A program made the position numbers and the translations under genes. A stretch of 64,000 bases of DNA from Dioscorea cayenensis subsp. rotundata (lineage: Eukaryota > Streptophyta > Magnoliopsida > Dioscoreales > Dioscoreaceae). The notes under the pieces are model-generated. The model ran no database searches and was not told where the DNA came from. It saw nothing but the letters and a program-made list of their open reading frames with translations. Location of the stretch: the NCBI RefSeq assembly GCF_009730915.1, contig NC_052481.1, positions 124,001 to 188,000 of the forward strand, in the 5' to 3' direction. The number at the start of each line of letters is the position of its first letter. Position 1 is the first letter of the stretch. Shown one piece after another: positions 1 through 64,000 of this stretch.

Positions 1-883
1 AATGTTCTCCTTGCATTGTCTTGATTTGAAATACATCTTCTTCCGGTAGTGTAGATGCATGAACTCTCCATGAGCAATCTTCAGAAGCACATCTTGCTGT
101 TACTCTTCTTTGGTCACTTTTAATATAAGTTATTGAGAACTCTTTCAATATAGCAAAATGTTGTAAACATCTTCTATAATGATAGACATCTTCAAACTTT
201 CTTCCAACTTCTATAATGGGATTTTCTTCATCAACTTCATAAATCTCACCTTCAAAGGCATCAACATGTTTGTCATCATCGGAGTCACTGCTATTATAGA
301 GAGAATGATAACTTTTTTCACTTTCAACCTCCATATCTTCATCAACTCCTGTAGAGACACTATCCTCATCACTGCCTACATAGTCCTCATCTGATTCATC
401 TTCATCTGCCTGTTGCATTTCATTTATGATTCTTGGTTCAGTTTCAATTGGATCACATGAGCTTCCTTCTATTTGATGCACTTGGTAACTTTGCTTTCGT
501 AGGGCATATCTTGTTCCCTCATTTGCTGTTTCCAACCCCCCTTGTACTGCAATAGGTGTAACATCATCCAACACCACATAAATCTCACATGTTTTATCTT
601 CTTTCCACATATCTAATGCATGCAGAAGATCTGGATCAGTGATGATTTCAACAAACTCCCTTGGCTCCACACCTCTTATGATGCACCAATACTTTGGAAT
701 TTGGTTGATATCCCAAGAAAAAAACTGTGATAAATCTTCTTCTAGTGTCTTCAAGTTGTAGAAATCTATATCTATCACCATTGTCTTCTGCCTTCCCAAA
801 CAATATTTTCTTTTAGCATCCCCATGGTTCTTGAAATATCCACCATATTTAAATTTGAGTCTTAATGTAGAAGAACTTTCCAT
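1..883 (-). CDS. MULE (Mutator-like) transposase, N-terminal part, runs off left edge
   Basis: An uninterrupted frame of 294 codons starts at the ATG at 883 and is still open at base 1. The N-terminal ~100 residues (starting MESSSTLRLKFKYGGYF) have the PB1-like layout seen at the front of plant MuDR transposases. Residues ~130-215 are an acidic linker rich in D and E. From residue ~222 the MuDR DNA-binding domain begins, with the hallmark stretches GRKFEDV, RRVTARCASEDCSW and RVHAS, the two cysteines being the usual metal-binding pair. The catalytic DDE and SWIM parts would lie left of the window. A splice acceptor at 897-899 just before the ATG and a donor at 1187-1188 suggest a spliced leader. 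The absence of any stop or frameshift suggests a young element. The product would bind the element's terminal repeats and move it. Confidence 0.85.
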   Translation of the reverse strand, partial: MESSSTLRLKFKYGGYFKNHGDAKRKYCLGRQKTMVIDIDFYNLKTLEEDLSQFFSWDINQIPKYWCIIRGVEPREFVEIITDPDLLHALDMWKEDKTCEIYVVLDDVTPIAVQGGLETANEGTRYALRKQSYQVHQIEGSSCDPIETEPRIINEMQQADEDESDEDYVGSDEDSVSTGVDEDMEVESEKSYHSLYNSSDSDDDKHVDAFEGEIYEVDEENPIIEVGRKFEDVYHYRRCLQHFAILKEFSITYIKSDQRRVTARCASEDCSWRVHASTLPEEDVFQIKTMQGEH

Positions 884-888
884 TGTAT

Positions 889-1244
889 GAAATGATCTGC
901 CAATAATCAACATATACCATTAGGATGAAATTCTATGACCATGCTAAAAGGCAAGAAAAATTGAGTATAGTTGGCAACACTTTCTAACTAAAAGTGTACA
1001 TGAAAGGATATACAATCTTCAAATAGTTGCAAAACCCAAAATTAAAAGAAAAATTTGGATTAAAAAAACATCACCAAGATAACAAAAAAACATTACCATG
1101 TTCAACAACACAAACATGGCTTTTTGAATTAGTGAAGCATGAAGGCATTTTTTTATATAGTCAAGCATTAACTTATGAAACTTCTTACCTGTACCGGTTG
1201 TAGAAGAATCAAAAACCTTCTATTATTGCTTCACCGCTTATATA
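889..1244 (-). promoter_or_regulatory. Leader intron and TATA box of the MULE transposase gene
   Basis: On the minus strand a TATATAAG box lies at 1244-1237. About 40 bases on, the sequence reads GTACAG then GTAAGAAG, a strong donor after base 1189. A matching acceptor TTGGCAG ends at 897, 14 bases before the ATG at 883. This gives a short noncoding first exon of roughly 25-30 bases and a 292-base leader intron. The arrangement is read from consensus only. Confidence 0.45.
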
Positions 1245-2089
1245 CAAGAAACCCAAACTCACAGCAGTGAGAAGAAAAAAAAAGAGCAAGTGGATATAAA
1301 GAACAACAATATAATGACGTCCGGGACATTAGGTTTTGATACAAAGTCCAAAAAGAAAGATATATACAAAGGCATTTGCCAAGTTCTTTCTTCGATGCAA
1401 TGCCTCTACTTAAGGTGCGAGCAATTACCTTGCATTTGTATACTTGAGAGCAAAAGTACATTAGTCAGTTGGTAGGAAAAGATGTAATTTGTAGAATTTT
1501 GGTACAGAATCATATGCTAAACTAAGATTTACATAAATTAGTACAAGGGATAACAAATCTGGTAGTATTAGCAGATTATTTCTGAGAATTCCTTCTTTCT
1601 TTGGCCACAATAAAAAATAGTTCAGTATTTCATAAAAACTTTTTACATCGTCGATAATACGTACAATACAAATTTTTATTTGGTTTCATCAATCAATGAT
1701 ATAATATAAGAAAAGGCGGACATAGGCATTAATAATTTTTTTGTTTCCAAATTCATCTTGAAAACTAAATGGCAATACCGAATTTTACGAGACTTTCGAT
1801 TTCCAAAGCAACAAGTTTAGTCGATTAAGCATTGGTCGCTGAATCATTCCTTATCCTTGATTCAACCGAAAACATTTTTTTAAAGAGATTTTCCTCGGAT
1901 AGTCTTCGTTTGAAAAAAATTAGAAAGGAAAATTTATTTGCATATATAGAATAAACCAATCTTAAGTTTTACTAATACTAGATAACAAAAGAAGTAAAGT
2001 TCTTAATGCTATAGAAGAAGAAGAAGAAAAAAAAAAAGCTTAAGGAATATGTTGTACTAATCAGTGAACTGATTGAATTGTCATGCAGC

Positions 2090-2360
2090 GGGTGACTGAA
2101 GCACGGAACAATGTGGTGATCACTGGGACGGGATGTGGGCTAGGGCTGCTCTCATCGACAAAACCGACCCAAGCTTTCTAACCCTCAAAGACATCGAATC
2201 GCTTAGGAATGTATACTCGCCTAAGTATTTGCCTCCTATAAAGGAACCAATTTATAATGGCTTGCCTAATAGTGGTTCTGCTGAAGAACATCATGATGAC
2301 CAAGTTGCAGATGAGAGCAGTTTGGTTAACCAGATATCTGGTGCCACAACCAAACATTAA
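2090..2360 (+). CDS. Unidentified 3'-terminal exon-like fragment
   Basis: After a plausible acceptor (TCATGCAG ending at 2089, or a later AG at 2100) one frame reads EQCGDHWDGMWARAAL and continues for about 85 codons to a TAA at 2358-2360. The protein is well mixed in composition (KTDPSFLTLKDIESLR, YSPKYLPPIKEP) and looks like real coding sequence with an acidic tail. I do not recognise the family. No other exons are visible upstream. It lies 1.2 kb from the MULE transposase on the opposite strand, so it may be a host gene piece captured by the element, or the last exon of a decayed gene. A TGA in the same frame just after 2089 argues that the later acceptor would be used. Confidence 0.3.
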
Positions 2361-3891
2361 AATTATTCTTTCCTTTTTTTTATATATTATATTATTATTA
2401 TTAATACTTTTCCAGTTTATTACAAGAGAGAGCATAAGAGAGCTTTTCAAAGGTTGTTTTGTTGTTGTGCTCAGTTTGCACATTTATGGCTGGTTGTAGT
2501 TCACTCCAACAAAGTAATTGCCATACTCTTATCTACTATTACCAACCTATCCTTGAATAAAAAGGCTATTATTGTAATGTTGTATGTTTCGGGAAATGAG
2601 TTTTTGCATCTCATAAAAATATCTTCTCACAAGTCTAATCTCAAAACATAAACTAAATCAAGAAAATAAACAAAGATCAATCTTTATCACACTATGAAAA
2701 GAGAAAGGAGAACATACAGCCACACAAGAACCCTAGTGATCAATCAGAAAGAAACATTTTCCTGGTTAATTTCTGAAGAATTCCAACAAAACAAACGCAT
2801 CATACTCCAATCCATTAACAAATAATCACCAGCAAAGGATCAAGAACCATAGATCAAGCAACCAAACATGAAAGAATCCCTCAAGAACCATAGATCCAAC
2901 ACACTAAATCATGGGAAAATAATTCCAAAATAATATAAAAACAACAAAATGCTCATCCCAACCTGGTCGTCTTGCAACTCTAGAACCCCTATTGACCAAG
3001 AATAAAAGGTCACAGAAAAGAGGAAGAAAGGATGGAGAAGCCCTCAGACCGCCATTAACGAGCGAGCAACGATGGAAGGGTTCTTGTTTGGAAGAAATGG
3101 GAAAGAAAGAGTTAAGGGTTTTTGTTGGAAGAAATGGGAAAGAAAGAGGTAAGGGTAATTACGTAATTTTATTAAGTTGGGTTAAGTGGGAACTATGGTT
3201 AATTCCATAAACCTTAACAGTGGCTAACGGTAACTAACGGCAGGGATATGCAAGTAAAAAAATTAATTTTATGGGGGTATGCAAGCAAATAGTTTTTTTA
3301 TAGGGGTATTTAAGTAATTTTATGGTTTTGCAGGGGCAGGCAAGCAATTTTCACTATTTAAAATATGTTATACATTCTACAATATTATTGTTGAAGAACA
3401 AAAAATATTTAAAACATAAAGATGAAAAATATTCAAATGAACTATAAATTTTCAGCTAGAAACGCCATAAAAGATATAGACATGTATAAAGATGCACAAG
3501 TTACAATGACTTAATGACTTTTGTATGAATAAATTTCATTGCTATATAATATTGGAGGAGAGGAAATACTGCTTCTCACATAAAACCCCCACTTTAACCA
3601 GCAAAATAATATTAATAAATGATATTGTGCTTTAGTGTATAGGGTATAAATAATATTAACAAATAACGCTGTGAGAGTAAGGTTGCAAACCATCTCTACA
3701 TAGGAATAGATTTCTCCTAACAAAAATTTTTTGCATAAAAAAAAAAGTGAGGCTTGCCTCATTAAAAATTGATCTCATTATCATATTTTCATATTTATTT
3801 CTCTCGTTATTATATATATTTTATATGTGTGTATGTATCATGAATGTATGTATAAATATACATACATTTATACATTTATACATATGTATAG

Positions 3892-3923
<32 letters not shown>

Positions 3924-5900
3924 CTTTCATAATATGATATTCAACTAGATTGAGTTGTCTCCTGTTTGTGTCCTGGACTAAGTCAGAGTTTCCTATTTAT
4001 TTTAGATGGATGCGTGGCCGGGTCAAGAAATTTAAGATAAAAAGACAAAGGAAAAGAGCAACCAAATCTCTTTTGTTTCTTTTGATGTCACGTTAATTAG
4101 CATTCAAACCAAGTTTGGAAAGAAGTTAAGCCGGCCGAAAGCCTACAAGAAAGGTCTTGATCAAGTACAATATATCCAATTTATATTATGCCAAACAAAT
4201 TCAAGATTAATTTTAAACAATAATATCCATTTCATCTACTTTCATCATAAATAACCCCTTTCATATTTTATTATCTAATATTCTCTGTTTTTTTTATATT
4301 AATTTTATTGTCTTTGAAAATATTTGAACTACTATTTTCATTAAAAATTAAATATAAAATAAAAAATACATCAACTGTTAGTCTACTACTAATATTAGTA
4401 AGTTAATAAATACATATATTTTAAGCTAATAAATAATTTAAATAAATGAGGTTATTCATATCATTCTAAACATATATGTAGAAGTAGATTTAATAGAAGC
4501 TTAGCAACACTGTAATCGACAAGAGATTCGGTCACTCATTTTACCTAGTACAATTAAGGATAGATGTTTCATTTTTTATAATGGTTTTCTAGATTTCACC
4601 GGTATCATATTTTTGCTCAATCTCTTTTCATCAGTCAACCTCCTACTTCACCTCTGATGGAATATGGGCACACTTCTCTACCAGTAGTTTTGTATTTGCT
4701 CTTTATTTTTATTCCACTTCATGTAATTATCATTTTAATTTTTAATGAGGTTGCAGGTTATCTATATTTATTAAAAAAAATTACAGAAAAATAAAAATGC
4801 TAGGGTTTTTATTAAACATTTAAACAGATATTTTATAAGAAAAAAAGGCAAGTAAAACATGAAACATGATTCACTAGGAAAAGAGGACAAATGGATCCGG
4901 ACCCAAATCAGTTGAACCACACCATTTAATAACTTCATATATATGCATTATTATTATATAAAAAAGGTTGGGTTAGTATGGCCCTAGTGGCGTGAAGTGG
5001 CCATAAATACCAAGCTACACGTGAACACAATAATCCAATCTTATGTAGCATTATAATTGCCATCAAACATTATTCTAAACATTTTGTTACATAAAGCTCC
5101 CACATGCCATTTGATTCTTCATAGAGTCTTAACTCAATTCCTTCATTTCCTCTATCCATTCATCATGCCATGCTATTATTATTATTATCAGTATCATTAT
5201 TCTTTTCTTAATCGTTTTTTTTTTAAATTTAATTTAAGTTCAAACGGGTTGGTTGGCTGATCCGATCAAGTCACCTTGTGCACCCACTGATTTATTTATT
5301 TATTGTTTTTTATTCATCTGATTTTTAAGAGTGAGGGGCTCTAAGATAATTTTAATTAAAATATTAAATTTGTTTAATATAAAAATTTAAATTCAAAACC
5401 ACTTGTTTTAACAATCTCAACATCTGTTATTTAAATGAGTTTTTAGTATTATCACGAGTATATATATACACATATAATTTTATTATTTAATTTAAAATAT
5501 CCAAAATCTCTAATAAATTATTATTTAATATTATTTACAATTAAAACTAAATATATATTATTATTAATAACATATGTTAATAATCAACAAACCTATTCTA
5601 ATGATATAAATTTAATTTTTTTTTAAACAAATAATTTTGAGTTTTAATTTTAATAATTATTATTTTTTATAAAAGCAACAACCAGCTATATCTATCTCTC
5701 AGCAATTCACTTAAAACTAAAAAATTAAAATAAAATTAAGAATATTATACATATAATTTGAATAATTAATTAGTTAGAAAAAGAAGCCTTATCATCCTCA
5801 AAACTGTACTGTATCAAATCCGAACTCCCCCAAAATAAAAAAATAAAAAAATAAAAAAATAAAACAAAATAAAATAATCTCAAAGCGGTTGACCCGAGTC
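2361..5900. other. AT-rich intergenic DNA with repeat remnants
   Basis: No gene is supported here. A short tandem duplication of about 35 bases lies at 3089-3150 (unit containing GGAAGAAATGGGAAAGAAAG). At 3236-3355 three related phrases of the type GGGGTATGCAAGCAAAT repeat, which resembles the end of a DNA transposon and could belong to the MULE at the left edge, but the partner end was not found. A TA microsatellite fills 3892-3923. The rest is AT-rich with no recognisable coding potential. Confidence 0.6.
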
Positions 5901-5939
5901 AGATGAGTTGAGTGACTCATACCGAGTCACGTGGGGTCC

Positions 5940-6532
5940 ACTCAAAAAGAGAAAGAGAAAGAGAGAGAGAGAGATAAGTGGGGCCCACCTATCTCTTGGT
6001 CACACTCCCCGAGTCCCCACCATTCCCCTCTTCTCTTCTCTTGTCTCTCATCGTCGTCGTTCGCAAGCGTGCTCATCTCTGCCCTCTCATGTCTCTCTCT
6101 CCAGCTCCTGCCCCTCTTCTTCCTCTTTCCCAATGCTGAGTCCCTTCTTCTCCTCCCCTTTCTCCTCCTTCTCCTCTTCTCCACCGTTCGCCATCGTAGC
6201 CTTGGTAACTTTTCTTTTCTATCTCTTCTACAGACTCTCTTGTTTCTTTCTAGATCCGCGCGATCGCGGGGGGTCTTTTGATCTGCTTTTGTTTTCGGAC
6301 AATTCTTTGGGTTTTTGACTTTCTTTTGTTTGGTGTTATGGTGGTCTGATTGGGAGTGATGTCGGTTTCTCTGGTTCTGTGTTTTTTTCCTTGAGCTTTT
6401 CTTTTAATCTTTTGTTGTGGTGGATTGGTGTTTTTTGAGGTTTAGGGTTTCGTTTGTTGGAGGTTTTTTTAAAAAAAATTTTTTTGGGGGTTTTGATTTG
6501 CTGGTTCTTGGTTTTTTGAAGCAGAATTTGTG
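5940..6532 (+). promoter_or_regulatory. CT-rich 5' leader of the pseudokinase gene
   Basis: From about 5985 to 6250 the top strand is dense in CT, CTT and TCC runs, the typical pyrimidine-rich start region of a TATA-less plant gene. T- and G-rich leader follows to the ATG at 6533. Serine- and phenylalanine-rich open frames through this tract are products of its composition. The exact transcription start cannot be fixed from sequence. Confidence 0.5.
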
Positions 6533-9500
6533 ATGGCTTCGAGTGATGATTTTGCTTATCATGAGTGGGCGAGGAAGGGTGCTTCGCGTGTTGGTTCTCA
6601 ATCTCAAGGTAACGGTTTTGCCTGCATATGCATAAAGATGCTTTTTTTTTAAAAAAAAATTTTAAATTTTAAATTTTGAGTTGATTTTCATTTGGATTGT
6701 TGTTTGGGACCTTTAGGTAGGATGGTTTGATGCCAGGATCTGTCTATGAATAGTTCACATTGATTCGGTTTAAATATTATTTGTGTTTTAGATGATGATC
6801 GAGCGTTTTGTAGCATGGTAGGATAGGCGGGGTGATCTCAAAACTGCTTGGTGTTCAGTGATCTAGAAAACTTTATGTATCTCATGGTGGTTTTCGGATG
6901 GTCTCTTTGCTTTCTTTGTTGATGGACATTATGTTTTACATGTTTGTTTGAGGTGTGCTTTAAAGTAACTATTTTAGCAAATTCACATTGCTTGGTTACT
7001 TGTTGATTAGTGTCTTGAACAACTCATATTGCTAATAACCTTTTTGTTCCTTATTGCAATGTTGCTAACAATACAAGACTTTTCATTGTGGATTTTAGTG
7101 AGTAGGAGATACTTTGAGTATTTTACCAGTATAAGATTTATGTACGCCATGGAATTTAAGGAAAAGGTCATGATTAGCTGATCATGTGAAACATTTCATG
7201 CTTAGAGGACTATTATTTAAAATTCTGATGATTAAATTTTCACAATATTTATAATATTGAATTTTGATGTCAACATTTTTTCTTGTTGCTTTGAACATAT
7301 TCTTCTCAAGCAATTCTTGTTCTCAATGTTAATGGTTCCCAGAAAGTCTTGAACTGATTATGACAATGCTTACAGTCTATGACAAATCCCGAAAGGATAC
7401 TTTTCAGATTCTTAATTTGGCACTAGTTTTATGTATGTATGTATGTATGTATATAATCTATCCTCTGATGAAGAAATAAGATATTAAAAGCTTTTGAGGA
7501 AATTTTGGGGGTCCCGTATCAGTTAAGCGATAGCCTTTTGTGAGAAAAAGGGCAGTTTTATATCTGGCAGTGTTCATTTGTTTATGTACTTTATCGCTCC
7601 CTGAGTTGTGGATAACAGTGGATTGCATTATATTATAATGAATGATTAAATATGTCTAAGCTTCCACACAATTGACACCAGGTTAGATACTTTCTGGAAA
7701 GGAGATCTTAGTGCTAGATTTAACCTAATGTTTCCACTGTACCTGAATGCTACCTTCACATTGAATCCAGGATTATTTCCCTATATAATACTATATGTGA
7801 TTTAGTATATGCCTTTCGTCATCCTGAGTTACATGTCTACCACTAGGAGACACTAATGTTTCTTGCTAAACTTTGCTCCAGTTGAATGATTGTTGCAGCC
7901 ATAAACACAGAGCTTTATGCTTATTAATGTTGCTTTTACCTGAAATACTTGTGCTCTTAGAATTTGTAATTTTCTGACAGGTGGATCCCCTGACTGTGCA
8001 TCAGCAGGCTCTGGGCCTAAAAGGTCTAGTGTGTCATCAGTCCGGGCACGAGGATCATCATCTTCTGCCAGGAAGGAGTTCCTTCGGAAATTTATTGATA
8101 GTGAAATCTTGACAGAAAATTTAGAGGATTGGTTTTCAGGCTCATGTGAAGAGTCAGCATTCCAGAAGCCTGTCTTTGATGTTCCTTTTGAGTTGACAGC
8201 CCTTCAAAATTTTGATTATGCTCTTGAAGATGTTTCTTTTCAACAGTTGATACGGATGCCAAATGCTTTATATGCATCAACATCTGATGCTGTTGAAGCG
8301 ACTGCACATCTTGCTATTGAAGACTTCCTACATGCTAGTGTGAAAGGCTTGTGGGAGACATTTTGGGGCCAAGATGTGCCTATGCCATTTTCAGTTGCAT
8401 GTATACACAGCACAAGCTCCAAATTCTATCCAGCTGAGAGGGCAATTGCCGGTGGGAAACTAGAAGGTCTTTGTGCAACCGCTGTAATGTTGAAAAATAA
8501 TAGGCATGCATATGGTAGATGGGACCAGATTCTGATATTAGCTTTATTGAGGCCTGACATAGGGACTATTTCTATGCAGAGTGACCAGCAGCCCTCAAAC
8601 TCTGTCCTTGGGGAAGCATTGTTCTTTGCTCTCCGTGTTCTATTGTCACGAAGCCTCAGCAGATCAACAACTATTGCTCAGAACTCAACTTGTGTGTTTG
8701 TGCTTCTTGTTGACTCACAATATGGTGGGGTGGTGGAGGTTGATGGTGATGTGAACAGGTTGGACTTTGATATTAGTAATGTTTATGAATGTGCAGCTGA
8801 ATGGATAAAGACTCATGCGAAAATCACTGTTTCTCCCATTGATCGAATATGGAACAAATTGGGTAATGCCAACTGGGGAGATATCGGAACTCTGCAGGTC
8901 CTTTTAGCAATGTTCTACAGCATGGTTCAATTTTGTGGTATGCCAAAGTATTCACTTGAAGTTTTAGCTGCTGAACATAATACTCGGTTAAAAAATCGGA
9001 GAATAGAAAGGGAATTGGTAGAGACAATGCATGTGAATGGAAATGGCTTGTTTCCTTTCCAGCAACGTAGCGTTTCCCCTGAAATTGTTGAAGTGCAGGA
9101 GGTAGTCCAAGTTGAACCTGAGGAAACTCTGAAGCTGGAGATAGGGTCAGTTATATGGTTGGAAGACTCAAACTGGCAAAAAGGTTTTCAGATTAATGAA
9201 GTATTAATGGACAGTGAAGTTCCAGTCTACAGTGCTACTCCTGTAGAAGAACCCGGAAAGGATCTTCTGTTGTATGTTGGTTCCCGTCCTTCTCATTTGG
9301 AACCAGCATGGGAGGATATGAATTTATGGTACCAGGTCCAGAGGCAGACCAAGGTATTGTCTCTGATGAAACAGAGAGGCCTATCTAGCAAGTATCTACC
9401 ACTGGTGGCAGCATCTGGTCGAATTATACATCCAGGTCAATGCAATAAACCAAGCTCTGGTGGTAACTGTGGGCATCCATGGTGTGGTACTCCTATCCTA

Positions 9501-10085
9501 GTAACCTCCCCTATTGGTGAAACTTTATCCACTATGATAAAAAATGGCACATTTGGGCCTGAGGAAGCTCTCAAATGCTGCCATGACTGCCTATCAGCTC
9601 TCGCGACTGCATCCTCAGCAGGAATCAGACATGGTGACATCCGTCCAGAGAATGTGATCTATGTGAAAACTGGTGTGAAGCGTCCTTTCTTTGTACTCAT
9701 CGGATGGGGTCATGCTGTTCTGGAGGATAGAGATCGGCCATCAATGAATTTATTCTTTTCCTCAACTTATGCTCTTCAGGAAGGAAAATTGTGCGCAGCA
9801 TCAGATGCTGAGAGCCTGATCTATTTGCTCTACTTTTCATCTGGTGGCGTTTTCCCTGATCTGGATTCGGTCGAAGGGGCACTACAATGGAGGGAGAAAT
9901 CATGGTCAAGAAGAGTTATTCAGCAGAAGCTTGGGGATGTATCTGCTGTGCTGAAAGCCTTTGCTGATTATGTGGACAGTCTATGCGGCACGCCATATCC
10001 AATGGACTATGAGATTTGGTTGAGAAGACTTAAAAGGACAATTAATGAAGATGACCATGGAAAGGAGATTGCTTCTTCTAGTTAA
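6533..10085 (+). CDS. Plant-conserved pseudokinase-like protein, 2 exons
   Basis: The coding sequence joins 6533-6608 and 7981-10085 and gives 726 residues. Phase and splice sites (CAAG|GTAACG, CTGACAG|GTGG) agree. Exon 1 starts MASSDDFAYHEWARKG. Residues ~60-320 form a conserved non-kinase region (FLRKFIDSEILTENLEDWF, GLWETFWGQDVPMPFS). The C-terminal ~250 residues look like a degraded protein kinase. The catalytic-loop equivalent is HGDIRPEN at 576-583, where HRD has become HGD and the Asp and Asn are kept. The DFG position reads GWG at 600-602, so the Mg-binding Asp is lost. No glycine-rich loop is evident. This pattern predicts a catalytically weak or dead kinase acting as a scaffold. I recognise it as an uncharacterised family kept across land plants, but know no established function. 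A 1372-base intron separates the exons. Confidence 0.88.
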
Positions 10086-12280
10086 GATTTATTTGAAATT
10101 ATTATTGGCACAAGTGTTGGTCATTTGCAATGTGACCTTTCCGGAGGTTATGATTTTGAAGTTTTGAGTTTTGCATTTTGATGATCTGTTGCATATATGG
10201 AGCTATGAAGATTCCCCAACTTGTGGTAAGTTTTCATCCATGACCAGAGATGGTTCCACAATTTGATTTATTTGGCAGATGTATGAACTGAATTGGGTTG
10301 AATTTACAGAGTTTGCTCGCGAGGGTTCTTTGCCGGTAGCTTGATTGCGAAGTTCAGTTATCTTCTTCTGATATTGGCTCACAGTGCTCGCCAAGAACAT
10401 CAAAAAAACCTTCTGGAATTTGGCTTTCTTCTTTGAGGATTACATAATTTATTATTTTTATTTTTTTGTGATCAATTCTATGTTATTAGCTTTTTGGTTT
10501 TTCTTGGGTTGATGGTTATGGGTGCTCTGATTATGTGGATACCTCCTGTTGTGTGATTCTTTTGGAAATGGAGTTCTCCATTATTCAACAGGTGTTATCT
10601 TCAGTATCAGCTGCAGGTGTATTTCTGTAAATGTTTTATCTTGTTTAGATTTCCAGCCTTTGACATGGTTCATTTCAAGTTAATAGATGCATTTTGCCTG
10701 ATTGGCCTTTCTTATTTGTCTCTAATATTTCCAACTCAAGTTGATATTTATAAAGTATAATTAAGCTGTGTTACCTTACCTTTGAATCTAAATATACTCA
10801 TCATTTTTTTTTTTTTAATTTTGCGAAGATGAGCAGTTATCTGTCTGCACAACCCTCAATTTGAGAAAGACAAATGTGTGCACAACCCTCAATGGAGTAA
10901 AGTAAGAGTGAGATCTGCGCATACATGAGTGTTGAGATCACCTATATACAATTATTACTCACACTTTCAAAAATGTATTTTCACCGTTTGTGAAAAATTC
11001 TAATGGGGACTTGACTACAAATAAACCACTTGGTCGTTAATGATATACTCTTCATTTACACAGGCAAAATAATCACGTGGAATCATAGATAACCCTCATT
11101 CTCAGTAACCCAAATATTTCAAACAATATCATGACACAAATAAAAATGAAACCATCCATATTAATCCAAATATTTCAAACAATATCATGACACAAATAAA
11201 AATGAAACCATAGCAAAAATCAATGTAGTTATCCTTCTCTATTTTAAAAAAAAACACATCTTTCATCAACTGGTTATGAATTATGCCAATAAATTTTTTA
11301 TTTATTAATGTTGAGTCTTTCTTGTAGGGTGTCCGTATTCTTCTAAAGAGGCGGGTTTGAACTTCATGCGTGCACATGAGGAATTAATTCCATGATTGTA
11401 CATGTCTTTACAGTGTGGTTTGTCCAAAAATTTTTTTAAAATTTTCAAATTAGATATTATACTAAAATGAAAAGCATCCTAAAACAAGGTGATCAATTTT
11501 AAAAAAATCAAATACTCATTTGCAAGAATTCTATATCATTCACTAATTTTTAAAAAATAAAATAAATTAATATAAATCATAATAAATCCCATATAATTAT
11601 CCATTATAAAAAAAATTAATAAACAAAGAATAATAAGAAAAACAAAAGGAATTACTCAGTTTGCCTAGATGCTTGTTTGCCGTGTTGGATTCGAAAGTTT
11701 GTTCTTAAGCATTGTGCCTTTTAATTTTAAATTTTAAAATTTTAATTTTTAAGAATAAATAAATCAGATCACTTTTTTGAAGCTAGAATTTAGAAAATAA
11801 CTCGGTATATTTATTCAAAAAAAAAAAAAAAAAAATAACTCGGTATTCTTACAAGAGATCCTCCCTATATTAATTAATAGAGAATATCATAATATTAGTG
11901 GATGAAGTATAGAAAGATAAAACCACGTAGTGTCAAAAAATGGTAAATCTTTTCTTTGCCTCTGAGGGCCGGGTTGGAAAAAGGGTCAATTAATTCTCTC
12001 TCAAAACATTGGTTGAGGTAATATATAGCTCATCCATTTTATAAAAATATATAACACAAAACCTATTGAAAATCACAAAGATGAAGAAATGTTACAGTAG
12101 ATAACTTTCCCATCAAACAAAATCAAAAAAATTCTCAACAATATATATCGATTAGTGATGTATAAATATGTAGTTAATTTATGATATGATAATGTAGCCG
12201 ATGAACATGTGTTTGGTTTATGATGGAACATCCATTACTCTATTCTATTTTGAGAAATATGAATCTTTAGGCAAAAGAAG

Positions 12281-12320
<40 letters not shown>

Positions 12321-13054
12321 TTTGATGAAAGGCTTAATTTTGATTTAAGAGATTTTTTAATTAAAAAAATACATAAATAATAAAGATAGAGATAAAGAAG
12401 AGGAAATTATTATGAAATTGATAGGTGAAGAATAATTATGAAAACACCAACACCTGAGGTTCATTGGGGAATTGACATGAAAATGATATAATCTATTGGT
12501 TACAAACGTGTTTATTTTAACATCTAAAAAAACATATTATTTTAGATTTATAACTCACTGAACTTTTAAGAATGACAATTTTAAATTAATCTAGAGTGAA
12601 ACACCAAAAGCTCAATAAAAAACAGATGTTTTTTAATAAAATTTTTAAATATATATATAATTTAGTAAGTAATTTAAGTTTATATCATTCAGACCTAACA
12701 TTTGTTAACAAATTCTAATAAAATTGTGATTTATTTATTTTTATTTAAAAAAATAGTCAATAAAGCAAACTTTTATGATGCAGAGAAATTAAAGGATGTT
12801 TTTTATAAGTACAATATAATTTGATTCACCATTTCTCAGAATGCAAGTACTGAAGTACATACCCTTTATGTAACATTGTCATTTATGTACATTGCCATTT
12901 ATGTAGTAAGTACAATGCCAGTTATGGCAGCAGCCATAAAAAGCAAACAATGCAAGTATAGCTATATATATATATATATATATATGTAGCATGTCCCAAT
13001 AAAACACACCAACAATAATAACAACAACAACAACAAAAAAACAAAGATAAGAAT
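10086..13054. other. 3' UTR of pseudokinase gene, then AT-rich intergenic DNA
   Basis: The first ~600 bases (to about 10690) have the mixed composition of a long 3' UTR. Beyond this there is AT-rich DNA with no supported gene. It includes a 45-base direct repeat (listed separately), a TTA microsatellite at 12283-12322 and a TA microsatellite at 12961-12984. The 3' UTR of the P450 gene on the minus strand occupies the right end. Confidence 0.55.
11110..11210. repeat. Perfect 45-bp direct repeat, period 56
   Basis: The segments 11110-11154 and 11166-11210 both start CCAAATATTTCAAACAATAT and are identical over 45 bases, with an 11-base spacer. Perfect identity in noncoding AT-rich DNA implies a recent local duplication or an assembly stutter. 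Confidence 0.9.
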
Positions 13055-16000
13055 TCATAAATATAGCTGAAGATCAAGGCTCAACCTGGGAGTTGGAATA
13101 GCAACAAGAGGCTCAGCCTTCTTCAAAACAATCCCAAACTTCTCAGCAAGATCAAGCTTATAACCAGATGGAAGCTCCCAATCAAAACCATGCAATAAAG
13201 TAGCCAAAGCATAGCCAACCATCCTCTCAGCCATGGAAATCCCAGCACAAATCCTTCTCCCAGAACCAAAAGGCAAGTAACTAAAATCATTCCCACTGTA
13301 ATCCCACTTACCCTTATCCAAACCCAAGAACCTCTCTGGATTTAACTCCAATGGATTTTCCCAAAGACAAGGGTCCCTATGAATAGCCCAAACATTGACA
13401 AAGACTCTGCTACCTTGAGGTACATAGAAGCCAGCAATGGTGGAGGGTGAGCTGGGGCAGTGAGGGATAAGGAGTGGAAGTGCTGGGTGAAGACGTAGTA
13501 CTTCTTTGATTATTGCTCCTAAGTAAGGTAGTTTAGAGATGTGGGACTCTTCAACAATGGTGTCCTTGCCTACCACTTTGTCAAGCTCTTCTTGTGCTCT
13601 TCTCATGATCTCTGGCTTCTTCATCATCTCCGCCATTGCCCATTCTACTGTGTTTGATGCTGTTTCCGTTCCACCCACCACCATATCCTGTTCATAAAAC
13701 ACACATCTTGTCTGATAATATAATATAAATATATATATATATATATATAGAAAGAGAGAGAGACTATATAGTGCATGCATGTAAGTTGGAGCAAGAGGAT
13801 CGGATTACTCACAGCTAGAGTTGCAAACTGGGCCGTGTCTGGCCTAACACGGACAGCTACCCAGACCAGGCTGGCACGGCACATATCTCTGGGCCGTGCC
13901 AGGCCACAGGTTGGTGGCCCGCGGGACGGCACGGCCCGCGGCCCGCCTGGGCTGGCTCAAGCACGCGGGCCAGCCCAACACGGCCCGCCACTAGCCGTTG
14001 CGGGCCAGCCTGGCACGGCCCACCATTTTTTTTTATTATTTATTTCTCCAACTATTTAAGTACAAGAAAATGACATTTATAACCCCTCTAAGTTCTAACA
14101 ACTATAAAACGGCTAGTTTTTAAGGCTATTTTAGACTTTGAAATATAATTAATTTTTTACCCCTTTTAACAACAATAAACGGCTAGTTTACAAGGGTATT
14201 TTGGAAATTAGAAAAATTTAAAAAACCTATATCTATTTGTAATTTATTTTTAATTTATCTCTATTTTTTCTATGTAATTTTCTATTCATGTAAATTTAAA
14301 TTTTTTTGCATATTTTTTAATTATTTTTTCTATAGTCTTTATGTGTTGTATATTTTTTACAATCAAGAAACTTATATTTTATGATATTTAGATTTTTTTT
14401 TAAAAAATTTCCTTAATTTTTAGTATTTTTTAAGTATTTTTTTTACAATTTTTACAATATTTTTAAAGAATTTACAAATTTTATATTTTAAATTAATTTT
14501 TTAAAAAAAAAGAGCCGCACTACCCAGCTGGCCTGGGCCGACCCCCTTGTACGGTGGGCCGTGCTGGGCCGGGTCGACCCATCTTGCACCTCTACTTATA
14601 GCCTCAGACGACCGATGGGATGTTTGTCCCTAACATGTTTGGTTCTTCAACTAGTCAAATTCCTGACTTTTTACAGTTTATATTGTGAAAAAAAAAAATT
14701 ATTTTATAGAAGTTAAAATTAGAGTTTAGATTGATGAATGCTCACATAAAAGGGACATCCATAGAATCTTTATTAGATTGAAATCCAACGGCTAACATTG
14801 GTGAACAATAAATGCTATACTAATATATATATACAGTAATTACTGTTTAAAATAGTATAATAAAGAGTAATACTATTCATCAATGTCGGTTATTGGATCG
14901 TGATCCAACGACTGATAATTATATGTCCATAGATTTTTTTTATCTATATATGGGTGTCTATAGAGGATGTAAATTCATATATATATATAGAGAGAGGACA
15001 TCCATAGATAAAAAATTTATAAATGTCCAATTATCAGCCGTTGGATGATGATCCAACAGTTGACATTGATGAACAATATTAATGTTTATTATACTATTCT
15101 AAATAATAATTACTGTGATGATTACTGTTTATCAATGTTAGTCATTGGATTCAGATCCAAAACCTGATAATAGACATTCATAAATTTTTTATCCATGAAC
15201 TTCCGTAGATGAATCTAAATCCAAAAGTTAATGATGAATATTTATAGATTTTAAATCTATAAACCTCCGCATCGAAATGATCCTCCTTTGTGTGTGTGTG
15301 TGTGTATAAACATTCATGGTGCACAAAACTTTTCTAGGGTTTTTTTAATTAGAGTGGGTGCATGTGAGTGTGCATGAGAGAGAGGAAAAGAGAGAGAGAG
15401 AGAGAGAGAGCTAACCATGAGAAGAGCTTTGACATGAGTCATGGTGAAAGGAGTAGTACTACTCTTAGCATCATCAGCTGCCCTCCTTCTCCAACCTCAA
15501 CATGAAATCCAAGAAATCCTTGTCTCCTCCTCCTTCTTGATCTCCTTCCTTCTTCTTCTGATCTATAATCCTCTTGAATATTCCATCAAATCTTTGCAAA
15601 TACTTCTTCATCTTCCTCTCAATCCCTTGCAAATCCATCCATCTTAATCTCTGAAAGAAATCCGATAAATTTGGTTGCCCTAAAAGCTCAGTGATCTCCG
15701 ACACCACCTCCCTGAACTCCTTTCCGACGGCGCTCCTCCCTTCCTCCCCTTCCACAGTCCCTCCCCACAGTGTGCTTGTTATCACGTTCATCACCGTCAA
15801 GAACATCTGAGCTCCGACATCCACCGCCTTGCCGGAACTATTCTTGAGATCCACCACCATCGCCCGCATCTCTCGCCGGCGGAGCTTATAGACGCCGTCG
15901 AGGCTAGCCTTGCTGAGCATCTCACGCACGCACACCTTCCGGAGCATCCGCCACGTTGGGCCGTTTGGTGACCAGGCGATGTCTGACGCGCCGTAAGCGA

Positions 16001-16322
16001 TGACGTGCGCCACCGCCGGCACGTCGCGGTTTGCGAAGATCGCGTCGTTGTCTTGGAGCACCTCCTTGGCGATCGCCGGTGAGGAGATGACGATGCCGAG
16101 CTTGGTTCCGAGCTTGATGCTGAACATAGGGCCGTAGGTCTTGGCTAACGAGGCGAAGTAGGTGTGGAGATCGGGGTCGAGGGAGAAGAGGCTGCCGACG
16201 AGGGGGAAGCCTGTTGGTCCCGGAGGTAAGGGAGATGATCGCCGGCGCCATCGCCGGGAAACGACGGTGAAGAAGCAGAGCAGTGAGAGGAGGGTGATGA
16301 TGGAGTAGAGGATAAGATCCAT
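13055..16322 (-). CDS. CYP706-like cytochrome P450, 2 exons, with one frameshift
   Basis: Exons are 16322-15416 and 13687-13055, joined by a 1728-base phase-0 intron (CTCATG|GTTAGC, GAACAG|GATATG). The start has an ideal context (CACCATGG). The N-terminus is a membrane anchor (residues 2-20) followed by the proline hinge PLPPGPTGFPLVG. In exon 2 are the I-helix GGTETAS, ExxR (KEVLR, 364-367), PERF and the heme loop FGSGRRICAG with the ligand near Cys449. Sequence around SNGPTWRMLRKVCVREML and TMTHVKALLM is typical of the CYP706 family (ER-bound mono-oxygenases, several acting on terpenes or phenolics). One extra base in the CCC run 15481-15483 (GGG in sense) shifts the frame 66 bases before the end of exon 1, and a stop then follows. 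Removing one base gives 512 residues, the normal length. It is therefore a very recent pseudogene or a sequencing error. Substrate unknown. Confidence 0.88.
13808..14602. mobile_element. Non-autonomous hAT transposon (MITE) in the P450 intron
   Basis: The element spans 13816-14594 (779 bp). Its ends are imperfect inverted repeats: the left begins TAGAGTTGCAAACTGGGCCG and the right, read inward on the other strand, begins TAGAGGTGCAAGATGGGTCG. Both subterminal zones are packed with GGGCC/GGCCC motifs while the middle is AT-rich and noncoding. It is flanked by 8-bp direct repeats, CTCACAGC at 13808-13815 and CTTATAGC at 14595-14602. These differ only by two C/T transitions, as expected for decay of methylated cytosines. 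An 8-bp duplication and TAGAG-type ends are features of plant hAT elements. Confidence 0.85.
14740..15260. repeat. Palindromic repeat cluster in the P450 intron
   Basis: Four related segments of about 75-100 bases lie at ~14751-14823, 14866-14990, 14995-15085 and 15118-15215. Each contains a core like GATCCAACGACTGATAATT or its complement, with TCAATGT and CATCCATAGAT nearby. Neighbouring segments are in opposite orientation, so RNA from this region could fold into long hairpins. It looks like one or two nested fold-back MITEs of unknown family. Confidence 0.6.
15287..15410. repeat. GT and AG microsatellites next to the P450 splice donor
   Basis: A (GT)n run at about 15287-15304 is followed by an (AG)n run at 15388-15410 that ends 5 bases from the exon 1 donor. 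On the coding strand this is a CT run directly behind the donor. Length changes here would be easy and could affect splicing. Confidence 0.8.
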
Positions 16323-16349
16323 GGTGATTTCTTGGTGCCCAAGACTCAC

Positions 16350-16675
16350 TCGCGTATTTAATGGTTTTTTTAATTCAATTAATGGACGGTGAGGATTTCT
16401 TTGATCTTGAGATATTCGAGATGCTTGGTTTTGTCTGATTTAATTCTTTGTACTGTTGTAGCCTTGTAGGTGATGACTTCGTTGTTTTTGTTTGATTTAT
16501 AAATGTGTGTATATATATCGAGATTAATTAATGTGAGAATGATATATTTCATGGAAATAAATATAATAATTATATATATATATATATTTGTTTATTTATT
16601 CATGAGAGTTGGAGGTGCTGAATTAATAGTCCTGAATTAAAAAATTAATATTCCAGGTTTAGTTTTGGTGTTATC
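16350..16675. other. Upstream region of the P450 gene
   Basis: This is the 5' flank of the minus-strand P450 gene. A TTAAATA box on the minus strand at 16360-16354 is too close to the ATG at 16322 to be convincing as its TATA box. A TA microsatellite lies near 16574-16589. Nothing else is recognised. Confidence 0.4.
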
Positions 16676-17242
16676 ATCTAGGTAGTTAAAACCGGACCGA
16701 CTCATTAAACCGAATAAAAATAAAATTCAAGGGTCAAGAGGTTCGATCGTGGTTGAAACTGGATTGAACTAAAATTTTAAAAATAAAAAAATATATAATA
16801 TAATATATTAAATAATAATTTAAATTTTAAATTAAATACATAAAATATATGTAACAAAACCAATCTCACAACATTTATCTCATATTTAAAATTAAAGACT
16901 TAAAATTCATGAATATTAAATCAAATAAATTTCATAAAATGATTCGAACATTAAAATTAAAAGCACAAGGCAAAAAAACAAAGTTTTACTTTTTGGCTTT
17001 AAATTTTGGCTTTTAATTTTAATTAAAAAATAAAAAATAAAATAAAAACAGGTGGTTCAACATGTGAACCAGGCCCGGTTCATCCGGTTCACGGTTCAAT
17101 CGCACTGTTCACACTATTTAACACTGGTTTTTAGCTGGACCGATTGTTTGGGTGAAAACCGGACCGTCTATATGACCGGGTATTATTCAACCCGGTCGAA
17201 CCGTCCAGTTTAACACGGGTTCGACTACATAGGTCACCATCT
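16668..17242. mobile_element. MITE-like element with CCGG-rich ends
   Basis: The left end reads AGGTAGTTAAAACCGGACCG at ~16679. The right end, read inward on the opposite strand from ~17231, reads CCTATGTAGTCGAACCCG. The interior is AT-rich and the ends are full of CCGGTTC and GAACCGG motifs. The flanks TTATCATCT and TCACCATCT look like a 9-bp target duplication differing by two C/T transitions, which would fit a Mutator-type element. Exact ends are uncertain by a few bases. Confidence 0.5.
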
Positions 17243-17403
17243 CCTTTATACTTATAAAATAGTTTTGCTTAAATTTTTAACTCTCAAATTATAAAAAAAT
17301 ATTTAATAAGTTAAATTATAAGAGTATTTAGTTAAATTATTTTTAATAAAAATTTATTTCTAATTAATATTTCACGATGCTCCTTTGAACATCTGTAGTT
17401 ATT

Positions 17404-17650
17404 TACTCCCTCCGTTTCTTTTTATTTGTCGTGATTAACCGCATAGCAATAAATTTAGTTATTTCACAAACTTTTATAAAAAGTTTGTTATCTTTTCAAA
17501 ATTACCCCTAATTTATATTTTCATATTTCTCTCTCATATTTAATTTCAAGAAAAGAAATGAATAAGGTGTTAGGGCTAATTTTAGAAAAAAAATAAATGC
17601 TTTCTAAATATTAGAAAATGAAAGACGGATAAAAAGGAACGGAGGGAGTA
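17404..17650. mobile_element. Stowaway MITE (Tc1/mariner type), copy 1
   Basis: The element is 17406-17648, with TA on both sides as expected for a Tc1/mariner target duplication. Its ends are CTCCCTCCGTTTCTTTTTAT and its inverted counterpart ATAAAAAGGAACGGAGGGAG, the signature Stowaway termini. It has no coding capacity. Confidence 0.92.
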
Positions 17651-17683
17651 ATGTTTGGATTTCATCGTAGGTTTCTAATTTTA

Positions 17684-17970
17684 TACTCCTTCCGTTCCTT
17701 TTTATCTGTCGTGAATAACCGAATCTCACATACAATAAAAGTTGATTATTTTACATAATTTAATAAAAAAATTAATTATCTTTCTCAAAATTAACCCATA
17801 ATTTATATTTTCACAATTTTTTCTCATATTAAATTTCAAGAAGAGAATTGAAATTGAGTGTTAGGATAATTTTGGAAGAAAAAAATAATAAATCTTTCTT
17901 GATGTTTAAAAAACGATGATAAAAAAAGGACATTTGATATATGCATGATAAAAAAAGAACGGAGGGAATA
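17684..17970. mobile_element. Stowaway MITE, copy 2
   Basis: A second element at 17686-17968 begins CTCCTTCCGTTCCTTTTTAT and ends AAAAAAGAACGGAGGGAA, again between TA dinucleotides. It lies only 35 bases from copy 1 in the same orientation and shares its subterminal sequence (TGTCGTGA, AACCG). Two starts of a third, truncated relative (ACTTGTCACATT) follow at 17975-18040. Confidence 0.9.
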
Positions 17971-18040
17971 TTTTCTCTGTTTTTTTTACTTGTCACATTT
18001 TGGAGCTCCTCTATGTTTTTTTTAACTTGTCACATTAAAA

Positions 18041-19003
18041 AATTTATGCAACATTAAATAATTTTTTTCAAATTACTTTTTTAATGTACTTGCATGATTT
18101 TTCAATAAATCATAATCAACTAAACATTAAATTATTTATTCTACTACTGGAGTTTTAAATAATGATAATTTTTAAAAATAATTAAATTTTTTTATAAAAT
18201 ATAGATAATTAATTAATTTTTAATTAATTTTTGTTAAGAAAAGTATGTTATTTTCATTTATTAGTATCAAGACAATGTCATAAGATTTTCTTATAATGTA
18301 GCTGTCATACTACATTAGTACTTCTGATCTTACTGTATGTCCTTCGTATCACAAGATGACAATGAAATCTAAATTTTATTATTATTTTTTTACAAATTAA
18401 CTACAAATATCTTTTTATTTTTTATTTTATTAAACTTAAAAGGTTTCAAACACGAATTCTCTTAAATACAAATAAAATAAAAAAACACCAAGCTATGTCT
18501 TGATTAACATTACTTTTTACTCAAGTTATTGGTTTCACAGTATTATTTTGACTTTACAGTGGGTTCTGCATTCAGGCTCTGCAAATTTACAGAAAACACC
18601 TTTATTTTTGCAAAATTTATTTATTTATTTATTTATTTGTGTTTTAACCCTATAATCCCATTTTTTTTTACCCACTGGACCCAAACTTTTGTTCTTTAAC
18701 TTTTTATAAAATTTCATAATTTATGCAAATAAATCCCAAACTCTTCTCTTTTCCGCATATTTATAAATTTTACAAATAAAACAAGAAATTTCACAATTTT
18801 TTTCATCAATTTTGCAAACAAATTCAAACTTCCCACGTTTTCTACCAATTTAACAACTGAATCCTCAAGCAAAAGCAAAATAAAATAAAATAAAAAAAAT
18901 CCAAAATTTCCTTTCTTTATACATTCATCATTTCACTTTATTTATTTATTTATTTATTTATGTTTACAATCAACCTTTGACATTCATATATAATATATAT
19001 CTT

Positions 19004-19035
<32 letters not shown>

Positions 19036-20390
19036 TGGCAGAGTGGAGTTGCAAGTTGCTTAGATATTAGACAAAAAGACAACATTGAGAATGACACACC
19101 CCAACTACAAGGCCATTTTACAAAGTCATTATGGGCCCCACACCCTTAGTCCAGTCCAGCTAAATAATTAAATGTGTTTTGACATTCACCTTACTCTTGA
19201 TATTGAAATGTCTAACTGTTTTAAGTGTTGCCAATGCTAAAACCATTCTAATATAACAAACCAAAGAAATATTAGATAGCTTATTATTGTCTTCAAATTC
19301 AACCTTTTTTGCATCAATCCACAAATCAAAGTTTTATTAATGAGTTCTAGCATCTCATTTGATTTTGATTGCCAAAAATATTAAAACAGTTTTAAATTTT
19401 TCCTTCGCATCTCTTTTCAAAACATGAGCCTCACGTTTAAAGAATTCTACTCCTCATCTATGACATATAATGATCAAAATTTTAATGAAGAAAATGACGA
19501 AGATAAGCCTACAACCTCTTGGCCCATTAATATTGGATCCCCGCGTAGATTATTATGTTTTATTAAGCAAGCGAATTCAAATTTCAACTTACACAAAATG
19601 AAAGTACATATGTGTAAAAATATTAACTCCACATCAAGTGTTGTTTTTATTAAAATAAACAAGTTCAAACCTCAACTCATGCAGAATGAGAGCATATATG
19701 TGTTAAGATATTAATTCTACATTTGTGCTATTGACACATAACTTATCACATTTGGTCAAAAATAAAAAATAAAAAATAAAAAAAATAAAAAAATAATTAT
19801 ATATATACACACATAATATTAATCTTACTTAATAGTCCCTCGAAACCTCTCCAAATGCCATTTGGACCTTGAAGATTGGTTAAAACAAAATAGTAAATAA
19901 CTTAATAGTCCCTTAAACCCTCTCCAACCAGCATTTGGTCATTGGGGTTTGGTTTTTTAAACCCTAATTTCCTAGCAGCGGTGGAAGGAAATGGTGCGCT
20001 TTCATGGTGGAAGGGAAGAGCGTGTAGCGGAGAGTGAGCATGAGAGCTAGTTTGGATTTAAAGTGTATATGCAGATTGCTTTCACCCAAAAAGAAAAAAA
20101 CAACGGTTTTTAATTTAAAAACTTATTTATTTAATAAAATAAGCATTTCATATATACACAAACACACACATATCAACTTAGAAGGATGCTAAAGCGGAGG
20201 GATCAGTATCACTGTAACAAGCAAATAAATCGGAAAATTTTAGAAAATTTCAAAGATTCAAGTGGAGATCAGGGCATGATCAATATAACAAATGAAAATA
20301 TATGATGAAAGCTGAACTGATTTAGCACAAAATATACAGAAGAAAAAGGAATAATATATATATATATATATGTGCAACTCTCTTTAAGGT
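18041..20390. other. AT-rich intergenic DNA, no gene seen
   Basis: This stretch holds microsatellites ((ATTT)n near 18614-18640 and 18944-18960, (TA)n at 19007-19033) and a small duplicated phrase at 19833-19950 built on TTAATAGTCCCT and CATTTGG. Open frames such as 19424-19714 are short, low-complexity and without homology that I recognise. Confidence 0.55.
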
Positions 20391-20394
20391 TTTA

Positions 20395-20530
20395 CCTTCA
20401 GGGTGTGGTGGCCACTGCCACAAATCTTCCAACTCGCATTCCCAGCAAATCACATGCTCCACTTGAAGAATTCAGTTTCTTCAACATGGTAATGAGCACA
20501 GAATTAGCTGGTGACAGTGTAAGTGATCAA
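20395..20530 (-). other. Possible spliced 3' UTR exon of the BED-finger gene
   Basis: Between an AG at about 20513 (ACTGTCACCAG) and a GT at about 20397 (CCTGAAG|GTAAAACC) the minus strand has a balanced, exon-like composition unlike its AT-rich surroundings. It lies 60 bases beyond the stop codon at 20592 and would be noncoding. Evidence is consensus sites and composition only. Confidence 0.25.
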
Positions 20531-20591
20531 TAATATGATATAAGAGACAAATAACGAGTTCGTTTACCTTATACATACATGTTTCTCAAGT

Positions 20592-22722
20592 TTATTGACT
20601 AGCTTTACACTCGAAAGGTAAGTTGTCCAACCAGGTATCATCCAACATAAGGGATGAAGCTTCAGACTCTGTAGGCCACTCGGAACAAACATCTACTTCA
20701 TCAAAGTTAATGGGTTTGTTCTTCTTTTCCAAGTTCTGACTGATAGACTGTAGTCGGAGATTGCAATGTACAAAGACTAAATCACTGAGTTTTTCTAGTT
20801 CTAACTTGTTGCATTTCTTTGAATGAAGATGATCAAACATGTTCCAATTCCATTTGGACCAATATGAACTGCAAGGTTGGCTAAGAATCCGCATGGCAGC
20901 CCTCTGCAACACGGGAACTTCATAACCGTAGGCCGCCCACCAGTCGCCTAGAAGAAATATGTAGAAAATGAGGAAACAGAAATAAGTTAGCTAGATGAAA
21001 AGATCAAGAGCCGCGATAAAATAGAATTAGACCAGCTATTAGATTGGACAAGTACCGGGTGCATTCAATGTCCGTCCCATGATGGCGAATTCACTCCCGA
21101 GGGCACCCTGTGCATTTAAATACAATGGCTGCTCTTTTGTGAGTTCTACCCTCTCTTTCTCTTCAGGAAACATTTTCCACATGGCTGCATGGAAACCATT
21201 TCTCATACTCGCATCGAACTTGAAGTTTGGGTTATAGAAAATAGAGGGGTTTAAGAATGCTGCGGCAGTGTGTAAATGTGAATGATGTTGCATGTTCCAC
21301 CTCCTCTCAATAATTTCCGAAACAGGCAGATACTTCTCTCCACAGCCCTTGTAGAACATCTTAATAGCCAGTTTTGCCCTTTCTACACCTTCATACACAT
21401 ATCCCATAGCCGGCATGTCACCATCAACAATCCTCAAAAGTTTTATGAGGGGCTCTGACACACCAACAACTTCACGGGCGGATCTCCAAAATCTTTCTGA
21501 AAACAACAATGACCTGATCTGTTGCGCATCAGACCTTCGGCTATAGATAGATGACAACCAATCCGCATGAGAAAACATGTGCTTTAAGTTGTCTTCTTGA
21601 ACCACAATGGACCTCAAGGAAAGAAAATGAGTTACAAAACTATTGAGTTTAGGTCGCATCAATTCCATCCCTCCGTTAAATTTCCTCATCATATCCAACG
21701 CCCATGCATCACTGTAGATGAAATGCACTATGATCCCTGCCTCCGCCAGGACAGATTTAACCCATTCCTGCTTGTTGATATCTTCCAACATTTTCTCAAT
21801 ACAATAAGAAGCACATGGAGACCAAAATATCGAGGGGTACTTCTTTAATAGTAGCCCTCCCGCGCAAGCATAAGTCGTTGCGCTATCTGTTATGACTTGC
21901 ACAACATTCTCGACACCCACCTCCATAATAACTGAGTCAAGCAACTCAAATAAATAATAAGCATCATCTGAGTGAGATGACACGTCTACTGATTTCAAGA
22001 ACTGCGTCCCTTTTGGTGATGTGACAGAGAAAACTAAGATTGACTTCGACCTACCGTCTGACCAGCTGTCCAACAAAATAGTGCAGCCAGTCTCACGCCA
22101 ATCATCCTGCACCCTTTTATGAGTATCGTATATTTCCCCTTTCACTTTGTTCAAAAGATTTGATCTCAGTTGATCAAAATTTGGAGCCTTGTAACCTACC
22201 CCACACTCTGCTATTGCACTTACCATAGCTTGATAATGAATTGATTTGGAAGCACTAAAAGGAACGGAATTATGAAAGAAAAAAAGAGCGATCTTCTTGT
22301 CAGCATCATCATGCTTTTTTTCAGGGATCATCTACTGCATGTTGATTACTCGGTGATTGGCGGGGCAGTAATAAGGACGGACAAGAGCTTCCCTGCTGGT
22401 CACTCGATGCAGCATTATTAGCTGCAAAACCACCACTGGCGGATGAACTATTCTGTTTATCATTTTGTACTACATCCATCTTCGGTTTCTTGGCAGCTTT
22501 TTGCTTTTTGGGAGTGCTGAGTACAGAATGAATCATTTCCCTCACATCATCCGGCACTTCAGTGCATGGGATTATGTCCTTGTTCTTGATTTTAGCCAAA
22601 TGGAACTTCATTCTATAAACTCCTCCACTAAACTCACGGTGGCAATAGTTACATCTAACCTTCTGCCTCGTAGCATCAACCAAGACACAATGCTCCCAAC
22701 AAGCATCCCTTCCTCTGACCAT
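20592..22722 (-). CDS. Domesticated hAT-type BED zinc-finger protein (DUF659), one frameshift
   Basis: Coding exons are 22722-21056 and 20947-20592 (CACCCG|GTACTT, CTTCTAG|GCGAC). The N-terminus MVRGRDACWEHCVLV carries a BED finger with C24, C27 and H41. A low-complexity linker is followed by a DUF659/RNase-H-like transposase core (GCTILLDSWSDGRSKSILV, VVQVITDSATTYACAG, FWSPCASYCIEKMLEDI). Exon 2 gives the hAT C-terminal dimerisation region (DWWAAYGYEVPVLQRAAMRI). The protein closely follows a single-copy plant family kept under selection, so it is a domesticated transposase, probably a nuclear DNA-binding regulator. One extra base in the run 22324-22326 (CCC in sense) shifts the frame between AVDDP and EKKHDDADKK. 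Removing one base gives 673 residues, the family's usual length. Confidence 0.87.
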
Positions 22723-22726
22723 TATA

Positions 22727-24240
22727 CTGTATCCAATATCATAGTTAAATACTTGAAGATTTGACTTTTCAACATAAGATGAGGGAATGGCATTAAATTT
22801 GAAAAGGGTTTTAATGGATAAATAAATCTAGTAATAACTATTCACTAGGCTTAAGGTTGATATAAAAGTGATGTTTAAAGAAGAGGAGAAATCTCCACAT
22901 AGCTACAACAGAGGAAAACTGAGCTGGAAATGTAATTGAGATTAACTGCTTTGGCTGTGAACGCCAACAGTATGAACAATGAAGACAAATAGGACAAGTG
23001 AAAGACAATATGAAATTGCTCCCCCAAGCTTAGTTGCAAAACCTTACACTTTCCAATTTTTATCTTTTCAATTATCGTGAACACAAATGACAAGATACAA
23101 ACGATTGCTCATATATTCTGGATACAGGGCATTAATAAATAATTAGATGCAAATGTTTAAACAGCATACATGCACTAGTATGAGACTAACAACATGCAAA
23201 ATGAAAAACATACGCATGTAGCAAACACAATGTCGAGCATAATCATTTATTGTGGAAAAACTATCCAGGCCAGATACAAAACTCATATTATATGTTTATA
23301 CTGATCAGCAACAACAAACTAACTGTTAGTCCCAACTATTTGAGATCGGCAACCTGAATCATTCCCTTCCACATTGCTCTATCAAGAGCCAAAAGGCCAG
23401 ATAAACCAAGATCAAGCTATACAAGTGCACTTGTGTGAAAATCTTATTCTTTTGTGTCCTTTACAAAACTCTCACTATCCGCTTCTCTAACACAATCTAC
23501 TCATAATTTAGCTTCAAAATCTTCATTTATGTTATAATTAAATTGGCATTTGTCACTCATTATCTCTCTAATCAAAGACAACATACAAAAATGGTAACAA
23601 AATGGTTATCACTCCTCCATCATGTATTCTACCAAAAAAACTGATGATGTAATGAAACTAGTAACCTAAGTGAAAATCCAAAAAACAAGAAAACCTAATC
23701 AACTAGCAATAGCAAATGCAGCATAAATAGGAACAAAAATCATGACCAAAATTCATTGCAGAAGATCAAACAATAGTTACATATAATGAAACTAAAAATA
23801 AGAAATGCAGCTCAAATGCAAGCTCTGAAAAAAGCTATGATACATCAAAATTCATTGCAGAAGAAGTTAGCTCAATGGATTAACAGACAATGAATCAAGA
23901 AATATAGAGAAAATTAGCTAAAAAGAAGATAAATAGCAAAGAAAATTACAAGATAAACAGGATTTTTTTATCTCAGTTTTGGGCATTTGGCCTGGAAAAA
24001 CTCATTCTCTTTCTCTAGATCTAAAAGAGATTCATGGAGAAAAGGCGGGAAAGTATACCTGATTGGGAGGAGAAACGGCGATTAAATGACGGCGAGGAGA
24101 GCCGGGAATCGGAGCCGAGGAGAAGAGGAAAAACGAGGAAATCAAAAAACACGGCGATTAGATTAGGGCTACTCGGGGAACGGTTGGCGATGATTTTGGC
24201 TCCGCATAAGCAGCAGCCATTTTTGCAACAAAGCCCTTGT
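22727..24240 (-). promoter_or_regulatory. Noncoding first exon and 1.3-kb leader intron of the BED-finger gene
   Basis: On the minus strand a GC-richer stretch from about 24240 to 24059 (CTCCTCGGCTCCGATTCCC) ends in CAATCAG|GTATAC, a good donor. An acceptor TGGATACAG ends at 22727, four bases before the ATG. The intron would be 22727-24058 (1332 bases). Long leader introns often raise expression of plant housekeeping genes. The C- and T-rich exon is typical of a 5' UTR. Confidence 0.6.
23305..23400 (-). mobile_element. 3' end of a LINE in the BED-gene leader intron
   Basis: On the minus strand the text reads GCAATGTGGAAGGGAATGAT, then CAAATAGTTGGGACTAACAG and a short GTTTGTTGTTG tail. This is the usual 3' end of a common plant non-LTR retrotransposon family, the same family as the longer copy at 32.5-33.7 kb, whose end reads CTAAATAGTTGAGATTAACG. 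Only the last ~90 bases remain. Confidence 0.65.
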
Positions 24241-24329
24241 CTTTTTTTTATTTTTACTTTTTTTGTTAAGATGCCCCCTTGTTTACGGGACATATTGTTT
24301 TTTTTTTATTCTTGAAATATTTTTTTTTT

Positions 24330-24780
24330 TTTTTTCCGGCAGGAGTTTTCTTTGGAGGAATCGTGGGATTAGTCCACTGATAATTACCTGTGCTTATGAT
24401 TTAGAGATCTCGAGTTTGAACCTTTCAAATTATAATTAACTTTCTGGGTCCCGTGAGAGTTTTATGTGAGAAATACCTCTCGTTCTCCCTTCCAGGATTA
24501 CATGGGGGGTTTATCTCTTAGAAGTCAATCTAGCACCGTATCTAGTGCACCTCCGTATCCGTTTATCTTTTTTGTTTTATTCCTTGTCGACTTTATAAAA
24601 AAAAATTTTCTTTAGTCTTTTATACTTGTTTATTTAAAAATTTATAAAATATAAAATATTATTTTTTTCAAATCCACATTTTATATTTAATATACTTTTA
24701 AAAAGCTTCGAATATAATTTATTTAACTACATATTTTATAAAATATATTTTTAAATAATGATAATGTTGAAAAATTAATA
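24330..24780. other. Unidentified repeat-like tract and AT-rich DNA
   Basis: The segment 24345-24590 has the feel of a dispersed repeat (ATCTCGAGTTTGAACC, GGGTCCCGTGAGAG, CACCGTATCTAGTGCACC). The first phrase resembles a tRNA B-box, which would fit a SINE, but no A-box at the right distance was found. The remainder is AT-rich. Confidence 0.3.
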
Positions 24781-24784
24781 TAAG

Positions 24785-24919
24785 GTGCGGGTCGCGAGAG
24801 CGGTACCAAATCGAGGCAAACTCTGAATACTAGATATGACCCCAGAATAACAGGTCGACCAGTGAAACGATGGGGGATAAGTTTCATCGTCGAGAGGGAA
24901 ACAACCCGGATCACCAGCT
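24785..24919 (+). rRNA. Nuclear insertion of a plastid 23S rRNA fragment (NUPT), nonfunctional
   Basis: About 135 bases stand out sharply from the AT-rich flanks. The phrases GTGCGGGTCGCGAGAGCGGT, AAATCGAGGCAAACTCTGAA, TCATCGTCGAGAGGGAAACA and CCCGGATCACCAGCT match what I know of domain II of plastid 23S rRNA, in sense orientation. It is abrupt at both ends. Relative to my recollection of plastid sequence it has transition-type changes and a small internal deletion (around AATAACAGGTCGACCAG), as expected for an old, decaying nuclear copy. Confidence 0.8.
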
Positions 24920-25670
24920 TTTATAAATTTTAGATTATTAACTAACTTTAATTATTATTATTGATTTATCTAACTGTATATTGACAATAATTTGTAATAT
25001 CAAACATGAATAAGTTATACAGTAAAGAGTTAATATCACAATAAAATCTGTACTTTCACTTTATGTGAATTCACACTCATCTCTCTAATAGGACTTTTTT
25101 ATAAATTTGACATCATAAATAGAATGTACGTTATTTATTTATGTATCTATTGTTTAAAAATAATCATGTATATATGTCTGCAAAATATAAAATAATAATA
25201 TATTAATCTTAACGTTTGAAATTATATATATTTTCATAATTTTTTATAATAAATATACCACACGTGAGGAGTTAAGTTTCATAATACCTTTGCTTTCAAC
25301 TGTGTGAATGAAAGTTTAAATTTGTCTTTTTAATTAGATGAACAAGAAGATCCAATGACAACAGATCAATCGGTTGTTGCCCGCCTAAACACAAACCTAA
25401 ATCCAAACCCAAAAATTTTTAAAAAAATAATAATAATAAAAAAAATCGCCGATTCCCCCGTAGCATTGCCCAGCGAGGAAAACCAAGCCCGCGCGATCAA
25501 AATGCACTCCCCACATCCTCGTCCGTACAATAAGAGCAGGTACACCTTCACATTAACATAACCTTATCGTGTTCCGCCGACGTGGCTATTCTTTCCCACT
25601 CCTTCCCAATAAGGACTAAAAAAGAGCGCGCCAGCGGGAGCGATCTCCTCCACAAAACACCGCATTCATC
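24920..25670. other. Intergenic DNA and promoter region of the photolyase-hydrolase gene
   Basis: The left part is AT-rich and empty. From about 25450 the composition becomes GC-richer, with CCCCGTAGCATTGCCC, CCGACGTGGC and GCGCGCCAGCGGG. This is likely the core promoter and leader of the downstream gene. No convincing TATA box was found. Confidence 0.4.
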
Positions 25671-25677
25671 GTCGTCC

Positions 25678-25900
25678 ATGGAAATCTCCAAAACCCTAGC
25701 GCCGATCTCTCTCCCTTAAAGATCAGCAGGGCTAGGGATTCATGGATATCATCGCGCGCCATGGTTCTCCTCCTTCGTCCACTCTCCCCTTTCCCCTCTC
25801 ATCGCTTGCATTGCAGGGTTGCCCATCGGAAAGGTCCGGCGAGAGTGGTGGCGGTGGTGAGGAAGGAAGAAGGTGCCTCTGTTGTCTGGTTCAAGCATGA
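25678..25900 (+). promoter_or_regulatory. Two upstream ORFs before the photolyase-hydrolase start
   Basis: A 13-residue upstream ORF occupies 25678-25719 (ATG to TAA). A second one starts at 25742 and stops at 25900. It overlaps the main ATG at 25761 in another frame, so ribosomes using it cannot reinitiate at the main start. Both would lower translation if they lie in the leader. The transcription start is unknown. Confidence 0.5.
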
Positions 25901-28900
25901 TTTGAGGATTGATGATCATCCTGGTCTCGTGGCGGCGGTGTCCCAGCACCGGACTGTCGTCCCCTTCTATGTCTTCGATCCTCGGATGCTCTCCGGTTTG
26001 CTCTTATTCCTTTTCAATTTTTATCAGTGAATTGTGGTTTTTTGTTACTCTTTTTTGCTTATTCATCGCAGACACTATGATCTTATTTGCTCGAAATGCT
26101 TGTCTTTTTCTTGCTTCTTTGGTTATCAGAGTTTTTTTTTCACATTTTGTTATTTTTGGAATGATAGGAAGTGGAGGGGTTTGAATGTATTTGAAATGTT
26201 TGAGTTAAAGGGAAGCATTGATCTCATTAATGTTAGAATGATGTTTGAAATATGTAAAGGCGGATAACTAGGCTTAACCTTCTTCAACCAGCACAGGAAA
26301 TATGGAGTGTGTGTGTTTTACTTACTGCAAGGACTTGAATCTCCTCAACTAGAGCAAAAGACAAGGAATATGTTTGATTGGTTGTCTACTTCTAATTTGC
26401 ATTGAATTTTCAGTAAATTTTGTGAATCTTTTAGTTTATCACATAATCTGGTGTCCAGGTTTTTCTGATGAAATGCTGGAATTGCTCCTCTTTGCTTTGG
26501 AAGACCTGAGGAGGGTATTGAAAGAACAAGGATCTGATTTGCTTATTGGCTATGGAGCTGCAGAAAAGGCTGTGATTGAACTTGTGAAAAAGGTATCTTT
26601 ACAATTGTATTTTTATGAATCTATACCTGAAGTGTCAAAACTCACCATCATGCTTCTAACTTGTCTGTGTTGAACCCTTTAAAAACTAGCTATTCAAATA
26701 AACATCGGTATTTAACAGGTTAAAGCAACCCACATATTTGCAGAAGAGGAGGTGGACTACAATGTTCGCAGGGTAGTTGATAGTGTGCATGCATCTCTGC
26801 TAGATAAATCTTTCTCATGGGGAAGCCCCAAGCTAAACATCTGGAAAACTCCATTTTATGAAATTAAGGTAGTTGCTTTTGTCTTTCTCAGTCTGTTCCC
26901 TGGCAGTCGAACTCTTGATGTGTAACTTGATGCCAGATGCCTTCTGGTGTAGGATCTAAAGGAGACCCCTACATCATGTGTTGACTTTCAAAAGCTTCAA
27001 CTGCCTGTAACAGCTCCTCTTGCATCCCCTGTCTTACCTGTGCTAAATACAGATTTGGAAAGAGGTGAACTTTCAAGTTACTTCTGCTCTTAAGGTCCTT
27101 TTCTCCGATTCAAAATAAAGTGAAATTTCTTATCAACTTCCTATTTGTGTGGCTTATCCTCTTGCTTCATTCAGTGTTGCTAGTTGGCCTATTTTGGCCC
27201 TCTGACATGTTTGTTTGGTCATCTTTCAGCTGTTCTTCTAATTGTTAGTATACTGGTGAAGATGGATAATGTGAATCCTTTTGTAACATACATATGATTT
27301 TTCAATTCTTTAGGCACTTTACCTGCATATGATTATCTGAAAAGGTACATTGTAGAGAATATTTCCAAGTCAAATGAGAGCTGGAGTTCTCTCAAGAAAA
27401 CATCAGCCAAAGCCATTTTAAAACAGGGACAAGTAAACCGAATTAATGTGAAAACTAAATTTGCGTCGGGGCTTGAAGAAGCCAAGAAAAAAATTATGAG
27501 TCCTCATTGGTTCTGGAAAAGACTCAAAGGCGAAAATCCATGAGTTCTCTATTTGTAGAAGGAGGAAATCAAGTGTGTGGTGGGACAGATGCTGTCTTGA
27601 ATGCCTTAGCTGCTTATTTGAGATATTTGGAGGGAACTGCAAGATATGATTGGCAAGAGTATGTAACAGTTTATATATAAGTTGTCTTAGAATTTATTAC
27701 CTTTATCCTCTCAAAAGAATTTATTACCTTATTTTCTTTGTGAGTTAAGGTTTTCTTTTAAATTTAATTATCTCTATCTAGCTGTGTTTTAATTGATTAA
27801 TACATTGCAGATTTTCTGTTGATTTATCTACTGATGTTGCTTTGAGCGATATCATTTTGACATGTTCCTGTATAACTTTGATCAAGTTTTTTTCTGAGAA
27901 TAGCCATATATCTCAAATAACTGCCCTATCCTTCTTTTTGAGACCTCCAATTTCTTGGTTTTCTATCTTCAACTTCCTATCATCTCTCACTTAATTTTGT
28001 GTGCTTTGTTTTGGTTTTCTTCCTGCTGTTAGCTGTTTCATTATCAACGTATCTTCCTATAGTTTCATGTGATTTTGTCTTATTTAAATTTAGTTTGAAG
28101 TTTGAACCTCTTTGTTGTTATCTGGGACGCCACCTTCTAAACAGTGTGGTTTCCATAGCGATGCTTTTTTTTTTTGCAGCTTTAGAGAAAACAGTGTGGG
28201 CTTTAAGTTATCATGTGTCCTCTAATTGTAATTCAATTTTTAGTTCTTACTTGGTTTCATGTAAAGTTATAAAACTAAAATGCCTATTCATTGAGTTTGA
28301 TGTTAACGGTTTTATAGCAGAATAAATAATAAAGGCATATAGTTTTTTACTCTGAATTTTAAAGTTGAATTAGATTGTTTAAATCATTGACAGATTGCAT
28401 CAGAAGCTACGTGAAGCTGAAACTAGGAAGGGGGCCTCATTTGGCGTGCTGTTTGGGCCTGCCCTTCGCCTTGGCATTATCTCTAGGAGGAGGGTTCACC
28501 ATGAAGCTCTCAACTATGAGAGAGAACGCAATGGTGGCTTTCTATCTCCATTTGGTTACTCAGCACTCACTGTTATGGCAGCAGTTGAAACTGTCTGCTC
28601 AATGGAGGTATATGTTATATACCTGGAGCTTAAATAACTCTCTGCTGTTAATTAGTAGGACTGTATTTTTGTTAAGTTGATTTGGTGGGAGCACATTTAT
28701 CTGTGCTTAATCCCATGCTTTTTCAACAAAATCAATTATCACACTGACATGACAGGCGACTTGTTGCAGTGGTATTCTCTTTTGGCTTTGAAAAGCCAAA
28801 TCTGCAACAATGAACTTTATCCAATTAGGATATGGAGATGGAATGGTTATCTGATCCAGGTAAAATGAAGCATGGCTTACTGGCTTATGTTTTTTATGTT

Positions 28901-31900
28901 ATTATGATGGAAGATTTCGTACCACTTAGCATTATACCTGTGGGTGATATTGTTATATTGATAGGAAAAAGAAGTGCGTAATTTGCTTTTCATGCAACAC
29001 AGAAGTCCTTAACATGTGTATATCAAAATTAATCATGTATTGGTTTTCTCATTTATGCCTCTTAAAAAATTATTCCATATATATTTATTTATATTGATTT
29101 TATGCTATAAATACTTTTAGTTTTAGTAAGATGTATGTGCTGAAGTGGGCTTTTGCGCTAATTTCTTTGGATTCTGTCTTTTCCACATGTCTTAATTGAA
29201 TTAGGAATCATGGACAACTCTGGCATCATCCTTCCCCAGTTATATAATTGTTGAAATCTATACTGCATCATGTCATTGCAAGTATAGTGATTCCTGTTTA
29301 TTTCTCACATAAGTATTTGCTTCTTGCAGTACACAGCTGTTGGCAAAAAAGGTCCTGCAGTTCTACTTGTTCATGGTTTTGGAGCCTTTTTGGAGCATTT
29401 CCGTGGTAATTTATCTAGCATGGCCAATAATGGGCACCGTGTTTGGGCACTTACCCTTCTAGGGTTTGGCAAATCAGAGAAACCAAATATCCCTTATACA
29501 GAACTTTTGTGGGCTGAATTGTTAAGGGATTTTATTATTGATATTGTAAGTGAGCCAGTTCACCTTGTGGGGAACTCAATTGGTGGTATGTTCTCTATCT
29601 GTAGGATTGTGCATGAAACTTTCTTCCATAAATCAATATTCCTGGGGTCTGGAGTATATTAGCAAAATTCTATCTTATAGTTACTTACTTTTCCAGGCTA
29701 TTTTGTTGCAACTGTTGCTGGACTTTGGCCTGTTTTGGCCAAGTCAATCGTTCTTCTAAACACGGCAGGTTCTGTTGTTCCAGGCTATTCTTCTGCTCAG
29801 ATAATTACTGAAGTAAGACCATCTAGTTGCCAAATCATAATGTTATCAATCGAAGTATTAACTGACTTATATGTCCATGTTCCATTATTTTGTCTGTGTT
29901 CACCTAAATCTCAGATATTAGTTTGCACTTCACACTGACTAGTTGACTTAAAGTGTCAGAAATATTAGTATGTGCGTTTGTGTATTTATGTTTCTTAACC
30001 AGTTTGAAATAAAATTAAGGATTCTGGCTTATGATCTTGCTAGGCCTTTGCTGTTGGTCATGCAATGTGGACGCTACATTCTGCATCATTGACCTTTTTG
30101 AATACTTAGATGTTTCTGTTGCCTACTATCTTGTAAATCGGACTTTGTATTAAATGGAAAACATGATTATTAGGTGTTTCATTTATTTATAGGCTCAACA
30201 AGCATCTGCTATCATGTGGCTTGGGTCTCGCCTCTTATTATGGTACCTGAGATTAAGAGCTGGCAGTATTCTGAAGGAATACTATCCAACTGTATGTGTA
30301 GTGTCTGCCTCATCCTAAATGGTGCACATTCCTCCAATTAGTATTGATTTTGGAGTCCCTGTTTTTCTTGCAGAATTCAGAGCGGGTTGATGACTGGCTA
30401 GTCAATGAAATACTAAGAGCAGTATCCTCATTGACAAAGATTGCAATGGTGAATCAGTAGCTGCTATATGAGTTAATTGCTTATATACTGCTCTTGAAGA
30501 GGAATAATGTTGCCGTTTGTATGAGTTAATTGCTTATATACTTGTCTTGAAGAGGAATAATATTGCCCATAGAATCAATCAGTCCGCATGTGCATATAGA
30601 TTTGTATGATTATTTTATTATAAGGCAGTAGCGATAAAGTTTGGAAATTTGAAATTGTTTTGGAGGGAGTACTTTTAACCAGACTTTCACTTAACTAATA
30701 CTAATTGAAATAAATATTTTAAGATTAAAAATTTACTTTTCTAATTAATTATAGTAATATTATTTTTTAAAAATAAATTAATAAATATCTTTGTTTAAAT
30801 ATTTAAGGCTTGTAAGAGAATATTTATGGGGGGTAACTTTGGGTGTTTGGTTTGTGGTTTGAGGGAATCCAGGGGTACCTGGGGCCCATAGCCAATCATA
30901 GCCTTTTGGTTTAGTCCATTTAGCAAGGCTCGAGATTTCACTATTAGTTATATTTCCTTAGCTTCTCACTTGAAGCTGCAATGTGCCTGTTCCATGCTAC
31001 TCATTTCTGGTATTCTATTTAAGGTGCATCTTCACATGAGACTAATTTTGTTAATTTTCTCTTGACTTGCAGAGGAGAGTAGATATTGAGCTTCCATTAC
31101 TCTGTTTATTAGTATTTTTGACACAGCAGACTGATTTAAATTAATCCAATTGTAGTAAATTTAACTTCAATATGTTTTCTTACTTGACAATTGCTGGAGC
31201 TGCATATTTCCTTTGTGTGTGTGTGTGTGTGTGTTTGTGTGTTTGTTATGTCGTCCTTGACATTCTCTAGTCATATGATCCTGGAGTGCCTATAGTTATG
31301 GAAAGTGTAGTCAACTTCAACCTTTCAGTCCCTCTCAATTATCTGGTAGAGTCTTTTGGAGGGAAGGTGTTGATCATACAGGTAATTGCTTGATTTATGC
31401 AGATTGAGTTTCAATGTAGCTGATGGCTGCTATTATTGATCATGACATCTCTTTGGGAACTTAGTTTTCATTGATCATTCAGGGTATCAAAGACCCACTC
31501 TCCAAATCCAGATTGAGATTATCCATGTTTTGGGAGAATTGCAGTGGGGCTACAGTCAGAGAATTGGATGCAGGTAACCGTTTAACTGCCCTTTCTTGCA
31601 AATTCAATGTTAAATCTTGGTTTCTTTCACTTTTATATCCTAAAGAAACAGCTTGTTTCCTTGGGTAAGCCTGATCATTTCCAAATTTCCATCTGGGTGA
31701 TAATATTGCTCATATGTAGTTGTTTGTTAGCACTATAATGTTTTGGATTTTCCTTAATGCCAAAATTACTATTGGCTTGTGAAAGTTGAGGTCAGCCATT
31801 TGTTATGCATACAAATCACTTAAATAATTTTTCCTATTATAGTTTGTTTTACTTAAAAATTAAATCCTTATTCATCTTGTGGTTGACATGTTTCAGGCCA

Positions 31901-31997
31901 TTGCCCCCATGATGAGGTGCCAGAGGAAGTGAATTCTATACTTTATGATTGGGTAAAAACAACTGAAAGTAGCAACTATGCTGTTGAAAGAGTATAG
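25761..31997 (+). CDS. Photolyase-like domain fused to alpha/beta hydrolase, 14 exons, one frameshift
   Basis: Exons: 25761-25995, 26459-26592, 26719-26868, 26953-27064, 27314-27658, 28394-28607, 28770-28859, 29330-29585, 29697-29812, 30193-30291, 30374-30421, 31271-31381, 31483-31573, 31897-31997. All junctions are GT-AG with agreeing phases. The first ~32 residues look like a plastid transit peptide. Residues ~40-180 are a photolyase/cryptochrome antenna domain (SVVWFKHDLRIDDHPGL, VVPFYVFDPR). The FAD-binding half is absent. From ~428 there is an alpha/beta hydrolase: oxyanion HGFG (442), nucleophile elbow GNSIGG (Ser510), Asp641 and His669. The family matches Arabidopsis At4g25290 as I remember it. 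One base is missing in exon 5 near 27498-27510, so the frame reads into TGA at 27541. Adding one base gives 700 residues. Biochemical role is unknown; a plastid hydrolase with a vestigial light-sensor fold is inference. Confidence 0.88.
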
Positions 31998-32500
31998 TTG
32001 TGATTATTTTGTAAATATATTACTATTTTTTCGAGGGAAGTGCAAGAATATATAATGTGTACATCAATACCTTCCCCAAATTAAGTCTTCAATTTTTTTT
32101 CCTCTACATTAATGTTACGCTCAAAATTAATCTACAATTTGTCATTTAAAGTACATGTTCCGTCTTTTAGGATGCTCCAAATGCTTGGAAGCCTATATGT
32201 AGTCTGCACCCTCTTTACGAACTGTTGCCAAGTTCATGGATCATTAGAAATTTGCTCTGAGTTTGACCAAGTGGGAATTTGGGAGATAATCCAAAAATTT
32301 GGGTGGATAGTTAGACCATGAGATTCAGGTCTATCCATCTACAGCCAATTTAAATGGAAGTTATTTGTTAATATATTATCTCTTTCTACTAGCTCTTGAA
32401 TCAATATCATGAATGAGAGTAAATGATAAACTAGGTTTTGGCAGGTTTGATTGGTTTGTTTGCTTTTCCTTTTTACCTGAATGAAAGAGTTTTATGTTAT
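31998..32500 (+). other. 3' UTR region of the photolyase-hydrolase gene
   Basis: After the TAG at 31995-31997 the sequence stays transcript-like in composition for several hundred bases. At 32171 an AG (TCTTTTAG) precedes an open frame, DAPNAWKPICSLHPLYELLP, that runs about 29 codons to a TGA. It could be an alternative last exon or chance. No sharp poly(A) signal cluster was identified. Confidence 0.3.
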
Positions 32501-32504
32501 TAAT

Positions 32505-33715
32505 GTTTGTGAGATCAAGGTTGTAAATCAATTTGGTTTTGTACTTGGAAGGCCAACTATAGAAGCAATTTATATTTTAAGGTTATTGATGGAGAAGTAT
32601 ATAGATAGAAAGAAAGATTTACATATGATCTTAATTGATTTGAAAAAGGCATATGATAGGGTGCCTATGGAGGTCCTTCGGTGGCCTCTAGAAAAAATGA
32701 GGTTACTTCTAGGTACATAGACCTTATACAAAATATCTATGATAGTTCTGTCACTAGCATTAAAATCTGTAAAGGGAGAGTTTAGAGAGTTCTCCATTAC
32801 TATGGGTCTACATTAAGGTTGAGTATTAAGCCATTCCCTATTTGCTTTAGTTGTGGGTCATCTGACTAAGCATATTCAAGATCAGATCTTTTGATGCATG
32901 CTTTTCACCAATGTTGTGATCTTAGTTGATGAAAGTAGGGAAAGTTTCAACTTGAAGTTGGAGATGTGAGGAAACACTTCAGAAGATTAAGGTTTTAAGT
33001 TAAGTGGGGTAAAATTGGAATATTTGAAATATAATTTCAGTAATAAGGAGGAGGACATAGGGAGTTAGGATGGATACTGAAATTGGTAGAAGTAGAAGTA
33101 GAAGTTTTGGGTAATCTAGGCTTTATAATCATAGAGGACAGGGAAACTTATAGAAGATGTCACATATAGGACAGAGACCGGTTGGATAAAATGGAGGGAG
33201 TGCTTATGGAGTTTTATATGTTTGGAGAATATCATTTAAATTGAAGGGTAAGTTCTATAAAATAGTTGTTAGGGCAACTATGATGTATGGATCAGAATGT
33301 TGAGCTGTTAAAAAAAATCTACTTAAAGAATAAACATGGTTAAAATGAGAATGTTGAGATGGATGTTAGGTGTTATTAGGAAGGACCGATTAAGGAATGA
33401 ATTTATTCGATATAGACTGGGAGTGGGAATGACACATATCATTGACTGATAAGTTAAAAGAAAATCGATTAAGATGTATGGGCATGTCCTTAAAAGACCC
33501 TAGATGCTCCCATGAGAAAGTGAGAGCTCTCAAAGTGGAAGGTCATAGAAGGGGAAAATGCAGACCTAGAAGGTGTTTAGCGGAAACTTTATGTAAAGAT
33601 ATGGTAGTTTATCTAGTCTTTTGGTCCTTAATAGAGCAACATGGAACGGAAAGATTTTTGTAGCCTACCCTAAATAGTTGAGATTAACGGCTTGTTGTAG
33701 CTGCATTGTATTGTC
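32505..33715 (+). mobile_element. Decayed LINE (non-LTR retrotransposon), 5'-truncated
   Basis: The left part reads NQFGFVLGRPTIEAIYILRL, then KKDLHMILIDLKKAYDRVP, which is a reverse transcriptase with the first catalytic Asp of the palm (LIDLKKAYD). Further on, broken by many stops and shifts, come pieces like SLFALVVGHLTKHIQD, MLFT, and an end reading CTAAATAGTTGAGATTAACG and GGCTTGTTGTAGC, the normal 3' end of this plant LINE family. The FADD box is degraded (the position reads near MLFTN). It is sense-oriented with respect to the upstream gene and long dead. Confidence 0.8.
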
Positions 33716-36700
33716 CTTTGTTGCACCTTAAAATAATGATCCTTTCCTTTGGTCAATTATGAACTCCTTATATGTTCTAAAGTATCATAATGGGAGTGTC
33801 TCACGAATTGCACTTCGAGCCAATGAGGTGTGAATTTTATAGTATGAAAAGTGTTTTATGCGTAATGTTAAACGTGGGAAGTTGCATCACTGAGGAAAAT
33901 TGCCATTGGCTTATTCCTGTTGTTTATGCTGTGCTGACACCTTTGACAAAGTTGATGTGAATGCTACATGGAGGCCCATCTAGGGTTAAGTGTAGCTGCA
34001 GGAGGGGGATAGGGTAGTTGGTTTGGCAAAGCTTGAAACTGATGCAATTTTCTGCTTTGATATAATCACGCTTTTGTAGGCTTGGAAGTTCACTCCTTGC
34101 TTTGCTGGCCACTAATTGGAATGGTTTAAATATTTCCCATTTCATTTATGTAGAACTTGTGGCCTAATACCTTTTCTTTCTCCTATTTTAATGAAATTAA
34201 AGCCGGAATCTCCAGTCAGCTCTTTGTTCTTTAACTTTGTATTCCACTAAGAGTTATAACTGTACACCAGCTTGCTGTCAGATGTGTGGTAACCCCCATA
34301 TATATATTTTTTAATCCTCCAAATGTCTCTTATTTCTATTGAAGGAATGAGCATATATTCAAATCAATATGAACTATCAGTGTGATAGTACAGAATTTAG
34401 ACCAGGAGTGTAGTAGTTAACAAAAGTTGAATGTGAGATTATTTTATGCCCATGGACTAAATTATCATTGCTCTAAAAATTAGATAGTTATTTGTCTTTG
34501 ATATTGCTATATTTGTCATTCATTTGCATTAGATGACCATACTCTTCAAATAATTTTAGTGACTATTTTCTGGTATAAACATCATTATTTAGTGTGCAGA
34601 TTGCCAGTTATGAAGTTGGATATGTGTGTTCAGACCTTGCTGAAACTTTCGATCTTATGGGTCTTCCGACATCAAATCTTCTATGCCAGGTAAGCATCCT
34701 GAGATAATAATTATTGTCCTCACCAGCAGTTCCTTCTTTTATACCAAAGTATGATTTATGATAGTGGGAAAGCAAATCTCACTATTATTGTGGGCTTTGG
34801 TCCTATGTGACTAGTCATTAGCTTTTGTTGATATCCCTATCAGGAAGTGATAAAAAAAGATTTGATAGGGAAGAGCCAACCAACTCTCCTTTTCTTCACA
34901 AATTGCTGGACTTTGAGCTGGCATCTTAGTTTATTGAGCACTCATCAAGTTTGATCCTGATTTTATACTAATAAACTGCAAATATAAATCAAGTTAAACC
35001 CTATTATTTTTCAATTTTTCCTCTATCCCTACTCATTGTGGTCTGTTTTTAATCACTAGTCTTGATGTACATTCATCAACAATATAGAGACAATCATGAA
35101 TTCCATATTGAATTTTGTTGTCGCGTTCAAACCATAGAGTTCAAATTGTTATAGTTAATTTACAATCTTTTGGTTGAAGCTTAACAAAAGTCCAGATGCT
35201 TACAAAAGTTGTCATTCATCAACCACTCTTTTCCTTTTTATTTCATTCCTTCAGTTCCTTCCTTGAGATCCTTCTCTTCCCATGAAAAAGACTTCTTCAA
35301 TTCATTCAAGCTGTCAGTTCTAGCTTATAAGTAAATTCATAAGAGAAATATCCAATAGTGAGCCGCCACTAAAAACAGGTGGTCTGACAAGTGCGTGGAT
35401 CATACCAATCATATCACAATCCAAACACCGAGTTGATTCTTTATGTAACTTCACTATTTATGTCAATGATAGATGATCATTTGTATGAGTCATGCTTTTG
35501 TAGGCCTGTTCCACAGTGAAATTTCCCCCACAACTCTGTATATTCAATCAAAGAAGGTTTCAATACTGGAAAACTTGCATGTAAATACAGTCAGTTTGGC
35601 CAAGAACTGTTAGTACAGAATTTAATCGATGTATTTTCATAGAGTTTGCCCTTTTAGTAGCTCATATAAATGAAATGAAGAAAGAGGCTTGCTTCACTTC
35701 AAGCAACTCATGATATTGAGTGCCCTTGAGGTCTTTGAAAGGACAGCTTGGATTAATAACTTCTGTGTAGAATAATTTATAGCTGAGGTGTGGCATCGTA
35801 TAACTGTTTTGGATTTGATAAATTGTTTAATAATAAAAAAAAACAAAGCAATAATGTATGATTGGTCTTCTGCCATAGAGTTGACTTTACATCAACTTCG
35901 AGAATCTTTTGCCTTAGATTTAAGAGCCAACAGAGAGATGCTCACATGATCTGTGCTTAATTTATAGAAAGAGTACTTTCTTGTAAATTTATCACCTGAT
36001 TCTTGCACAGATTGTATCTATTTCTTAGTTTGTTAGCTACAAATATCACGTCTAATAATATTCTCATTTGTTTCTGAGGGCATTATCATCAGAACATCTA
36101 CTAGGTTTCTTCTTATCTCAAGGACTAACTTATATTGCTTCTTAATTTTATGTTGTGTTCTGTTATGTCTTATGCCATTATCTCGATCATATGTTTTAAT
36201 TAGTGTTTCACACCACGAGAAAAAAGAATAGTTAATAAGAAATAAGGGGCTAGAATTAAATACCAGAATTGAATAAATAGGGAATAAATAGGAATAATCT
36301 CAAGAATAAGCTAATTTTGCTCAAGGTTAGGATTAATAAGGATAAGGTCTTTTATTCCAAAAATGAGATAGTAGAATAGCATATTCTATTCTTTCCTAAT
36401 CTTCATTTATTTGGCCTTTATTCACAGAACTAATGGTTTATTTTCCCTTACTCTTGCTGTAAAACACTATCTTAGTTTTTAAGCTTCAAATACCATGTCT
36501 AATAACATCCATATTTGTTTTGAAGTAAACTATCATCAAATCATCCTTGTCTTTCATCATATATCAAGGACTGACTTATTGCTTCTTAGTTTTGTATTCT
36601 ATTCTTTTATTTGTTCTAGGCCATTGAATAACTCTGCCCAGTGCCCATCTGTTTTGAATTCCTAAAAAATGGCTATTCAGTTTCATTCAATACAAAATAC

Positions 36701-37740
36701 TCAGCCACTTGGCTTTCTTTTTCTATAAAACAGAAGAGTTATATAGCTTTGGTCTTTATGTAGTGGTGATTAAAGCAACATCTCGTTTTCTTGAGTTTCA
36801 CATCTATATTAATGATCAGGCAATTCGTTTCTCATTCAATCGAAGACATCTCAACTGCTCCAGAAGTGGTTGGTAGTCGAAGACTATTTTTTGTCTAGAC
36901 TAAAGGGTTGTTTATATTTGTTGATTAAGTAGCCGTACGATGACCTAATATTCTAGTTGATGTCTTGGTGTCTTAAACTTATTAAATCCTTTCAATTAAT
37001 TCAACGAAGTACAAAAATTGTAGTCTCTTATATTAGCCTTAGCTTGGAGATCAAGCGGAATGCTTCACCATGTTAGTCTTAGTTACCCTGCCAAGATTGT
37101 AGAATCTTAAATTCCAATTCTTTTGTCATGACAGGTCCCTCTGATCACATTTTATAATATTGTTTTTCAAGAGTAACTTATGTTTCAAACTGGAAAAAGT
37201 GGAAAAGGGCAGCCCAGAGGTAATATAATTTCAACTTTTGAATTTCTTCATGGTTATTTGGTTTAAATTAATGAAAGCAACCTTCTTTCTTTTTTAAATT
37301 TTTTTATCTTATCTCGAAACAATGTTTTTTTCTTTTTTAAAATTGGCTGCAAGATATTACTAGGATTTTGGGGAGCTCTTAGTCACAATTTTATTCTTCT
37401 AACATGACCTTTTAATATTGACACCCTATGTACAAACCCATAGTCATTTGCTTCTTAGACCAAATGCTATGCACAGTAACAGTTACCCTTCTTTAAGGGC
37501 ATAACACAACCAAAAACCTTGTACCACATCAACAAGGATGGAGATAGGAACCAACTTTGTGATCCACAATCTCATCTTTGAGCACTCTCACACACCTCCA
37601 CAGTCCCCCAAATTTATGCATCTTACCTAAATAAAACTCCAAAAACACCATTTTAACTTGTTCTTCTTAAATATTGATCTTCATACTGATACCTTATCAT
37701 TAATCAGCACCAGGATCGTTGATAAATAAGTATTAGTTTT
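33716..37740. other. Intergenic DNA between the LINE and the MYB gene
   Basis: No complete gene is visible. A weak candidate exon at 34600-34689 is listed separately. About 36045-36140 and 36495-36600 are diverged direct copies of one another (shared phrases TGTCTAATAA, TATCATCA, ATCAAGGACT, TTGCTTCTTA), so an old ~110-base duplication is present. The right end is the 3' flank of the MYB gene. Confidence 0.5.
34600..34689 (+). other. Orphan exon-like segment of 30 codons
   Basis: An acceptor (TTAGTGTGCAG) and a donor (CTATGCCAG|GTAAGC) enclose exactly 90 bases with one open frame, IASYEVGYVCSDLAETFDLM and ten further residues. The donor is close to ideal. It lies on the same strand as the photolyase-hydrolase gene, beyond its stop codon and the LINE. 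No partner exon was found on the right. I do not recognise the peptide. Confidence 0.25.
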
Positions 37741-37752
37741 TTTTGCCATCTG

Positions 37753-38562
37753 TTAAGAGCTGTTCAATCCGAAATCATCAGTTATACTGAAGTCTTGATA
37801 ATCCAAAAGCCACTCACAGTTCTCTTCCCAAGTGGGCAAGCCAATGACACTGTTGAAATCCTCTTGGTTGCTAGTAAAACTCCATGATTCATCAATAAGT
37901 GGTTTATCACCCTCTTCCCATATGTAGCTTGGTAGAGGTAGAGAGTCCTGATCATCACCATTGATGTTTGAGCTTGAATTATTCTCTGATGGACTTTGTA
38001 ACATATCTGGCCTTTCGTTTACTTGTATTAACTGCGACCTAGAATCATCTGTCTTAGTTTCAACTGGTGCACTAGGACTGGATGAGCAGCTTTTATTAAG
38101 AGGCTCATGAGTCACTGGATCAATCCCCATCTTCAGAAGCTTCTTTTTGATGTGAGTATTCCAGTGGTTCTTGATCTCATTGTCTGTTCTCCCTGGCAAC
38201 TTCGCCGCAATCTTAGACCATCTGCACCATCAAAACATATATCAAAGTATGTTCCTTAGAATAATGAGATACGTACGTAATAACAATAGAGATAGAGACC
38301 TGTTGCCTAAACGAGCATGGAGATCAATGACAAGTTGCTCCTCAGACTCAGTTAGTAGACCTCTTTTAAGGTCAGGCCGGAGATAGTTCGTCCACCGGAG
38401 CCTACAGCTCTTGCCGCACCGTGAAAGTCCGGCAAGCTTCGGCACGGCACGCCAGCAACACTGGCCATTGTTGAGTATAAAACTTATTAGCTTCTTATCC
38501 TCAGCTGCAGTCCATGGCCCTTTCTTCACACCAAGCTTATCACAACAAGGTTGCCTCCCCAT
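37753..38562 (-). CDS. R2R3-MYB transcription factor, MYB20/43/85-type
   Basis: Exons 38562-38300 and 38221-37753 are joined across a 77-base intron (GGCAACAG|GTCTCT, GGTGCAG|ATGG) and give 243 residues. The R2 repeat covers about residues 13-61 ([19 protein letters not shown]) and R3 about 66-112 ([40 protein letters not shown]). The start [18 protein letters not shown] and the segment [12 protein letters not shown] right after R3 place it with MYB20/MYB43/MYB42/MYB85. Members act in the nucleus on phenylpropanoid, lignin and secondary wall genes in Arabidopsis. The acidic C-terminus ([23 protein letters not shown]) is a likely activation region. Position of the intron inside R3 is the common one. 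The frame is intact. The exact member cannot be assigned from sequence alone. Confidence 0.92.
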
Positions 38563-38590
38563 TCCTCCTTAGAACTTCAGTGCCCATCCA

Positions 38591-38607
38591 ACCAACCTTA
38601 TATATTT
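38591..38607 (-). promoter_or_regulatory. TATA-like box with adjacent AC-type MYB site upstream of the MYB gene
   Basis: On the minus strand the promoter reads AAATATATAAGGTTGGT. TATATAAGG at about 38606-38598 is a good TATA box, and the abutting ACCAACC (top strand, 38591-38597) has the form of an AC element or secondary-wall MYB site. The box is only ~35 bases from the ATG, implying a very short leader, which is a reason for caution. If real, the site would allow regulation by related MYBs or by itself. Confidence 0.35.
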
Positions 38608-38619
38608 AAAAAACAACCT

Positions 38620-38790
38620 CTCTGCTTTAGCTTGCTTGCTCTACTTGTTTTTCTGATTGGTTCTCACGCTTCCACACGCTTGAAAGGTACTTCGGAACTG
38701 CTAGGCCGTGTAGTAGTGTTATTTTGTTCTCCAATTGATTGTGATGCTTTTAATGATATCTTAACACAAACAAGACTAGAGAATAGAAGC

Positions 38791-38831
<41 letters not shown>

Positions 38832-39790
38832 TTGCAAGGTCTTTTCTCTCTCTATGTACTTCCCTTCGTTGCACTCTTACTCAAGCATTCCATCATCCAT
38901 TTCGTCAGATCCACACTAAACTGGTGCTAATGCACATGACAATGAAACCACACCTGGTCTTGGGTTCTCTTTCACTCCTTTTGAGTATTATTGTGTTATT
39001 TATGAACACATGAAATTTATCAGGTATGAGAATAATAGGTTGTCTGAAACACTTGCAATTATGCATACCACCTTGAATTGTATTGTTCTGATTGCTTAGA
39101 TAGAAGGTTTTGTGGTAGTGTACTTTAATCTTGTTTGGTGGGCGCTCATGTTGGTAAGATTCAACAGTTTTTTAGTTGCTTTGCATGCATGTCAATCTTT
39201 CAATTGGTTTCACTTTTAAGTAGTTGCAACATTACTACCTGGAGATTTCTAGGGAAATAGATTTATTATGGTTGTTCACCGAAATTATAACCCCACCAAT
39301 TCATCTGTTAATGTATATATATTATCTTCCAATTAATGCATTAGAAATTTTATTTAGAATGTTAGAATTGCTTAGTAATGATGGAGAAAAATTACCAAAG
39401 CTAAATTGAAATATTCTTCAAAATTTTAAACTACTATAGAATTTAAAAACTTAAAAGAGTTTAATTCATGTAGACTGCGTACTTATTTACTCAACATGGT
39501 ATGTACCTCTTGGAAGTTGAAATCAAAGTTCCTTAGCTTAAGTTTAGGTTGAGGTCTTCTTTGCTTGATATGTATCTATGTATATATATATATATAAATC
39601 TTTTGTTTTTGGGTCAAAGTGTTCATATCCTAAAGACGTTGGTGTTACTGAACACTTAATGGATCTCCAATTGTGGGCGTGGCTTTGTAACTTTAATCAT
39701 GTGCCATTGGATGAGGACACACGTGCTAGATGATTAATTCTTGATCTGTGTGGACCCGCACTTGTTGCAAAAATAAAAAAAACTTTTATT
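38620..39790. other. Upstream region of the MYB gene, no other gene seen
   Basis: A TA microsatellite of ~30 bases is at 38796-38826. The rest is mixed AT-rich sequence. A plausible CACGTG-like core occurs near 39719 (GACACACGTGCTAG). No coding exon is supported. Confidence 0.5.
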
Positions 39791-39793
39791 TTT

Positions 39794-40530
39794 GATAAAT
39801 ATGAGAGGACCCTTAGTTTAAATAAATAAAAAAAACATTACGTGTCTTATTGAGAGTTGCGTAACATTGTGGAATATGTATGCCATTTAATTATTATTTT
39901 TGTACTTTTTTAATTTACTTGTGAAATTGTGAGTTATTTGGACCTTGAAAAGAAGGGGTCCGTGCTTATCTATATTATTTAAATGGTTAGGCGAAAGACA
40001 TAAAAATGTGATAAATGTGATGTTTTATCATATTTATTTTTAATAAATATGAGAGGACCTTTAGTTTAAATAAATAAAAAAAATATTACGTGTCTTATTG
40101 AGAGTTGCGCAACATTGTGGAATATGTATGCCATTTAATTATTATTTTGTACTTTTTTAATTTACTTATGAAATTGAGAGTTATTTGGACCTCGAAAAGA
40201 AAGGGTTCGTGCTTATCTATATTATATATTATTTAGATGATTAGGCGAAAGATAAAAATGTGATAAAATGTGATGTTTTATCATATTTATTTTTGATAAA
40301 TTTGAGAGGATCTTTTAGTTTAAATAAATAAAAAAACATTACACGTCTTATTGAGAGTTGTGTAATATTTTGGAATATATATGCCATTTAATTATTATTT
40401 TATACTTTTTTTAATTTACTTGTAAAATTGAGAGTTATTTGGACTTTGAAAAAGAAAGGGTTCATGCTTTATTTATATTATTTAGATGGTTAGGCGAAAG
40501 ATAAAAATGTGATAAATGTAATGTTTTGGC
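39794..40530. repeat. Three tandem copies of a ~250-bp repeat
   Basis: Units begin at about 39794, 40042 and 40295 with (G/A)ATAAATNTGAGAGGA. All contain ATTACGTGTCTTATTGAGAG or close variants, GGAATATGTATGCCATTTAA, TTATTTGGACC and TTAGGCGAAAGA in the same order. Copy-to-copy differences are scattered substitutions and 1-3 base indels, so the array is not brand new. There is no coding capacity. Each unit carries an ACGTG core in the first two copies. Confidence 0.92.
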
Positions 40531-41309
40531 TAAATATTTTTTTGTTTCTTTTTAAAATGCTGGGTCGGAGTCATTGGACAACTAACACTAATCAAAATTA
40601 TATATTTTAAAATTAATTTTTAAATTAATTAATTAATAATAAAATAAAATAAATATTTTAAAAATTAATTCACAGCAAAATTGGTTAAAATTAATTAATA
40701 ATTTAAAATATATAAAACTATATTAATTTTATAAAATTATTTTTATTTAAAAATCAATAAAAAAATATTATTTTTTTAATTATATATATATTTTTTGTTA
40801 AAATAGTGTTTTAATATGTAAAAATAAATTAAAAAAATTATTTAATATTTTCTAAATTTTTTAAACGAACAGATAGGAAAAAAAATAAACCTTCTAAAAC
40901 AAACATGCAAATAAGATCGGATGAGGAAGTAATTATTATGCATATATTTATTTAAATAATCAACTATTTAAAAACTGTCAGGTATGACCCCAGCTAAAGG
41001 CTTGATAAGTTAAACGCGATCATTATTCTTAAAAATATACACCCACTTCTTGCCCTGCTGCAAGAACATAAATGAAGAATAATGACAGGTAACATTGATG
41101 AGACTTCAGAAGCAACGGACAGCAGAAATTAAAGTGCCGCAAAATAAAATACCAAAGAAACTCTGATGCATTATATAAATCTGGGACAAAGGATAAGGTA
41201 CTACTGCTCATTTGTAAAAATGTCATTAAACATAGAACACAACCACACACTAAGAAGAAACAAGTACAGGACTAATACCCATTACTTGCCAACGGTTCAA
41301 CCGTCTCAA
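40531..41309. other. AT-rich intergenic DNA and 3' UTR of the lipid-transfer gene
   Basis: 40560-40980 is extremely AT-rich with no structure I can name. From about 41030 to 41309 the composition is transcript-like and probably is the 3' UTR of the minus-strand lipid-transfer gene. Confidence 0.45.
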
Positions 41310-43286
41310 CTATGCATTGAAGGATAACCAGAGCAAGAGTAAACTCATCACAGCTGTGAAACCTATTGAAGGCAACCCTTGCGAAGCCTTGTTGTCATTC
41401 TTTGTGTTCTTGTTTGCAGGAGGACCTGGAACAGCACTCATTAGTCATTAAATAGGTTTGATTATAAGTCAGCAGATGTCTAACAATAATACAACTTAAT
41501 TTATCATACATGATACTATGACTTGTTAATGCAGATGCAGTTCAGATTTATTGATTGATGTTATATGTATCTTGCACATGCACATGGAAAAAGAGTGATA
41601 AAGTATCATGGATTTTTGCTTCTACTTGTATCGACACTCATGGACTGTGTGAACTATACATTGCTAATGCATGACTAAACTGCCGGTCATGAAAACAAGA
41701 GACAGCAGAAATTAGCCTAAGCTTTTGAGGCCGATGGAATGCCAAAATTACATGTTAATCAAATATCGACAGATTTAAGTTAAAGATTATGCAACTAGAA
41801 TGGGTGGTGGAAGAGATATGACACTCTCCCTAGTGATTTGTTTTAGTTTAACTTACACATGGACCATAAACCCGGATTCTCAAATTGTATGGGCCTATGA
41901 AAAGATGAGAACCTGAGAATCGGTCAAATAGCACTAGTAGTAAGTAATATACAAAATGTTTCTAGGCATGATTCCCTTGTGTTGGAAGTCCTTATTATAT
42001 TCTATTTGAAGGAAGTTAAATGTATCAAAATCAGAGGTACCGGCCAGAATTGGTGCATCAGCAAAGTGAGAGGTTTGGTTAATTAATACCATTATACTTA
42101 TGTTAAGGGCCAATAGATATTTACAAGTACAATATAGCATGTAGATCCCATGTAATAATTTGTACAGAAGAGTCTCATGGGAGAGAAAAAAATTTACTTG
42201 AGAAGTCTAGTTGAAAAGTCTAAAAGAAGGAACATCCTTAAAAATAGGGTGACTGGTGATAAGTATAGACAGTAACCAAAGAAGTAACATAAAGAGCTAG
42301 GGCTGTGAATTTGTAATTTTTAAAGAAACCACCAAAATTGATACCATGATAAGAAAAGCACTAAACAAAAAAGGCCAAGGACTCTCTAATAAAGTAATAA
42401 AAGCACTAAAACCTTTTTCAGTTTATAAGATTACAAACATAATTAAATGCATTCTATATTTAAAGAAAATAATCATTAAATAGAGAGCAAACCATCCATA
42501 ATTTCACAACCATTTTCCAAACTTGGTTTTAGTGCCCATATAGAACCAAGCAATAGCTAAATCGCTACAAATTGTTATCTTTTAACTCTAAAACCAAGAA
42601 AAACTCAAAATTTATCATCAATGTATACCTAATTTTAGTTGTCATAATCCAAGGTCTTGTTTCACCCACTAGTTAACCTACTTTACAGCGCATAAAGGAT
42701 CATGTCTGCGCTAAACCCTAGTTGGTAAATGCCAACTAATTTCTCTTGAAAAAAAAAGCATCAAATTGAACCTAAAATTGCAAATCAATACTCAAATCAT
42801 GGAAAAAATTGCACACCTGAAGTAGCATTGGTAGAAGCAGGAGCAGCAGCTGAAAAAGAAAAGAGGAAAAAGAAACATACATAAGCCCTCAACATCGATC
42901 ATTCAAATCAAAGCAAAAACCGATCTAAAGATCTAAGCTGAAATGGCCTCACCCTTGCCAGGAGACGCGGAGGTCTTGCAGATGCTCTGATCCTGTGTGA
43001 TGTTGCAGTGCTTAGGGATCTGAAGGGCTTGATTGATGTCAATGTTGAAGCTCTTAAGGAGATCTTGGTTGGTGAAGAGGGAGCAAAGGCAAGGGAGTTC
43101 GTTCTTCACCGCTTCCTTTAGAGGTTCGCAGCACTTCGCCGGTGGTGTGGTGGTGCTGTTGAGGTATGGCGCGCAGGGAATGAGGTTGGATACGCATGAT
43201 GGGGTCTGGCTCTGCGCTGTCGTCGACGCCGGCAGCGCCGCCGCGAGGAGCGCGATCGCCACGAAGCTCGCCACCGACGAAGCCAT
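41310..43286 (-). CDS. GPI-anchored non-specific lipid-transfer protein, 3 exons
   Basis: Exons 43286-42953, 42849-42817 and 41425-41310 (all GT-AG, phases agree) give 160 residues. Residues 1-~25 are a secretion signal (ASFVAIALLAAALPASTTAQ). The mature part has the eight-cysteine motif in correct order: C..C..CC..CLC..C..C (CVSNLIPC, KCCEPL, LPCLCSLF, HCN, ICK). It is followed by a Ser/Pro/Ala-rich linker from the 33-base second exon and a hydrophobic C-terminal tail (FTAVMSLLLLWLSFNA) typical of GPI attachment. This is the LTPG/YLS3-like group. It would sit on the outer face of the plasma membrane or in the wall and carry lipids for cuticle or suberin. The first exon is GC-rich. Intron 2 is long (1391 bases). 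No breaks were seen. Confidence 0.92.
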
Positions 43287-43354
43287 GGGTGGTGGTTTCT
43301 CTCTCTCTCTTCTTGTTGTCTTCTTGAAGACGCTGAGTGACAGCTGTTAAGGGG

Positions 43355-43383
43355 TATATATAGGAAGAGTTGTGGGACACGTG
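43355..43383 (-). promoter_or_regulatory. TATA box and G-box/ABRE of the lipid-transfer gene
   Basis: The minus strand has CTATATATAC at 43363-43355, 69 bases before the ATG, a normal spacing for a leader of ~40 bases. Just upstream lies the palindrome CACGTG at 43378-43383 in the context ACACGTGGC, a full G-box and abscisic-acid response core. Cuticle lipid-transfer genes are often ABA- and drought-responsive, so the site is plausible. Confidence 0.6.
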
Positions 43384-44017
43384 GCATCATTTAAGGGGAG
43401 GTATATCAGTGCGCGAATCTTGATGCAATGTCGGGAGTTGGTCACGGGGTTTGGGCTGCGCATTATATATTTGTTTTTTTTTATTATTATTTTTTTATTT
43501 TTATATATAAAGTTTATTTAGATGAATCAATCAACCATTGATCATATTACGTTTTTGCCCTTGGTTTATTTATTTTATAAAAATTGAAAGTTTATTTGAA
43601 ATTAAATGAGGCGCCGGAGTTGTTGATACTTGATAGATGAAATTTAATAAAGATATTAAAAAAAGAATATATATATATATATACTAAATACCACATGCGA
43701 ATGTCCGCATAAGATAAAAAAAAACAAAGATGAAAAGATGAGATAAAGAAACACTATAAGAAAACTACTATTTAAAAATAATATTTTTCGTTTCTACTAT
43801 ATTGCTAAATTGAATTAGCAATGGATTAGAAATAGAATTTATCAGTTTTAAAGTCTTTTATTTTTAATTTAGTTAATTTAGAGACAGTTGGATGTTGATT
43901 TTATGATTCTTACGGATTTTCATAAAATTTTAAAAAAGGACTGTTGAATGTTGGTCCATAATTTTTGTAAATTTTTATAAATTTTTAATTTTATCAATGT
44001 TCATAAATTATACAAAC

Positions 44018-44055
<38 letters not shown>

Positions 44056-44134
44056 ACTGTTGAATGTTGATTTACGGCTCTTATATATTTTTATAGATTT
44101 CAAAATTTACCAATGTTCATGGATGATGCGTGCC

Positions 44135-44182
<48 letters not shown>

Positions 44183-44840
44183 AAATTTGATTGCTCTATT
44201 TTCAATAACACAAGGATTGATTATGTATTATAGACTAGAGTGGTCCAATGAGTAAGATTGGTGGATCAAGCAATATTCTATTTAAATTAGTTTTTTTTTT
44301 AAAACTATTTATTTAGTGTACTTGTTTGCTCTAATATATAATACCAAGAATATAGTTCGATAATATTTCATTAAACCTATTTAATTGGTGTCATTAGCTA
44401 TTTATATCACCCTTTCACTATTTATTTTTTTAATAAATATGAATAAATAATAATGAGAGAGGGTTTTCTAAATATACCACACGCTTTAACTCAATTTAGG
44501 AAAGTGCAACTCTAGTTTCTACCTCGTCCGCATTGGACCCTCATGCCAATAGTCAATAGACTTAGGTGCTGTTGCCCTCTCCCACTACTCAAAAATTTTT
44601 ATTTTTAACATTTTTTATTTCATATATTTAGATGTCATCAAACCAAATAAATAAAAGTATATATATATAACTTTATAAGCTTTCATTAGTCTAATTTAAT
44701 CAGTGCCTTCAACTCTAATCCATATATTTGATTTAAAAAAATTTTTAAAAATAAAACATGTTCTTCCATTGGATATAAACCAAACATAGCTAATATAAAT
44801 CTTTTTATTTAAAAATATTTCATAAGATTAAATTTTTGAT
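43384..44840. repeat. Intergenic DNA with diverged tandem repeats and TA microsatellites
   Basis: Three related units starting at about 43894, 43943 and 44058 share the phrase (A/T)CTGTTGAATGTTGATTTA or variants. The second and third add ATTTTTATAGATTT-like and CCAATGTTCAT segments and end in TA runs (44023-44050, 44138-44180). No gene is supported. The right end is the 3' flank of the terpene synthase gene. Confidence 0.6.
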
Positions 44841-47800
44841 TTACAAAGGGTGATGCAATAAAGAAAATATATAATCATCAAGCATTGGGAGGTGATGGTT
44901 ATCATCATTATAAGAGTACATAACTCTAACCATCCTTGCAAGATTGAGGGTTGCATTAATTAAGGGTTGAGGAAATGAGCTTTGAGTGAAGCTTTCTTTG
45001 TTAAGCGCATCCCATGTTCCGGAGATCATCAACATCACATGTTCCTGAGCTTCTTTTGCAGTGCATTCTTGATTTTCTTTCATGTATAACTCCATGTATG
45101 ATCCATCAAACCCTTTTTGATTTTCATCCTGCCATCCATAAATAAACCAATTCAATTTTTTTCAATTTTTTTTTTACTAACAAGTGACAAATATCCCCTA
45201 TTTAAGAGATTATCAAAAGAATAAACAGATACAGAGATGCACTAGTTACGGTGGGTGAAACTACGGTTTCCGCTACATGATATTCACACTCAGACTTATG
45301 AACAGTATTGGACCCAAATGTACAGTGCATGAACATTAAAAAAACAGTTCTGCCGGGTGAAAGATTCGACCCTTTTGCCCTCCTCTTTGTATTCTTTATA
45401 TCATATCATTAGGCTATCTAATGATGGACACTTTTTCAAAAAATTTCGCTTCAATGCTTGACACTCAATGAATAATATATTTTTATTTCAAATAAGTCAA
45501 ATATCGGTAAATGAATGTACATAGAAAATAGAAATTTTGAGTAAAAATTTGGAATGAAATATTTGATTAATATATTTATGTGTTGTTTTTGTTAAAAGCA
45601 AATCAATCATATTATTTAGATCCGTTTTAACCTAAAGCTTAAGTTAATAAAATTAGAAACCAAATTTTATATAATCAAATACATATTTTCTAAATTAACC
45701 ATTGTGAAATTTTTTTAGTTACTCGACTAAATTTTTATGAAGTAAGAAATAAAAAATGGTGAATAAAATGAGGTACAACCGTACAAATTAATTAAAATAC
45801 CTCCGTGCATGTATATTGAAATAAATGGAAAAAAAAACAAAAGTTGAATAAAATGAAAATTGTGAAGAGAAAAAGGTATAATTAATAAATTAAATAATAA
45901 TACCTTGGCACTTCCTAAATCATCCCAAAGGCGCAGAATAGTCCCTGATTTAGAAACAAAGCTTGGATCATTCTCTATATGTTGTATGTTCTCAAATGTT
46001 AAGCCTTGCCCCATTAGAAAAAATAAGTGCACTATTACTATGAAAACTCCTGAACTAGTCACTGCATTTCTCAAGTATTCATCCTTGTTTGGTATTTGTT
46101 TTGATGCAAACCACTTTGCTTCTTGAAGGAAAGCATTGCACAATTTTCCCCACTAAAAGCAAAAAGAAAAGAAAAAAAAAACATATCATTGACAAATTAA
46201 GCTCGGTTGATCAGTTTTGAATAAAATATTAAATAAAATATAAATAAAAATAATTGATATGCATACCGATTTGCTTAATGTGTTAATAGGATTCCATCCA
46301 TATTCTTTGAGAGTTATTTCAGCGATCTCATTAGTAACATTGTATAATGCATTAAAACAAACCTTCATGTAATTTGGAAGGTTATTGATAGCTGAAATAT
46401 CCCACCTACAAGTAAATAAATAAATATATATATCAACTCATGTAATTTGGAAGGTTATCGATAGCTGAAATATCCCACCTACAAGTAAATATATATATAT
46501 CAACTATTAAAAAATATTTTTAATTGAAAAAAAATATTTAGAATTTTTCTATATATATATATTATTGTTTCTATATAATAATAATTTTTTTTGACTAATA
46601 AAGCAACAAACTCTCTCAATTAAGAGATTGTCAAAAGAGACAAATAGATATAGAAATGTATCAATTACGGTGGCACAATATACTTATTTAACATCATTTA
46701 AACATGAATGAGAAATAAGTATATGTAAATTTTAAATATCTAACAAGTCATATATAACTATAATGAAAGCAAAAAGTCTATAATCCTATTCATCGGTGAG
46801 TGTGTGTGTATATATATATACATATGCTTACTTGTTGATGGCTTGAGTGAAAAGAGAGAGTTCATCTAGGGTTCCATAGACATCAAAAATATCATCTATT
46901 ATGTAGATGAAGGCAATTGCTTTTGTGAGCTCAATTCTACACTTTGAATGATGTGGCTGTGGAACCATTGTCAAAGGCCACATGTACCACTTCAATGGTT
47001 GGTCCCTCACAAAGCTCAGCTCTTGTGCCAACCCTGCCTTCTTCCACCAACTACAACAGAAAATAAAAAGATTAAAAAAAAATCAAGATAAAATTATTTA
47101 GTTTCTATCTAACATTATGTTTAACAATATTCATTGCTTTTTATTATTATTGTTAGTGCAACCGCACTATAATTGGTATGATTTGACACCAAAGACAAAA
47201 TGGCAAGGAATCTTATCTTGAAGGCATATATTTTGACGATCTTGGTGAAGCTATTTTTGATAATGTGTTACAATTTGAAGACAAGATCATATCAAGACCA
47301 TATTTAGTGATATTTGATTGGAGACTAAATATGGGTGAAAGCTTAATTGAGGAAATACCTATCAATGGTATTATTGAAGACTATTGAAAGTATGATTTGA
47401 AGAAGTCTTAATAGATTGATGGAAGACTATTAAGGGCAAGATTTGAAGACATGTCTATTGTTGGCATGATTGGGTTGATTGATTAAAGATCTTTCTTAGG
47501 AAAATTTGAAGAGCAAACTTGGGTGAATTGAAGATCAAGTTTGGTAAGTTTCGTGAAGATGCACAAGGATGTGCGCCCCCTGCGAGGAGACTTATTTCGT
47601 GGCGAGAAACTGAGGAGGTAGCTAGTTGCCGGTAGTTGGAATTTGGAGATCGGGCTGCACCGACTCAGACTAAGCATGACTGGGAGGTTGATGGGTCTTG
47701 AGATCGTTTGCAACGTAAACCGTAACTCACCAACTCAGCAGATGCAGCTATATTACAATTTATGTTACATACAGAGTCGAACAACTAATTTTGGAAAGTT

Positions 47801-50584
47801 TTTAAATTAGCAACCATGAGATTCTAAAAAGAGTATGACTGCTATATTTTGGACGTATATGCTTATATAAGCTCACCTTTCTAAGATTGGAGTGGAGGAG
47901 AGTGCGTGAGCACTGGACAATCTAGAGAGGTAGAGTGATCATTATCATAAGAGCATAGTTATCGACTGCCCGGCATCGACCCGGCCAAGGCCTCGGGTCA
48001 CGGTCAATTGGTTCAACCGTCGGGTCATTTTAGGGTTAATCATCGGTTAATAAAAAAATATTTTTAAAAATATTAATTTTAAAATTATAAATTAGTTTTT
48101 TTAATTATATAATGATATATCATAATAATATCCATGAATTATTAGTTATCAAATAAATAATTTGATGGAAAAAAATACAAAACAATTGCTAATCTTTGAT
48201 TTGGAAGTAGTAGAAAAGAGTGAAAAAGCTCAAACTTCACATAATATCAATACATAACAATACTAATTCACAATAAAAGTTTTAAATTTATCATCAAAGA
48301 TCAAACCAAACTCAATCCAATATATAACCAAAGTTCAAAATTGAAATTACAAATCAAACCGGTCAATTGGTCTCGACCACGGGTCAATCGGTTCGACCGC
48401 CGGGTCAATCGGTCCCGATCACTGGTCAACCGGGCCTAACCACCGGGTCAAAGCGGGTCAATGCGGTCGAACGGGTTGATTGCATAACCGGCTCCACTTT
48501 AAAGCACCCGGACCGGCTCAAGCACCGGGTCACCGGTCAATCCCGGTCCCGATCACCGGCCGGTCCCGGGTTTGATAACTATGGTTAAGAGAGTGAGTGA
48601 CAATTGTTTGTACTAATCTATTTTCACCTCTTTTAGTGGATTATTTATCTCCCGGCTCGACCCTCGGATGTAGCCATGGACCGAACCCAGCTACTAATCT
48701 TGTGTGTCTCCTTCTTGTTTGGTTTGTGTGAGCTTTCTATAAGTATTTGAGTGTTCTCTAAACCACAAATCACATCGGCAAAACTAACCATTATTATTAT
48801 TATTATTTTAATAATCTAAGGGCATTAAAGTAATTTTAAACTTTATGCTATCATTGTAAGTGATTATATAAAACTCTTATACACAATGACTGCAAAAGCA
48901 AAACATGAAATAAAGCAAATGAATTAATTTTACCTTAGGATTGCATTGAGCTCTCTCTGATGCAAGAGCTGAACAGCATTGAACTCACTCTTAGCTAATT
49001 CAAACACCACATCTTTGCATCCTCTTTCATCATCTTGGTGCATGCTAATATATCTTCTAGCTTTATATCTTTGTATGCTCATATGATAAGGGTGCTCTAA
49101 TGTTTCCTTCACTTGATTTGCATGCTTATTATCCAACCATTCAATAGAATCCCAAAGATGCTTACTTGAAAACTCCTTGCCTTTTCTTAGTATATCTTCT
49201 CCAATGTTTAAATGTGAAGCTTCATACAAGCTCATCAAACCTTTTATATCCTTACTTGAAGCTAGTTTAAACTCTCCATTCTTATCAATGAACTTCTTGA
49301 GCATCTCTACAAATTAATACATATTTTTATAGTTAAATAAAATTTAATGGAGTTGATATGCAAGAAGAAGAAGAAGAAGAACTTACTTGGAGATACACTA
49401 TAACCATGCTCTCTGAATAATCTAAAGAAAAGAGAGGATTCAAACAAGTTATGACGTCCATGATCTCTTTGATGAGTAAAGTTGTCATAAATGGATGATA
49501 AGGTTGAGCCAATTTCCTCCTTGAAAAGATGATCAAGTCCCATGTATTGAAGTGTGTCTATTAACACCATGGATTGCAATGGAGTCTTGTTGCCTTCTTT
49601 GGAGAATAACATGTCTCTCACCATTGATATGTTCTTTGAATGATTGATTTGTAAAACACTCTACACATGACCAAACGAAACATTTATGTAATTAAAGATA
49701 AAGTGTCTGATATTTGAGCACTATACCATGCATACATGAGAGAGATTTTCAACCACTTGTTTTTTGAATTGATTTCTGTCTAATATCATCTACTCACCGA
49801 CAAAATTATGGATCCCACTCATAGTTGGAATCTTTTCATTCTCAAAATGCATTTCTTTTATGTGAAGAAAGAAAGAAAAATATTTCTCAACATAAACTAA
49901 TGCAATTACGGTAATGATAGAACAGTTAAAATATTTGACTCCTATATAAGAGATCAAAGATTGAATTTTCTCTTAATAAATGGTTGAAACATAAATAATA
50001 TGTACAGTAACTCGAATATTTTATATAAAAATTAAAATTATTTTGGATTGATTTTTGTGGTAAACATAAGCCATTATCTTATGTTTTTGAAAAAAAAAAG
50101 CACCTACTAGTGTCGTTGGTTTAATTTTCTTTCATAGCATGGTTAAAAATCATATGTGTGGGATATGTGGGTGTGGAGTCTTTGTCTGCATTGTAAAAAA
50201 TAAATATATAAATATACATTTGAAAAAAAAAGCACTTGAGTCTAATCTTTGTTTAATAAAATACTTTGCTAATAACTAATGAGAACACAAAAACTATTTA
50301 GCTTACTAGCAAAGAAACACTTACATTAGAAGCATTTATATAAAATTTTTTAAAAAGAAAAACACTTACTTCATAAACAAATCTTTACCATAGGAAGTAG
50401 TTATAGTTTTTTTTTTTGTTTCATTTTAATGAAAAACAGGCATGCATTTGAAGGCTCAAGGAGAAGATGAACATGATTAAACCTGCCTTGGAATAGAGCC
50501 CTTGTGAATTAGGGAAGAGGAGATGGTGATGGTGATCAGAAGAGATGGTTTTGCTGCTGTTTGGGTTTGTGTGAACTTGTGCAT
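44841..50584 (-). CDS. Terpene synthase, TPS-g-like, 7 exons
   Basis: Exons: 50584-50483, 49660-49387, 49306-48934, 47050-46832, 46405-46267, 46152-45904 and 45128-44841. All are GT-AG and in phase, giving 547 residues. The class I metal motifs are both present: DDIFD at 302-306 and the NSE/DTE motif DDLGSAKDE at 446-454, spanning the last intron. The N-terminal RRx8W motif is absent. Together with [18 protein letters not shown] and [13 protein letters not shown] this points to the TPS-g group, which makes acyclic alcohols such as linalool or nerolidol. The seven-exon pattern is the normal one for TPS-a/b/g. The chosen start (MHKFTQTQT) keeps the frame through exon 2 but leaves an atypical leader; see the finding on a second leader frame. 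Product specificity cannot be read from sequence. Confidence 0.88.
45165..45430. repeat. Dispersed repeat R1, copy in terpene synthase intron 6
   Basis: The segment opens with TTTACTAACAAGTGACAAAT, then TTTAAGAGATTATCAAAAGA, AGATACAGAGATGCACTAGT and TACGGTGG. The same ordered set occurs three more times in this locus (46590, 51165, 52285). Later in this copy come AACTACGGTTTCCGCT and AAGATTCGACCCTTTTGCCC. No coding capacity and no class-defining ends were found. Confidence 0.65.
46366..46490. repeat. Tandem duplication of the exon 5 splice acceptor in the terpene synthase gene
   Basis: The 52-base stretch 46366-46417 (first bases CATGTAATTTGGAAGGTTAT) is repeated at 46439-46490 with one mismatch, period 73. 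It contains the last bases of intron 4, the acceptor TTGTAG and the first 40 bases of exon 5. The copy nearer the gene's 5' end is an upstream decoy acceptor. Using it would give a stop shortly after (NLPNYMS then TGA), so the inner copy must be used for a functional product. Confidence 0.9.
46590..46682. repeat. Dispersed repeat R1, short copy in terpene synthase intron 4
   Basis: The phrases TTGACTAATAAAGCAACAAA, AATTAAGAGATTGTCAAAAG and AAATAGATATAGAAATGTAT followed by CAATTACGGTGG match the order in the copy at 45165. It is truncated after about 90 bases. Confidence 0.6.
47151..48790 (+). mobile_element. Probable solo LTR in terpene synthase intron 3, carrying a nested MITE
   Basis: The segment begins TGTTAGTGCAACCG and ends AAAACTAACCA, matching the short inverted TG...CA ends of an LTR. 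Near 47868 there is GCTTATATAAGCTC, a TATA box in the right place. Downstream comes the U5-like text typical of plant Copia LTRs (GGATGTAGCCATGG, CGAACCCAGCTAC, CTTGTGTGTCTCC). No primer-binding site or internal region follows, so it is a solo LTR. Subtracting the 630-base MITE at 47954-48583 leaves about 1010 bases. The flanks are ATT microsatellite, so the 5-bp duplication cannot be defined. It explains why this intron is 1883 bases long. Confidence 0.55.
47946..48591. mobile_element. MITE nested in the solo LTR
   Basis: The element spans 47954-48583 with terminal inverted repeats beginning CATAGTTATCGACTGCCCGG on the left and CATAGTTATCAAACCCGGGA on the right (reverse strand). Subterminal zones are dense in CCGGGTCA and GGTCAATCGG motifs. 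The flanks CATAAGAG and GTTAAGAG agree at six of eight positions, a possible 8-bp target duplication. The interior is AT-rich and noncoding. It resembles the element at 16.7-17.2 kb in its CCGG-rich ends, but the termini differ. Confidence 0.7.
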
Positions 50585-50715
50585 AATCTAATGGTGGTTG
50601 ATGGGGTGATGATGATGCGTGGAAGTTGAAGAGAGGCAAAGGAAGAGAATGAAGGGAGAAATGTAGTCTGAGATATTATAGAGATTGAGGAGAGGTTTGT
50701 ATTCATTGTGATCAT
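50536..50715 (-). other. Transit-peptide-like leader frame upstream of the terpene synthase start
   Basis: An ATG at 50715 opens a 59-codon frame rich in Ser, Thr, Ile and Arg and almost free of acidic residues (MNTNLSSISIISQTTFLPSF). That is the composition of a plastid targeting peptide. It stops at 50536, inside exon 1, in a frame different from the one joined to exon 2. It overlaps the ATG at 50584. Either it is an upstream ORF or it is the true leader, put out of frame by an indel. Confidence 0.4.
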
Positions 50716-50908
50716 TGCAGTGGAGAAGATGTGATGAGATGGATTGTGTGCATCTAGTAACTTATTTTGCCTCGTATTTATAGATGGTTTCAGTGTGTGA
50801 GAAGGACTATAGCAAAAACGAGAAAAACATGGTTGTATAGTACTTTTGCATGAAAAATGGTGTGAACGCATTGGGTGATGCTGGTGGTGCATGGTGGTGG
50901 TGGTGTGT

Positions 50909-50943
<35 letters not shown>

Positions 50944-51160
50944 TGGGGGGGCCAAGGTCACGGTAGCCGGAAAAAGAAGAGAGAAAGCTGGGTAAAACTG
51001 GATTTAAATAATAACCATCAAAGATCTGGGAGGATAGTAAGTGACTTTGTATGGTTTGAAAGGGCATTGGAAAGCCTGACAACTTGATTTGCTAGATTAG
51101 ATTTTCATTAATGGAAGAGTTGAATGCAAATATGCGGTTAGAATTTAGTTGTAACTATTA
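50716..51160. other. 5' flank of the terpene synthase gene
   Basis: A GT microsatellite of about 37 bases fills 50905-50941, and just beyond it the poly-G run at 50943 is flanked by TGGTGGTGGTGGTG. No TATA box could be assigned with confidence. The His/Thr-rich frames read from this tract are simple-repeat translations. Confidence 0.5.
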
Positions 51161-51475
51161 TTATTATTATTATTTTACAAAAAAAAGATCAAGTGGCCCC
51201 ACTTAAACGTGTTAAAGAGATTGGTAAATACAGAGATATGTTTGTTACGGTAGTTTAACAACCCTTTAGAGATTTATCATTAATTGGTAAAATTTTTCAT
51301 ATAGAGTAAATCATGTGCATCCAAAATGATATATCAGGAACTATAGTCTAGTAATAACAAATCTCTCAACTATGCAATCTTAGAGATGTGGAAAATATAG
51401 TTACTCTCATATGAAACCTACACTGGGATCTAGTGTATAATACCTAATCCCAGTAAACAATACTTTACAACATCA
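51161..51475. repeat. Dispersed repeat R1, long copy upstream of the terpene synthase
   Basis: After a TTA microsatellite the segment reads TTTTACAAAAAAAAGATCAA, GTGGCCCCACTTAAACGTG, AATACAGAGATATGTTTGTT and TACGGTAGTTTAACAACCC. It then continues with AATGATATATCAGGAACTAT and TAGTAATAACAAATCTCTCA. The second half also occurs in the copy at 52285, so these two are the most complete members. Confidence 0.65.
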
Positions 51476-52284
51476 CCAGTGTGGGGGTTTTGAAACCATG
51501 CTTACCAGTTCACTGTCAAAATGAGATGTTTAGTTTGAAATATTCATAAATACTTGAGAAGGTAAACAAAGTTTTTTATTTGGACCATAAACGTTTTGTT
51601 TAAATATACCCGCGCTTTAAAGTTAGTTGGAACCATTCATAGATACATGAGAAGAGTTAATTGCTCAATGTTACAGGGTAATTTTCTGGTTATCAAAGTT
51701 CATTGATACTGAAACATTCAATGAATAATTTTCAAAGCATTCATATTGTATTGCTTTTTTTATTAAATAAATAAATAAATAAATATGGTATCATCTTAAT
51801 TCGTGAATCTTGAGAAGAAATGAAAACAAAAAATAAAAACGAAAACAAAAAACACAAAGATCATATTTTCATCATTCAACTATTTCAACAGAAATTTTCA
51901 AGAGGGTGAAGACATTGTGGCAATTCTTCGGCCTGCGCACGCCCCTGAGGATTGGTGCTTGTCGCCCTACTTAAAAAAAAAAAAACAGAAATTTATATAT
52001 AGGGAGCTAAATTTTTTATTATTAAATTTTAAGAAAAAAACATAAATAAATTCTCAAAACAATAGCATCTAAAACTCCTTCGGCAGTAAACACTTCGGAA
52101 TCAATAATGAAGAAGAAATCCAATTAATAATAAACGTTGCTTAAAGTTTGAATAAAAAAAAAAATTTAAAACTTATTCACAAACACTCATCATAATTATA
52201 ATGATAAGATGGAGCCCGCATCTAATTTGTCATGTCATTTTTCTCAAAATAAATTCGTCATTTGTGGATGTTGTTGTTGTTTTT
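51476..52284. other. Intergenic DNA, no gene seen
   Basis: Mixed AT-rich sequence with an (AAAT)n microsatellite at about 51763-51785. A phrase GAGCCCGC.TCTAATTT.TGTCATG at about 52211-52241 recurs near 52726 and 52818, so a diverged direct repeat of ~60-100 bases with three members spans 52180-52880. Confidence 0.5.
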
Positions 52285-52560
52285 TTTTTAATAAACTACC
52301 ACAAGCGTCCCCATTTAAGGGGTGTAAAAAAAAATATAAAAAAATAAGTAAATACGGAAGTACATCAGTTACAATAACTTAACCACTGTTTAAAAATTTA
52401 TCATGCAAAGTGGACTAATACATGAGGCAATGAGAATATGACACAAGTGTCCTAAATGATATATCGAGGATTATAACTCCATGATAGTAAATCTCATTTA
52501 TATAATTTTGGGGTGAAAAATACAACTTTTCTCGTAGAGAATCCCGGCTGAAAAGTAAAA
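52285..52560. repeat. Dispersed repeat R1, second long copy
   Basis: The segment reads AATAAACTACCACAAGCGTC, CCCATTTAAGGGG, AATACGGAAGTACATCAGTT and ACAATAACTTAACCAC. It continues with AATGATATATCGAGGATTAT, CATGATAGTAAATCTC and ACAACTTTTCTCGTAGAGAA. It parallels the copy at 51161 through about 250 bases. Confidence 0.65.
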
Positions 52561-53044
52561 AGATAAAGTAAATAAATAGTAATATATATAGTTCAGATCT
52601 ATTAAATAGTGAATGAAGCATTTTGTTAATATTAAAAAAATATTGATTTAAATAAACAGTATTTTATAGTGATTGCTTTTGAAAAAACATATTTATTTCG
52701 CAATCACTCATAAGCCAATATGGGGACGCTACTAAATATAAATCATGTCATTTTCTGTTGGCTATTGCTTTTTAAAAAAACCATGTTTATATTACAATTA
52801 CTCATTAGCCAATATGGAGCCCGCTGCTAATTTTTGTCATGTTTTTTTTTCTCAAAATAAACTAGCCATCCATGGATTTTTTTTTTTTCGGAAAACACTC
52901 ATTTTATATTTATAAAACTCTGAGTTATTGGAATGTGTTTGAATTTGCTTCTGTTGACGTAGATTATTTTTATGCAATGCAAGAAGTGCATATATAATAA
53001 CTCATTTAAATATAAAATTAACCATGTAGCTAATTAAAAAAAAA

Positions 53045-53160
53045 AAACAGAACAAAACATATGAGATGGTTGCTTGTTTGGGGTTTGTGAGAGCTTGTGC
53101 ATATCTAATGGTAGTTGATGGGTTGATGATGATGCATGGAAGTTGAGAAGCAAAGTTCAT
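53045..53160 (-). pseudogene. Stray copy of the terpene synthase first exon
   Basis: The minus strand from about 53155 to 53060 parallels the terpene synthase exon 1 and leader at 50640-50545. Shared phrases include CATCATCATCA, CCATTAGAT.ATGCACAAG and CAAACC. An ATG at 53102 starts MHKLSQTPNKQPSHM, against [14 protein letters not shown] in the gene. The next 1.9 kb on the 3' side carries no other terpene synthase exon. It is therefore a truncated duplicate, or the first exon of a paralogue whose remainder has been lost. It ends 85 bases from the N-run. Confidence 0.7.
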
Positions 53161-53239
53161 TGTAATTATTGGATCAAAACTATGAGAAGAACAAATTTGA
53201 GAAAGGGTAAGAGCGCAAGAGAGAGAAAGAGTAAGAGTT

Positions 53240-54239
53240 NNNNNNNNNNNNNNNNNNNNNNNNNNNNNNNNNNNNNNNNNNNNNNNNNNNNNNNNNNNNN
53301 NNNNNNNNNNNNNNNNNNNNNNNNNNNNNNNNNNNNNNNNNNNNNNNNNNNNNNNNNNNNNNNNNNNNNNNNNNNNNNNNNNNNNNNNNNNNNNNNNNNN
53401 NNNNNNNNNNNNNNNNNNNNNNNNNNNNNNNNNNNNNNNNNNNNNNNNNNNNNNNNNNNNNNNNNNNNNNNNNNNNNNNNNNNNNNNNNNNNNNNNNNNN
53501 NNNNNNNNNNNNNNNNNNNNNNNNNNNNNNNNNNNNNNNNNNNNNNNNNNNNNNNNNNNNNNNNNNNNNNNNNNNNNNNNNNNNNNNNNNNNNNNNNNNN
53601 NNNNNNNNNNNNNNNNNNNNNNNNNNNNNNNNNNNNNNNNNNNNNNNNNNNNNNNNNNNNNNNNNNNNNNNNNNNNNNNNNNNNNNNNNNNNNNNNNNNN
53701 NNNNNNNNNNNNNNNNNNNNNNNNNNNNNNNNNNNNNNNNNNNNNNNNNNNNNNNNNNNNNNNNNNNNNNNNNNNNNNNNNNNNNNNNNNNNNNNNNNNN
53801 NNNNNNNNNNNNNNNNNNNNNNNNNNNNNNNNNNNNNNNNNNNNNNNNNNNNNNNNNNNNNNNNNNNNNNNNNNNNNNNNNNNNNNNNNNNNNNNNNNNN
53901 NNNNNNNNNNNNNNNNNNNNNNNNNNNNNNNNNNNNNNNNNNNNNNNNNNNNNNNNNNNNNNNNNNNNNNNNNNNNNNNNNNNNNNNNNNNNNNNNNNNN
54001 NNNNNNNNNNNNNNNNNNNNNNNNNNNNNNNNNNNNNNNNNNNNNNNNNNNNNNNNNNNNNNNNNNNNNNNNNNNNNNNNNNNNNNNNNNNNNNNNNNNN
54101 NNNNNNNNNNNNNNNNNNNNNNNNNNNNNNNNNNNNNNNNNNNNNNNNNNNNNNNNNNNNNNNNNNNNNNNNNNNNNNNNNNNNNNNNNNNNNNNNNNNN
54201 NNNNNNNNNNNNNNNNNNNNNNNNNNNNNNNNNNNNNNN
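53240..54239. other. Assembly gap, exactly 1000 N
   Basis: All bases 53240-54239 are N. A round number is normally a placeholder for unknown distance. Coding frames reported across it are meaningless. Confidence 0.99.
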
Positions 54240-54568
54240 CAGTTACGTATTGCTCAGTTGAAATCTTTAACTACAAGTTTCTGAAGGTTAATACGAACTC
54301 ATGACTAGTGAGTGCAAAATTTTCGGAAAAACAAAAGCAATTAGGAAAAATAAACTCTTTGAAGTCTCAGCCAAATAAAGCATCGGATATAATGCCACAA
54401 TCAACAATTTATCAAGAAAAGAATTGTCATTAATAAACATCAAAATAAAAATGATATGCCATCAGAGCACAAGGCAAGATAATAAACAAAAAGTAATGAA
54501 CCAAGGATAAATACATAATGCTAATATATGAGGAAGAAAATATACACCAGCATAAACTTAAACCATAC
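54240..54568. other. VPS13 intron sequence next to the gap
   Basis: About 330 bases of AT-rich sequence follow the donor of the last visible VPS13 exon and run into the gap. No further exon is seen in it. Confidence 0.6.
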
Positions 54569-57500
54569 CCTATTATGCTGGAACTGGAAAGATGCCAGAA
54601 GTTCATAAAAATGTAAAATGCCCAAAAAGAAATCTGAATCATAGGTTGTTTCGAATGGTTGAAGCACAACCTAACAAGACAAGAAATTAGAAGTTGATTA
54701 AGTACAAACAATGATTTGGAGATAACCTAGCCGCCTAAATGTCATTCAACAAAGAACACATACAAACAAGAATATATAACACAATACCTTGACTGATTTT
54801 TTGTCTGAATTAGGTATTTTAACATGTATACCAACAAAAGCTGGAACATCCTTCAATAAATCCCCTTGAAATAACTCCTGCAAACTTTGTAAAAAAATCA
54901 GAAAGTGGAATGACTAGCACAAAGGAAAACCATGGATATGATGAATCTCAGTTATGAGTTTAAAGTGACCTGTTCACAAGCTAATATGGCACTCTCATCA
55001 TGTGGGTTGATTATTTTCAGCGAGTTAATCAAGGCAACAATAGAAGCTGAACCATCCCAATATTTACATTCAGCACTGATTCCACCAAATACGAATTCCG
55101 CTGTTTTCCTGCCAGATATCCTAAACGAATAAGTGGCAAAAATAGATTAGACTGTGAAGCTAAAAAAAAACCTAAATTGGCAAGATCTTTATTAGAAACA
55201 ATCATGAAAGCACGTATAGGAATTCAACTAAAATTACATCAATACAGGTGACAAGAAAGAAGGCTATATATTAGCACAATTTTGCAAAAATTTCTTCAAA
55301 TGTTAGAGATCATACCATTCCTTATGTCTGTCCATCACAAAAGCCTCTTCATGTGAAATTAAGTTCAATTGTCCACAACAGAAAATGATTATTATTACTT
55401 CTGTTGCGTAATATTTTGTTAATAACATAATTAAGAAGTTACATAGTTCGAGATTAAAACAGCCTTTTTCTAAGATGGGGACAGCAGATTGGCCATTATA
55501 AGGGATGGGGACCCACCCACTCCAGCAAACTCCCAATCCAAACCCAACCGTACACTCCCAAATCCCACACCCATTGTCCAGTTAAACACACCATCCACCA
55601 TCCCCCTTCACTCTAATTCATTGACACAAACCCTTCCCTTGAGATCTATAACCCAGGTAGATCAACTGGAGCATAAAATGGATGGAAGTAAATTTTGCAA
55701 GAGGGATATTATTCTTCAATGGAAATTATAGGAAAAATGGCCATCCATTAGGTAGCTAATTAGAAAATCACCATCAACTAATTCATGGAAATATTTAGTA
55801 AATAGAAATTTTCTTAACAAAATCCATAATTCATAATACTAGTCAAAATCAACAACAGTGAATTATCCAAACATTAAGCACCCTTCATCATGGTAATTAT
55901 GCATGAAGCATATGGTAGTTGAAGTTAGGTCTGAAGGAGGGATGCACTTACTTGCTACCAATTGAAGCAACAACTTGATTTATATTGGACTTGAGTGAAA
56001 CTAAACAAAAACCATCCCTCTCAGTGGAGTCATCATTAACAGTAAGCATTGGATGAAATTCAGCTGCCTCATAGATATCCTGTGAAAAATGAATGAATAA
56101 AAGTCTAAACATTAAGTACCCTTTATAACATAAAAAAATGATAAGTACCTTAATGATATCATCTGAAATAACACCAGCAAATGAATTGGAATCAGCAGTT
56201 CCACCAGCACCAAGCATGCCAAGGGACAACCAATTTAACCATCCTCGAGCTCTGCCATATGAACGTTCACTATTGAATTGCTTGTCCTCACTGGATATAG
56301 GATCAGTTGCTCCAGATTTAGAGTTTTTTGAGTTCAAGTGAAGCTCCTGCATCAATTGAATTGATCACAACCCACAGACAACTCAGATATTACTAAAGTT
56401 ATTCAACCAATGATCATAAGAATAAAAGCAATGTTATCCAGCCAAATAACATGAAAACCTTGCAAAATATTATAGTTAAATGACCACACCACATGGGTTC
56501 CATGCTTCTTATTGGGACAGGCCTTGTTCATAGTGAAGGGGAGAGCCACTTATCCAATCTTTGATGTACAAGGACAATGAAATTTCCAACACATAAACAA
56601 TCAGGAATATACATCATTTTAAGATCAACAATTGAAGTCATCTTCTCCATTAAACCTTTGATCTTTCCTAAGCTCTCTTAGCCCAATATTTAATATCAAT
56701 TCTGCCACTTATAACAAAAATTGATGAAAGATTCACAAATAGAAGCAATTTGTTTTTCACAAGGAACACTGAACAATCTTCATTACTAATCTTATATGTT
56801 CCTGTACTGCAACTCAAGTTACTCAACTCTACAAGCATCCGCAAGTTTTGTTTCTTAATAATATAATAATTACATACATAAAGCATAGAAGGTCAATTGG
56901 TCAAATCACATACAATTCATGGATTTACTCTTTTCGTTTTAAGGAATGTTAAAATTGCTTAAAAACTTGTCTAGAACTTGCCCTATGAATCATGAGTAAG
57001 TACATGTGAAAGCTTCAACTGTGTTTCTAACTTAAAGTAAATACACACTCTACAAATTCAGTATTGCTTACAGTTAACCTAAAACCTAACTTTTCTAGAA
57101 TGGATCACCCAGTGGGTTATGCAATCTATTTGACCGTTGTTCGATTACTGTAAAGTGGTTCCAAGGCGATAATCAAGCGCAGGTTAATATACTAACCAAA
57201 ATTTAACTAAAATCCATTATACTTCGAGATACCTGCAACTGCTGCTCAGCAATAGATCTGTAGCTCAGGATATCATCAATATCGCATTCTTTATCCATCT
57301 TATCCAGCTCTTCCAGAATATCTTTATCTACAAGCTTGGGGAAAACAGTGGAAACAAGGCAACTGTATCTTCAATTTCAGAAGAAAAAATGGTTGACAAA
57401 CATTTAAGAATATTTGATAACATAGTGGTTAGCACAGAAAAGGACCTTCGAACATACAATTACAATAAAAACTTGATACAACAACAGCAATGTAGCTAAA

Positions 57501-60500
57501 TAATTAAAAACCATAAGCCAAATTCATTTCTACCCATAAATGGAATTTATATGATAATCTCTGCATAGCTTCTGAAGAGCTTTGAATCCCAAAACTTGGG
57601 GGTTGTTGCAACTAGACCAAATAAAGGACATTAATATACAAACCGCCAGCATCACATGATCTAGTTTCTGGTCAAGACTCACAAATTCAAATATTGTTTT
57701 AAATCATATAAATTTCTAATTAAAAAAAAAAATCCAATTTCATAAGACCATAGCCTGAATAGAAATTTCATAACCTTCAAATATCAGTGTTTATCAACTA
57801 TGTGTTCACTAAACATACACAAAAAGCAGCTGTCACAATTCAATTCTCAACCAGCATTCAGGAATAATCACCAAGGATGATAAAACAATATGAAAGGTAA
57901 CAAAAATGTGAAGCTGAAAAGGATGTTCGTCAAGGAAATTTTGGGCAAAAAAGAAATTCTCATGAACCTTTTAGACAAGAGAGGTAATGAAAAATATGTG
58001 AATTTTTCACCTGATCTAGCTGGAGTAGTTCAAGTTTTCTTCTGTATAGGTCCACATATTTCCGGCGGTCGTTTCTGCATTAAAATATTCATAATTAAAA
58101 ATCTAAGATTGGAAAGTATGTTGTTGGTGAGACAATCATGAAAAGTGGAACTCTAATAAATCTAAAACTTTTCAATAACCCACACAGAAACAGACTAATT
58201 TGGCACTAGGTCCTTACTAAATTTCATCAATAATATTCTACAATAGGATAGAATTCAAAAAATCTATGACAGACGATTATCTGCTAACCTGTGAGCATGT
58301 TAGTTTGAAAAAGTCAGCAGCGTGTGTAACCAAAAATAGCTAAGGCATGAAGCAATCAAATGCCAGTATAGACAAAAATAAAGAACTTACATTCGTCTCC
58401 CAAAGTTGGTCCATGAAGTCTTCTGCAATTTCCGATGAACATCTGCCAATACAGATTTCAGTGCATACTGCCACCACATCCTCTGCCAACCATTACTCTT
58501 TTCCAATAAAGATTTATAAAGGGGCCGATATCGTCCATACCTGTGGACAGTCAAAGGAAAGTTGAGCTGCAACACAATAGAAGAAAATAGTTTCAACCAT
58601 AGAATGGGATAAACTTATAAAGGCAGTTAACATCATGGTCAAAGGAGAACTTAAGTAAGAACCAAGAGGCTGTATGCAGAAGGACCGGCTTCAAGACAGT
58701 AACCAGGCATACAACCAGAAGTTTCATGAAAGTTCAAACACTACATCCCAGTGATCGATGCAGTAGATTGATTGAAGAAAAATGGTTTCTTTTTCGAACT
58801 AAATGAAACAAATTCTTGGAAGAATTGGCCATACAGCAGATTGGCAATGAGAAATCAACCACCAAGAAGATGGCAAGTATAAGGATGAAAAAAATCAATT
58901 AATCACCAATCTCAAAAGGAAAAGCAGATGCTTCAAATAAAGCTATGGTCATAAATATGATCATAACATGGTCATTAAGCTATCATTATTAGGCATAGCA
59001 TAGTTTGAATTTTGAAACTTCAATTAAATGTGAAACATCAAAGTCCTAATTATTTGTTCTCATAATAACATTTGAGAGGACTGAAGATGCAAAATTTTAG
59101 GTAACATGCAGTCATCTAAGCTTTCAGGAGCCTTGTATTGACAACCACAACTACAGAAAAATTTAAATTCAATCAGTTCAACAGTATTGGTTATCGGTTA
59201 ATCTGACACCATTACTACCAAATACATCAAATAAATATAATCTGTATCATATTTCTAACCCACACTGTGAATTTTAAGTCTCTGCCCCAATATTTGCATC
59301 TTATTCCATCTACAGTCCACTCCACCACACCCCAGATCACCATGAATTCTATGTCTCTGTCCCAATACTTGCATCTTAGTCCATCTACTGTCCACTCCAC
59401 ACCCAGCTATAATCAGTTACCTTGCTACTAGGGTTTCCATCATTCTGACCACTCAAACACCTCCCACTTTCCCTTTGTATCTTTGTTTGCTTCTAATCTT
59501 AATCCCACAGTCACAAAACCTGTGCATCTTTTATCACATTGAATCGGGAAAATGAAAGAATACTCCAATAAGTTCAATGTGGAGAATCTGTGATTCTGTA
59601 GCACTTCAGAAGTCAATGTATAGAAATATGTTCAATTCAAATGTAGAGCTACAAATATTTGATAGCTGGATTTGGGTCTATATTCATATACCTTTCCATA
59701 TTGAGAGATTAGCAACAGATGGATTTCTGAAAATTTCAGGAAAATGGATATTGATACAGATTTAGGTATACGTCAATCATATCAAAACTAGAATACATAT
59801 GTTTGCATGTGTCCCTCTAACAACATTCAATAATCACTGGGTCAATTCTAGTGGATAACAAGTCTGCATTATGCTAACAAGCCAAGTATCTCAAGGTGGC
59901 TTCAGTGGCCTAAATGTGGTGGATATGGATTGTAATTAATTGATCAGAACAATAAAGAGTTAGCCATCTTCCAATAAACTAACAAAGTAACACATGTGAG
60001 AAAAGCATTGGAATCCAGTTCTTAGACTCTCAGTTATATGCAAGTCACATGAGTTTTGAAGTTCTATGCAAGAATTATGAATCATGATGGAAACATTAGG
60101 AAGTGCACAGACGTCTTGTTTTAGTAGTACAGTAATTACTTGTCAGATATACATCAGTAAGAAACACCATCAAGCAGACTATGTACAGATGACATGCATC
60201 TGAGTCCAAAGGTTGTAAGTGGAATCAATGCGAAGCACAACTACATATTCATGGACATTCAATGAAATCCATAATATTCCAAAAAGCATAACAATATTGC
60301 CAAAGAAAAGAAATTTATAATGAGTACTTTTCTCGTAGCCTGCACACTGTGAAGTAATCCCAGAGACTCAGAATTTGTTGCAACTGGATCTCATTCAAAG
60401 ATATGATCTATGGATAAAAAAGAATAATAAGAGAATGGTAATACAAACAAACCACTAATTTGAGAACATGCAGAGATAATTAAGCAATTTGTAGCAACAA

Positions 60501-63500
60501 ACCAAAGAATTCAGCTCAGCATTGACAGCATATTGAGGAGTGCCATCACTCTTTCCGGCTTTATTTACCTATATGAAGCAATACATTGACAACTGATATA
60601 AGTGCAAGCTTACATAGAAACCGCAATGGGAAAGAAGGTTAAATTACAAAGAAGAAGAAAAAAGTTATTTTAACATGAAGAGAGAAGCAATTGTGTACCA
60701 GCAGAGACACAGTTACATCGAATGGGCCTACTAAATAGTCAAAACCCTCAAAATCTAACTTTACATCGCAATATAATTGAGCATTGCCTGCATCATTCAG
60801 TGACAAATTTTGGTCTCCTCCAAGTGTACAATAAAGTGCAAGATTTGAGATCTCAATTATCTTGGAGACTTGACTGCCTCTTGACTTCCCCGCAGTGGAT
60901 CTGGTCAACAAAAGTGAATAAGAATAAACAATGTTCTATGCACTAACATGCTATTTACATTATCAGGAGGCAATCATAGGCAATAAATCTTTGTATCTTT
61001 CTTGAATGGACCCCATGGATAAAAAATATACAAAATCAAATCAAATAATAAACCCCACACCAGAGTTCAACAAGTTGGGCAAACAACTTGGGCTTCCATG
61101 ATTTCAGTTAATAAGTTGAATAAGTATATATTTCAGAAAAATTAGCAACTGCTGAAGCAAGGAGTAAGATAAATGAAGCTTCACTGAAATATTCATAAAG
61201 AGAGGCTTAAAATCATTAAAACATAATCTGACCAAGTTCAAATGATCAAGAGCATGGAAACAAATTTAGGGACTTACATGGTAGAAAGATGCCTCCGTGA
61301 ATCAGTCATAATAGTGAGACCAGAAAACCTTAAACCAAAAACAAACTGGTTCTGAAAAGCAAACAGAAAGCAGAAAACTCAATGACTGAGAAATGATAAG
61401 GAGTAAAATAATAAAACTTGCTTTAGCCATTACTAGAAAAGGGGAAATTATGAAAGTCAAATAATAACATTTTAAAGACATAGATCCATGATGTCGACTT
61501 TGAAGTGGTATCATAAGAATGGAACACAATACCAGGGCAATATGTGAATCTATGTATATCATATGAACATTTCGAACTGAAACTTGGATGTTGTCAAGAA
61601 TCTGTGGATAGAGTAGTAGTCTGTGTTAGCTTGTAAACAATAACAGAAACTAGAGTATAGCAGTAATTGACAAATACAAACGTGCTTTCAGAAATTGATG
61701 GTAAGCTGAAGGTAAACATTACCTTTGCAGAAATATAAGAAATAAATGATGGACCAGCTTGATTATCTGCAAAAATTTCCAAACAAAACACAACCACCAA
61801 ACATTAAGACAAATAAAATATATGAGAGAATTCACACAAGAACAAGCTGGACAGATTGGAAAACTATAGTTGTTGCTTTAACACCTATAAAAATGTTTAT
61901 GTAGCAATCAATGCTAAAATTCACAATGGCCGCAGAACTTTTATGATAATTAGAGGCAAAGTAGATATAATTCTTAGATCATGACAAACAACCACAGATA
62001 ACATTAAGTATTCCTTGTGTTTCCAGTACAAGATGGCAGCTAATTGCATTCAACCACATGGATATGTATAACAAGAGACAAAAAATAAAAATAAAAATAA
62101 TTTAAGTGTCAGACTAGCAGTAATATCATCATCGAGCCATCATATCTAATTTAATATTAAAGGACAATTTCACCAATCTATATGTTTACAACAGCAATAA
62201 AATGTCATTGAGACCAATAACAGCTAGAGATAATGAGCAATGCTGAATGATTAGCATTTACAGAGAAATGGGCCATTAACCTATAAAAATTTCACATCTA
62301 AGAAGATGGGCATGGCTGATAATATCTAAATGATGTAACAGCATGTTAAAGTAAAGAGGAAAAAGAGCAGCAGGAGGCCATGTTCCAAGCGTGATAAGGA
62401 ATAAGCCCAAGCTTACTACATCAATACCCAATCTGAAAGAGTGTCAGAAGCAGACATTGAATAGAGCATGTTACAGGAACAAGTAACCAAAAAACAATTC
62501 CCCCCTCCCCCCAAAAAAAAAAAGCACATGATACACGAGTGAAAAAGAATGTTTCAAGATTGCTACATCAATGCTAGGATCTAAAAGAATGTCAGATGCA
62601 AAATAAGAATCGAAATGGCAGGTTAGACAATACCAGGAACTAATTTTGCCCAAGAAGTTCAAATTTTAAAATTATTGATAATATTAATAAGACAAACATA
62701 ACTAGGGTATAACTTCTAAGAGATGAAAGAGCACCGGATACACGTTTAGACAACTTTGCAAGTTCCACTGCATTAAGTTTAGCCATTTTTCCAGCCAGTT
62801 CCCTTTTTTCAACTGATTCTGAACTCCACTGAAATGTTGAATATCACAGAATCAAAAACTACAAGTTGTCATTCTAACACAATTCATTAGGATTTTCAAG
62901 TGAACGTTTTAAAAAAAACTAATTGGATTTATGTTTATCAAGGCATACCTCATGATCCTCTCTTTGACAAGCACAAATGACGACATCCTCCAATACAATA
63001 ATGATAGGGTCCCAACCTAGCTTCTTCCAAGGAATTCTGATGCTTAGTTTCCCGACATGTCCTATAAAACCAAATCAAAAATTTTTCTCTTTCACAATGA
63101 AACAAAACACTTTGAGAGGAAAAATTAGGAGTACAAATAATTAAAATACATAAAAAAATAAATAAAAAAATAAAAAACAGCATAAATTATTTTAGTTCTG
63201 GACTTAAAGCACCAATAAGCACAATGGGTCAAACAGTAGTGATAGTAAATAACAATTAACGTTGATCCACGAGTATGACCAATCAGATAGATCAATGGAA
63301 TTTCTGGTCAAAAAACACAAATTTGCTCATCAATTATTTTATTTGGTCTACACCCCATTCATAGAAAGTAATCCCCTCTCATCTCTACAAGAAAATAACA
63401 ATTTACCATCATCCATTTTGAACTCTACACTAGCCATTTTGACCTGGAACAGTTTAAATTGGTGTAAGCCATAACAAAGTTGCATAAGCAACATATAGCA

Positions 63501-63783
63501 ATCAATACATGATCAAAAACCTAAAGAACATAGAGCTCAGAAATTATTTTTTAAAAGTTAATTGACTCAATTTTGAAAAGTTGCTAAAAATGGAAAGGAA
63601 GCATCTGAAAAGTATCTTGTAAAACATTAAAACATATTATTGACTAAAACCTTGTTAGGCATTCATACATCAACCAACTGCAAAAAGGAATCTTAGGAAA
63701 CATACCATTTTTTAATGTGAAGGGCAATTGTAGATAGTCAAAAGCTTCAAGAATAAGCTCCACTTTCTCAAGTAATACTTCTT
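54569..63783 (-). CDS. VPS13-like bridge lipid-transfer protein, N-terminal part, 17 exons
   Basis: Visible exons in transcript order: 63783-63706, 63061-62949, 62828-62735, 61766-61723, 61601-61533, 61351-61278, 60900-60699, 60568-60503, 60407-60328, 58540-58391, 58074-58011, 57334-57233, 56346-56149, 56079-55952, 55120-54970, 54877-54788, 54670-54569. Phases agree throughout, giving about 601 codons without a break. The first visible exon (EVLLEKVELILEAFDYLQLP) and the next (GKLSIRIPWKKLGWDPIIIV) are the chorein_N domain. Later come RVSDNQAGPSFISYISAKIL, ILSLWDYFTVCRLREKYGRY and WWQYALKSVLADVHRKLQ, all typical of plant VPS13. VPS13 proteins form long grooves that move phospholipids between membranes at contact sites. 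The first exon (start Met) lies right of the window. The larger C-terminal part is missing beyond the gap. Two donors are weak: GTGCTC after 62735 and GTACTC after 60328. Confidence 0.9.
58670..60320. other. Long VPS13 intron with a small duplication
   Basis: This is the 1.8-kb intron between exons ending at 60328 and starting at 58540. It contains a diverged direct repeat: TCTGCCCCAATATTTGCATC at 59281 and TCTGTCCCAATACTTGCATC at 59356, each followed by CCATCTAC.GTCCACTCCA. No exon is supported within it. Confidence 0.6.
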
Positions 63784-64000
63784 CTGCAACACAAAACAAA
63801 AAGCATATTCTCCAAATATTTAGATAATATGGCAAAAATTAGAGCCAAGCCGCCTCTCTTTTACAAATGTGTTCCATGCAAGATGAGTGCTATATTCCAC
63901 ATGAATATGTTGTACAGAAATAAACAAGTATTCATCAATATTGCTAGATACATATGAAAGGTATTTACAACTATGAACCAATGCTTACGCAGCTAATGTA

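Follow-up and report, generated by a model that had tools for sequence, protein, structure and literature searches.

The window analysed here, 64,000 nucleotides at positions 124001-188000 of contig C11 in the Dioscorea cayenensis subsp. rotundata assembly (NC_052481.1, GCF_009730915.1), contains several genes whose reading frames are broken by a single base. Do these breaks belong to the plant, or to its printed sequence? The gene content of the window is that of plant DNA, and Rfam at gathering thresholds gave no match. The assembly from which the window comes (584,211,761 bases in 2249 contigs) could itself be searched for paralogs and control families.

Exons were rebuilt one by one. As the preliminary description had it, the printed sequence exhibits one frame break each in a P450 gene, a BED gene and a photolyase-hydrolase gene. 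The exon sums are off by exactly one base in each case (1540 nt, 3n+1; 2023 nt, 3n+1; 2102 nt, 3n-1), and the lengths proposed for the three products (512, 673 and 700 aa, respectively) fit the rebuilt sums. The earlier remark that the three genes carry no second lesion also holds for the rebuilt exons, in which we saw no other in-frame stop and found the splice sites clean.

The P450 gene, which we take to be CYP706-like, is made of two exons:

Positions 15416-16322, reverse strand: P450 exon 1, rebuilt, holding the frame break; its upstream-frame piece matches positions 1-249 of the Pfam p450 profile.
Positions 13055-13687, reverse strand: P450 exon 2, intact; it continues the downstream frame of exon 1 in phase (Pfam p450, 4e-62).
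Position 15480, reverse strand: base that aligns as extra against the intact paralog L002, adjoining GGG at 15481-15483.

Read from 16322 to 15416 and from 13687 to 13055, the exons encode 512 aa and a stop, with one base in excess. The P450 profile (PF00067) matched on both sides of the break, and both frames are open over 15477-15496. When the downstream-frame tail of exon 1 is spliced to exon 2, the match to the solved structure 5ylw begins at chain residue 286, not 293, and the match to 7x2q begins at residue 261, not 276. Since the splice thus lengthens the matches to solved plant P450s, the downstream frame is the coding frame at the tail of exon 1. Two P450 paralogs in the assembly, L002 (at C15:2.89 Mb, intact and 85% identical) and L003, keep an open frame through the break site. 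The +1 shift had been placed at 15481-15483; the shift is indeed printed, but in the alignment to L002 the extra base is the C at 15480, beside the GGG run rather than in it.

The BED gene likewise has two exons:

Positions 21056-22722, reverse strand: BED gene exon 1, holding the frame break, with zf-BED upstream and DUF659 downstream of the break (profile search).
Positions 20592-20947, reverse strand: BED gene exon 2, intact, with the hAT dimerisation region (profile search).

The three regions zf-BED, DUF659 and hAT dimerisation were found in that order, and the exons sum to the 2023 nt given above as 1667 + 356. Both frames are open in exon 1 over 22324-22331 only. The sole run of three in this interval is CCC, so that the +1 earlier located at 22324-22326 keeps its place. 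It is the one break of the three pinned to a three-base homopolymer, whereas the preliminary description had put two of them in such runs.

The third gene is the largest:

Positions 25761-31997, forward strand: photolyase-like plus alpha/beta hydrolase gene of 14 exons and 2102 nt (rebuilt exons, profiles).
Positions 27477-27540, forward strand: interval of the one-base break, in exon 5 (27314-27658), with both frames open; it holds a run of seven A (A7) at 27487-27493.

Its internal exon boundaries all exhibit the ag/.../gt pattern. A photolyase N-terminal profile and then a hydrolase profile were matched in successive exons of one gene model, which suggests that the exons would form one transcript. 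A missing base near 27498-27510 had been proposed. The break is there, but this site is just one possibility within 27477-27540, a stretch that also holds the A7 run, and codon usage within the interval gave no preferred site.

Could the genes nevertheless work as printed, with alternative splicing or programmed frameshifting getting round the breaks? The A7 run, judged by eye, could in principle allow slippage in the photolyase-hydrolase gene, and one candidate bypass intron was identified there. This intron, however, removes 278 nt, including open sequence on either side of the break, and the same criteria yielded 0 candidate introns at the P450 break and 0 at the BED break. No run longer than three occurs in the P450 or BED intervals, and the intact P450 paralogs manage without any such device. 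We therefore consider bypass extremely unlikely. The same low standing is given to the view that these are old pseudogenes. Broken frames are what it would predict, but the splice sites are intact and no second lesion was found. The contrast is provided within the window by a reverse-transcriptase-like remnant at about 32.4-33.7 kb, of which, by eye, short pieces are all that is left.

A fourth lesion had been suspected in the leader of a terpene synthase gene. The relevant features are as follows:

Positions 50487-50715, reverse strand: terpene synthase leader exon (ends inferred); the part with the ATG and the exon-end part aligned to paralogs lie in different frames.
Positions 49387-49660, 48934-49306, 46832-47050, 46267-46405, 45904-46152 and 44841-45128, reverse strand: terpene synthase exons 2-7, 1542 nt open, 513 aa.
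Positions 46365-46500, reverse strand: 73-bp tandem duplication with 95% matches, lying across the splice acceptor and the start of terpene synthase exon 5.

Exons 2-7 match solved terpene synthases. The suspicion is supported by three intact paralogs (L044, L045 and L048), whose leaders stay in a single frame throughout; a fourth paralog, L046 (C11:1.33 Mb), is itself broken. Against the paralogs, the leader carries a net excess of one base near 50547-50559. A fragment lying at 53063-53155 and sharing 85% identity with the leader was also considered; it would have placed the lesion at a TT. This placement was rejected, as L044, L045 and L048 all have the base in question; the fragment has a missing base of its own, and the terpene synthase gene itself has its net extra base further along.

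For this gene it is less clear than for the other three that the rest is intact, and the terpene synthase may truly be decaying. A mixed account would then apply: assembly errors at the P450, BED and photolyase-hydrolase breaks, real decay in the terpene synthase. At the end of the terpene synthase leader exon stands GC, in contrast to the GT of the aligned paralogs, and the 73-bp duplication covers the exon 5 acceptor. Both observations have a harmless reading, however. If AAG/GCAGGT serves as a GC donor, exon 2 stays in phase; and with the acceptor of the second duplicate, exon 5 is intact, exons 2-7 being open over 513 codons. The mixed account overlaps with the explanation that we prefer, and we regard it as a serious contender, though at somewhat below even odds.

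The paralogs also allow substitutions to be compared with single-base gaps. Between the window terpene synthase region and L044 there are 123 substitutions and 7 single-base gaps, and the window is thus not an error-dense patch. Other blocks look natural in their ratios of substitutions to gaps (L044/L047, 32:3 and 29:3; L044/L045, 37:5 and 16:4; L044/L048, 70:12 and 7:0). L046 compared with L044, on the other hand, exhibits 74 substitutions and 43 single-base gaps in 1958 columns, and 14:7 in another block. Because some blocks of L044 look natural while L046 is gap-rich, errors appear to be patchy in the assembly.

For the BED and photolyase-hydrolase genes no such comparison can be made, there being no usable paralog in the assembly: the BED search returned three short weak matches only, and the photolyase-hydrolase stretch has no DNA match in the assembly besides itself. 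For these two genes the reading as error would draw on the assembly-wide pattern.

Most GRAS regulators lack introns, and the family is conserved. A search of the assembly gave 63 GRAS matches, from which 44 loci were read (30 returned and 14 fetched); C5:9244504, C976:199123 and C10:23447775 were left out as weak. The domain continues in another frame in 13 of the 44 loci, the call being less clean in five of the 13 (L020, L027, L035, L066, L069). At L019, L023, L034, L064 and L068 the gaps were taken as introns or insertions, so that these loci are tallied among the unbroken ones; a stop is also present in L034 and L075. With L073 and L074 omitted for multiple breaks or fragmentation, the GRAS rate is 13 frame changes in 42 loci and about 48.3 kb of domain, or 0.27 per kb. 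The window has four frame changes in 10.7 kb of coding sequence over seven reading frames, including a 713-codon frame that has no family assignment, or 0.38 per kb. The two rates differ by no more than chance allows (P of four or more of the 17 = 0.37). In the printed sequence the frame breaks exceed chance, yet they are not special to the window. Pieces of a broken GRAS gene can together reach scores like those of an intact gene (203+220 bits for L070, 337+91 bits for L029).

Other families vary in how clean they are. Among the best 16 of 40 PF08392 matches, 15 contain no stop and one is accompanied by a partner piece in a different frame; lower down, a few matches also look split, and some of these contain stops. 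Since PF08392 is cleaner than GRAS, the rate of frame changes is uneven across the assembly. PF00562 was tried as an essential-gene control and dropped because its matches were too broken up, probably by introns and by organelle-like copies.

The nature of the GRAS frame changes can be judged where nearly identical copies exist. L029 and L032, both on C15, share 97.8% identity across 3607 aligned columns and differ by 29 substitutions and 32 single-base gaps (30 and 30 under other settings). The single frameshift of L029 and the two of L032 are private extra bases, absent from the partner copy. A third copy, L073, has 69 substitutions and 36 gaps against L029, and 66 and 46 against L032. The seemingly shattered L074, on a contig of 21.6 kb, matches the unbroken L071 at 98.9% identity; the two differ by 5 substitutions and 13 single-base gaps.

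These proportions can be set against Arabidopsis figures from PMC8145854, as excerpted here. In natural accessions 10,707,430 SNPs stand against 1,424,879 indels, and the SNV:indel counts are 31:8 and 60:10 for control lines. The share of indels is larger in heat and warming lines (69:29, 54:20, 130:53 and 88:35). The indels tallied in these excerpts are not of single bases only. At an indel share of 0.26, that of the pooled lines in the same excerpts, 32 gaps among 61 differences (L029/L032) would have P = 9.6e-6, and 13 among 18 (L071/L074) P = 5.4e-5. At 0.30, about the share of the heat lines excerpted, the values are 2e-4 and 2.7e-4, respectively. Judging from such comparisons, the assembly has patches rich in single-base errors, and probably a lower background elsewhere. 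The window has no near-identical copy; the high gap ratio occurs elsewhere, in L029/L032 and L071/L074, and the private frameshifts in L029/L032. It counts against the reading as error that GRAS frame changes are backed as errors in the near-identical copies only. So do the five less clean GRAS calls, the cleaner PF08392 family and the raised indel shares of the heat and warming lines.

The direction of the shifts is skewed. The one-extra-base kind accounts for 11 of 13 GRAS shifts and three of four window shifts, that is 14 of 17 (p = 0.013), +1 and -2 being indistinguishable by frame alone. For nine of the 13 GRAS breaks the interval is readable, and its longest run is five bases; the photolyase-hydrolase interval, with its A7, has a longer one. 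At the remaining four (L035, L067 twice, L069) no interval has both frames open, and five of the 13 breaks have no spanning paralog match. Homopolymer lengths of the window exhibited no clear platform signature. The bias towards extra bases and the short runs are somewhat easier to reconcile with random insertion errors than with replication slippage.

The main competitor to error is that the breaks are young, real null alleles, with one recent single-base indel per gene in the individual sequenced. Each gene carries a single lesion and nothing else was found, and the window lies outside the error-dense patches. P450s and terpene synthases, moreover, are family genes prone to loss. But three or four independent recent hits would be needed among the seven frames checked in 64 kb, one of them, that in the photolyase-hydrolase gene, in a stretch that matches no other DNA of the assembly. 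GRAS regulators would, by the same account, have to carry nulls at a comparable rate. The excess of extra bases does not fit well either, as new Arabidopsis indels, in the excerpted part of PMC8145854, are more often deletions in heat and warming lines, a tendency that the control lines lack. We consider this origin improbable. Slightly more improbable still is that at least two of the three frameshifts in the P450, BED and photolyase-hydrolase genes are real in the plant. In that case single-base indels in a single plant would have caused several neighbouring genes to be lost or to become conditional, perhaps in the heterozygous state beside intact alleles.

Watson and Warr (2019) are said to have described residual consensus indels in long-read assemblies. 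The breaks resemble such residual long-read indels, as these are cited in the consulted parts of PMC7501810 and PMC12007338, in that small indels break otherwise intact genes, many per assembly. They differ from the examples seen in PMC12007338, in which deletions outnumber insertions and insertions are not tied to a particular homopolymer; here extra bases dominate, mostly at short runs. With frameshift pseudogenes and null alleles of plant families they share a frameshift in a family gene that has intact paralogs (P450, terpene synthase). Unlike frameshift pseudogenes, the P450, BED and photolyase-hydrolase genes exhibit no further decay that we could find, the frequency is similar in GRAS regulators, and private frameshifts occur in near-identical copies elsewhere in the assembly.

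Because GRAS frame changes occur at a like rate and near-identical copies are gap-rich, a consensus indel error is the best reading for the P450, BED and photolyase-hydrolase breaks. We put the probability that all three are single-base consensus errors, the true loci most likely having intact frames, at roughly 85%. The earlier preference for assembly error over long-standing decay is thereby supported by the frame changes across the assembly, the gap-rich near-identical GRAS pairs and the open-frame P450 paralogs. At these exact three sites, we infer the error from the pattern elsewhere. The reading as error is strongest for the P450 gene, with its two intact paralogs, and weakest for the terpene synthase. 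Single-base errors would have stayed wherever the consensus was incompletely corrected, and the break in the terpene synthase leader may have the same cause as the other three or may be real.

With 13 of the 44 GRAS loci read changing frame, counts of pseudogenes and of gene losses taken from this assembly could be inflated. In practice, frameshifts of this assembly need checking against reads before they are given a biological interpretation.

The leader of the terpene synthase gene (44841-50715, minus strand) carries AAG/GCAGGT at 50481-50490, where the aligned paralogs read AAG/GTATAT. On the strength of this replacement, the leader would end either at the donor of a GC-AG intron or at a donor that has been lost. 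The phase with exon 2 is preserved at the GC site. Exon 5 of the same gene presents two acceptors, lying within a tandem duplication, and readthrough from the first of them would run into a stop soon after. Farther along, a leader copy adjoins an assembly gap, and further parts of a second terpene synthase may therefore be hidden or lost there:

46365-46500, tandem duplication of 73 bp (95% matches), covering the splice acceptor and the start of terpene synthase exon 5
53063-53239, incomplete copy of the terpene synthase leader
53240-54239, assembly gap of exactly 1000 N

Single-base gaps against near-identical copies are very frequent elsewhere in the assembly, in L046 (a terpene synthase copy at 1.33 Mb of C11, the contig carrying the window) and in L074 (a GRAS copy on another contig, C918).

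Among the matches listed, the P450 intron stretch 15000-15212 and the upstream flank 16322-16500 recur at many assembly sites. Many copies of the intron stretch match it in both orientations at one and the same site, a pattern that would be expected of a palindromic MITE-like element. Directly downstream of the photolyase-hydrolase gene, a decayed remnant in short pieces (32400-33700) presumably resembles LINE reverse transcriptase. The window also holds an open frame, for which no Pfam match was found, and tandem duplications of high identity outside the modelled exons:

7944-10085, open frame of 713 codons
11106-11211, short tandem duplication of 56 bp
30467-30567, short tandem duplication of 53 bp
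39785-40527, tandem duplication of 248 bp in three copies

The P450 (13055-16322), which we take to be CYP706-like, lies about 30 kb from the terpene synthase, and additional terpene synthase copies are located on C11 at 1.06 Mb and 1.33 Mb. Together, these genes possibly constitute a terpenoid gene neighbourhood.
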